Shown here: positions 1-64,000 of the stretch, in pieces
Layout of the letters: every line of letters begins with the position of its first letter
Position numbering within the stretch: the first letter of the stretch is position 1
NCBI RefSeq assembly: GCF_024713975.1
Contig: NC_091102.1
Span: 26,437,864-26,501,863, forward strand
Direction: 5' to 3'
Origin: Paralichthys olivaceus
Lineage: Eukaryota > Chordata > Actinopteri > Pleuronectiformes > Paralichthyidae
DNA: 64,000 nucleotides
The notes under the pieces: model-generated
Database searches by the model: none
What the model saw: the letters and a program-made list of their open reading frames with translations, nothing else
Told to the model about the DNA's origin: nothing
Program-made: the position numbers and the translations under genes

Positions 1-26
1 AGAGAAACCATTCTTAAAAAAATAAA
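1..26 (+). terminator. Poly(A) signal of the gene copy lying upstream of the window
   Basis: AATAAA at 21-26 is the same signal that ends every other copy, so it belongs to a copy whose body lies left of the window. It shows that the array began before position 1. Confidence 0.75.
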
Positions 27-366
27 GACATTTGAAATTGAATCAATCATCTCTTGTTTCTTCCTCAATACACCCTGGTGTTCATTTTGTAAGTCATGGT
101 TCCATATAGAGTCAAATATATGATGTGTATATGATGTGATTGAAAGCTAGTAATGTCCAATGGGTGCAGGTCGAGGAGGGCATGCAGTGTCCTCGAGCTC
201 TCAGTCAGGCTCCACCCCTCGCTCCTACTAATGTGGTCACTTCTGATTTTAAAAAACGAGATGTTTTTTCAGACTTTCATTCTTCACATTTTAGATTCAC
301 ATCTAAAAAGAAATGATTGTAGGGCTCATATCATGGAAAACTGTTTGTTTAATATCACATTTAACT
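27..366. other. Intergenic spacer between one copy's poly(A) site and the next copy's promoter
   Basis: In unit 1 this stretch contains the GT-rich region expected downstream of a cleavage site (about 52-93), an AT-rich part with the pair ATGATGTGTATATGATGTG (about 120-138), and a more GC-rich part (about 155-230). A 71-codon open frame at 153-368 has no codon signature or recognisable domain, and I do not treat it as a gene. The same spacer recurs in every unit with few changes: A/G near unit position 239, G/A in unit 14 near 35949 and G/A in unit 18 near 47008. I see no tRNA, promoter box or mobile-element end that I could defend here. Confidence 0.6.
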
Positions 367-462
367 GACAGTGTCTGTGATGTCCTATGTGACAGCTTCT
401 GTGATGTCACATGTGACAGTGTCTATGATGTCAAATGTGACAGTGTCTATGATGTCATATTT
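367..462 (+). repeat. Four 24-bp direct repeats upstream of the TATA-like box (candidate upstream regulatory array)
   Basis: Units at 367-390, 391-414, 415-438 and 439-462 share the pattern GACAG-TCT-TGATGTC-ATGT; a fifth begins GACTTTGATTG at 463. Each contains TGATGTC, and copies 2-4 contain TGATGTCA, one base away from the cAMP-response element TGACGTCA. The junctions read TGTGACAG, which includes the TGACAG core bound by MEIS/TGIF-type homeodomains. The block ends 62 bp before the TATA-like box, a natural place for an upstream activating element. All 24 units carry it at unit offset 367. Unit 1 has CCTATG where the others have CCCATG; units 8 and 10 have TGATGTCT in the fourth repeat (19741-19771 and 25261-25291). 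Binding is inference. Confidence 0.6.
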
Positions 463-524
463 GACTTTGATTGTTTAATGTAATTTATCTTTACTTCAAA
501 GCCATCACTACCAGGTTCAGTGCC

Positions 525-530
525 TATAAG
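525..530 (+). promoter_or_regulatory. TATA-like box of the repeated gene
   Basis: CCTATAAGAG surrounds TATAAG at 525-530, 140 bp before the proposed start codon at 665. A start site 25-31 bp downstream would give a 5' UTR of about 110 nt. The box is unchanged in all copies: 3285, 6045, 8805, 11565, 14314, 17074, 19834, 22594, 25354, 28114, 30874, 33634, 36394, 39154, 41914, 44674, 47434, 50194, 52954, 55714, 58474, 61234 and 63993 (first T). A second AT-rich run, CATATATAATA near 636-646, is too close to the start codon to serve the same transcript. Confidence 0.55.
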
Positions 531-548
531 AGTTATGGAGGAGACCTT

Positions 549-644
549 ATGAGCACAACAGCTCCAAAACTAGACCACAGATCCACAAATCTTCGATACA
601 CGAGACCGTCAGAAGACAGTATATACTTCAGTACACATATATAA
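549..644 (+). other. Possible short upstream open frame (31 codons) in the 5' leader
   Basis: ATG at 549-551 opens a frame that stops at TAA 642-644, 20 bp before the proposed main ATG. Its start context is weak (C at -3, A at +4). It lies 24 bp after the first T of the TATA-like box, so depending on the exact cap site it may or may not be in the mRNA. It is conserved in the copies I checked, but so is nearly every base of the unit. If transcribed it could lower translation of the main frame. Treat as possible only. Confidence 0.25.
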
Positions 645-664
645 TACCCCTATATTTGGCCAAC

Positions 665-2684
665 ATGCCAAAGAACAAGTCAGGAAGGGTAAGGTTTCTA
701 AGCAGGACACATCGACGATTTTATTTTATTTTTCCAATGTTTGTCTCAAACTCAAAAATATTTTTTCTGTGAGGGGATGGACTTTAAATGAACCCATCAC
801 ATTGGTGCTAATGCTAGAATGCTAGCAGTAGCATACTAGTGATTTTTTTAAATTTGTGTGTGCACTGCGTGGTGAAATCTCTCGCAAGTCACGTAATTAA
901 ACGTAAACGTAATTGTTGACAATAATAATAAATATTGTAGTTAATTAGTTATATCATTAGCTATATATTGTTTGTTTTTCATTTAATCAATAATCGTGTA
1001 AATCCTGAAACCGTGACATTTCCTCTGGCTCTGCGCCAAAATTTCATATCGTGACATCCATAGTATGTAGAGACTGTATTTAACAGAATTGAAGAAACTG
1101 TATTTAAATGTACTGGTGGTTAAATCAATGATTTGTTGGTCTGGTTCATCAACATTTAATTCAAAGTGAGTGTGGGACTGTGTTTTTAACTGTTATATGT
1201 TTGTTCGTGTCTTTCAGGTGCCAGACCACGAGAAATTGTTTGAGGACCTCCTTGAGGAAAAGCAGAATTTGGATTCTAAGAATATGCATCTGGCTCATGA
1301 AAATGCCAGTCTGAAGATCGCCATGTCCTGCAAAGAAGCTTCATGGAAAAAGGAAAAGGAGAGCATGCAGAATGCAGATTATGAAAAACTCAAGGAAGAA
1401 CTACAGCTCGACCTTAAGGATGCCAAGAAAGAGTTGAGGCTCCAAGAGAAGGACTACAGGTCCTTGAGTACTCGTTGTCAAAGCCAGCAGGCAGAGATCC
1501 ACAAGATCAGACGTGACCTCAAGCAAAGGTGCAACCACGTCAATGAGCTGGAGTACTCCATTAAACAGAGGGAACAGGTGATCGACAGGACAGTGCATGA
1601 GAAAATGGCACTGGAAGAGGAAATCAATGAGCTCACAACCAAGCTCAAAGCTATGGGGACAAAAGTTCTCCAGAACGAGCCTGACTGGCAGTCAGAAATC
1701 AAGGCTCTGAAGCACGAGCTCAGCCGTGAGCAGGCAGAGAAGGAGGCTGGCTCCAGTAGAATCAAGGAGCTGGAGAGACAGCTCAAGGTCACAGAAGAGA
1801 AGTGGGTGACCAAACATGAGGCCAGAATTGTCCAAACGGATCAGCTGATCAACAGTCTCACCAGTCAAAATAAGGCACTGGAAGCCAGCAACAAGAAACT
1901 CCTGTCCATGCAGCAAGCCATGGAGGCAAGGATCCTCCAGAACAAGACTGAGTGGGAGACTAAAGTTAACACTCTGGAGGACCATCTCAGTAGTGAGCGG
2001 GTGGAGAAGGAGGCTGGCTCCAATCGAATCAAGGAGCTGGAGAGACAGCTCAAGGTCACAGAAGAGAAGTGGGTGACCAAACGTGAGGCCAGAATTGTCT
2101 ATACGGATCAGGTGATCAACAGTCTCAGCAGTCAGAATATGGCACTGGAAGCCAGCAACCAGAGGCTCATCTCCGTGCAGCAAGCCATCGAGGCAAGGAT
2201 CCTCCAGAACAAGACTGAGTGGGAGACGAAAGTTAACACTCTGGAGGACCATCTCAGTAGTGAGCAGGCTGAGAAGGAGGCTGGCTTCACAAAAATCAAG
2301 GAGCTGGAGAAACTGGTCAGCAATACTGAGCAGATGTGGGCGGCCAAGCATGAGGCAGACATACTAAAGCTGCTCATTCTGAAACAGATCAAGCTTCAGG
2401 TAAGTCACATCAGCTCTGTTTGATCTGAATAAGAACTTGTTGCACTTTAAGTTTGTTTCTTATTCAGACTTTTGAAAGAGAAAATATCTAAACACTTGTC
2501 GTCTCTGTCTTTTCAGGAACTGGCCTTGATGACCGATAAGGACAAGGCAAGGATTCAAAAGGAGCAAAAGAAAGCAAAGAAAGAGGCAGAGAAGAGGCAA
2601 AAGAAGGAGCTGCAAGAGAAGAAGAGGCAGGAGCAGAGAGACAAACTAGACAGAGAGAAGGAGGAGAAGCGGCAAAGGAAATGA
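665..2684 (+). CDS. Copy 1: predicted 457-residue repeated coiled-coil protein, three coding exons
   Basis: Exons join 665-688, 1218-2399 and 2517-2684. Exon 1 encodes MPKNKSGR; its ATG has A at -3 and it ends AGG|GTAAGG. Exon 2 starts after CTTTCAG and ends CAG|GTAAGT. Exon 3 starts after CTTTTCAG and ends at TGA. All junctions are phase 0, and the frame is open only as joined. The protein is rich in Lys, Glu, Gln and Leu with no signal peptide or membrane segment, and heptad-like spacing runs through most of residues 12-400. Residues 158-246, 247-335 and 336-402 are three 89-residue modules, the last incomplete. The C-terminal 55 residues are almost all Lys/Glu/Arg/Gln and may form a single charged helix or a nuclear signal. 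Alleles here are Lys75, Trp165, His174, Arg297. The fold suggests a scaffold or filament-like protein; I do not recognise the family, and similarity searches on such sequence tend to hit golgins or trichohyalin by composition alone. Confidence 0.75.
689..1217 (+). other. Intron 1 (529 bp), representative copy
   Basis: Donor GTAAGG at 689-694 and acceptor CTTTCAG at 1211-1217. A branch-point-like TTTTTAAC lies about 30 bp before the acceptor. The body holds a GCTAATGCTAG-type patch with a small hairpin (ATGCTA 819-824 pairing with TAGCAT 829-834), an AT-rich stretch with ACAATA 919-924 facing TATTGT 933-938, and two CGTGACAT motifs at 1012-1019 and 1050-1057 that might be remnants of a DNA-transposon end. 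I see no coding exon inside it. An ATG at 1170 is in frame with exon 2 and would add 16 residues if transcription began in the intron. Confidence 0.7.
1665..2399 (+). repeat. 267-bp tandem repeats inside exon 2 (89-residue protein modules)
   Basis: Module 1 is 1665-1931, module 2 is 1932-2198 and module 3 is 2199-2399 (truncated by the intron 2 donor). Each module opens (V/I)LQN-x3-W, followed by EKEAG and IKELE; modules 1 and 2 continue through TDQ-x-INSL and end with QQA-x-EAR. Modules 1 and 2 are nearly identical in places at the DNA level, while module 3 diverges after the IKELE part. Every full gene copy in the array has the same three modules; I saw no copy with a gained or lost module. 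Confidence 0.93.
2400..2516 (+). other. Intron 2 (117 bp) with a second plausible acceptor
   Basis: Donor GTAAGT at 2400-2405 and main acceptor CTTTTCAG ending at 2516. A second acceptor, TTTCTTATTCAG, ends at 2467 and has an equally good pyrimidine run. Using it would add TFERENI and then a stop (TAA at 2489-2491), removing the charged 55-residue tail. The main acceptor is preferred because only it keeps the long exon 3 frame. Confidence 0.7.
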
Positions 2685-2692
2685 AGAAAATA

Positions 2693-2753
2693 TTTACATT
2701 TAGGGCATTTAGCAGATGCTTTTGTCCAAAGCAACTTACAATAAGTACATTTG
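2693..2753. mobile_element. V-SINE-like core fragment forming the 3' UTR
   Basis: The stretch contains TTTGTCCAAAGCAACTTACA, closely matching the conserved central core found in V-SINE family retroposons and related fish elements (consensus from memory: TTTATCCAAAGCGACTTACA), preceded by the typical ACATTTAGGGCATTTAGCAG. I see no tRNA- or 5S-derived head, so only a fragment is present. It starts 8 bp after the stop codon and ends 27 bp before AATAAA. It recurs at 5453, 8213, 10973, 13722, 16482, 19242, 22002, 24762, 27522, 30282, 33042, 35802, 38562, 41322, 44082, 46842, 49602, 52362, 55122, 57882, 60642 and 63401. The orientation relative to the source element is not assigned. Confidence 0.7.
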
Positions 2754-2780
2754 TCACAAGAGAGAAACCATTCTTAAAAA

Positions 2781-2786
2781 AATAAA
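2781..2786 (+). terminator. AATAAA polyadenylation signal of copy 1
   Basis: It lies 97 bp after the stop codon at 2684, and a T/GT-rich stretch follows (about 2812-2853), as expected for a cleavage site near 2800. Equivalent signals start at 5541, 8301, 11061, 13810, 16570, 19330, 22090, 24850, 27610, 30370, 33130, 35890, 38650, 41410, 44170, 46930, 49690, 52450, 55210, 57970, 60730 and 63489. The run of A before AATAAA may be a remnant of a retroposon tail. Confidence 0.75.
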
Positions 2787-3424
2787 GACATTTGAAATTG
2801 AATCAATCATCTCTTGTTTCTTCCTCAATACACCCTGGTGTTCATTTTGTAAGTCATGGTTCCATATAGAGTCAAATATATGATGTGTATATGATGTGAT
2901 TGAAAGCTAGTAATGTCCAATGGGTGCAGGTCGAGGAGGGCATGCAGTGTCCTCGAGCTCTCAGTCAGGCTCCACCCCTCGCTCCTACTAATGTGGTCAC
3001 TTCTGATTTTAAAAAACGAGATGTATTTTCAGACTTTCATTCTTCACATTTTAGATTCACATCTAAAAAGAAATGATTGTAGGGCTCATATCATGGAAAA
3101 CTGTTTGTTTAATATCACATTTAACTGACAGTGTCTGTGATGTCCCATGTGACAGCTTCTGTGATGTCACATGTGACAGTGTCTATGATGTCAAATGTGA
3201 CAGTGTCTATGATGTCATATTTGACTTTGATTGTTTAATGTAATTTATCTTTACTTCAAAGCCATCACTACCAGGTTCAGTGCCTATAAGAGTTATGGAG
3301 GAGACCTTATGAGCACAACAGCTCCAAAACTAGACCACAGATCCACAAATCTTCGATACACGAGACCGTCAGAAGACAGTATATACTTCAGTACACATAT
3401 ATAATACCCCTATATTTGGCCAAC

Positions 3425-5444
3425 ATGCCAAAGAACAAGTCAGGAAGGGTAAGGTTTCTAAGCAGGACACATCGACGATTTTATTTTATTTTTCCAATGT
3501 TTGTCTCAAACTCAAAAATATTTTTTCTGTGAGGGGATGGACTTTAAATGAACCCATCACATTGGTGCTAATGCTAGAATGCTAGCAGTAGCATACTAGT
3601 GATTTTTTTTAATTTGTGTGTGCACTGCGTGGTGAAATCTCTCGCAAGTCACGTAATTAAACGTAAACGTAATTGTTGACAATAATAATAAATATTGTAG
3701 TTAATTAGTTATATCATTAGCTATATATTGTTTGTTTTTCATTTAATCAATAATCGTGTAAATCCTGAAACCGTGATATTTCCTCTGGCTCTGCGCCAAA
3801 ATTTCATATCGTGACATCCATAGTATGTAGAGACTGTATTTAACAGAATTGAAGAAACTGTATTTAAATGTACTGGTGGTTAAATCAATGATTTGTTGGT
3901 CTGGTTCATCAACATTTAATTCAAAGTGAGTGTGGGACTGTGTTTTTAACTGTTATATGTTTGTTCGTGTCTTTCAGGTGCCAGACCACGAGAAATTGTT
4001 TGAGGACCTCCTTGAGGAAAAGCAGAATTTGGATTCTAAGAATATGCATCTGGCTCATGAAAATGCCAGTCTGAAGATCGCCATGTCCTGCAAAGAAGCT
4101 TCATGGAAAAAGGAAAAGGAGAGCATGCAGAATGCAGATTATGAAAAACTCAAGGAAGAACTACAGCTCGACCTTAAGGATGCCAAGAAAGAGTTGAGGC
4201 TCCAAGAGAAGGACTACAGGTCCTTGAGTACTCGTTGTCAAAGCCAGCAGGCAGAGATCCACAAGATCAGACGTGACCTCAAGCAAAGGTGCAACCACGT
4301 CAATGAGCTGGAGTACTCCATTAAACAGAGGGAACAGGTGATCGACAGGACAGTGCATGAGAAAATGGCACTGGAAGAGGAAATCAATGAGCTCACAACC
4401 AAGCTCAAAGCTATGGGGACAAAAGTTCTCCAGAACGAGCCTGACTGGCAGTCAGAAATCAAGGCTCTGAAGCACGAGCTCAGCCGTGAGCAGGCAGAGA
4501 AGGAGGCTGGCTCCAGTAGAATCAAGGAGCTGGAGAGACAGCTCAAGGTCACAGAAGAGAAGTGGGTGACCAAACATGAGGCCAGAATTGTCCAAACGGA
4601 TCAGCTGATCAACAGTCTCACCAGTCAAAATAAGGCACTGGAAGCCAGCAACAAGAAACTCCTGTCCATGCAGCAAGCCATGGAGGCAAGGATCCTCCAG
4701 AACAAGACTGAGTGGGAGACTAAAGTTAACACTCTGGAGGACCATCTCAGTAGTGAGCGGGTGGAGAAGGAGGCTGGCTCCAATCGAATCAAGGAGCTGG
4801 AGAGACAGCTCAAGGTCACAGAAGAGAAGTGGGTGACCAAACATGAGGCCAGAATTGTCTATACGGATCAGGTGATCAACAGTCTCAGCAGTCAGAATAT
4901 GGCACTGGAAGCCAGCAACCAGAGGCTCATCTCCGTGCAGCAAGCCATCGAGGCAAGGATCCTCCAGAACAAGACTGAGTGGGAGACGAAAGTTAACACT
5001 CTGGAGGACCATCTCAGTAGTGAGCAGGCTGAGAAGGAGGCTGGCTTCACAAAAATCAAGGAGCTGGAGAAACTGGTCAGCAATACTGAGCAGATGTGGG
5101 CGGCCAAGCATGAGGCAGACATACTAAAGCTGCTCATTCTGAAACAGATCAAGCTTCAGGTAAGTCACATCAGCTCTGTTTGATCTGAATAAGAACTTGT
5201 TGCACTTTAAGTTTGTTTCTTATTCAGACTTTCGAAAGAGAAAATATCTAAACACTTGTCGTCTCTGTCTTTTCAGGAACTGGCCTTGATGACCGATAAG
5301 GACAAGGCAAGGATTCAAAAGGAGCAAAAGAAAGCAAAGAAAGAGGCAGAGAAGAGGCAAAAGAAGGAGCTGCAAGAGAAGAAGAGGCAGGAGCAGAGAG
5401 ACAAACTAGACAGAGAGAAGGAGGAGAAGCGGCAAAGGAAATGA
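3425..5444 (+). CDS. Copy 2: coiled-coil protein, 457 residues
   Basis: Exons 3425-3448, 3978-5159 and 5277-5444. Differs from copy 1 at residue 297 (His, CAT, instead of Arg, CGT). His at this place matches module 1 of the same exon. Non-coding markers are GTGATATT in intron 1, TTCGAAAG in intron 2 and TTTGTGAC after the V-SINE-like part. Its protein equals those of copies 7, 9 and 11. Confidence 0.74.
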
Positions 5445-6184
5445 AGAAAATATTTACATTTAGGGCATTTAGCAGATGCTTTTGTCCAAAGCAACTTACA
5501 ATAAGTACATTTGTGACAAGAGAGAAACCATTCTTAAAAAAATAAAGACATTTGAAATTGAATCAATCATCTCTTGTTTCTTCCTCAATACACCCTGGTG
5601 TTCATTTTGTAAGTCATGGTTCCATATAGAGTCAAATATATGATGTGTATATGATGTGATTGAAAGCTAGTAATGTCCAATGGGTGCAGGTCGAGGAGGG
5701 CATGCAGTGTCCTCGAGCTCTCAGTCAGGCTCCACCCCTCGCTCCTACTAATGTGGTCGCTTCTGATTTTAAAAAACGAGATGTATTTTCAGACTTTCAT
5801 TCTTCACATTTTAGATTCACATCTAAAAAGAAATGATTGTAGGGCTCATATCATGGAAAACTGTTTGTTTAATATCACATTTAACTGACAGTGTCTGTGA
5901 TGTCCCATGTGACAGCTTCTGTGATGTCACATGTGACAGTGTCTATGATGTCAAATGTGACAGTGTCTATGATGTCATATTTGACTTTGATTGTTTAATG
6001 TAATTTATCTTTACTTCAAAGCCATCACTACCAGGTTCAGTGCCTATAAGAGTTATGGAGGAGACCTTATGAGCACAACAGCTCCAAAACTAGACCACAG
6101 ATCCACAAATCTTCGATACACGAGACCGTCAGAAGACAGTATATACTTCAGTACACATATATAATACCCCTATATTTAGCCAAC

Positions 6185-8204
6185 ATGCCAAAGAACAAGT
6201 CAGGAAGGGTAAGGTTTCTAAGCAGGACACATCGACGATTTTATTTTATTTTTCCAATGTTTGTCTCAAACTCAAAAATATTTTTTCTGTGAGGGGATGG
6301 ACTTTAAATGAACCCATCACATTGGTGCTAATGCTAGAATGCTAGCAGTAGCATACTAGTGATTTTTTTAAATTTGTGTGTGCACTGCGTGGTGAAATCT
6401 CTCGCAAGTCACGTAATTAAACGTAAACGTAATTGTTGACAATAATAATAAATATTGTAGTTAATTAGTTATATCATTAGCTATATATTGTTTGTTTTTC
6501 ATTTGATCAATAATCGTGTAAATCCTGAAACCGTGACATTTCCTCTGGCTCTGCGCCAAAATTTCATATCGTGACATCCATAGTATGTAGAGACTGTATT
6601 TAACAGAATTGAAGAAACTGTATTTAAATGTACTGGTGGTTAAATCAATGATTTGTTGGTCTGGTTCATCAACATTTAATTCAAAGTGAGTGTGGGACTG
6701 TGTTTTTAACTGTTATATGTTTGTTCGTGTCTTTCAGGTGCCAGACCACGAGAAATTGTTTGAGGACCTCCTTGAGGAAAAGCAGAATTTGGATTCTAAG
6801 AATATGCATCTGGCTCATGAAAATGCCAGTCTGAAGATCGCCATGTCCTGCAAAGAAGCTTCATGGAAAAAAGAAAAGGAGAGCATGCAGAATGCAGATT
6901 ATGAAAAACTCAAGGAAGAACTACAGCTCGACCTTCAGGATGCCAAGAAAGAGTTGAGGCTCCAAGAGAAGGACTACAGGTCCTTGAGTACTCGTTGTCA
7001 AAGCCAGCAGGCAGAGATCCACAAGATCAGACGTGACCTCAAGCAAAGGTGCAACCACGTCAATGAGCTGGAGTACTCCATTAAACAGAGGGAACAGGTG
7101 ATCGACAGGACAGTGCATGAGAAAATGGCACTGGAAGAGGAAATCAATGAGCTCACAACCAAGCTCAAAGCTATGGGGACAAAAGTTCTCCAGAACGAGC
7201 CTGACTGGCAGTCAGAAATCAAGGCTCTGAAGCACGAGCTCAGCCGTGAGCAGGCAGAGAAGGAGGCTGGCTCCAGTAGAATCAAGGAGCTGGAGAGACA
7301 GCTCAAGGTCACAGAAGAGAAGTGGGTGACCAAACATGAGGCCAGAATTGTCCAAACGGATCAGCTGATCAACAGTCTCACCAGTCAAAATAAGGCACTG
7401 GAAGCCAGCAACAAGAAACTCCTGTCCATGCAGCAAGCCATGGAGGCAAGGATCCTCCAGAACAAGTCTGAGTGGGAGACTAAAGTTAACACTCTGGAGG
7501 ACCATCTCAGTAGTGAGCGGGTGGAGAAGGAGGCTGGCTCCAATCGAATCAAGGAGCTGGAGAGACAGCTCAAGGTCACAGAAGAGAAGTGGGTGACCAA
7601 ACGTGAGGCCAGAATTGTCTATACGGATCAGGTGATCAACAGTCTCAGCAGTCAGAATATGGCACTGGAAGCCAGCAACCAGAGGCTCATCTCCGTGCAG
7701 CAAGCCATCGAGGCAAGGATCCTCCAGAACAAGACTGAGTGGGAGACGAAAGTTAACACTCTGGAGGACCATCTCAGTAGTGAGCAGGCTGAGAAGGAGG
7801 CTGGCTTCACAAAAATCAAGGAGCTGGAGAAACTGGTCAGCAATACTGAGCAGATGTGGGCGGCCAAGCATGAGGCAGACATACTAAAGCTGCTCATTCT
7901 GAAACAGATCAAGCTTCAGGTAAGTCACATCAGCTCTGTTTGATCTGAATAAGAACTTGTTGCACTTTAAGTTTGTTTCTTATTCAGACTTTCGAAAGAG
8001 AAAATATCTAAACACTTGTCGTCTCTGTCTTTTCAGGAACTGGCCTTGATGACCGATAAGGACAAGGCAAGGATTCAAAAGGAGCAAAAGAAAGCAAAGA
8101 AAGAGGCAGAGAAGAGGCAAAAGAAGGAGCTGCAAGAGAAGAAGAGGCAGGAGCAGAGAGACAAACTAGACAGAGAGAAGGAGGAGAAGCGGCAAAGGAA
8201 ATGA
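6185..8204 (+). CDS. Copy 3: coiled-coil protein, Gln75/Ser252 type
   Basis: Exons 6185-6208, 6738-7919 and 8037-8204. Carries Gln75 (CAG) and Ser252 (TCT in place of ACT), with Arg297. A silent A replaces G in the Lys53 codon. The Ser252 change is shared only with copy 12, 24.8 kb away. Intron 1 has TTTGATC, the marker of the Gln75 group. Confidence 0.74.
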
Positions 8205-8944
8205 AGAAAATATTTACATTTAGGGCATTTAGCAGATGCTTTTGTCCAAAGCAACTTACAATAAGTACATTTGTCACAAGAGAGAAACCATTCTTAAAAA
8301 AATAAAGACATTTGAAATTGAATCAATCATCTCTTGTTTCTTCCTCAATACACCCTGGTGTTCATTTTGTAAGTCATGGTTCCATATAGAGTCAAATATA
8401 TGATGTGTATATGATGTGATTGAAAGCTAGTAATGTCCAATGGGTGCAGGTCGAGGAGGGCATGCAGTGTCCTCGAGCTCTCAGTCAGGCTCCACCCCTC
8501 GCTCCTACTAATGTGGTCACTTCTGATTTTAAAAAACGAGATGTATTTTCAGACTTTCATTCTTCACATTTTAGATTCACATCTAAAAAGAAATGATTGT
8601 AGGGCTCATATCATGGAAAACTGTTTGTTTAATATCACATTTAACTGACAGTGTCTGTGATGTCCCATGTGACAGCTTCTGTGATGTCACATGTGACAGT
8701 GTCTATGATGTCAAATGTGACAGTGTCTATGATGTCATATTTGACTTTGATTGTTTAATGTAATTTATCTTTACTTCAAAGCCATCACTACCAGGTTCAG
8801 TGCCTATAAGAGTTATGGAGGAGACCTTATGAGCACAACAGCTCCAAAACTAGACCACAGATCCACAAATCTTCGATACACGAGACCGTCAGAAGACAGT
8901 ATATACTTCAGTACACATATATAATACCCCTATATTTAGCCAAC

Positions 8945-10964
8945 ATGCCAAAGAACAAGTCAGGAAGGGTAAGGTTTCTAAGCAGGACACATCGACGATT
9001 TTATTTTATTTTTCCAATGTTTGTCTCAAACTCAAAAATATTTTTTCTGTGAGGGGATGGACTTTAAATGAACCCATCACATTGGTGCTAATGCTAGAAT
9101 GCTAGCAGTAGCATACTAGTGATTTTTTTAAATTTGTGTGTGCACTGCGTGGTGAAATCTCTCGCAAGTCACGTAATTAAACGTAAACGTAATTGTTGAC
9201 AATAATAATAAATATTGTAGTTAATTAGTTATATCATTAGCTATATATTGTTTGTTTTTCATTTGATCAATAATCGTGTAAATCCTGAAACCGTGACATT
9301 TCCTCTGGCTCTGCGCCAAAATTTCATATCGTGACATCCATAGTATGTAGAGACTGTATTTAACAGAATTGAAGAAACTGTATTTAAATGTACTGGTGGT
9401 TAAATCAATGATTTGTTGGTCTGGTTCATCAACATTTAATTCAAAGTGAGTGTGGGACTGTGTTTTTAACTGTTATATGTTTGTTCGTGTCTTTCAGGTG
9501 CCAGACCACGAGAAATTGTTTGAGGACCTCCTTGAGGAAAAGCAGAATTTGGATTCTAAGAATATGCATCTGGCTCATGAAAATGCCAGTCTGAAGATCG
9601 CCATGTCCTGCAAAGAAGCTTCATGGAAAAAGGAAAAGGAGAGCATGCAGAATGCAGATTATGAAAAACTCAAGGAAGAACTACAGCTCGACCTTCAGGA
9701 TGCCAAGAAAGAGTTGTGGCTCCAAGAGAAGGACTACAGGTCCTTGAGTACTCGTTGTCAAAGCCAGCAGGCAGAGATCCACAAGATCAGACGTGACCTC
9801 AAGCAAAGGTGCAACCACGTCAATGAGCTGGAGTACTCCATTAAACAGAGGGAACAGGTGATCGACAGGACAGTGCATGAGAAAATGGCACTGGAAGAGG
9901 AAATCAATGAGCTCACAACCAAGCTCAAAGCTATGGGGACAAAAGTTCTCCAGAACGAGCCTGACTGGCAGTCAGAAATCAAGGCTCTGAAGCACGAGCT
10001 CAGCCGTGAGCAGGCAGAGAAGGAGGCTGGCTCCAGTAGAATCAAGGAGCTGGAGAGACAGCTCAAGGTCACAGAAGAGAAGTGGGTGACCAAACATGAG
10101 GCCAGAATTGTCCAAACGGATCAGCTGATCAACAGTCTCACCAGTCAAAATAAGGCACTGGAAGCCAGCAACAAGAAACTCCTGTCCATGCAGCAAGCCA
10201 TGGAGGCAAGGATCCTCCAGAACAAGACTGAGTGGGAGACGAAAGTTAACACTCTGGAGGACCATCTCAGTAGTGAGCGGGTGGAGAAGGAGGCTGGCTC
10301 CAATCGAATCAAGGAGCTGGAGAGACAGCTCAAGGTCACAGAAGAGAAGTGGGTGACCAAACGTGAGGCCAGAATTGTCTATACGGATCAGGTGATCAAC
10401 AGTCTCAGCAGTCAGAATATGGCACTGGAAGCCAGCAACCAGAGGCTCATCTCCGTGCAGCAAGCCATCGAGGCAAGGATCCTCCAGAACAAGACTGAGT
10501 GGGAGACGAAAGTTAACACTCTGGAGGACCATCTCAGTAGTGAGCAGGCTGAGAAGGAGGCTGGCTTCACAAAAATCAAGGAGCTGGAGAAACTGGTCAG
10601 CAATACTGAGCAGATGTGGGCGGCCAAGCATGAGGCAGACATACTAAAGCTGCTCATTCTGAAACAGATCAAGCTTCAGGTAAGTCACATCAGCTCTGTT
10701 TGATTTGAATAAGAACTTGTTGCACTTTAAGTTTGTTTCTTATTCAGACTTTCGAAAGAGAAAATATCTAAACACTTGTCGTCTCTGTCTTTTCAGGAAC
10801 TGGCCTTGATGACCGATAAGGACAAGGCAAGGATTCAAAAGGAGCAAAAGAAAGCAAAGAAAGAGGCAGAGAAGAGGCAAAAGAAGGAGCTGCAAGAGAA
10901 GAAGAGGCAGGAGCAGAGAGACAAACTAGACAGAGAGAAGGAGGAGAAGCGGCAAAGGAAATGA
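8945..10964 (+). CDS. Copy 4: coiled-coil protein, Gln75/Trp82 type
   Basis: Exons 8945-8968, 9498-10679 and 10797-10964. Gln75 and a private Arg82 to Trp change (TGG at 9717-9719). The Thr256 codon in module 2 is ACG, the form normally found in module 3, which suggests a small conversion tract between modules. Intron 2 has a private T (GATTTGAAT). The frame is intact. Confidence 0.74.
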
Positions 10965-11704
10965 AGAAAATATTTACATTTAGGGCATTTAGCAGATGCT
11001 TTTGTCCAAAGCAACTTACAATAAGTACATTTGTCACAAGAGAGAAACCATTCTTAAAAAAATAAAGACATTTGAAATTGAATCAATCATCTCTTGTTTC
11101 TTCCTCAATACACCCTGGTGTTCATTTTGTAAGTCATGGTTCCATATAGAGTCAAATATATGATGTGTATATGATGTGATTGAAAGCTAGTAATGTCCAA
11201 TGGGTGCAGGTCGAGGAGGGCATGCAGTGTCCTCGAGCTCTCAGTCAGGCTCCACCCCTCGCTCCTACTAATGTGGTCGCTTCTGATTTTAAAAAACGAG
11301 ATGTATTTTCAGACTTTCATTCTTCACATTTTAGATTCACATCTAAAAAGAAATGATTGTAGGGCTCATATCATGGAAAACTGTTTGTTTAATATCACAT
11401 TTAACTGACAGTGTCTGTGATGTCCCATGTGACAGCTTCTGTGATGTCACATGTGACAGTGTCTATGATGTCAAATGTGACAGTGTCTATGATGTCATAT
11501 TTGACTTTGATTGTTTAATGTAATTTATCTTTACTTCAAAGCCATCACTACCAGGTTCAGTGCCTATAAGAGTTATGGAGGAGACCTTATGAGCACAACA
11601 GCTCCAAAACTAGACCACAGATCCACAAATCTTCGATACACGAGACCGTCAGAAGACAGTATATACTTCAGTACACATATATAATACCCCTATATTTAGC
11701 CAAC

Positions 11705-13713
11705 ATGCCAAAGAACAAGTCAGGAAGGGTAAGGTTTCTAAGCAGGACACATCGACGATTTTATTTTATTTTTCCAATGTTTGTCTCAAACTCAAAAATA
11801 TTTTTTCTGTGAGGGGATGAACCCATCACATTGGTGCTAATGCTAGAATGCTAGCAGTAGCATACTAGTGATTTTTTTAAATTTGTGTGTGCACTGCGTG
11901 GTGAAATCTCTCGCAAGTCACGTAATTAAACGTAAACGTAATTGTTGACAATAATAATAAATATTGTAGTTAATTAGTTATATCATTAGCTATATATTGT
12001 TTGTTTTTCATTTGATCAATAATCGTGTAAATCCTGAAACCGTGACATTTCCTCTGGCTCTGCGCCAAAATTTCATATCGTGACATCCATAGTATGTAGA
12101 GACTGTATTTAACAGAATTGAAGAAACTGTATTTAAATGTACTGGTGGTTAAATCAATGATTTGTTGGTCTGGTTCATCAACATTTAATTCAAAGTGAGT
12201 GTGGGACTGTGTTTTTAACTGTTATATGTTTGTTCGTGTCTTTCAGGTGCCAGACCACGAGAAATTGTTTGAGGACCTCCTTGAGGAAAAGCAGAATTTG
12301 GATTCTAAGAATATGCATCTGGCTCATGAAAATGCCAGTCTGAAGATCGCCATGTCCTGCAAAGAAGCTTCATGGAAAAAGGAAAAGGAGAGCATGCAGA
12401 AAGCAGATTATGAAAAACTCAAGGAAGAACTACAGCTCGACCTTCAGGATGCCAAGAAAGAGTTGAGGCTCCAAGAGAAGGACTACAGGTCCTTGAGTAC
12501 TCGTTGTCAAAGCCAGCAGGCAGAGATCCACAAGATCAGACGTGACCTCAAGCAAAGGTGCAACCACGTCAATGAGCTGGAGTACTCCATTAAACAGAGG
12601 GAACAGGTGATCGACAGGACAGTGCATGAGAAAATGGCACTGGAAGAGGAAATCAATGAGCTCACAACCAAGCTCAAAGCTATGGGGACAAAAGTTCTCC
12701 AGAACGAGCCTGACTGGCAGTCAGAAATCAAGGCTCTGAAGCACGAGCTCAGCCGTGAGCAGGCAGAGAAGGAGGCTGGCTCCAGTAGAATCAAGGAGCT
12801 GGAGAGACAGCTCAAGGTCACAGAAGAGAAGTGGGTGACCAAACATGAGGCCAGAATTGTCCAAACGGATCAGCTGATCAACAGTCTCACCAGTCAAAAT
12901 AAGGCACTGGAAGCCAGCAACAAGAAACTCCTGTCCATGCAGCAAGCCATGGAGGCAAGGATCCTCCAGAACAAGACTGAGTGGGAGACTAAAGTTAACA
13001 CTCTGGAGGACCATCTCAGTAGTGAGCGGGTGGAGAAGGAGGCTGGCTCCAATCGAATCAAGGAGCTGGAGAGACAGCTCAAGGTCACAGAAGAGAAGTG
13101 GGTGACCAAACGTGAGGCCAGAATTGTCTATACGGATCAGGTGATCAACAGTCTCAGCAGTCAGAATATGGCACTGGAAGCCAGCAACCAGAGGCTCATC
13201 TCCGTGCAGCAAGCCATCGAGGCAAGGATCCTCCAGAACAAGACTGAGTGGGAGACGAAAGTTAACACTCTGGAGGACCATCTCAGTAGTGAGCAGGCTG
13301 AGAAGGAGGCTGGCTTCACAAAAATCAAGGAGCTGGAGAAACTGGTCAGCAATACTGAGCAGATGTGGGCGGCCAAGCATGAGGCAGACATACTAAAGCT
13401 GCTCATTCTGAAACAGATCAAGCTTCAGGTAAGTCACATCAGCTCTGTTTGATCTGAATAAGAACTTGTTGCACTTTAAGTTTGTTTCTTATTCAGACTT
13501 TCGAAAGAGAAAATATCTAAACACTTGTCGTCTCTGTCTTTTCAGGAACTGGCCTTGATGACCGATAAGGACAAGGCAAGGATTCAAAAGGAGCAAAAGA
13601 AAGCAAAGAAAGAGGCAGAGAAGAGGCAAAAGAAGGAGCTGCAAGAGAAGAAGAGGCAGGAGCAGAGAGACAAACTAGACAGAGAGAAGGAGGAGAAGCG
13701 GCAAAGGAAATGA
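11705..13713 (+). CDS. Copy 5: coiled-coil protein, Gln75/Lys60 type, short intron 1
   Basis: Exons 11705-11728, 12247-13428 and 13546-13713. Intron 1 is 518 bp because 11 bp are missing at about 11819. The private change Asn60 to Lys (AAA) sits in the first coiled-coil region; Gln75 and Arg297 are as in copies 3 and 13. Splice sites and frame are unaffected by the deletion. Confidence 0.74.
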
Positions 13714-14453
13714 AGAAAATATTTACATTTAGGGCATTTAGCAGATGCTTTTGTCCAAAGCAACTTACAATAAGTACATTTGTCACAAGAGAGAAACCAT
13801 TCTTAAAAAAATAAAGACATTTGAAATTGAATCAATCATCTCTTGTTTCTTCCTCAATACACCCTGGTGTTCATTTTGTAAGTCATGGTTCCATATAGAG
13901 TCAAATATATGATGTGTATATGATGTGATTGAAAGCTAGTAATGTCCAATGGGTGCAGGTCGAGGAGGGCATGCAGTGTCCTCGAGCTCTCAGTCAGGCT
14001 CCACCCCTCGCTCCTACTAATGTGGTCACTTCTGATTTTAAAAAACGAGATGTATTTTCAGACTTTCATTCTTCACATTTTAGATTCACATCTAAAAAGA
14101 AATGATTGTAGGGCTCATATCATGGAAAACTGTTTGTTTAATATCACATTTAACTGACAGTGTCTGTGATGTCCCATGTGACAGCTTCTGTGATGTCACA
14201 TGTGACAGTGTCTATGATGTCAAATGTGACAGTGTCTATGATGTCATATTTGACTTTGATTGTTTAATGTAATTTATCTTTACTTCAAAGCCATCACTAC
14301 CAGGTTCAGTGCCTATAAGAGTTATGGAGGAGACCTTATGAGCACAACAGCTCCAAAACTAGACCACAGATCCACAAATCTTCGATACACGAGACCGTCA
14401 GAAGACAGTATATACTTCAGTACACATATATAATACCCCTATATTTGGCCAAC

Positions 14454-16473
14454 ATGCCAAAGAACAAGTCAGGAAGGGTAAGGTTTCTAAGCAGGACACA
14501 TCGACGATTTTATTTTATTTTTCCAATGTTTGTCTCAAACTCAAAAATATTTTTTCTGTGAGGGGATGGACTTTAAATGAACCCATCACATTGGTGCTAA
14601 TGCTAGAATGCTAGCAGTAGCATACTAGTGATTTTTTTTAATTTGTGTGTGCACTGCGTGGTGAAATCTCTCGCAAGTCACGTAATTAAACGTAAACGGA
14701 ATTGTTGACAATAATAATAAATATTGTAGTTAATTAGTTATATCATTAGCTATATATTGTTTGTTTTTCATTTAATCAATAATCGTGTAAATCCTGAAAC
14801 CGTGACATTTCCTCTGGCTCTGCGCCAAAATTTCATATCGTGACATCCATAGTATGTAGAGACTGTATTTAACAGAATTGAAGAAACTGTATTTAAATGT
14901 ACTGGTGGTTAAATCAATGATTTGTTGGTCTGGTTCATCAACATTTAATTCAAAGTGAGTGTGGGACTGTGTTTTTAACTGTTATATGTTTGTTCGTGTC
15001 TTTCAGGTGCCAGACCACGAGAAATTGTTTGAGGACCTCCTTGAGGAAAAGCAGAATTTGGATTCTAAGAATATGCATCTGGCTCATGAAAATGCCAGTC
15101 TGAAGATCGCCATGTCCTGCAAAGAAGCTTCATGGAAAAAGGAAAAGGAGAGCATGCAGAATGCAGATTATGAAAAACTCAAGGAAGAACTACAGCTCGA
15201 CCTTAAGGATGCCAAGAAAGAGTTGAGGCTCCAAGAGAAGGACTACAGGTCCTTGAGTACTCGTTGTCAAAGCCAGCAGGCAGAGATCCACAAGATCAGA
15301 CGTGACCTCAAGCAAAGGTGCAACCACGTCAATGAGCTGGAGTACTCCATTAAACAGAGGGAACAGGTGATCGACAGGACAGTGCATGAGAAAATGGCAC
15401 TGGAAGAGGAAATCAATGAGCTCACAACCAAGCTCAAAGCTATGGGGACAAAAGTTCTCCAGAACGAGCCTGACTGGCAGTCAGAAATCAAGGCTCTGAA
15501 GCACGAGCTCAGCCGTGAGCAGGCAGAGAAGGAGGCTGGCTCCAGTAGAATCAAGGAGCTGGAGAGACAGCTCAAGGTCACAGAAGAGAAGTGGGTGACC
15601 AAACATGAGGCCAGAATTTTCCAAACGGATCAGCTGATCAACAGTCTCACCAGTCAAAATAAGGCACTGGAAGCCAGCAACAAGAAACTCCTGTCCATGC
15701 AGCAAGCCATGGAGGCAAGGATCCTCCAGAACAAGACTGAGTGGGAGACTAAAGTTAACACTCTGGAGGACCATCTCAGTAGTGAGCGGGTGGAGAAGGA
15801 GGCTGGCTCCAATCGAATCAAGGAGCTGGAGAGACAGCTCAAGGTCACAGAAGAGAAGTGGGTGACCAAACATGAGGCCAGAATTGTCTATACGGATCAG
15901 GTGATCAACAGTCTCAGCAGTCAGAATATGGCACTGGAAGCCAGCAACCAGAGGCTCATCTCCGTGCAGCAAGCCATCGAGGCAAGGATCCTCCAGAACA
16001 AGACTGAGTGGGAGACGAAAGTTAACACTCTGGAGGACCATCTCAGTAGTGAGCAGGCTGAGAAGGAGGCTGGCTTCACAAAAATCAAGGAGCTGGAGAA
16101 ACTGGTCAGCAATACTGAGCAGATGTGGGCGGCCAAGCATGAGGCAGACATACTAAAGCTGCTCATTCTGAAACAGATCAAGCTTCAGGTAAGTCACATC
16201 AGCTCTGTTTGATCTGAATAAGAACTTGTTGCACTTTAAGTTTGTTTCTTATTCAGACTTTTGAAAGAGAAAATATCTAAACACTTGTCATCTCTGTCTT
16301 TTCAGGAACTGGCCTTGATGACCGATAAGGACAAGGCAAGGATTCAAAAGGAGCAAAAGAAAGCAAAGAAAGAGGCAGAGAAGAGGCAAAAGAAGGAGCT
16401 GCAAGAGAAGAAGAGGCAGGAGCAGAGAGACAAACTAGACAGAGAGAAGGAGGAGAAGCGGCAAAGGAAATGA
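14454..16473 (+). CDS. Copy 6: coiled-coil protein, Phe213 type
   Basis: Exons 14454-14477, 15007-16188 and 16306-16473. Private Val213 to Phe (TTT) in module 1; Lys75, Trp165 and His297. Intron 1 carries AAACGGAATT, a marker otherwise seen only in copies 14-23, so this unit shares ancestry with the right-hand block. A private A lies in the intron 2 pyrimidine region (TTGTCATC). Confidence 0.74.
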
Positions 16474-17213
16474 AGAAAATATTTACATTTAGGGCATTTA
16501 GCAGATGCTTTTGTCCAAAGCAACTTACAATAAGTACATTTGTGACAAGAGAGAAACCATTCTTAAAAAAATAAAGACATTTGAAATTGAATCAATCATC
16601 TCTTGTTTCTTCCTCAATACACCCTGGTGTTCATTTTGTAAGTCATGGTTCCATATAGAGTCAAATATATGATGTGTATATGATGTGATTGAAAGCTAGT
16701 AATGTCCAATGGGTGCAGGTCGAGGAGGGCATGCAGTGTCCTCGAGCTCTCAGTCAGGCTCCACCCCTCGCTCCTACTAATGTGGTCACTTCTGATTTTA
16801 AAAAACGAGATGTATTTTCAGACTTTCATTCTTCACATTTTAGATTCACATCTAAAAAGAAATGATTGTAGGGCTCATATCATGGAAAACTGTTTGTTTA
16901 ATATCACATTTAACTGACAGTGTCTGTGATGTCCCATGTGACAGCTTCTGTGATGTCACATGTGACAGTGTCTATGATGTCAAATGTGACAGTGTCTATG
17001 ATGTCATATTTGACTTTGATTGTTTAATGTAATTTATCTTTACTTCAAAGCCATCACTACCAGGTTCAGTGCCTATAAGAGTTATGGAGGAGACCTTATG
17101 AGCACAACAGCTCCAAAACTAGACCACAGATCCACAAATCTTCGATACACGAGACCGTCAGAAGACAGTATATACTTCAGTACACATATATAATACCCCT
17201 ATATTTGGCCAAC

Positions 17214-19233
17214 ATGCCAAAGAACAAGTCAGGAAGGGTAAGGTTTCTAAGCAGGACACATCGACGATTTTATTTTATTTTTCCAATGTTTGTCTCAAAC
17301 TCAAAAATATTTTTTCTGTGAGGGGATGGACTTTAAATGAACCCATCACATTGGTGCTAATGCTAGAATGCTAGCAGTAGCATACTAGTGATTTTTTTTA
17401 ATTTGTGTGTGCACTGCGTGGTGAAATCTCTCGCAAGTCACGTAATTAAACGTAAACGTAATTGTTGACAATAATAATAAATATTGTAGTTAATTAGTTA
17501 TATCATTAGCTATATATTGTTTGTTTTTCATTTAATCAATAATCGTGTAAATCCTGAAACCGTGATATTTCCTCTGGCTCTGCGCCAAAATTTCATATCG
17601 TGACATCCATAGTATGTAGAGACTGTATTTAACAGAATTGAAGAAACTGTATTTAAATGTACTGGTGGTTAAATCAATGATTTGTTGGTCTGGTTCATCA
17701 ACATTTAATTCAAAGTGAGTGTGGGACTGTGTTTTTAACTGTTATATGTTTGTTCGTGTCTTTCAGGTGCCAGACCACGAGAAATTGTTTGAGGACCTCC
17801 TTGAGGAAAAGCAGAATTTGGATTCTAAGAATATGCATCTGGCTCATGAAAATGCCAGTCTGAAGATCGCCATGTCCTGCAAAGAAGCTTCATGGAAAAA
17901 GGAAAAGGAGAGCATGCAGAATGCAGATTATGAAAAACTCAAGGAAGAACTACAGCTCGACCTTAAGGATGCCAAGAAAGAGTTGAGGCTCCAAGAGAAG
18001 GACTACAGGTCCTTGAGTACTCGTTGTCAAAGCCAGCAGGCAGAGATCCACAAGATCAGACGTGACCTCAAGCAAAGGTGCAACCACGTCAATGAGCTGG
18101 AGTACTCCATTAAACAGAGGGAACAGGTGATCGACAGGACAGTGCATGAGAAAATGGCACTGGAAGAGGAAATCAATGAGCTCACAACCAAGCTCAAAGC
18201 TATGGGGACAAAAGTTCTCCAGAACGAGCCTGACTGGCAGTCAGAAATCAAGGCTCTGAAGCACGAGCTCAGCCGTGAGCAGGCAGAGAAGGAGGCTGGC
18301 TCCAGTAGAATCAAGGAGCTGGAGAGACAGCTCAAGGTCACAGAAGAGAAGTGGGTGACCAAACATGAGGCCAGAATTGTCCAAACGGATCAGCTGATCA
18401 ACAGTCTCACCAGTCAAAATAAGGCACTGGAAGCCAGCAACAAGAAACTCCTGTCCATGCAGCAAGCCATGGAGGCAAGGATCCTCCAGAACAAGACTGA
18501 GTGGGAGACTAAAGTTAACACTCTGGAGGACCATCTCAGTAGTGAGCGGGTGGAGAAGGAGGCTGGCTCCAATCGAATCAAGGAGCTGGAGAGACAGCTC
18601 AAGGTCACAGAAGAGAAGTGGGTGACCAAACATGAGGCCAGAATTGTCTATACGGATCAGGTGATCAACAGTCTCAGCAGTCAGAATATGGCACTGGAAG
18701 CCAGCAACCAGAGGCTCATCTCCGTGCAGCAAGCCATCGAGGCAAGGATCCTCCAGAACAAGACTGAGTGGGAGACGAAAGTTAACACTCTGGAGGACCA
18801 TCTCAGTAGTGAGCAGGCTGAGAAGGAGGCTGGCTTCACAAAAATCAAGGAGCTGGAGAAACTGGTCAGCAATACTGAGCAGATGTGGGCGGCCAAGCAT
18901 GAGGCAGACATACTAAAGCTGCTCATTCTGAAACAGATCAAGCTTCAGGTAAGTCACATCAGCTCTGTTTGATCTGAATAAGAACTTGTTGCACTTTAAG
19001 TTTGTTTCTTATTCAGACTTTTGAAAGAGAAAATATCTAAACACTTGTCGTCTCTGTCTTTTCAGGAACTGGCCTTGATGACCGATAAGGACAAGGCAAG
19101 GATTCAAAAGGAGCAAAAGAAAGCAAAGAAAGAGGCAGAGAAGAGGCAAAAGAAGGAGCTGCAAGAGAAGAAGAGGCAGGAGCAGAGAGACAAACTAGAC
19201 AGAGAGAAGGAGGAGAAGCGGCAAAGGAAATGA
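17214..19233 (+). CDS. Copy 7: coiled-coil protein, 457 residues
   Basis: Exons 17214-17237, 17767-18948 and 19066-19233. The protein equals that of copy 2 (Lys75, Trp165, His174, His297). The unit differs from unit 2 at the intron 2 T/C site (TTTGAAAG here). It opens the run of units 7-11 that share GTGATATT in intron 1. Confidence 0.74.
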
Positions 19234-19973
19234 AGAAAATATTTACATTTAGGGCATTTAGCAGATGCTTTTGTCCAAAGCAACTTACAATAAGTACATT
19301 TGTGACAAGAGAGAAACCATTCTTAAAAAAATAAAGACATTTGAAATTGAATCAATCATCTCTTGTTTCTTCCTCAATACACCCTGGTGTTCATTTTGTA
19401 AGTCATGGTTCCATATAGAGTCAAATATATGATGTGTATATGATGTGATTGAAAGCTAGTAATGTCCAATGGGTGCAGGTCGAGGAGGGCATGCAGTGTC
19501 CTCGAGCTCTCAGTCAGGCTCCACCCCTCGCTCCTACTAATGTGGTCGCTTCTGATTTTAAAAAACGAGATGTATTTTCAGACTTTCATTCTTCACATTT
19601 TAGATTCACATCTAAAAAGAAATGATTGTAGGGCTCATATCATGGAAAACTGTTTGTTTAATATCACATTTAACTGACAGTGTCTGTGATGTCCCATGTG
19701 ACAGCTTCTGTGATGTCACATGTGACAGTGTCTATGATGTCAAATGTGACAGTGTCTATGATGTCTTATTTGACTTTGATTGTTTAATGTAATTTATCTT
19801 TACTTCAAAGCCATCACTACCAGGTTCAGTGCCTATAAGAGTTATGGAGGAGACCTTATGAGCACAACAGCTCCAAAACTAGACCACAGATCCACAAATC
19901 TTCGATACACGAGACCGTCAGAAGACAGTATATACTTCAGTACACATATATAATACCCCTATATTTGGCCAAC

Positions 19974-21993
19974 ATGCCAAAGAACAAGTCAGGAAGGGTA
20001 AGGTTTCTAAGCAGGACACATCGACGATTTTATTTTATTTTTCCAATGTTTGTCTCAAACTCAAAAATATTTTTTCTGTGAGGGGATGGACTTTAAATGA
20101 ACCCATCACATTGGTGCTAATGCTAGAATGCTAGCAGTAGCATACTAGTGATTTTTTTTAATTTGTGTGTGCACTGCGTGGTGAAATCTCTCGCAAGTCA
20201 CGTAATTAAACGTAAACGTAATTGTTGACAATAATAATAAATATTGTAGTTAATTAGTTATATCATTAGCTATATATTGTTTGTTTTTCATTTAATCAAT
20301 AATCGTGTAAATCCTGAAACCGTGATATTTCCTCTGGCTCTGCGCCAAAATTTCATATCGTGACATCCATAGTATGTAGAGACTGTATTTAACAGAATTG
20401 AAGAAACTGTATTTAAATGTACTGGTGGTTAAATCAATGATTTGTTGGTCTGGTTCATCAACATTTAATTCAAAGTGAGTGTGGGACTGTGTTTTTAACT
20501 GTTATATGTTTGTTCGTGTCTTTCAGGTGCCAGACCACGAGAAATTGTTTGAGGACCTCCTTGAGGAAAAGCAGAATTTGGATTCTAAGAATATGCATCT
20601 GGCTCATGAAAATGCCAGTCTGAAGATCGCCATGTCCTGCAAAGAAGCTTCATGGAAAAAGGAAAAGGAGAGCATGCAGAATGCAGATTATGAAAAACTC
20701 AAGGAAGAACTACAGCTCGACCTTAAGGATGCCAAGAAAGAGTTGAGGCTCCAAGAGAAGGACTACAGGTCCTTGAGTACTCGTTGTCAAAGCCAGCAGG
20801 CAGAGATCCACAAGATCAGACGTGACCTCAAGCAAAGGTGCAACCACGTCAATGAGCTGGAGTACTCCATTAAACAGAGGGAACAGGTGATCGACAGGAC
20901 AGTGCATGAGAAAATGGCACTGGAAGAGGAAATCAATGAGCTCACAACCAAGCTCAAAGCTATGGGGACAAAAGTTCTCCAGAACGAGCCTGACTGGCAG
21001 TCAGAAATCAAGGCTCTGAAGCACAAGCTCAGCCGTGAGCAGGCAGAGAAGGAGGCTGGCTCCAGTAGAATCAAGGAGCTGGAGAGACAGCTCAAGGTCA
21101 CAGAAGAGAAGTGGGTGACCAAACATGAGGCCAGAATTGTCCAAACGGATCAGCTGATCAACAGTCTCACCAGTCAAAATAAGGCACTGGAAGCCAGCAA
21201 CAAGAAACTCCTGTCCATGCAGCAAGCCATGGAGGCAAGGATCCTCCAGAACAAGACTGAGTGGGAGACTAAAGTTAACACTCTGGAGGACCATCTCAGT
21301 AGTGAGCGGGTGGAGAAGGAGGCTGGCTCCAATCGAATCAAGGAGCTGGAGAGACAGCTCAAGGTCACAGAAGAGAAGTGGGTGACCAAACATGAGGCCA
21401 GAATTGTCTATACGGATCAGGTGATCAACAGTCTCAGCAGTCAGAATATGGCACTGGAAGCCAGCAACCAGAGGCTCATCTCCGTGCAGCAAGCCATCGA
21501 GGCAAGGATCCTCCAGAACAAGACTGAGTGGGAGACGAAAGTTAACACTCTGGAGGACCATCTCAGTAGTGAGCAGGCTGAGAAGGAGGCTGGCTTCACA
21601 AAAATCAAGGAGCTGGAGAAACTGGTCAGCAATACTGAGCAGATGTGGGCGGCCAAGCATGAGGCAGACATACTAAAGCTGCTCATTCTGAAACAGATCA
21701 AGCTTCAGGTAAGTCACATCAGCTCTGTTTGATCTGAATAAGAACTTGTTGCACTTTAAGTTTGTTTCTTATTCAGACTTTCGAAAGAGAAAATATCTAA
21801 ACACTTGTCGTCTCTGTCTTTTCAGGAACTGGCCTTGATGACCGATAAGGACAAGGCAAGGATTCAAAAGGAGCAAAAGAAAGCAAAGAAAGAGGCAGAG
21901 AAGAGGCAAAAGAAGGAGCTGCAAGAGAAGAAGAGGCAGGAGCAGAGAGACAAACTAGACAGAGAGAAGGAGGAGAAGCGGCAAAGGAAATGA
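19974..21993 (+). CDS. Copy 8: coiled-coil protein, Lys175 type
   Basis: Exons 19974-19997, 20527-21708 and 21826-21993. Private Glu175 to Lys (AAG) in module 1; otherwise as copy 7. Its upstream region shares TGATGTCTTATT with unit 10 only, which marks it as the left half of a duplicated two-unit block. Confidence 0.74.
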
Positions 21994-22733
21994 AGAAAAT
22001 ATTTACATTTAGGGCATTTAGCAGATGCTTTTGTCCAAAGCAACTTACAATAAGTACATTTGTGACAAGAGAGAAACCATTCTTAAAAAAATAAAGACAT
22101 TTGAAATTGAATCAATCATCTCTTGTTTCTTCCTCAATACACCCTGGTGTTCATTTTGTAAGTCATGGTTCCATATAGAGTCAAATATATGATGTGTATA
22201 TGATGTGATTGAAAGCTAGTAATGTCCAATGGGTGCAGGTCGAGGAGGGCATGCAGTGTCCTCGAGCTCTCAGTCAGGCTCCACCCCTCGCTCCTACTAA
22301 TGTGGTCGCTTCTGATTTTAAAAAACGAGATGTATTTTCAGACTTTCATTCTTCACATTTTAGATTCACATCTAAAAAGAAATGATTGTAGGGCTCATAT
22401 CATGGAAAACTGTTTGTTTAATATCACATTTAACTGACAGTGTCTGTGATGTCCCATGTGACAGCTTCTGTGATGTCACATGTGACAGTGTCTATGATGT
22501 CAAATGTGACAGTGTCTATGATGTCATATTTGACTTTGATTGTTTAATGTAATTTATCTTTACTTCAAAGCCATCACTACCAGGTTCAGTGCCTATAAGA
22601 GTTATGGAGGAGACCTTATGAGCACAACAGCTCCAAAACTAGACCACAGATCCACAAATCTTCGATACACGAGACCGTCAGAAGACAGTATATACTTCAG
22701 TACACATATATAATACCCCTATATTTAGCCAAC

Positions 22734-24753
22734 ATGCCAAAGAACAAGTCAGGAAGGGTAAGGTTTCTAAGCAGGACACATCGACGATTTTATTTTATTT
22801 TTCCAATGTTTGTCTCAAACTCAAAAATATTTTTTCTGTGAGGGGATGGACTTTAAATGAACCCATCACATTGGTGCTAATGCTAGAATGCTAGCAGTAG
22901 CATACTAGTGATTTTTTTAAATTTGTGTGTGCACTGCGTGGTGAAATCTCTCGCAAGTCACGTAATTAAACGTAAACGTAATTGTTGACAATAATAATAA
23001 ATATTGTAGTTAATTAGTTATATCATTAGCTATATATTGTTTGTTTTTCATTTAATCAATAATCGTGTAAATCCTGAAACCGTGATATTTCCTCTGGCTC
23101 TGCGCCAAAATTTCATATCGTGACATCCATAGTATGTAGAGACTGTATTTAACAGAATTGAAGAAACTGTATTTAAATGTACTGGTGGTTAAATCAATGA
23201 TTTGTTGGTCTGGTTCATCAACATTTAATTCAAAGTGAGTGTGGGACTGTGTTTTTAACTGTTATATGTTTGTTCGTGTCTTTCAGGTGCCAGACCACGA
23301 GAAATTGTTTGAGGACCTCCTTGAGGAAAAGCAGAATTTGGATTCTAAGAATATGCATCTGGCTCATGAAAATGCCAGTCTGAAGATCGCCATGTCCTGC
23401 AAAGAAGCTTCATGGAAAAAGGAAAAGGAGAGCATGCAGAATGCAGATTATGAAAAACTCAAGGAAGAACTACAGCTCGACCTTAAGGATGCCAAGAAAG
23501 AGTTGAGGCTCCAAGAGAAGGACTACAGGTCCTTGAGTACTCGTTGTCAAAGCCAGCAGGCAGAGATCCACAAGATCAGACGTGACCTCAAGCAAAGGTG
23601 CAACCACGTCAATGAGCTGGAGTACTCCATTAAACAGAGGGAACAGGTGATCGACAGGACAGTGCATGAGAAAATGGCACTGGAAGAGGAAATCAATGAG
23701 CTCACAACCAAGCTCAAAGCTATGGGGACAAAAGTTCTCCAGAACGAGCCTGACTGGCAGTCAGAAATCAAGGCTCTGAAGCACGAGCTCAGCCGTGAGC
23801 AGGCAGAGAAGGAGGCTGGCTCCAGTAGAATCAAGGAGCTGGAGAGACAGCTCAAGGTCACAGAAGAGAAGTGGGTGACCAAACATGAGGCCAGAATTGT
23901 CCAAACGGATCAGCTGATCAACAGTCTCACCAGTCAAAATAAGGCACTGGAAGCCAGCAACAAGAAACTCCTGTCCATGCAGCAAGCCATGGAGGCAAGG
24001 ATCCTCCAGAACAAGACTGAGTGGGAGACTAAAGTTAACACTCTGGAGGACCATCTCAGTAGTGAGCGGGTGGAGAAGGAGGCTGGCTCCAATCGAATCA
24101 AGGAGCTGGAGAGACAGCTCAAGGTCACAGAAGAGAAGTGGGTGACCAAACATGAGGCCAGAATTGTCTATACGGATCAGGTGATCAACAGTCTCAGCAG
24201 TCAGAATATGGCACTGGAAGCCAGCAACCAGAGGCTCATCTCCGTGCAGCAAGCCATCGAGGCAAGGATCCTCCAGAACAAGACTGAGTGGGAGACGAAA
24301 GTTAACACTCTGGAGGACCATCTCAGTAGTGAGCAGGCTGAGAAGGAGGCTGGCTTCACAAAAATCAAGGAGCTGGAGAAACTGGTCAGCAATACTGAGC
24401 AGATGTGGGCGGCCAAGCATGAGGCAGACATACTAAAGCTGCTCATTCTGAAACAGATCAAGCTTCAGGTAAGTCACATCAGCTCTGTTTGATCTGAATA
24501 AGAACTTGTTGCACTTTAAGTTTGTTTCTTATTCAGACTTTTGAAAGAGAAAATATCTAAACACTTGTCGTCTCTGTCTTTTCAGGAACTGGCCTTGATG
24601 ACCGATAAGGACAAGGCAAGGATTCAAAAGGAGCAAAAGAAAGCAAAGAAAGAGGCAGAGAAGAGGCAAAAGAAGGAGCTGCAAGAGAAGAAGAGGCAGG
24701 AGCAGAGAGACAAACTAGACAGAGAGAAGGAGGAGAAGCGGCAAAGGAAATGA
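22734..24753 (+). CDS. Copy 9: coiled-coil protein, 457 residues
   Basis: Exons 22734-22757, 23287-24468 and 24586-24753. The protein equals those of copies 2, 7 and 11. At every marker I compared, this unit is the same as unit 11 (TATTTAGCC, seven T then AAA in intron 1, GTGATATT, TTTGAAAG). Confidence 0.74.
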
Positions 24754-25493
24754 AGAAAATATTTACATTTAGGGCATTTAGCAGATGCTTTTGTCCAAAG
24801 CAACTTACAATAAGTACATTTGTGACAAGAGAGAAACCATTCTTAAAAAAATAAAGACATTTGAAATTGAATCAATCATCTCTTGTTTCTTCCTCAATAC
24901 ACCCTGGTGTTCATTTTGTAAGTCATGGTTCCATATAGAGTCAAATATATGATGTGTATATGATGTGATTGAAAGCTAGTAATGTCCAATGGGTGCAGGT
25001 CGAGGAGGGCATGCAGTGTCCTCGAGCTCTCAGTCAGGCTCCACCCCTCGCTCCTACTAATGTGGTCGCTTCTGATTTTAAAAAACGAGATGTATTTTCA
25101 GACTTTCATTCTTCACATTTTAGATTCACATCTAAAAAGAAATGATTGTAGGGCTCATATCATGGAAAACTGTTTGTTTAATATCACATTTAACTGACAG
25201 TGTCTGTGATGTCCCATGTGACAGCTTCTGTGATGTCACATGTGACAGTGTCTATGATGTCAAATGTGACAGTGTCTATGATGTCTTATTTGACTTTGAT
25301 TGTTTAATGTAATTTATCTTTACTTCAAAGCCATCACTACCAGGTTCAGTGCCTATAAGAGTTATGGAGGAGACCTTATGAGCACAACAGCTCCAAAACT
25401 AGACCACAGATCCACAAATCTTCGATACACGAGACCGTCAGAAGACAGTATATACTTCAGTACACATATATAATACCCCTATATTTGGCCAAC

Positions 25494-27513
25494 ATGCCAA
25501 AGAACAAGTCAGGAAGGGTAAGGTTTCTAAGCAGGACACATCGACGATTTTATTTTATTTTTCCAATGTTTGTCTCAAACTCAAAAATATTTTTTCTGTG
25601 AGGGGATGGACTTTAAATGAACCCATCACATTGGTGCTAATGCTAGAATGCTAGCAGTAGCATACTAGTGATTTTTTTTAATTTGTGTGTGCACTGCGTG
25701 GTGAAATCTCTCGCAAGTCACGTAATTAAACGTAAACGTAATTGTTGACAATAATAATAAATATTGTAGTTAATTAGTTATATCATTAGCTATATATTGT
25801 TTGTTTTTCATTTAATCAATAATCGTGTAAATCCTGAAACCGTGATATTTCCTCTGGCTCTGCGCCAAAATTTCATATCGTGACATCCATAGTATGTAGA
25901 GACTGTATTTAACAGAATTGAAGAAACTGTATTTAAATGTACTGGTGGTTAAATCAATGATTTGTTGGTCTGGTTCATCAACATTTAATTCAAAGTGAGT
26001 GTGGGACTGTGTTTTTAACTGTTATATGTTTGTTCGTGTCTTTCAGGTGCCAGACCACGAGAAATTGTTTGAGGACCTCCTTGAGGAAAAGCAGAATTTG
26101 GATTCTAAGAATATGCATCTGGCTCATGAAAATGCCAGTCTGAAGATCGCCATGTCCTGCAAAGAAGCTTCATGGAAAAAGGAAAAGGAGAGCATGCAGA
26201 ATGCAGATTATGAAAAACTCAAGGAAGAACTACAGCTCGACCTTAAGGATGCCAAGAAAGAGTTGAGGCTCCAAGAGAAGGACTACAGGTCCTTGAGTAC
26301 TCGTTGTCAAAGCCAGCAGGCAGAGATCCACAAGATCAGACGTGACCTCAAGCAAAGGTGCAACCACGTCAATGAGCTGGAGTACTCCATTAAACAGAGG
26401 GAACAGGTGATCGACAGGACAGTGCATGAGAAAATGGCACTGGAAGAGGAAATCAATGAGCTCACAACCAAGCTCAAAGCTATGGGGACAAAAGTTCTCC
26501 AGAACGAGCCTGACTGGCAGTCAGAAATCAAGGCTCTGAAGCACGAGCTCAGCCGTGAGCAGGCAGAGAAGGAGGCTGGCTCCAGTAGAATCAAGGAGCT
26601 GGAGAGACAGCTCAAGGTCACAGAAGAGAAGTGGGTGACCAAACATGAGGCCAGAATTGTCCAAACGGATCAGCTGATCAACAGTCTCACCAGTCAAAAT
26701 AAGGCACTGGAAGCCAGCAACAAGAAACTCCTGTCCATGCAGCAAGCCATGGAGGCAAGGATCCTCCAGAACAAGACTGAGTGGGAGACTAAAGTTAACA
26801 CTCTGGAGGACCATCTCAGTAGTGAGCGGGTGGAGAAGGAGGCTGGCTCCAATCGAATCAAGGAGCTGGAGAGACAGCTCAAGGTCACAGAAGAGAAGTG
26901 GGTGACCAAACGTGAGGCCAGAATTGTCTATACGGATCAGGTGATCAACAGTCTCAGCAGTCAGAATATGGCACTGGAAGCCAGCAACCAGAGGCTCATC
27001 TCCGTGCAGCAAGCCATCGAGGCAAGGATCCTCCAGAACAAGACTGAGTGGGAGACGAAAGTTAACACTCTGGAGGACCATCTCAGTAGTGAGCAGGCTG
27101 AGAAGGAGGCTGGCTTCACAAAAATCAAGGAGCTGGAGAAACTGGTCAGCAATACTGAGCAGATGTGGGCGGCCAAGCATGAGGCAGACATACTAAAGCT
27201 GCTCATTCTGAAACAGATCAAGCTTCAGGTAAGTCACATCAGCTCTGTTTGATCTGAATAAGAACTTGTTGCACTTTAAGTTTGTTTCTTATTCAGACTT
27301 TCGAAAGAGAAAATATCTAAACACTTGTCGTCTCTGTCTTTTCAGGAACTGGCCTTGATGACCGATAAGGACAAGGCAAGGATTCAAAAGGAGCAAAAGA
27401 AAGCAAAGAAAGAGGCAGAGAAGAGGCAAAAGAAGGAGCTGCAAGAGAAGAAGAGGCAGGAGCAGAGAGACAAACTAGACAGAGAGAAGGAGGAGAAGCG
27501 GCAAAGGAAATGA
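25494..27513 (+). CDS. Copy 10: coiled-coil protein, 457 residues
   Basis: Exons 25494-25517, 26047-27228 and 27346-27513. The protein equals copy 1 (Arg297). Non-coding markers match unit 8, including TGATGTCTTATT, so it is unit 8's partner; it lacks that unit's Lys175 change and carries Arg rather than His at 297. Confidence 0.74.
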
Positions 27514-28253
27514 AGAAAATATTTACATTTAGGGCATTTAGCAGATGCTTTTGTCCAAAGCAACTTACAATAAGTACATTTGTGACAAGAGAGAAACCAT
27601 TCTTAAAAAAATAAAGACATTTGAAATTGAATCAATCATCTCTTGTTTCTTCCTCAATACACCCTGGTGTTCATTTTGTAAGTCATGGTTCCATATAGAG
27701 TCAAATATATGATGTGTATATGATGTGATTGAAAGCTAGTAATGTCCAATGGGTGCAGGTCGAGGAGGGCATGCAGTGTCCTCGAGCTCTCAGTCAGGCT
27801 CCACCCCTCGCTCCTACTAATGTGGTCGCTTCTGATTTTAAAAAACGAGATGTATTTTCAGACTTTCATTCTTCACATTTTAGATTCACATCTAAAAAGA
27901 AATGATTGTAGGGCTCATATCATGGAAAACTGTTTGTTTAATATCACATTTAACTGACAGTGTCTGTGATGTCCCATGTGACAGCTTCTGTGATGTCACA
28001 TGTGACAGTGTCTATGATGTCAAATGTGACAGTGTCTATGATGTCATATTTGACTTTGATTGTTTAATGTAATTTATCTTTACTTCAAAGCCATCACTAC
28101 CAGGTTCAGTGCCTATAAGAGTTATGGAGGAGACCTTATGAGCACAACAGCTCCAAAACTAGACCACAGATCCACAAATCTTCGATACACGAGACCGTCA
28201 GAAGACAGTATATACTTCAGTACACATATATAATACCCCTATATTTAGCCAAC

Positions 28254-30273
28254 ATGCCAAAGAACAAGTCAGGAAGGGTAAGGTTTCTAAGCAGGACACA
28301 TCGACGATTTTATTTTATTTTTCCAATGTTTGTCTCAAACTCAAAAATATTTTTTCTGTGAGGGGATGGACTTTAAATGAACCCATCACATTGGTGCTAA
28401 TGCTAGAATGCTAGCAGTAGCATACTAGTGATTTTTTTAAATTTGTGTGTGCACTGCGTGGTGAAATCTCTCGCAAGTCACGTAATTAAACGTAAACGTA
28501 ATTGTTGACAATAATAATAAATATTGTAGTTAATTAGTTATATCATTAGCTATATATTGTTTGTTTTTCATTTAATCAATAATCGTGTAAATCCTGAAAC
28601 CGTGATATTTCCTCTGGCTCTGCGCCAAAATTTCATATCGTGACATCCATAGTATGTAGAGACTGTATTTAACAGAATTGAAGAAACTGTATTTAAATGT
28701 ACTGGTGGTTAAATCAATGATTTGTTGGTCTGGTTCATCAACATTTAATTCAAAGTGAGTGTGGGACTGTGTTTTTAACTGTTATATGTTTGTTCGTGTC
28801 TTTCAGGTGCCAGACCACGAGAAATTGTTTGAGGACCTCCTTGAGGAAAAGCAGAATTTGGATTCTAAGAATATGCATCTGGCTCATGAAAATGCCAGTC
28901 TGAAGATCGCCATGTCCTGCAAAGAAGCTTCATGGAAAAAGGAAAAGGAGAGCATGCAGAATGCAGATTATGAAAAACTCAAGGAAGAACTACAGCTCGA
29001 CCTTAAGGATGCCAAGAAAGAGTTGAGGCTCCAAGAGAAGGACTACAGGTCCTTGAGTACTCGTTGTCAAAGCCAGCAGGCAGAGATCCACAAGATCAGA
29101 CGTGACCTCAAGCAAAGGTGCAACCACGTCAATGAGCTGGAGTACTCCATTAAACAGAGGGAACAGGTGATCGACAGGACAGTGCATGAGAAAATGGCAC
29201 TGGAAGAGGAAATCAATGAGCTCACAACCAAGCTCAAAGCTATGGGGACAAAAGTTCTCCAGAACGAGCCTGACTGGCAGTCAGAAATCAAGGCTCTGAA
29301 GCACGAGCTCAGCCGTGAGCAGGCAGAGAAGGAGGCTGGCTCCAGTAGAATCAAGGAGCTGGAGAGACAGCTCAAGGTCACAGAAGAGAAGTGGGTGACC
29401 AAACATGAGGCCAGAATTGTCCAAACGGATCAGCTGATCAACAGTCTCACCAGTCAAAATAAGGCACTGGAAGCCAGCAACAAGAAACTCCTGTCCATGC
29501 AGCAAGCCATGGAGGCAAGGATCCTCCAGAACAAGACTGAGTGGGAGACTAAAGTTAACACTCTGGAGGACCATCTCAGTAGTGAGCGGGTGGAGAAGGA
29601 GGCTGGCTCCAATCGAATCAAGGAGCTGGAGAGACAGCTCAAGGTCACAGAAGAGAAGTGGGTGACCAAACATGAGGCCAGAATTGTCTATACGGATCAG
29701 GTGATCAACAGTCTCAGCAGTCAGAATATGGCACTGGAAGCCAGCAACCAGAGGCTCATCTCCGTGCAGCAAGCCATCGAGGCAAGGATCCTCCAGAACA
29801 AGACTGAGTGGGAGACGAAAGTTAACACTCTGGAGGACCATCTCAGTAGTGAGCAGGCTGAGAAGGAGGCTGGCTTCACAAAAATCAAGGAGCTGGAGAA
29901 ACTGGTCAGCAATACTGAGCAGATGTGGGCGGCCAAGCATGAGGCAGACATACTAAAGCTGCTCATTCTGAAACAGATCAAGCTTCAGGTAAGTCACATC
30001 AGCTCTGTTTGATCTGAATAAGAACTTGTTGCACTTTAAGTTTGTTTCTTATTCAGACTTTTGAAAGAGAAAATATCTAAACACTTGTCGTCTCTGTCTT
30101 TTCAGGAACTGGCCTTGATGACCGATAAGGACAAGGCAAGGATTCAAAAGGAGCAAAAGAAAGCAAAGAAAGAGGCAGAGAAGAGGCAAAAGAAGGAGCT
30201 GCAAGAGAAGAAGAGGCAGGAGCAGAGAGACAAACTAGACAGAGAGAAGGAGGAGAAGCGGCAAAGGAAATGA
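28254..30273 (+). CDS. Copy 11: coiled-coil protein, 457 residues
   Basis: Exons 28254-28277, 28807-29988 and 30106-30273. The protein equals copy 9 (His297), and the unit matches unit 9 at all markers I compared. It is the last unit with GTGATATT in intron 1 and with TTTGTGAC after the 3' UTR. Confidence 0.74.
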
Positions 30274-31013
30274 AGAAAATATTTACATTTAGGGCATTTA
30301 GCAGATGCTTTTGTCCAAAGCAACTTACAATAAGTACATTTGTGACAAGAGAGAAACCATTCTTAAAAAAATAAAGACATTTGAAATTGAATCAATCATC
30401 TCTTGTTTCTTCCTCAATACACCCTGGTGTTCATTTTGTAAGTCATGGTTCCATATAGAGTCAAATATATGATGTGTATATGATGTGATTGAAAGCTAGT
30501 AATGTCCAATGGGTGCAGGTCGAGGAGGGCATGCAGTGTCCTCGAGCTCTCAGTCAGGCTCCACCCCTCGCTCCTACTAATGTGGTCGCTTCTGATTTTA
30601 AAAAACGAGATGTATTTTCAGACTTTCATTCTTCACATTTTAGATTCACATCTAAAAAGAAATGATTGTAGGGCTCATATCATGGAAAACTGTTTGTTTA
30701 ATATCACATTTAACTGACAGTGTCTGTGATGTCCCATGTGACAGCTTCTGTGATGTCACATGTGACAGTGTCTATGATGTCAAATGTGACAGTGTCTATG
30801 ATGTCATATTTGACTTTGATTGTTTAATGTAATTTATCTTTACTTCAAAGCCATCACTACCAGGTTCAGTGCCTATAAGAGTTATGGAGGAGACCTTATG
30901 AGCACAACAGCTCCAAAACTAGACCACAGATCCACAAATCTTCGATACACGAGACCGTCAGAAGACAGTATATACTTCAGTACACATATATAATACCCCT
31001 ATATTTAGCCAAC

Positions 31014-33033
31014 ATGCCAAAGAACAAGTCAGGAAGGGTAAGGTTTCTAAGCAGGACACATCGACGATTTTATTTTATTTTTCCAATGTTTGTCTCAAAC
31101 TCAAAAATATTTTTTCTGTGAGGGGATGGACTTTAAATGAACCCATCACATTGGTGCTAATGCTAGAATGCTAGCAGTAGCATACTAGTGATTTTTTTAA
31201 ATTTGTGTGTGCACTGCGTGGTGAAATCTCTCGCAAGTCACGTAATTAAACGTAAACGTAATTGTTGACAATAATAATAAATATTGTAGTTAATTAGTTA
31301 TATCATTAGCTATATATTGTTTGTTTTTCATTTGATCAATAATCGTGTAAATCCTGAAACCGTGACATTTCCTCTGGCTCTGCGCCAAAATTTCATATCG
31401 TGACATCCATAGTATGTAGAGACTGTATTTAACAGAATTGAAGAAACTGTATTTAAATGTACTGGTGGTTAAATCAATGATTTGTTGGTCTGGTTCATCA
31501 ACATTTAATTCAAAGTGAGTGTGGGACTGTGTTTTTAACTGTTATATGTTTGTTCGTGTCTTTCAGGTGCCAGACCACGAGAAATTGTTTGAGGACCTCC
31601 TTGAGGAAAAGCAGAATTTGGATTCTAAGAATATGCATCTGGCTCATGAAAATGCCAGTCTGAAGATCGCCATGTCCTGCAAAGAAGCTTCATGGAAAAA
31701 GGAAAAGGAGAGCATGCAGAATGCAGATTATGAAAAACTCAAGGAAGAACTACAGCTCGACCTTCAGGATGCCAAGAAAGAGTTGAGGCTCCAAGAGAAG
31801 GACTACAGGTCCTTGAGTACTCGTTGTCAAAGCCAGCAGGCAGAGATCCACAAGATCAGACGTGACCTCAAGCAAAGGTGCAACCACGTCAATGAGCTGG
31901 AGTACTCCATTAAACAGAGGGAACAGGTGATCGACAGGACAGTGCATGAGAAAATGGCACTGGAAGAGGAAATCAATGAGCTCACAACCAAGCTCAAAGC
32001 TATGGGGACAAAAGTTCTCCAGAACGAGCCTGACTGGCAGTCAGAAATCAAGGCTCTGAAGCACGAGCTCAGCCGTGAGCAGGCAGAGAAGGAGGCTGGC
32101 TCCAGTAGAATCAAGGAGCTGGAGAGACAGCTCAAGGTCACAGAAGAGAAGTGGGTGACCAAACATGAGGCCAGAATTGTCCAAACGGATCAGCTGATCA
32201 ACAGTCTCACCAGTCAAAATAAGGCACTGGAAGCCAGCAACAAGAAACTCCTGTCCATGCAGCAAGCCATGGAGGCAAGGATCCTCCAGAACAAGTCTGA
32301 GTGGGAGACTAAAGTTAACACTCTGGAGGACCATCTCAGTAGTGAGCGGGTGGAGAAGGAGGCTGGCTCCAATCGAATCAAGGAGCTGGAGAGACAGCTC
32401 AAGGTCACAGAAGAGAAGTGGGTGACCAAACGTGAGGCCAGAATTGTCTATACGGATCAGGTGATCAACAGTCTCAGCAGTCAGAATATGGCACTGGAAG
32501 CCAGCAACCAGAGGCTCATCTCCGTGCAGCAAGCCATCGAGGCAAGGATCCTCCAGAACAAGACTGAGTGGGAGACGAAAGTTAACACTCTGGAGGACCA
32601 TCTCAGTAGTGAGCAGGCTGAGAAGGAGGCTGGCTTCACAAAAATCAAGGAGCTGGAGAAACTGGTCAGCAATACTGAGCAGATGTGGGCGGCCAAGCAT
32701 GAGGCAGACATACTAAAGCTGCTCATTCTGAAACAGATCAAGCTTCAGGTAAGTCACATCAGCTCTGTTTGATCTGAATAAGAACTTGTTGCACTTTAAG
32801 TTTGTTTCTTATTCAGACTTTCGAAAGAGAAAATATCTAAACACTTGTCGTCTCTGTCTTTTCAGGAACTGGCCTTGATGACCGATAAGGACAAGGCAAG
32901 GATTCAAAAGGAGCAAAAGAAAGCAAAGAAAGAGGCAGAGAAGAGGCAAAAGAAGGAGCTGCAAGAGAAGAAGAGGCAGGAGCAGAGAGACAAACTAGAC
33001 AGAGAGAAGGAGGAGAAGCGGCAAAGGAAATGA
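31014..33033 (+). CDS. Copy 12: coiled-coil protein, Gln75/Ser252 type
   Basis: Exons 31014-31037, 31567-32748 and 32866-33033. The protein equals copy 3 (Gln75, Ser252, Arg297). The only coding difference from copy 3 that I saw is the silent base at Lys53. It returns to the Gln75 group after six Lys75 units. Confidence 0.74.
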
Positions 33034-33773
33034 AGAAAATATTTACATTTAGGGCATTTAGCAGATGCTTTTGTCCAAAGCAACTTACAATAAGTACATT
33101 TGTCACAAGAGAGAAACCATTCTTAAAAAAATAAAGACATTTGAAATTGAATCAATCATCTCTTGTTTCTTCCTCAATACACCCTGGTGTTCATTTTGTA
33201 AGTCATGGTTCCATATAGAGTCAAATATATGATGTGTATATGATGTGATTGAAAGCTAGTAATGTCCAATGGGTGCAGGTCGAGGAGGGCATGCAGTGTC
33301 CTCGAGCTCTCAGTCAGGCTCCACCCCTCGCTCCTACTAATGTGGTCACTTCTGATTTTAAAAAACGAGATGTATTTTCAGACTTTCATTCTTCACATTT
33401 TAGATTCACATCTAAAAAGAAATGATTGTAGGGCTCATATCATGGAAAACTGTTTGTTTAATATCACATTTAACTGACAGTGTCTGTGATGTCCCATGTG
33501 ACAGCTTCTGTGATGTCACATGTGACAGTGTCTATGATGTCAAATGTGACAGTGTCTATGATGTCATATTTGACTTTGATTGTTTAATGTAATTTATCTT
33601 TACTTCAAAGCCATCACTACCAGGTTCAGTGCCTATAAGAGTTATGGAGGAGACCTTATGAGCACAACAGCTCCAAAACTAGACCACAGATCCACAAATC
33701 TTCGATACACGAGACCGTCAGAAGACAGTATATACTTCAGTACACATATATAATACCCCTATATTTAGCCAAC

Positions 33774-35793
33774 ATGCCAAAGAACAAGTCAGGAAGGGTA
33801 AGGTTTCTAAGCAGGACACATCGACGATTTTATTTTATTTTTCCAATGTTTGTCTCAAACTCAAAAATATTTTTTCTGTGAGGGGATGGACTTTAAATGA
33901 ACCCATCACATTGGTGCTAATGCTAGAATGCTAGCAGTAGCATACTAGTGATTTTTTTTAATTTGTGTGTGCACTGCGTGGTGAAATCTCTCGCAAGTCA
34001 CGTAATTAAACGTAAACGTAATTGTTGACAATAATAATAAATATTGTAGTTAATTAGTTATATCATTAGCTATATATTGTTTGTTTTTCATTTGATCAAT
34101 AATCGTGTAAATCCTGAAACCGTGACATTTCCTCTGGCTCTGCGCCAAAATTTCATATCGTGACATCCATAGTATGTAGAGACTGTATTTAACAGAATTG
34201 AAGAAACTGTATTTAAATGTACTGGTGGTTAAATCAATGATTTGTTGGTCTGGTTCATCAACATTTAATTCAAAGTGAGTGTGGGACTGTGTTTTTAACT
34301 GTTATATGTTTGTTCGTGTCTTTCAGGTGCCAGACCACGAGAAATTGTTTGAGGACCTCCTTGAGGAAAAGCAGAATTTGGATTCTAAGAATATGCATCT
34401 GGCTCATGAAAATGCCAGTCTGAAGATCGCCATGTCCTGCAAAGAAGCTTCATGGAAAAAGGAAAAGGAGAGCATGCAGAATGCAGATTATGAAAAACTC
34501 AAGGAAGAACTACAGCTCGACCTTCAGGATGCCAAGAAAGAGTTGAGGCTCCAAGAGAAGGACTACAGGTCCTTGAGTACTCGTTGTCAAAGCCAGCAGG
34601 CAGAGATCCACAAGATCAGACGTGACCTCAAGCAAAGGTGCAACCACGTCAATGAGCTGGAGTACTCCATTAAACAGAGGGAACAGGTGATCGACAGGAC
34701 AGTGCATGAGAAAATGGCACTGGAAGAGGAAATCAATGAGCTCACAACCAAGCTCAAAGCTATGGGGACAAAAGTTCTCCAGAACGAGCCTGACTGGCAG
34801 TCAGAAATCAAGGCTCTGAAGCACGAGCTCAGCCGTGAGCAGGCAGAGAAGGAGGCTGGCTCCAGTAGAATCAAGGAGCTGGAGAGACAGCTCAAGGTCA
34901 CAGAAGAGAAGTGGGTGACCAAACATGAGGCCAGAATTGTCCAAACGGATCAGCTGATCAACAGTCTCACCAGTCAAAATAAGGCACTGGAAGCCAGCAA
35001 CAAGAAACTCCTGTCCATGCAGCAAGCCATGGAGGCAAGGATCCTCCAGAACAAGACTGAGTGGGAGACTAAAGTTAACACTCTGGAGGACCATCTCAGT
35101 AGTGAGCGGGTGGAGAAGGAGGCTGGCTCCAATCGAATCAAGGAGCTGGAGAGACAGCTCAAGGTCACAGAAGAGAAGTGGGTGACCAAACGTGAGGCCA
35201 GAATTGTCTATACGGATCAGGTGATCAACAGTCTCAGCAGTCAGAATATGGCACTGGAAGCCAGCAACCAGAGGCTCATCTCCGTGCAGCAAGCCATCGA
35301 GGCAAGGATCCTCCAGAACAAGACTGAGTGGGAGACGAAAGTTAACACTCTGGAGGACCATCTCAGTAGTGAGCAGGCTGAGAAGGAGGCTGGCTTCACA
35401 AAAATCAAGGAGCTGGAGAAACTGGTCAGCAATACTGAGCAGATGTGGGCGGCCAAGCATGAGGCAGACATACTAAAGCTGCTCATTCTGAAACAGATCA
35501 AGCTTCAGGTAAGTCACATCAGCTCTGTTTGATCTGAATAAGAACTTGTTGCACTTTAAGTTTGTTTCTTATTCAGACTTTCGAAAGAGAAAATATCTAA
35601 ACACTTGTCGTCTCTGTCTTTTCAGGAACTGGCCTTGATGACCGATAAGGACAAGGCAAGGATTCAAAAGGAGCAAAAGAAAGCAAAGAAAGAGGCAGAG
35701 AAGAGGCAAAAGAAGGAGCTGCAAGAGAAGAAGAGGCAGGAGCAGAGAGACAAACTAGACAGAGAGAAGGAGGAGAAGCGGCAAAGGAAATGA
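33774..35793 (+). CDS. Copy 13: coiled-coil protein, Gln75 type
   Basis: Exons 33774-33797, 34327-35508 and 35626-35793. Gln75 with Thr252 and Arg297, without the private changes of copies 3-5, so it is the closest thing to a consensus for this group. Intron 1 has eight T then AA, unlike the other Gln75 units, which suggests a conversion or exchange junction. Confidence 0.74.
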
Positions 35794-36533
35794 AGAAAAT
35801 ATTTACATTTAGGGCATTTAGCAGATGCTTTTGTCCAAAGCAACTTACAATAAGTACATTTGTCACAAGAGAGAAACCATTCTTAAAAAAATAAAGACAT
35901 TTGAAATTGAATCAATCATCTCTTGTTTCTTCCTCAATACACCCTGGTATTCATTTTGTAAGTCATGGTTCCATATAGAGTCAAATATATGATGTGTATA
36001 TGATGTGATTGAAAGCTAGTAATGTCCAATGGGTGCAGGTCGAGGAGGGCATGCAGTGTCCTCGAGCTCTCAGTCAGGCTCCACCCCTCGCTCCTACTAA
36101 TGTGGTCACTTCTGATTTTAAAAAACGAGATGTATTTTCAGACTTTCATTCTTCACATTTTAGATTCACATCTAAAAAGAAATGATTGTAGGGCTCATAT
36201 CATGGAAAACTGTTTGTTTAATATCACATTTAACTGACAGTGTCTGTGATGTCCCATGTGACAGCTTCTGTGATGTCACATGTGACAGTGTCTATGATGT
36301 CAAATGTGACAGTGTCTATGATGTCATATTTGACTTTGATTGTTTAATGTAATTTATCTTTACTTCAAAGCCATCACTACCAGGTTCAGTGCCTATAAGA
36401 GTTATGGAGGAGACCTTATGAGCACAACAGCTCCAAAACTAGACCACAGATCCACAAATCTTCGATACACGAGACCGTCAGAAGACAGTATATACTTCAG
36501 TACACATATATAATACCCCTATATTTGGCCAAC

Positions 36534-38553
36534 ATGCCAAAGAACAAGTCAGGAAGGGTAAGGTTTCTAAGCAGGACACATCGACGATTTTATTTTATTT
36601 TTCCAATGTTTGTCTCAAACTCAAAAATATTTTTTCTGTGAGGGGATGGACTTTAAATGAACCCATCACATTGGTGCTAATGCTAGAATGCTAGCAGTAG
36701 CATACTAGTGATTTTTTTTAATTTGTGTGTGCACTGCGTGGTGAAATCTCTCGCAAGTCACGTAATTAAACGTAAACGGAATTGTTGACAATAATAATAA
36801 ATATTGTAGTTAATTAGTTATATCATTAGCTATATATTGTTTGTTTTTCATTTAATCAATAATCGTGTAAATCCTGAAACCGTGACATTTCCTCTGGCTC
36901 TGCGCCAAAATTTCATATCGTGACATCCATAGTATGTAGAGACTGTATTTAACAGAATTGAAGAAACTGTATTTAAATGTACTGGTGGTTAAATCAATGA
37001 TTTGTTGGTCTGGTTCATCAACATTTAATTCAAAGTGAGTGTGGGACTGTGTTTTTAACTGTTATATGTTTGTTCGTGTCTTTCAGGTGCCAGACCACGA
37101 GAAATTGTTTGAGGACCTCCTTGAGGAAAAGCAGAATTTGGATTCTAAGAATATGCATCTGGCTCATGAAAATGCCAGTCTGAAGATCGCCATGTCCTGC
37201 AAAGAAGCTTCATGGAAAAAGGAAAAGGAGAGCATGCAGAATGCAGATTATGAAAAACTCAAGGAAGAACTACAGCTCGACCTTAAGGATGCCAAGAAAG
37301 AGTTGAGGCTCCAAGAGAAGGACTACAGGTCCTTGAGTACTCGTTGTCAAAGCCAGCAGGCAGAGATCCACAAGATCAGACGTGACCTCAAGCAAAGGTG
37401 CAACCACGTCAATGAGCTGGAGTACTCCATTAAACAGAGGGAACAGGTGATCGACAGGACAGTGCATGAGAAAATGGCACTGGAAGAGGAAATCAATGAG
37501 CTCACAACCAAGCTCAAAGCTATGGGGACAAAAGTTCTCCAGAACGAGCCTGACTGCCAGTCAGAAATCAAGGCTCTGAAGCGCGAGCTCAGCCGTGAGC
37601 AGGCAGAGAAGGAGGCTGGCTCCAGTAGAATCAAGGAGCTGGAGAGACAGCTCAAGGTCACAGAAGAGAAGTGGGTGACCAAACATGAGGCCAGAATTGT
37701 CCAAACGGATCAGCTGATCAACAGTCTCACCAGTCAAAATAAGGCACTGGAAGCCAGCAACAAGAAACTCCTGTCCATGCAGCAAGCCATGGAGGCAAGG
37801 ATCCTCCAGAACAAGACTGAGTGGGAGACTAAAGTTAACACTCTGGAGGACCATCTCAGTAGTGAGCGGGTGGAGAAGGAGGCTGGCTCCAATCGAATCA
37901 AGGAGCTGGAGAGACAGCTCAAGGTCACAGAAGAGAAGTGGGTGACCAAACATGAGGCCAGAATTGTCTATACGGATCAGGTGATCAACAGTCTCAGCAG
38001 TCAGAATATGGCACTGGAAGCCAGCAACCAGAGGCTCATCTCCGTGCAGCAAGCCATCGAGGCAAGGATCCTCCAGAACAAGACTGAGTGGGAGACGAAA
38101 GTTAACACTCTGGAGGACCATCTCAGTAGTGAGCAGGCTGAGAAGGAGGCTGGCTTCACAAAAATCAAGGAGCTGGAGAAACTGGTCAGCAATACTGAGC
38201 AGATGTGGGCGGCCAAGCATGAGGCAGACATACTAAAGCTGCTCATTCTGAAACAGATCAAGCTTCAGGTAAGTCACATCAGCTCTGTTTGATCTGAATA
38301 AGAACTTGTTGCACTTTAAGTTTGTTTCTTATTCAGACTTTCGAAAGAGAAAATATCTAAACACTTGTCGTCTCTGTCTTTTCAGGAACTGGCCTTGATG
38401 ACCGATAAGGACAAGGCAAGGATTCAAAAGGAGCAAAAGAAAGCAAAGAAAGAGGCAGAGAAGAGGCAAAAGAAGGAGCTGCAAGAGAAGAAGAGGCAGG
38501 AGCAGAGAGACAAACTAGACAGAGAGAAGGAGGAGAAGCGGCAAAGGAAATGA
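36534..38553 (+). CDS. Copy 14: coiled-coil protein, Cys165/Arg174/His297 type
   Basis: Exons 36534-36557, 37087-38268 and 38386-38553. First copy with Trp165 to Cys (TGC) and His174 to Arg (CGC), both in module 1. It is the only member of this group with His297, so it looks like a junction between the older units and the homogeneous block to the right. A private A (GGTATTC) lies in its spacer near 35949. Confidence 0.74.
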
Positions 38554-39293
38554 AGAAAATATTTACATTTAGGGCATTTAGCAGATGCTTTTGTCCAAAG
38601 CAACTTACAATAAGTACATTTGTCACAAGAGAGAAACCATTCTTAAAAAAATAAAGACATTTGAAATTGAATCAATCATCTCTTGTTTCTTCCTCAATAC
38701 ACCCTGGTGTTCATTTTGTAAGTCATGGTTCCATATAGAGTCAAATATATGATGTGTATATGATGTGATTGAAAGCTAGTAATGTCCAATGGGTGCAGGT
38801 CGAGGAGGGCATGCAGTGTCCTCGAGCTCTCAGTCAGGCTCCACCCCTCGCTCCTACTAATGTGGTCACTTCTGATTTTAAAAAACGAGATGTATTTTCA
38901 GACTTTCATTCTTCACATTTTAGATTCACATCTAAAAAGAAATGATTGTAGGGCTCATATCATGGAAAACTGTTTGTTTAATATCACATTTAACTGACAG
39001 TGTCTGTGATGTCCCATGTGACAGCTTCTGTGATGTCACATGTGACAGTGTCTATGATGTCAAATGTGACAGTGTCTATGATGTCATATTTGACTTTGAT
39101 TGTTTAATGTAATTTATCTTTACTTCAAAGCCATCACTACCAGGTTCAGTGCCTATAAGAGTTATGGAGGAGACCTTATGAGCACAACAGCTCCAAAACT
39201 AGACCACAGATCCACAAATCTTCGATACACGAGACCGTCAGAAGACAGTATATACTTCAGTACACATATATAATACCCCTATATTTGGCCAAC

Positions 39294-41313
39294 ATGCCAA
39301 AGAACAAGTCAGGAAGGGTAAGGTTTCTAAGCAGGACACATCGACGATTTTATTTTATTTTTCCAATGTTTGTCTCAAACTCAAAAATATTTTTTCTGTG
39401 AGGGGATGGACTTTAAATGAACCCATCACATTGGTGCTAATGCTAGAATGCTAGCAGTAGCATACTAGTGATTTTTTTTAATTTGTGTGTGCACTGCGTG
39501 GTGAAATCTCTCGCAAGTCACGTAATTAAACGTAAACGGAATTGTTGACAATAATAATAAATATTGTAGTTAATTAGTTATATCATTAGCTATATATTGT
39601 TTGTTTTTCATTTAATCAATAATCGTGTAAATCCTGAAACCGTGACATTTCCTCTGGCTCTGCGCCAAAATTTCATATCGTGACATCCATAGTATGTAGA
39701 GACTGTATTTAACAGAATTGAAGAAACTGTATTTAAATGTACTGGTGGTTAAATCAATGATTTGTTGGTCTGGTTCATCAACATTTAATTCAAAGTGAGT
39801 GTGGGACTGTGTTTTTAACTGTTATATGTTTGTTCGTGTCTTTCAGGTGCCAGACCACGAGAAATTGTTTGAGGACCTCCTTGAGGAAAAGCAGAATTTG
39901 GATTCTAAGAATATGCATCTGGCTCATGAAAATGCCAGTCTGAAGATCGCCATGTCCTGCAAAGAAGCTTCATGGAAAAAGGAAAAGGAGAGCATGCAGA
40001 ATGCAGATTATGAAAAACTCAAGGAAGAACTACAGCTCGACCTTAAGGATGCCAAGAAAGAGTTGAGGCTCCAAGAGAAGGACTACAGGTCCTTGAGTAC
40101 TCGTTGTCAAAGCCAGCAGGCAGAGATCCACAAGATCAGACGTGACCTCAAGCAAAGGTGCAACCACGTCAATGAGCTGGAGTACTCCATTAAACAGAGG
40201 GAACAGGTGATCGACAGGACAGTGCATGAGAAAATGGCACTGGAAGAGGAAATCAATGAGCTCACAACCAAGCTCAAAGCTATGGGGACAAAAGTTCTCC
40301 AGAACGAGCCTGACTGCCAGTCAGAAATCAAGGCTCTGAAGCGCGAGCTCAGCCGTGAGCAGGCAGAGAAGGAGGCTGGCTCCAGTAGAATCAAGGAGCT
40401 GGAGAGACAGCTCAAGGTCACAGAAGAGAAGTGGGTGACCAAACATGAGGCCAGAATTGTCCAAACGGATCAGCTGATCAACAGTCTCACCAGTCAAAAT
40501 AAGGCACTGGAAGCCAGCAACAAGAAACTCCTGTCCATGCAGCAAGCCATGGAGGCAAGGATCCTCCAGAACAAGACTGAGTGGGAGACTAAAGTTAACA
40601 CTCTGGAGGACCATCTCAGTAGTGAGCGGGTGGAGAAGGAGGCTGGCTCCAATCGAATCAAGGAACTGGAGAGACAGCTCAAGGTCACAGAAGAGAAGTG
40701 GGTGACCAAACGTGAGGCCAGAATTGTCTATACGGATCAGGTGATCAACAGTCTCAGCAGTCAGAATATGGCACTGGAAGCCAGCAACCAGAGGCTCATC
40801 TCCGTGCAGCAAGCCATCGAGGCAAGGATCCTCCAGAACAAGACTGAGTGGGAGACGAAAGTTAACACTCTGGAGGACCATCTCAGTAGTGAGCAGGCTG
40901 AGAAGGAGGCTGGCTTCACAAAAATCAAGGAGCTGGAGAAACTGGTCAGCAATACTGAGCAGATGTGGGCGGCCAAGCATGAGGCAGACATACTAAAGCT
41001 GCTCATTCTGAAACAGATCAAGCTTCAGGTAAGTCACATCAGCTCTGTTTGATCTGAATAAGAACTTGTTGCACTTTAAGTTTGTTTCTTATTCAGACTT
41101 TCGAAAGAGAAAATATCTAAACACTTGTCGTCTCTGTCTTTTCAGGAACTGGCCTTGATGACCGATAAGGACAAGGCAAGGATTCAAAAGGAGCAAAAGA
41201 AAGCAAAGAAAGAGGCAGAGAAGAGGCAAAAGAAGGAGCTGCAAGAGAAGAAGAGGCAGGAGCAGAGAGACAAACTAGACAGAGAGAAGGAGGAGAAGCG
41301 GCAAAGGAAATGA
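39294..41313 (+). CDS. Copy 15: coiled-coil protein, Cys165/Arg174/Arg297 type
   Basis: Exons 39294-39317, 39847-41028 and 41146-41313. First copy with the full Cys165/Arg174/Arg297 combination that fills the rest of the array. Private silent change in the Glu281 codon (GAA). Confidence 0.74.
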
Positions 41314-42053
41314 AGAAAATATTTACATTTAGGGCATTTAGCAGATGCTTTTGTCCAAAGCAACTTACAATAAGTACATTTGTCACAAGAGAGAAACCAT
41401 TCTTAAAAAAATAAAGACATTTGAAATTGAATCAATCATCTCTTGTTTCTTCCTCAATACACCCTGGTGTTCATTTTGTAAGTCATGGTTCCATATAGAG
41501 TCAAATATATGATGTGTATATGATGTGATTGAAAGCTAGTAATGTCCAATGGGTGCAGGTCGAGGAGGGCATGCAGTGTCCTCGAGCTCTCAGTCAGGCT
41601 CCACCCCTCGCTCCTACTAATGTGGTCACTTCTGATTTTAAAAAACGAGATGTATTTTCAGACTTTCATTCTTCACATTTTAGATTCACATCTAAAAAGA
41701 AATGATTGTAGGGCTCATATCATGGAAAACTGTTTGTTTAATATCACATTTAACTGACAGTGTCTGTGATGTCCCATGTGACAGCTTCTGTGATGTCACA
41801 TGTGACAGTGTCTATGATGTCAAATGTGACAGTGTCTATGATGTCATATTTGACTTTGATTGTTTAATGTAATTTATCTTTACTTCAAAGCCATCACTAC
41901 CAGGTTCAGTGCCTATAAGAGTTATGGAGGAGACCTTATGAGCACAACAGCTCCAAAACTAGACCACAGATCCACAAATCTTCGATACACGAGACCGTCA
42001 GAAGACAGTATATACTTCAGTACACATATATAATACCCCTATATTTGGCCAAC

Positions 42054-44073
42054 ATGCCAAAGAACAAGTCAGGAAGGGTAAGGTTTCTAAGCAGGACACA
42101 TCGACGATTTTATTTTATTTTTCCAATGTTTGTCTCAAACTCAAAAATATTTTTTCTGTGAGGGGATGGACTTTAAATGAACCCATCACATTGGTGCTAA
42201 TGCTAGAATGCTAGCAGTAGCATACTAGTGATTTTTTTAAATTTGTGTGTGCACTGCGTGGTGAAATCTCTCGCAAGTCACGTAATTAAACGTAAACGGA
42301 ATTGTTGACAATAATAATAAATATTGTAGTTAATTAGTTATATCATTAGCTATATATTGTTTGTTTTTCATTTAATCAATAATCGTGTAAATCCTGAAAC
42401 CGTGACATTTCCTCTGGCTCTGCGCCAAAATTTCATATCGTGACATCCATAGTATGTAGAGACTGTATTTAACAGAATTGAAGAAACTGTATTTAAATGT
42501 ACTGGTGGTTAAATCAATGATTTGTTGGTCTGGTTCATCAACATTTAATTCAAAGTGAGTGTGGGACTGTGTTTTTAACTGTTATATGTTTGTTCGTGTC
42601 TTTCAGGTGCCAGACCACGAGAAATTGTTTGAGGACCTCCTTGAGGAAAAGCAGAATTTGGATTCTAAGAATATGCATCTGGCTCATGAAAATGCCAGTC
42701 TGAAGATCGCCATGTCCTGCAAAGAAGCTTCATGGAAAAAGGAAAAGGAGAGCATGCAGAATGCAGATTATGAAAAACTCAAGGAAGAACTACAGCTCGA
42801 CCTTAAGGATGCCAAGAAAGAGTTGAGGCTCCAAGAGAAGGACTACAGGTCCTTGAGTACTCGTTGTCAAAGCCAGCAGGCAGAGATCCACAAGATCAGA
42901 CGTGACCTCAAGCAAAGGTGCAACCACGTCAATGAGCTGGAGTACTCCATTAAACAGAGGGAACAGGTGATCGACAGGACAGTGCATGAGAAAATGGCAC
43001 TGGAAGAGGAAATCAATGAGCTCACAACCAAGCTCAAAGCTATGGGGACAAAAGTTCTCCAGAACGAGCCTGACTGCCAGTCAGAAATCAAGGCTCTGAA
43101 GCGCGAGCTCAGCCGTGAGCAGGCAGAGAAGGAGGCTGGCTCCAGTAGAATCAAGGAGCTGGAGAGACAGCTCAAGGTCACAGAAGAGAAGTGGGTGACC
43201 AAACATGAGGCCAGAATTGTCCAAACGGATCAGCTGATCAACAGTCTCACCAGTCAAAATAAGGCACTGGAAGCCAGCAACAAGAAACTCCTGTCCATGC
43301 AGCAAGCCATGGAGGCAAGGATCCTCCAGAACAAGACTGAGTGGGAGACTAAAGTTAACACTCTGGAGGACCATCTCAGTAGTGAGCGGGTGGAGAAGGA
43401 GGCTGGCTCCAATCGAATCAAGGAGCTGGAGAGACAGCTCAAGGTCACAGAAGAGAAGTGGGTGACCAAACGTGAGGCCAGAATTGTCTATACGGATCAG
43501 GTGATCAACAGTCTCAGCAGTCAGAATATGGCACTGGAAGCCAGCAACCAGAGGCTCATCTCCGTGCAGCAAGCCATCGAGGCAAGGATCCTCCAGAACA
43601 AGACTGAGTGGGAGACGAAAGTTAACACTCTGGAGGACCATCTCAGTAGTGAGCAGGCTGAGAAGGAGGCTGGCTTCACAAAAATCAAGGAGCTGGAGAA
43701 ACTGGTCAGCAATACTGAGCAGATGTGGGCGGCCAAGCATGAGGCAGACATACTAAAGCTGCTCATTCTGAAACAGATCAAGCTTCAGGTAAGTCACATC
43801 AGCTCTGTTTGATCTGAATAAGAACTTGTTGCACTTTAAGTTTGTTTCTTATTCAGACTTTCGAAAGAGAAAATATCTAAACACTTGTCGTCTCTGTCTT
43901 TTCAGGAACTGGCCTTGATGACCGATAAGGACAAGGCAAGGATTCAAAAGGAGCAAAAGAAAGCAAAGAAAGAGGCAGAGAAGAGGCAAAAGAAGGAGCT
44001 GCAAGAGAAGAAGAGGCAGGAGCAGAGAGACAAACTAGACAGAGAGAAGGAGGAGAAGCGGCAAAGGAAATGA
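42054..44073 (+). CDS. Copy 16: coiled-coil protein, Cys165/Arg174/Arg297 type
   Basis: Exons 42054-42077, 42607-43788 and 43906-44073. Protein as copy 15. The unit stands out only by having seven T followed by AAA in intron 1 near 42232-42241, the form seen in the Gln75 units and units 1, 9 and 11. Confidence 0.74.
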
Positions 44074-44813
44074 AGAAAATATTTACATTTAGGGCATTTA
44101 GCAGATGCTTTTGTCCAAAGCAACTTACAATAAGTACATTTGTCACAAGAGAGAAACCATTCTTAAAAAAATAAAGACATTTGAAATTGAATCAATCATC
44201 TCTTGTTTCTTCCTCAATACACCCTGGTGTTCATTTTGTAAGTCATGGTTCCATATAGAGTCAAATATATGATGTGTATATGATGTGATTGAAAGCTAGT
44301 AATGTCCAATGGGTGCAGGTCGAGGAGGGCATGCAGTGTCCTCGAGCTCTCAGTCAGGCTCCACCCCTCGCTCCTACTAATGTGGTCACTTCTGATTTTA
44401 AAAAACGAGATGTATTTTCAGACTTTCATTCTTCACATTTTAGATTCACATCTAAAAAGAAATGATTGTAGGGCTCATATCATGGAAAACTGTTTGTTTA
44501 ATATCACATTTAACTGACAGTGTCTGTGATGTCCCATGTGACAGCTTCTGTGATGTCACATGTGACAGTGTCTATGATGTCAAATGTGACAGTGTCTATG
44601 ATGTCATATTTGACTTTGATTGTTTAATGTAATTTATCTTTACTTCAAAGCCATCACTACCAGGTTCAGTGCCTATAAGAGTTATGGAGGAGACCTTATG
44701 AGCACAACAGCTCCAAAACTAGACCACAGATCCACAAATCTTCGATACACGAGACCGTCAGAAGACAGTATATACTTCAGTACACATATATAATACCCCT
44801 ATATTTGGCCAAC

Positions 44814-46833
44814 ATGCCAAAGAACAAGTCAGGAAGGGTAAGGTTTCTAAGCAGGACACATCGACGATTTTATTTTATTTTTCCAATGTTTGTCTCAAAC
44901 TCAAAAATATTTTTTCTGTGAGGGGATGGACTTTAAATGAACCCATCACATTGGTGCTAATGCTAGAATGCTAGCAGTAGCATACTAGTGATTTTTTTTA
45001 ATTTGTGTGTGCACTGCGTGGTGAAATCTCTCGCAAGTCACGTAATTAAACGTAAACGGAATTGTTGACAATAATAATAAATATTGTAGTTAATTAGTTA
45101 TATCATTAGCTATATATTGTTTGTTTTTCATTTAATCAATAATCGTGTAAATCCTGAAACCGTGACATTTCCTCTGGCTCTGCGCCAAAATTTCATATCG
45201 TGACATCCATAGTATGTAGAGACTGTATTTAACAGAATTGAAGAAACTGTATTTAAATGTACTGGTGGTTAAATCAATGATTTGTTGGTCTGGTTCATCA
45301 ACATTTAATTCAAAGTGAGTGTGGGACTGTGTTTTTAACTGTTATATGTTTGTTCGTGTCTTTCAGGTGCCAGACCACGAGAAATTGTTTGAGGACCTCC
45401 TTGAGGAAAAGCAGAATTTGGATTCTAAGAATATGCATCTGGCTCATGAAAATGCCAGTCTGAAGATCGCCATGTCCTGCAAAGAAGCTTCATGGAAAAA
45501 GGAAAAGGAGAGCATGCAGAATGCAGATTATGAAAAACTCAAGGAAGAACTACAGCTCGACCTTAAGGATGCCAAGAAAGAGTTGAGGCTCCAAGAGAAG
45601 GACTACAGGTCCTTGAGTACTCGTTGTCAAAGCCAGCAGGCAGAGATCCACAAGATCAGACGTGACCTCAAGCAAAGGTGCAACCACGTCAATGAGCTGG
45701 AGTACTCCATTAAACAGAGGGAACAGGTGATCGACAGGACAGTGCATGAGAAAATGGCACTGGAAGAGGAAATCAATGAGCTCACAACCAAGCTCAAAGC
45801 TATGGGGACAAAAGTTCTCCAGAACGAGCCTGACTGCCAGTCAGAAATCAAGGCTCTGAAGCGCGAGCTCAGCCGTGAGCAGGCAGAGAAGGAGGCTGGC
45901 TCCAGTAGAATCAAGGAGCTGGAGAGACAGCTCAAGGTCACAGAAGAGAAGTGGGTGACCAAACATGAGGCCAGAATTGTCCAAACGGATCAGCTGATCA
46001 ACAGTCTCACCAGTCAAAATAAGGCACTGGAAGCCAGCAACAAGAAACTCCTGTCCATGCAGCAAGCCATGGAGGCAAGGATCCTCCAGAACAAGACTGA
46101 GTGGGAGACTAAAGTTAACACTCTGGAGGACCATCTCAGTAGTGAGCGGGTGGAGAAGGAGGCTGGCTCCAATCGAATCAAGGAGCTGGAGAGACAGCTC
46201 AAGGTCACAGAAGAGAAGTGGGTGACCAAACGTGAGGCCAGAATTGTCTATACGGATCAGGTGATCAACAGTCTCAGCAGTCAGAATATGGCACTGGAAG
46301 CCAGCAACCAGAGGCTCATCTCCGTGCAGCAAGCCATCGAGGCAAGGATCCTCCAGAACAAGACTGAGTGGGAGACGAAAGTTAACACTCTGGAGGACCA
46401 TCTCAGTAGTGAGCAGGCTGAGAAGGAGGCTGGCTTCACAAAAATCAAGGAGCTGGAGAAACTGGTCAGCAATACTGAGCAGATGTGGGCGGCCAAGCAT
46501 GAGGCAGACATACTAAAGCTGCTCATTCTGAAACAGATCAAGCTTCAGGTAAGTCACATCAGCTCTGTTTGATCTGAATAAGAACTTGTTGCACTTTAAG
46601 TTTGTTTCTTATTCAGACTTTCGAAAGAGAAAATATCTAAACACTTGTCGTCTCTGTCTTTTCAGGAACTGGCCTTGATGACCGATAAGGACAAGGCAAG
46701 GATTCAAAAGGAGCAAAAGAAAGCAAAGAAAGAGGCAGAGAAGAGGCAAAAGAAGGAGCTGCAAGAGAAGAAGAGGCAGGAGCAGAGAGACAAACTAGAC
46801 AGAGAGAAGGAGGAGAAGCGGCAAAGGAAATGA
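44814..46833 (+). CDS. Copy 17: coiled-coil protein, Cys165/Arg174/Arg297 type
   Basis: Exons 44814-44837, 45367-46548 and 46666-46833. Protein as copy 15. I saw no private base in this unit; it matches units 19-22. Confidence 0.74.
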
Positions 46834-47573
46834 AGAAAATATTTACATTTAGGGCATTTAGCAGATGCTTTTGTCCAAAGCAACTTACAATAAGTACATT
46901 TGTCACAAGAGAGAAACCATTCTTAAAAAAATAAAGACATTTGAAATTGAATCAATCATCTCTTGTTTCTTCCTCAATACACCCTGGTGTTCATTTTGTA
47001 AGTCATGATTCCATATAGAGTCAAATATATGATGTGTATATGATGTGATTGAAAGCTAGTAATGTCCAATGGGTGCAGGTCGAGGAGGGCATGCAGTGTC
47101 CTCGAGCTCTCAGTCAGGCTCCACCCCTCGCTCCTACTAATGTGGTCACTTCTGATTTTAAAAAACGAGATGTATTTTCAGACTTTCATTCTTCACATTT
47201 TAGATTCACATCTAAAAAGAAATGATTGTAGGGCTCATATCATGGAAAACTGTTTGTTTAATATCACATTTAACTGACAGTGTCTGTGATGTCCCATGTG
47301 ACAGCTTCTGTGATGTCACATGTGACAGTGTCTATGATGTCAAATGTGACAGTGTCTATGATGTCATATTTGACTTTGATTGTTTAATGTAATTTATCTT
47401 TACTTCAAAGCCATCACTACCAGGTTCAGTGCCTATAAGAGTTATGGAGGAGACCTTATGAGCACAACAGCTCCAAAACTAGACCACAGATCCACAAATC
47501 TTCGATACACGAGACCGTCAGAAGACAGTATATACTTCAGTACACATATATAATACCCCTATATTTGGCCAAC

Positions 47574-49593
47574 ATGCCAAAGAACAAGTCAGGAAGGGTA
47601 AGGTTTCTAAGCAGGACACATCGACGATTTTATTTTATTTTTCCAATGTTTGTCTCAAACTCAAAAATATTTTTTCTGTGAGGGGATGGACTTTAAATGA
47701 ACCCATCACATTGGTGCTAATGCTAGAATGCTAGCAGTAGCATACTAGTGATTTTTTTTAATTTGTGTGTGCACTGCGTGGTGAAATCTCTCGCAAGTCA
47801 CGTAATTAAACGTAAACGGAATTGTTGACAATAATAATAAATATTGTAGTTAATTAGTTATATCATTAGCTATATATTGTTTGTTTTTCATTTAATCAAT
47901 AATCGTGTAAATCCTGAAACCGTGACATTTCCTCTGGCTCTGCGCCAAAATTTCATATCGTGACATCCATAGTATGTAGAGACTGTATTTAACAGAATTG
48001 AAGAAACTGTATTTAAATGTACTGGTGGTTAAATCAATGATTTGTTGGTCTGGTTCATCAACATTTAATTCAAAGTGAGTGTGGGACTGTGTTTTTAACT
48101 GTTATATGTTTGTTCGTGTCTTTCAGGTGCCAGACCACGAGAAATTGTTTGAGGACCTCCTTGAGGAAAAGCAGAATTTGGATTCTAAGAATATGCATCT
48201 GGCTCATGAAAATGCCAGTCTGAAGATCGCCATGTCCTGCAAAGAAGCTTCATGGAAAAAGGAAAAGGAGAGCATGCAGAATGCAGATTATGAAAAACTC
48301 AAGGAAGAACTACAGCTCGACCTTAAGGATGCCAAGAAAGAGTTGAGGCTCCAAGAGAAGGACTACAGGTCCTTGAGTACTCGTTGTCAAAGCCAGCAGG
48401 CAGAGATCCACAAGATCAGACGTGACCTCAAGCAAAGGTGCAACCACGTCAATGAGCTGGAGTACTCCATTAAACAGAGGGAACAGGTGATCGACAGGAC
48501 AGTGCATGAGAAAATGGCACTGGAAGAGGAAATCAATGAGCTCACAACCAAGCTCAAAGCTATGGGGACAAAAGTTCTCCAGAACGAGCCTGACTGCCAG
48601 TCAGAAATCAAGGCTCTGAAGCGCGAGCTCAGCCGTGAGCAGGCAGAGAAGGAGGCTGGCTCCAGTAGAATCAAGGAGCTGGAGAGACAGCTCAAGGTCA
48701 CAGAAGAGAAGTGGGTGACCAAACATGAGGCCAGAATTGTCCAAACGGATCAGCTGATCAACAGTCTCACCAGTCAAAATAAGGCACTGGAAGCCAGCAA
48801 CAAGAAACTCCTGTCCATGCAGCAAGCCATGGAGGCAAGGATCCTCCAGAACAAGACTGAGTGGGAGACTAAAGTTAACACTCTGGAGGACCATCTCAGT
48901 AGTGAGCGGGTGGAGAAGGAGGCTGGCTCCAATCGAATCAAGGAGCTGGAGAGACAGCTCAAGGTCACAGAAGAGAAGTGGGTGACCAAACGTGAGGCCA
49001 GAATTGTCTATACGGATCAGGTGATCAACAGTCTCAGCAGTCAGAATATGGCACTGGAAGCCAGCAACCAGAGGCTCATCTCCGTGCAGCAAGCCATCGA
49101 GGCAAGGATCCTCCAGAACAAGACTGAGTGGGAGACGAAAGTTAACACTCTGGAGGACCATCTCAGTAGTGAGCAGGCTGAGAAGGAGGCTGGCTTCACA
49201 AAAATCAAGGAGCTGGAGAAACTGGTCAGCAATACTGAGCAGATGTGGGCGGCCAAGCATGAGGCAGACATACTAAAGCTGCTCATTCTGAAACAGATCA
49301 AGCTTCAGGTAAGTCACATCAGCTCTGTTTGATCTGAATAAGAACTTGTTGCACTTTAAGTTTGTTTCTTATTCAGACTTTCGAAAGAGAAAATATCTAA
49401 ACACTTGTCGTCTCTGTCTTTTCAGGAACTGGCCTTGATGACCGATAAGGACAAGGCAAGGATTCAAAAGGAGCAAAAGAAAGCAAAGAAAGAGGCAGAG
49501 AAGAGGCAAAAGAAGGAGCTGCAAGAGAAGAAGAGGCAGGAGCAGAGAGACAAACTAGACAGAGAGAAGGAGGAGAAGCGGCAAAGGAAATGA
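47574..49593 (+). CDS. Copy 18: coiled-coil protein, Cys165/Arg174/Arg297 type
   Basis: Exons 47574-47597, 48127-49308 and 49426-49593. Protein as copy 15. The one private base is A (GTCATGATTCC) in the spacer near 47008. Confidence 0.74.
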
Positions 49594-50333
49594 AGAAAAT
49601 ATTTACATTTAGGGCATTTAGCAGATGCTTTTGTCCAAAGCAACTTACAATAAGTACATTTGTCACAAGAGAGAAACCATTCTTAAAAAAATAAAGACAT
49701 TTGAAATTGAATCAATCATCTCTTGTTTCTTCCTCAATACACCCTGGTGTTCATTTTGTAAGTCATGGTTCCATATAGAGTCAAATATATGATGTGTATA
49801 TGATGTGATTGAAAGCTAGTAATGTCCAATGGGTGCAGGTCGAGGAGGGCATGCAGTGTCCTCGAGCTCTCAGTCAGGCTCCACCCCTCGCTCCTACTAA
49901 TGTGGTCACTTCTGATTTTAAAAAACGAGATGTATTTTCAGACTTTCATTCTTCACATTTTAGATTCACATCTAAAAAGAAATGATTGTAGGGCTCATAT
50001 CATGGAAAACTGTTTGTTTAATATCACATTTAACTGACAGTGTCTGTGATGTCCCATGTGACAGCTTCTGTGATGTCACATGTGACAGTGTCTATGATGT
50101 CAAATGTGACAGTGTCTATGATGTCATATTTGACTTTGATTGTTTAATGTAATTTATCTTTACTTCAAAGCCATCACTACCAGGTTCAGTGCCTATAAGA
50201 GTTATGGAGGAGACCTTATGAGCACAACAGCTCCAAAACTAGACCACAGATCCACAAATCTTCGATACACGAGACCGTCAGAAGACAGTATATACTTCAG
50301 TACACATATATAATACCCCTATATTTGGCCAAC

Positions 50334-52353
50334 ATGCCAAAGAACAAGTCAGGAAGGGTAAGGTTTCTAAGCAGGACACATCGACGATTTTATTTTATTT
50401 TTCCAATGTTTGTCTCAAACTCAAAAATATTTTTTCTGTGAGGGGATGGACTTTAAATGAACCCATCACATTGGTGCTAATGCTAGAATGCTAGCAGTAG
50501 CATACTAGTGATTTTTTTTAATTTGTGTGTGCACTGCGTGGTGAAATCTCTCGCAAGTCACGTAATTAAACGTAAACGGAATTGTTGACAATAATAATAA
50601 ATATTGTAGTTAATTAGTTATATCATTAGCTATATATTGTTTGTTTTTCATTTAATCAATAATCGTGTAAATCCTGAAACCGTGACATTTCCTCTGGCTC
50701 TGCGCCAAAATTTCATATCGTGACATCCATAGTATGTAGAGACTGTATTTAACAGAATTGAAGAAACTGTATTTAAATGTACTGGTGGTTAAATCAATGA
50801 TTTGTTGGTCTGGTTCATCAACATTTAATTCAAAGTGAGTGTGGGACTGTGTTTTTAACTGTTATATGTTTGTTCGTGTCTTTCAGGTGCCAGACCACGA
50901 GAAATTGTTTGAGGACCTCCTTGAGGAAAAGCAGAATTTGGATTCTAAGAATATGCATCTGGCTCATGAAAATGCCAGTCTGAAGATCGCCATGTCCTGC
51001 AAAGAAGCTTCATGGAAAAAGGAAAAGGAGAGCATGCAGAATGCAGATTATGAAAAACTCAAGGAAGAACTACAGCTCGACCTTAAGGATGCCAAGAAAG
51101 AGTTGAGGCTCCAAGAGAAGGACTACAGGTCCTTGAGTACTCGTTGTCAAAGCCAGCAGGCAGAGATCCACAAGATCAGACGTGACCTCAAGCAAAGGTG
51201 CAACCACGTCAATGAGCTGGAGTACTCCATTAAACAGAGGGAACAGGTGATCGACAGGACAGTGCATGAGAAAATGGCACTGGAAGAGGAAATCAATGAG
51301 CTCACAACCAAGCTCAAAGCTATGGGGACAAAAGTTCTCCAGAACGAGCCTGACTGCCAGTCAGAAATCAAGGCTCTGAAGCGCGAGCTCAGCCGTGAGC
51401 AGGCAGAGAAGGAGGCTGGCTCCAGTAGAATCAAGGAGCTGGAGAGACAGCTCAAGGTCACAGAAGAGAAGTGGGTGACCAAACATGAGGCCAGAATTGT
51501 CCAAACGGATCAGCTGATCAACAGTCTCACCAGTCAAAATAAGGCACTGGAAGCCAGCAACAAGAAACTCCTGTCCATGCAGCAAGCCATGGAGGCAAGG
51601 ATCCTCCAGAACAAGACTGAGTGGGAGACTAAAGTTAACACTCTGGAGGACCATCTCAGTAGTGAGCGGGTGGAGAAGGAGGCTGGCTCCAATCGAATCA
51701 AGGAGCTGGAGAGACAGCTCAAGGTCACAGAAGAGAAGTGGGTGACCAAACGTGAGGCCAGAATTGTCTATACGGATCAGGTGATCAACAGTCTCAGCAG
51801 TCAGAATATGGCACTGGAAGCCAGCAACCAGAGGCTCATCTCCGTGCAGCAAGCCATCGAGGCAAGGATCCTCCAGAACAAGACTGAGTGGGAGACGAAA
51901 GTTAACACTCTGGAGGACCATCTCAGTAGTGAGCAGGCTGAGAAGGAGGCTGGCTTCACAAAAATCAAGGAGCTGGAGAAACTGGTCAGCAATACTGAGC
52001 AGATGTGGGCGGCCAAGCATGAGGCAGACATACTAAAGCTGCTCATTCTGAAACAGATCAAGCTTCAGGTAAGTCACATCAGCTCTGTTTGATCTGAATA
52101 AGAACTTGTTGCACTTTAAGTTTGTTTCTTATTCAGACTTTCGAAAGAGAAAATATCTAAACACTTGTCGTCTCTGTCTTTTCAGGAACTGGCCTTGATG
52201 ACCGATAAGGACAAGGCAAGGATTCAAAAGGAGCAAAAGAAAGCAAAGAAAGAGGCAGAGAAGAGGCAAAAGAAGGAGCTGCAAGAGAAGAAGAGGCAGG
52301 AGCAGAGAGACAAACTAGACAGAGAGAAGGAGGAGAAGCGGCAAAGGAAATGA
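50334..52353 (+). CDS. Copy 19: coiled-coil protein, Cys165/Arg174/Arg297 type
   Basis: Exons 50334-50357, 50887-52068 and 52186-52353. Protein as copy 15; first of four consecutive units (19-22) that look identical base for base. Confidence 0.74.
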
Positions 52354-53093
52354 AGAAAATATTTACATTTAGGGCATTTAGCAGATGCTTTTGTCCAAAG
52401 CAACTTACAATAAGTACATTTGTCACAAGAGAGAAACCATTCTTAAAAAAATAAAGACATTTGAAATTGAATCAATCATCTCTTGTTTCTTCCTCAATAC
52501 ACCCTGGTGTTCATTTTGTAAGTCATGGTTCCATATAGAGTCAAATATATGATGTGTATATGATGTGATTGAAAGCTAGTAATGTCCAATGGGTGCAGGT
52601 CGAGGAGGGCATGCAGTGTCCTCGAGCTCTCAGTCAGGCTCCACCCCTCGCTCCTACTAATGTGGTCACTTCTGATTTTAAAAAACGAGATGTATTTTCA
52701 GACTTTCATTCTTCACATTTTAGATTCACATCTAAAAAGAAATGATTGTAGGGCTCATATCATGGAAAACTGTTTGTTTAATATCACATTTAACTGACAG
52801 TGTCTGTGATGTCCCATGTGACAGCTTCTGTGATGTCACATGTGACAGTGTCTATGATGTCAAATGTGACAGTGTCTATGATGTCATATTTGACTTTGAT
52901 TGTTTAATGTAATTTATCTTTACTTCAAAGCCATCACTACCAGGTTCAGTGCCTATAAGAGTTATGGAGGAGACCTTATGAGCACAACAGCTCCAAAACT
53001 AGACCACAGATCCACAAATCTTCGATACACGAGACCGTCAGAAGACAGTATATACTTCAGTACACATATATAATACCCCTATATTTGGCCAAC

Positions 53094-55113
53094 ATGCCAA
53101 AGAACAAGTCAGGAAGGGTAAGGTTTCTAAGCAGGACACATCGACGATTTTATTTTATTTTTCCAATGTTTGTCTCAAACTCAAAAATATTTTTTCTGTG
53201 AGGGGATGGACTTTAAATGAACCCATCACATTGGTGCTAATGCTAGAATGCTAGCAGTAGCATACTAGTGATTTTTTTTAATTTGTGTGTGCACTGCGTG
53301 GTGAAATCTCTCGCAAGTCACGTAATTAAACGTAAACGGAATTGTTGACAATAATAATAAATATTGTAGTTAATTAGTTATATCATTAGCTATATATTGT
53401 TTGTTTTTCATTTAATCAATAATCGTGTAAATCCTGAAACCGTGACATTTCCTCTGGCTCTGCGCCAAAATTTCATATCGTGACATCCATAGTATGTAGA
53501 GACTGTATTTAACAGAATTGAAGAAACTGTATTTAAATGTACTGGTGGTTAAATCAATGATTTGTTGGTCTGGTTCATCAACATTTAATTCAAAGTGAGT
53601 GTGGGACTGTGTTTTTAACTGTTATATGTTTGTTCGTGTCTTTCAGGTGCCAGACCACGAGAAATTGTTTGAGGACCTCCTTGAGGAAAAGCAGAATTTG
53701 GATTCTAAGAATATGCATCTGGCTCATGAAAATGCCAGTCTGAAGATCGCCATGTCCTGCAAAGAAGCTTCATGGAAAAAGGAAAAGGAGAGCATGCAGA
53801 ATGCAGATTATGAAAAACTCAAGGAAGAACTACAGCTCGACCTTAAGGATGCCAAGAAAGAGTTGAGGCTCCAAGAGAAGGACTACAGGTCCTTGAGTAC
53901 TCGTTGTCAAAGCCAGCAGGCAGAGATCCACAAGATCAGACGTGACCTCAAGCAAAGGTGCAACCACGTCAATGAGCTGGAGTACTCCATTAAACAGAGG
54001 GAACAGGTGATCGACAGGACAGTGCATGAGAAAATGGCACTGGAAGAGGAAATCAATGAGCTCACAACCAAGCTCAAAGCTATGGGGACAAAAGTTCTCC
54101 AGAACGAGCCTGACTGCCAGTCAGAAATCAAGGCTCTGAAGCGCGAGCTCAGCCGTGAGCAGGCAGAGAAGGAGGCTGGCTCCAGTAGAATCAAGGAGCT
54201 GGAGAGACAGCTCAAGGTCACAGAAGAGAAGTGGGTGACCAAACATGAGGCCAGAATTGTCCAAACGGATCAGCTGATCAACAGTCTCACCAGTCAAAAT
54301 AAGGCACTGGAAGCCAGCAACAAGAAACTCCTGTCCATGCAGCAAGCCATGGAGGCAAGGATCCTCCAGAACAAGACTGAGTGGGAGACTAAAGTTAACA
54401 CTCTGGAGGACCATCTCAGTAGTGAGCGGGTGGAGAAGGAGGCTGGCTCCAATCGAATCAAGGAGCTGGAGAGACAGCTCAAGGTCACAGAAGAGAAGTG
54501 GGTGACCAAACGTGAGGCCAGAATTGTCTATACGGATCAGGTGATCAACAGTCTCAGCAGTCAGAATATGGCACTGGAAGCCAGCAACCAGAGGCTCATC
54601 TCCGTGCAGCAAGCCATCGAGGCAAGGATCCTCCAGAACAAGACTGAGTGGGAGACGAAAGTTAACACTCTGGAGGACCATCTCAGTAGTGAGCAGGCTG
54701 AGAAGGAGGCTGGCTTCACAAAAATCAAGGAGCTGGAGAAACTGGTCAGCAATACTGAGCAGATGTGGGCGGCCAAGCATGAGGCAGACATACTAAAGCT
54801 GCTCATTCTGAAACAGATCAAGCTTCAGGTAAGTCACATCAGCTCTGTTTGATCTGAATAAGAACTTGTTGCACTTTAAGTTTGTTTCTTATTCAGACTT
54901 TCGAAAGAGAAAATATCTAAACACTTGTCGTCTCTGTCTTTTCAGGAACTGGCCTTGATGACCGATAAGGACAAGGCAAGGATTCAAAAGGAGCAAAAGA
55001 AAGCAAAGAAAGAGGCAGAGAAGAGGCAAAAGAAGGAGCTGCAAGAGAAGAAGAGGCAGGAGCAGAGAGACAAACTAGACAGAGAGAAGGAGGAGAAGCG
55101 GCAAAGGAAATGA
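53094..55113 (+). CDS. Copy 20: coiled-coil protein, Cys165/Arg174/Arg297 type
   Basis: Exons 53094-53117, 53647-54828 and 54946-55113. No difference from copy 19 seen. Confidence 0.74.
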
Positions 55114-55853
55114 AGAAAATATTTACATTTAGGGCATTTAGCAGATGCTTTTGTCCAAAGCAACTTACAATAAGTACATTTGTCACAAGAGAGAAACCAT
55201 TCTTAAAAAAATAAAGACATTTGAAATTGAATCAATCATCTCTTGTTTCTTCCTCAATACACCCTGGTGTTCATTTTGTAAGTCATGGTTCCATATAGAG
55301 TCAAATATATGATGTGTATATGATGTGATTGAAAGCTAGTAATGTCCAATGGGTGCAGGTCGAGGAGGGCATGCAGTGTCCTCGAGCTCTCAGTCAGGCT
55401 CCACCCCTCGCTCCTACTAATGTGGTCACTTCTGATTTTAAAAAACGAGATGTATTTTCAGACTTTCATTCTTCACATTTTAGATTCACATCTAAAAAGA
55501 AATGATTGTAGGGCTCATATCATGGAAAACTGTTTGTTTAATATCACATTTAACTGACAGTGTCTGTGATGTCCCATGTGACAGCTTCTGTGATGTCACA
55601 TGTGACAGTGTCTATGATGTCAAATGTGACAGTGTCTATGATGTCATATTTGACTTTGATTGTTTAATGTAATTTATCTTTACTTCAAAGCCATCACTAC
55701 CAGGTTCAGTGCCTATAAGAGTTATGGAGGAGACCTTATGAGCACAACAGCTCCAAAACTAGACCACAGATCCACAAATCTTCGATACACGAGACCGTCA
55801 GAAGACAGTATATACTTCAGTACACATATATAATACCCCTATATTTGGCCAAC

Positions 55854-57873
55854 ATGCCAAAGAACAAGTCAGGAAGGGTAAGGTTTCTAAGCAGGACACA
55901 TCGACGATTTTATTTTATTTTTCCAATGTTTGTCTCAAACTCAAAAATATTTTTTCTGTGAGGGGATGGACTTTAAATGAACCCATCACATTGGTGCTAA
56001 TGCTAGAATGCTAGCAGTAGCATACTAGTGATTTTTTTTAATTTGTGTGTGCACTGCGTGGTGAAATCTCTCGCAAGTCACGTAATTAAACGTAAACGGA
56101 ATTGTTGACAATAATAATAAATATTGTAGTTAATTAGTTATATCATTAGCTATATATTGTTTGTTTTTCATTTAATCAATAATCGTGTAAATCCTGAAAC
56201 CGTGACATTTCCTCTGGCTCTGCGCCAAAATTTCATATCGTGACATCCATAGTATGTAGAGACTGTATTTAACAGAATTGAAGAAACTGTATTTAAATGT
56301 ACTGGTGGTTAAATCAATGATTTGTTGGTCTGGTTCATCAACATTTAATTCAAAGTGAGTGTGGGACTGTGTTTTTAACTGTTATATGTTTGTTCGTGTC
56401 TTTCAGGTGCCAGACCACGAGAAATTGTTTGAGGACCTCCTTGAGGAAAAGCAGAATTTGGATTCTAAGAATATGCATCTGGCTCATGAAAATGCCAGTC
56501 TGAAGATCGCCATGTCCTGCAAAGAAGCTTCATGGAAAAAGGAAAAGGAGAGCATGCAGAATGCAGATTATGAAAAACTCAAGGAAGAACTACAGCTCGA
56601 CCTTAAGGATGCCAAGAAAGAGTTGAGGCTCCAAGAGAAGGACTACAGGTCCTTGAGTACTCGTTGTCAAAGCCAGCAGGCAGAGATCCACAAGATCAGA
56701 CGTGACCTCAAGCAAAGGTGCAACCACGTCAATGAGCTGGAGTACTCCATTAAACAGAGGGAACAGGTGATCGACAGGACAGTGCATGAGAAAATGGCAC
56801 TGGAAGAGGAAATCAATGAGCTCACAACCAAGCTCAAAGCTATGGGGACAAAAGTTCTCCAGAACGAGCCTGACTGCCAGTCAGAAATCAAGGCTCTGAA
56901 GCGCGAGCTCAGCCGTGAGCAGGCAGAGAAGGAGGCTGGCTCCAGTAGAATCAAGGAGCTGGAGAGACAGCTCAAGGTCACAGAAGAGAAGTGGGTGACC
57001 AAACATGAGGCCAGAATTGTCCAAACGGATCAGCTGATCAACAGTCTCACCAGTCAAAATAAGGCACTGGAAGCCAGCAACAAGAAACTCCTGTCCATGC
57101 AGCAAGCCATGGAGGCAAGGATCCTCCAGAACAAGACTGAGTGGGAGACTAAAGTTAACACTCTGGAGGACCATCTCAGTAGTGAGCGGGTGGAGAAGGA
57201 GGCTGGCTCCAATCGAATCAAGGAGCTGGAGAGACAGCTCAAGGTCACAGAAGAGAAGTGGGTGACCAAACGTGAGGCCAGAATTGTCTATACGGATCAG
57301 GTGATCAACAGTCTCAGCAGTCAGAATATGGCACTGGAAGCCAGCAACCAGAGGCTCATCTCCGTGCAGCAAGCCATCGAGGCAAGGATCCTCCAGAACA
57401 AGACTGAGTGGGAGACGAAAGTTAACACTCTGGAGGACCATCTCAGTAGTGAGCAGGCTGAGAAGGAGGCTGGCTTCACAAAAATCAAGGAGCTGGAGAA
57501 ACTGGTCAGCAATACTGAGCAGATGTGGGCGGCCAAGCATGAGGCAGACATACTAAAGCTGCTCATTCTGAAACAGATCAAGCTTCAGGTAAGTCACATC
57601 AGCTCTGTTTGATCTGAATAAGAACTTGTTGCACTTTAAGTTTGTTTCTTATTCAGACTTTCGAAAGAGAAAATATCTAAACACTTGTCGTCTCTGTCTT
57701 TTCAGGAACTGGCCTTGATGACCGATAAGGACAAGGCAAGGATTCAAAAGGAGCAAAAGAAAGCAAAGAAAGAGGCAGAGAAGAGGCAAAAGAAGGAGCT
57801 GCAAGAGAAGAAGAGGCAGGAGCAGAGAGACAAACTAGACAGAGAGAAGGAGGAGAAGCGGCAAAGGAAATGA
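55854..57873 (+). CDS. Copy 21: coiled-coil protein, Cys165/Arg174/Arg297 type
   Basis: Exons 55854-55877, 56407-57588 and 57706-57873. No difference from copy 19 seen. Confidence 0.74.
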
Positions 57874-58613
57874 AGAAAATATTTACATTTAGGGCATTTA
57901 GCAGATGCTTTTGTCCAAAGCAACTTACAATAAGTACATTTGTCACAAGAGAGAAACCATTCTTAAAAAAATAAAGACATTTGAAATTGAATCAATCATC
58001 TCTTGTTTCTTCCTCAATACACCCTGGTGTTCATTTTGTAAGTCATGGTTCCATATAGAGTCAAATATATGATGTGTATATGATGTGATTGAAAGCTAGT
58101 AATGTCCAATGGGTGCAGGTCGAGGAGGGCATGCAGTGTCCTCGAGCTCTCAGTCAGGCTCCACCCCTCGCTCCTACTAATGTGGTCACTTCTGATTTTA
58201 AAAAACGAGATGTATTTTCAGACTTTCATTCTTCACATTTTAGATTCACATCTAAAAAGAAATGATTGTAGGGCTCATATCATGGAAAACTGTTTGTTTA
58301 ATATCACATTTAACTGACAGTGTCTGTGATGTCCCATGTGACAGCTTCTGTGATGTCACATGTGACAGTGTCTATGATGTCAAATGTGACAGTGTCTATG
58401 ATGTCATATTTGACTTTGATTGTTTAATGTAATTTATCTTTACTTCAAAGCCATCACTACCAGGTTCAGTGCCTATAAGAGTTATGGAGGAGACCTTATG
58501 AGCACAACAGCTCCAAAACTAGACCACAGATCCACAAATCTTCGATACACGAGACCGTCAGAAGACAGTATATACTTCAGTACACATATATAATACCCCT
58601 ATATTTGGCCAAC

Positions 58614-60633
58614 ATGCCAAAGAACAAGTCAGGAAGGGTAAGGTTTCTAAGCAGGACACATCGACGATTTTATTTTATTTTTCCAATGTTTGTCTCAAAC
58701 TCAAAAATATTTTTTCTGTGAGGGGATGGACTTTAAATGAACCCATCACATTGGTGCTAATGCTAGAATGCTAGCAGTAGCATACTAGTGATTTTTTTTA
58801 ATTTGTGTGTGCACTGCGTGGTGAAATCTCTCGCAAGTCACGTAATTAAACGTAAACGGAATTGTTGACAATAATAATAAATATTGTAGTTAATTAGTTA
58901 TATCATTAGCTATATATTGTTTGTTTTTCATTTAATCAATAATCGTGTAAATCCTGAAACCGTGACATTTCCTCTGGCTCTGCGCCAAAATTTCATATCG
59001 TGACATCCATAGTATGTAGAGACTGTATTTAACAGAATTGAAGAAACTGTATTTAAATGTACTGGTGGTTAAATCAATGATTTGTTGGTCTGGTTCATCA
59101 ACATTTAATTCAAAGTGAGTGTGGGACTGTGTTTTTAACTGTTATATGTTTGTTCGTGTCTTTCAGGTGCCAGACCACGAGAAATTGTTTGAGGACCTCC
59201 TTGAGGAAAAGCAGAATTTGGATTCTAAGAATATGCATCTGGCTCATGAAAATGCCAGTCTGAAGATCGCCATGTCCTGCAAAGAAGCTTCATGGAAAAA
59301 GGAAAAGGAGAGCATGCAGAATGCAGATTATGAAAAACTCAAGGAAGAACTACAGCTCGACCTTAAGGATGCCAAGAAAGAGTTGAGGCTCCAAGAGAAG
59401 GACTACAGGTCCTTGAGTACTCGTTGTCAAAGCCAGCAGGCAGAGATCCACAAGATCAGACGTGACCTCAAGCAAAGGTGCAACCACGTCAATGAGCTGG
59501 AGTACTCCATTAAACAGAGGGAACAGGTGATCGACAGGACAGTGCATGAGAAAATGGCACTGGAAGAGGAAATCAATGAGCTCACAACCAAGCTCAAAGC
59601 TATGGGGACAAAAGTTCTCCAGAACGAGCCTGACTGCCAGTCAGAAATCAAGGCTCTGAAGCGCGAGCTCAGCCGTGAGCAGGCAGAGAAGGAGGCTGGC
59701 TCCAGTAGAATCAAGGAGCTGGAGAGACAGCTCAAGGTCACAGAAGAGAAGTGGGTGACCAAACATGAGGCCAGAATTGTCCAAACGGATCAGCTGATCA
59801 ACAGTCTCACCAGTCAAAATAAGGCACTGGAAGCCAGCAACAAGAAACTCCTGTCCATGCAGCAAGCCATGGAGGCAAGGATCCTCCAGAACAAGACTGA
59901 GTGGGAGACTAAAGTTAACACTCTGGAGGACCATCTCAGTAGTGAGCGGGTGGAGAAGGAGGCTGGCTCCAATCGAATCAAGGAGCTGGAGAGACAGCTC
60001 AAGGTCACAGAAGAGAAGTGGGTGACCAAACGTGAGGCCAGAATTGTCTATACGGATCAGGTGATCAACAGTCTCAGCAGTCAGAATATGGCACTGGAAG
60101 CCAGCAACCAGAGGCTCATCTCCGTGCAGCAAGCCATCGAGGCAAGGATCCTCCAGAACAAGACTGAGTGGGAGACGAAAGTTAACACTCTGGAGGACCA
60201 TCTCAGTAGTGAGCAGGCTGAGAAGGAGGCTGGCTTCACAAAAATCAAGGAGCTGGAGAAACTGGTCAGCAATACTGAGCAGATGTGGGCGGCCAAGCAT
60301 GAGGCAGACATACTAAAGCTGCTCATTCTGAAACAGATCAAGCTTCAGGTAAGTCACATCAGCTCTGTTTGATCTGAATAAGAACTTGTTGCACTTTAAG
60401 TTTGTTTCTTATTCAGACTTTCGAAAGAGAAAATATCTAAACACTTGTCGTCTCTGTCTTTTCAGGAACTGGCCTTGATGACCGATAAGGACAAGGCAAG
60501 GATTCAAAAGGAGCAAAAGAAAGCAAAGAAAGAGGCAGAGAAGAGGCAAAAGAAGGAGCTGCAAGAGAAGAAGAGGCAGGAGCAGAGAGACAAACTAGAC
60601 AGAGAGAAGGAGGAGAAGCGGCAAAGGAAATGA
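58614..60633 (+). CDS. Copy 22: coiled-coil protein, Cys165/Arg174/Arg297 type
   Basis: Exons 58614-58637, 59167-60348 and 60466-60633. No difference from copy 19 seen. Last open copy in the window. Confidence 0.74.
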
Positions 60634-61373
60634 AGAAAATATTTACATTTAGGGCATTTAGCAGATGCTTTTGTCCAAAGCAACTTACAATAAGTACATT
60701 TGTCACAAGAGAGAAACCATTCTTAAAAAAATAAAGACATTTGAAATTGAATCAATCATCTCTTGTTTCTTCCTCAATACACCCTGGTGTTCATTTTGTA
60801 AGTCATGGTTCCATATAGAGTCAAATATATGATGTGTATATGATGTGATTGAAAGCTAGTAATGTCCAATGGGTGCAGGTCGAGGAGGGCATGCAGTGTC
60901 CTCGAGCTCTCAGTCAGGCTCCACCCCTCGCTCCTACTAATGTGGTCACTTCTGATTTTAAAAAACGAGATGTATTTTCAGACTTTCATTCTTCACATTT
61001 TAGATTCACATCTAAAAAGAAATGATTGTAGGGCTCATATCATGGAAAACTGTTTGTTTAATATCACATTTAACTGACAGTGTCTGTGATGTCCCATGTG
61101 ACAGCTTCTGTGATGTCACATGTGACAGTGTCTATGATGTCAAATGTGACAGTGTCTATGATGTCATATTTGACTTTGATTGTTTAATGTAATTTATCTT
61201 TACTTCAAAGCCATCACTACCAGGTTCAGTGCCTATAAGAGTTATGGAGGAGACCTTATGAGCACAACAGCTCCAAAACTAGACCACAGATCCACAAATC
61301 TTCGATACACGAGACCGTCAGAAGACAGTATATACTTCAGTACACATATATAATACCCCTATATTTGGCCAAC

Positions 61374-63392
61374 ATGCCAAAGAACAAGTCAGGAAGGGTA
61401 AGGTTTCTAAGCAGGACACATCGACGATTTTATTTTATTTTTCCAATGTTTGTCTCAAACTCAAAAATATTTTTTCTGTGAGGGGATGGACTTTAAATGA
61501 ACCCATCACATTGGTGCTAATGCTAGAATGCTAGCAGTAGCATACTAGTGATTTTTTTTAATTTGTGTGTGCACTGCGTGGTGAAATCTCTCGCAAGTCA
61601 CGTAATTAAACGTAAACGGAATTGTTGACAATAATAATAAATATTGTAGTTAATTAGTTATATCATTAGCTATATATTGTTTGTTTTTCATTTAATCAAT
61701 AATCGTGTAAATCCTGAAACCGTGACATTTCCTCTGGCTCTGCGCCAAAATTTCATATCGTGACATCCATAGTATGTAGAGACTGTATTTAACAGAATTG
61801 AAGAAACTGTATTTAAATGTACTGGTGGTTAAATCAATGATTTGTTGGTCTGGTTCATCAACATTTAATTCAAAGTGAGTGTGGGACTGTGTTTTTAACT
61901 GTTATATGTTTGTTCGTGTCTTTCAGGTGCCAGACCACGAGAAATTGTTTGAGGACCTCCTTGAGGAAAAGCAGAATTTGGATTCTAAGAATATGCATCT
62001 GGCTCATGAAAATGCCAGTCTGAAGATCGCCATGTCCTGCAAAGAAGCTTCATGGAAAAAGGAAAAGGAGAGCATGCAGAATGCAGATTATGAAAAACTC
62101 AAGGAAGAACTACAGCTCGACCTTAAGGATGCCAAGAAAGAGTTGAGGCTCCAAGAGAAGGACTACAGGTCCTTGAGTACTCGTTGTCAAAGCCAGCAGG
62201 CAGAGATCCACAAGATCAGACGTGACCTCAAGCAAAGGTGCAACCACGTCAATGAGCTGGAGTACTCCATTAAACAGAGGGAACAGGTGATCGACAGGAC
62301 AGTGCATGAGAAAATGGCACTGGAAGAGGAAATCAATGAGCTCACAACCAAGCTCAAAGCTATGGGACAAAAGTTCTCCAGAACGAGCCTGACTGCCAGT
62401 CAGAAATCAAGGCTCTGAAGCGCGAGCTCAGCCGTGAGCAGGCAGAGAAGGAGGCTGGCTCCAGTAGAATCAAGGAGCTGGAGAGACAGCTCAAGGTCAC
62501 AGAAGAGAAGTGGGTGACCAAACATGAGGCCAGAATTGTCCAAACGGATCAGCTGATCAACAGTCTCACCAGTCAAAATAAGGCACTGGAAGCCAGCAAC
62601 AAGAAACTCCTGTCCATGCAGCAAGCCATGGAGGCAAGGATCCTCCAGAACAAGACTGAGTGGGAGACTAAAGTTAACACTCTGGAGGACCATCTCAGTA
62701 GTGAGCGGGTGGAGAAGGAGGCTGGCTCCAATCGAATCAAGGAGCTGGAGAGACAGCTCAAGGTCACAGAAGAGAAGTGGGTGACCAAACGTGAGGCCAG
62801 AATTGTCTATACGGATCAGGTGATCAACAGTCTCAGCAGTCAGAATATGGCACTGGAAGCCAGCAACCAGAGGCTCATCTCCGTGCAGCAAGCCATCGAG
62901 GCAAGGATCCTCCAGAACAAGACTGAGTGGGAGACGAAAGTTAACACTCTGGAGGACCATCTCAGTAGTGAGCAGGCTGAGAAGGAGGCTGGCTTCACAA
63001 AAATCAAGGAGCTGGAGAAACTGGTCAGCAATACTGAGCAGATGTGGGCGGCCAAGCATGAGGCAGACATACTAAAGCTGCTCATTCTGAAACAGATCAA
63101 GCTTCAGGTAAGTCACATCAGCTCTGTTTGATCTGAATAAGAACTTGTTGCACTTTAAGTTTGTTTCTTATTCAGACTTTCGAAAGAGAAAATATCTAAA
63201 CACTTGTCGTCTCTGTCTTTTCAGGAACTGGCCTTGATGACCGATAAGGACAAGGCAAGGATTCAAAAGGAGCAAAAGAAAGCAAAGAAAGAGGCAGAGA
63301 AGAGGCAAAAGAAGGAGCTGCAAGAGAAGAAGAGGCAGGAGCAGAGAGACAAACTAGACAGAGAGAAGGAGGAGAAGCGGCAAAGGAAATGA
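61374..63392 (+). pseudogene. Copy 23: frameshifted coiled-coil gene (predicted 171-residue product)
   Basis: Exons would be 61374-61397, 61927-63107 and 63225-63392. The GGGG run in the Met154-Gly155 codons of all other copies is GGG here (62364-62366). After Gly155 the frame shifts, adds 16 unrelated residues and stops at 62416-62418, before most of the 89-residue modules. The stop lies far upstream of the last junction, so the mRNA would be a candidate for nonsense-mediated decay. Promoter, splice sites and poly(A) signal are intact, and the rest of the unit is of the Cys165/Arg174 group. A homopolymer miscall in the assembly would give the same picture. Confidence 0.75.
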
Positions 63393-63468
63393 AGAAAATA
63401 TTTACATTTAGGGCATTTAGCAGATGCTTTTGTCCAAAGCAACTTACAATAAGTACATTTGTCACAAG

Positions 63469-64000
63469 AGAGAAACCATTCTTAAAAAAATAAAGACATT
63501 TGAAATTGAATCAATCATCTCTTGTTTCTTCCTCAATACACCCTGGTGTTCATTTTGTAAGTCATGGTTCCATATAGAGTCAAATATATGATGTGTATAT
63601 GATGTGATTGAAAGCTAGTAATGTCCAATGGGTGCAGGTCGAGGAGGGCATGCAGTGTCCTCGAGCTCTCAGTCAGGCTCCACCCCTCGCTCCTACTAAT
63701 GTGGTCACTTCTGATTTTAAAAAACGAGATGTATTTTCAGACTTTCATTCTTCACATTTTAGATTCACATCTAAAAAGAAATGATTGTAGGGCTCATATC
63801 ATGGAAAACTGTTTGTTTAATATCACATTTAACTGACAGTGTCTGTGATGTCCCATGTGACAGCTTCTGTGATGTCACATGTGACAGTGTCTATGATGTC
63901 AAATGTGACAGTGTCTATGATGTCATATTTGACTTTGATTGTTTAATGTAATTTATCTTTACTTCAAAGCCATCACTACCAGGTTCAGTGCCTATAAGAG
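63469..64000 (+). repeat. Partial unit 24: spacer, 24-bp repeats and TATA-like box only
   Basis: The unit is cut by the window end 2 bp after its TATA-like box (63993-63998). It contains the poly(A) signal for copy 23 (63489-63494) and the four 24-bp repeats (63835-63930). Its coding part lies beyond the window. Confidence 0.95.

Follow-up and report, generated by a model that had tools for sequence, protein, structure and literature searches.

Macrosatellites with one gene in each repeat unit are best described in mammals. The coding frame of DUX4 is not known to be split by introns, the products of Slx, Slxl1 and Sly are coiled-coil proteins, and Slx and Sly are defined by the Cor1 domain. 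In human, the coding macrosatellites documented in the accessible part of one report are D4Z4/DUX4, USP17 and CT47 (PMC3599962). The D4Z4 unit measures 3.3 kb and carries one protein-coding gene, the CT47 unit measures 4.8 kb and its gene is normally restricted to the germ line, and USP17 is likewise a coding array (PMC3599962). In mouse, an available excerpt describes Slx, Slxl1 and Sly as Sycp3-like genes that are massively amplified and engaged in a copy-number conflict (PMC7743899), and a literature abstract attributes the Cor1 domain to SYCP3. A case from a non-mammalian vertebrate is the amplification of FAM118A in the great tit, for which the accessible text reports numerous copies, of which some may be functional while others carry a premature stop, together with an exon lying within a nested tandem repeat (PMC12786263). 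Tandemly arrayed genes make up about 14% of genes on average across 11 vertebrate genomes (PMC2547482), and other types of gene cluster are known in fish, for example ApoD (PMC6325677), in both cases as stated in the available portions of the papers.

The window that we analysed is a stretch of 64,000 nucleotides of flounder DNA (1..64000, forward strand), and its array is a fresh example of the coding macrosatellite type already known from the accessible part of the human literature (PMC3599962). It resembles D4Z4 in its unit size and in having one protein-coding gene per unit, CT47 in its gene-bearing units and USP17 in being a coding array. However, DUX4 is a homeobox gene, whereas the Pfam scan found no homeobox here, and introns interrupt the present coding frame. 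Unlike in CT47 and USP17, no domain of those genes appeared in the Pfam scan. High copy number is shared with Slx, Slxl1 and Sly, but the Pfam scan gave no Cor1 domain and the present array is built of a regular 2.76-kb tandem unit. The comparisons with DUX4 and Slx/Sly are analogies only. The FAM118A amplification, as far as the excerpt describes it, is of much greater size and belongs to a chromosome rearrangement, and its protein goes by a different name. Tandemly arrayed genes are neighbouring duplicates too, but here unit and spacer are regular, 99.76% identical and satellite-like. A fish-directed literature search returned no gene-per-unit macrosatellite among the matches listed, and no description of the present array was among the matches listed in the literature search, which is not proof of its being unpublished.

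Tandem array and gene model

The whole window is a single head-to-tail array of 23 full units of 2,760 bp, followed by 532 bp of a 24th. The autocorrelation peaked at a lag of 2760 (94.5% identical bases), with the next peaks at 5520 and 8280. An anchor search located 24 unit starts, the full units beginning at 1, 2761, 5521 and so on up to 60710. The autocorrelation and the anchor-based count bear out the original prediction of at least 23 tandem 2,760-bp copies. This number is a minimum, since the array continues beyond the window in both directions. Unit phase is arbitrary, and the first unit (u01, 1..2760, forward strand) serves as the reference. Twenty-one of the 23 full units are exactly 2,760 bp long. 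The two exceptions are u05 (2,749 bp), which according to the unit comparison has an 11-bp deletion in intron 1 (11816..11817), and u23 (2,759 bp), which has a 1-bp deletion in exon 2 (62363..62364, within a GGGG run, so that the exact base is ambiguous). The partial 24th unit at the end of the window is identical to the consensus. Among the 23 units the mean pairwise divergence is 0.244% (99.76% identity) and the maximum 0.47%, and 27 SNP columns define 18 distinct unit sequences. The array thus has the properties of a macrosatellite: its units follow one another head to tail, exceed 1 kb (2,760 bp), number at least 23 and diverge by 0.24%.

Each unit holds a three-exon gene model on the forward strand. 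In u01, the coding part of exon 1 comprises eight codons (665..688) and is followed by GTAAGG, exon 2 comprises 394 codons in phase 0 (1218..2399) and is followed by GTAAGT, and exon 3 comprises 55 codons and a TGA stop (2517..2684). The three coding exons join in phase 0 into a frame of 457 codons. The AATAAA signal that serves the u01 gene lies at 2781..2786, where it begins at position 21 of u02. Computed from the unit positions, the start codons of u01 to u12 are at 665, 3425, 6185, 8945, 11705, 14454, 17214, 19974, 22734, 25494, 28254 and 31014, and those of u13 to u23 are at 33774, 36534, 39294, 42054, 44814, 47574, 50334, 53094, 55854, 58614 and 61374. The ATG, both GT/AG pairs, the stop codon, a TATAAG box and the AATAAA are identical in 23/23 units. 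The full-length frame is open in 22 of the 23 copies, as had been predicted. The exception is u23, in which one G of the GGGG run is missing and the frame stops after 171 amino acids; this homopolymer indel may equally be a sequencing error. As in D4Z4, therefore, a complete protein-coding gene model with its signals is present in every one of the 23 units, with the frame open in all but one.

The length of the open frame in exon 2 is unusual. Its 394 open codons compare with a longest run of 275 and a mean of 120 in 1,000 dinucleotide shuffles over six frames. The other frames of exon 2 contain 11 and 29 stops in the forward and 4, 10 and 34 in the reverse direction. Base composition gives such an open frame a chance of 1.5e-9, which rises to about 9e-7 after removal of the internal repeats. 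An open frame by chance is very unlikely. Since the openness of exon 2 exceeds that of all shuffles, the ancestor of the unit was a real gene.

Predicted protein and flanking elements

The predicted product has 457 amino acids and a mass of 53.9 kDa and is rich in E, K, L and Q. Its tail, the product of exon 3, is very basic, with a net charge of +9 over 55 residues and a pI of about 10. Exon 2 contains an in-frame internal repeat of 267 bp (89 codons) in 2.4 copies (1668..2310, forward strand). The heptad contrast of the protein is 0.311 against a shuffle mean of 0.267, with 15 of 300 shuffles reaching the observed value, and it is strongest at about residues 65-165. Three other frames showed no heptad contrast (145, 67 and 77 of 200 shuffles reached the observed value). 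A windowed test of helical periodicity was not significant (67/500), and one wrong frame scored higher (16/200). Taken from the sequence, a coiled-coil character of the product is suggested.

Two Pfam scans gave three families only, DUF3584, ATG16 and GPR128_GAIN_subdom_B, all below the cut-off; the spliced protein alone gave DUF3584 and GPR128_GAIN_subdom_B, again below the cut-offs, and neither homeobox nor Cor1. The matches from a PDB sequence search with exon 2 were weak (E 0.019 to 0.087) and five in number, namely 'Protein A47' and four phage chains (tail-needle or head-completion). In viral contigs, eight pattern matches yielded no confirmed relative. The search for relatives spanned Pfam, PDB and viral contigs, so that the lack of a relative means little. 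A catfish lead annotated as 'golgin subfamily' proved to be Golgin B1, and the accessible part of the source held no link to the array.

The best candidate for a TATA box is TATAAG (525..530, forward strand), with a predicted transcription start near 555. The leader from about 555 to the ATG at 665 would be about 110 bases long and has no ATG of its own. A second motif, TATATAA (638..644, forward strand), lies 27 bp before the ATG, and transcription from it would therefore be expected to start at or beyond the ATG, so that it is probably too near to serve the 457-codon frame. Of the two TATA-like boxes, the one at 525 would be workable and the one at 638 probably not. Upstream of the promoter lies a 24-bp minisatellite of 4.2 copies (366..465, forward strand). 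It contains TGATGTCA, which we take to be a CRE-like site, at 402, 426 and 450, with a spacing of 24 bp. The first two sites are kept in 23/23 units and the third in 21/23 (it is lost in u08 and u10). As parts of one repeat, the three putative CRE-like sites amount to a single event.

In u01, the CpG observed/expected ratio is 0.30 upstream (1-664), 0.86 in intron 1 (689-1217) and 0.27 in exon 2 (1218-2399). The upstream value hints at prolonged germline methylation. Transitions of the CpG type account for six of the 27 SNPs, though the unit holds only 42 CpGs. Also in the upstream region, a sub-threshold SNORA16 match was found on the reverse strand (3019-3172; 22.8 bits against a curated 35), probably by chance.

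Downstream of the gene, each full unit carries the 3′ tail of a UnaL2-type LINE in antisense (RF00436; 2699..2752, reverse strand; full model, 58.3 bits against a curated 55). The match exceeds the curated score at the same place in 23/23 full units, is separated from the stop codon by 14 bases and has no SNP across its 54 bases in the 23 units. The flanking direct repeats are short, the longest being eight bases (2652 and 2759) and another seven bases (2695 and 2746, of which the latter lies within the match); there is therefore no clear target-site duplication. The insertion was considered as a source of the poly(A) signal, which is not supported, the AATAAA lying outside the 54-base match. 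Excerpts of the literature record UnaL2-like tails from eel and carp, and the conserved 3′ tail found here in each full unit is one that UnaL2-type L2 LINEs share with their SINE partners in fishes (PMC2653535). However, only the 54-base tail is recognised in the array, and it is not the gene of the array. Its presence is consistent with a fish origin.

Variation among units and selection

The units sort into haplotype classes, and u19-u22 are identical and consecutive. The block u14-u23 (35870..63468, forward strand) carries the W165C/H174R variant. The mean SNP difference is 0.67 among u15-u23 versus 7.0 among u01-u13. None of 5,000 reorderings made adjacent units as alike as they are here, although the effect is not significant for u01-u13 alone (634/5,000). 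All four combinations of alleles occur at 33 of the 91 informative site pairs, which requires exchange, conversion or recurrent mutation. At an offset of nine units, u02-u11, u03-u12 and u04-u13 differ by 4, 1 and 4 columns, while u01-u10 and u05-u14 fall outside this pattern (8 and 22 differing columns). The offset is a hint of a multi-unit duplication.

Twelve SNPs lie in coding sequence, nine nonsynonymous and three synonymous, where the synonymous share under neutrality would be 23% (binomial P 0.74); because the SNPs of linked copies are partly dependent, this and the other P values for selection are rough. SNP density is 12/1,374 in coding versus 15/1,386 in noncoding sequence (Fisher P 0.70). 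Three or fewer silent SNPs among 12 have a P of 0.016 at an omega of 0.2 and of 0.29 at an omega of 0.5. Strong purifying selection is rejected at omega 0.2, while moderate constraint (omega 0.5) is compatible with the data, and strong recent amino-acid constraint is absent. None of the 12 coding SNPs is a nonsense change, an outcome with a probability of 0.54 under no selection. Recent homogenisation is the main reason why the copies are open. The original prediction had described an amplified gene with a promoter per copy and had pointed to the 22 open frames of 23. The whole gene, a plausible promoter, the splice sites and the poly(A) signal stand, whereas the open frames fail as proof of maintained function in every copy, given the probability of 0.54 and the neutral ratio. 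Four coding variants occur in at least five copies each (K75Q, W165C, H174R and R297H), and all of them change the amino acid.

The internal repeats of exon 2 give a similar dN and dS for R1-R2 (0.148 and 0.152) and for R1-R3 (0.234 and 0.252), and values of 0.073 and 0.153 for R2-R3 (108 bp only). Positive selection in these repeats was considered, and a dN/dS near 1 fails to show it; relaxed constraint or fast evolution, either fits. The divergence between R1 and R2 is patchy, with 22 differences in the first 99 bases and one in the next 66, so that conversion between the internal repeats is likely. In the first 75 bases of R1/R2 (1668-2201), the amino acid is altered in 15 of 16 changed codons.

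Possible origin and use of the array

We are inclined to read the array as a coding macrosatellite, several copies of which may be used. Its protein would be fast-evolving, rich in K, E, L and Q and basic at its tail. A complete RNA polymerase II gene, promoter and poly(A) signal included, would have been caught inside the 2,760-bp unit, which would then have been multiplied and kept near-identical through unequal crossing over and gene conversion. Judging from the candidate promoter and the poly(A) signal, transcription would cover about 80% of each unit, and it may involve several copies. The 54-kDa product, with its basic tail, would probably be largely helical and perhaps partly coiled-coil. 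Copy number may set the dose of this fast-evolving structural or adaptor protein, which is probably used in a restricted tissue, for example the germ line. If the copies are active, dosage is their likeliest use. The coding macrosatellite is favoured by the open exon 2, the two phase-0 introns, the signals in 23/23 units, the homogenisation and the four-combination site pairs. It is weakened by the neutral ratio of nonsynonymous to synonymous SNPs, the near-equal SNP densities, the dN/dS near 1 of R1-R2, the low upstream CpG, the modest heptad signal and the non-significant periodicity test.

Several of these weaknesses suit the main rival, a silent and recently homogenised satellite, in which an intact ancestral copy of a former gene spread so recently that there was no time for decay. 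A neutral 9:3 ratio and near-equal coding and noncoding SNP densities would be expected of it, as would the scarcity of silent SNPs (P 0.016 at omega 0.2), and the CpG depletion upstream (0.30) and in exon 2 (0.27) and the frameshift in u23 point the same way. However, the intact 457-codon frame and the full set of signals indicate a gene until recently, and the 12 SNPs are compatible with moderate constraint (omega 0.5, P 0.29). We regard a silent satellite as possible but rather unlikely.

It is improbable, and argued here by analogy with Slx/Sly, that the array is a dosage-driven conflict family (driver or suppressor) located on a sex chromosome or in a drive-prone region. Amplification, near-identity and the R1-R2 dN/dS near 1 would suit such a fast-evolving protein, and the four variants present in at least five copies each all alter the amino acid. 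A dN/dS near 1 equally means relaxed constraint, however, and the Cor1 match is absent from the Pfam scan. There is a similarly slim chance that the protein is a fish-specific, fast-evolving coiled-coil protein in a dosage-mediated transmission conflict, with copy number setting the strength of the array as driver or suppressor; its lack of amino-acid constraint would then reflect an arms race, not decay. Least likely is an expansion of a few real copies by the assembler, to which the run of identical units u19-u22 and the 1-bp homopolymer indel of u23, possibly a residual read error, would lend themselves, but simple duplication error would not make the mosaic haplotypes and the unit-specific 11-bp deletion seen among 18 distinct sequences in 23 units; overcounting within u15-u23 is possible.

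The array offers a lesson for its class, in that open frames within a homogenised array say little on the function of each copy. As a clean and regular case, probably from a fish and with an unassigned protein, it may carry the questions of copy number, expression and conflict beyond the mammals.
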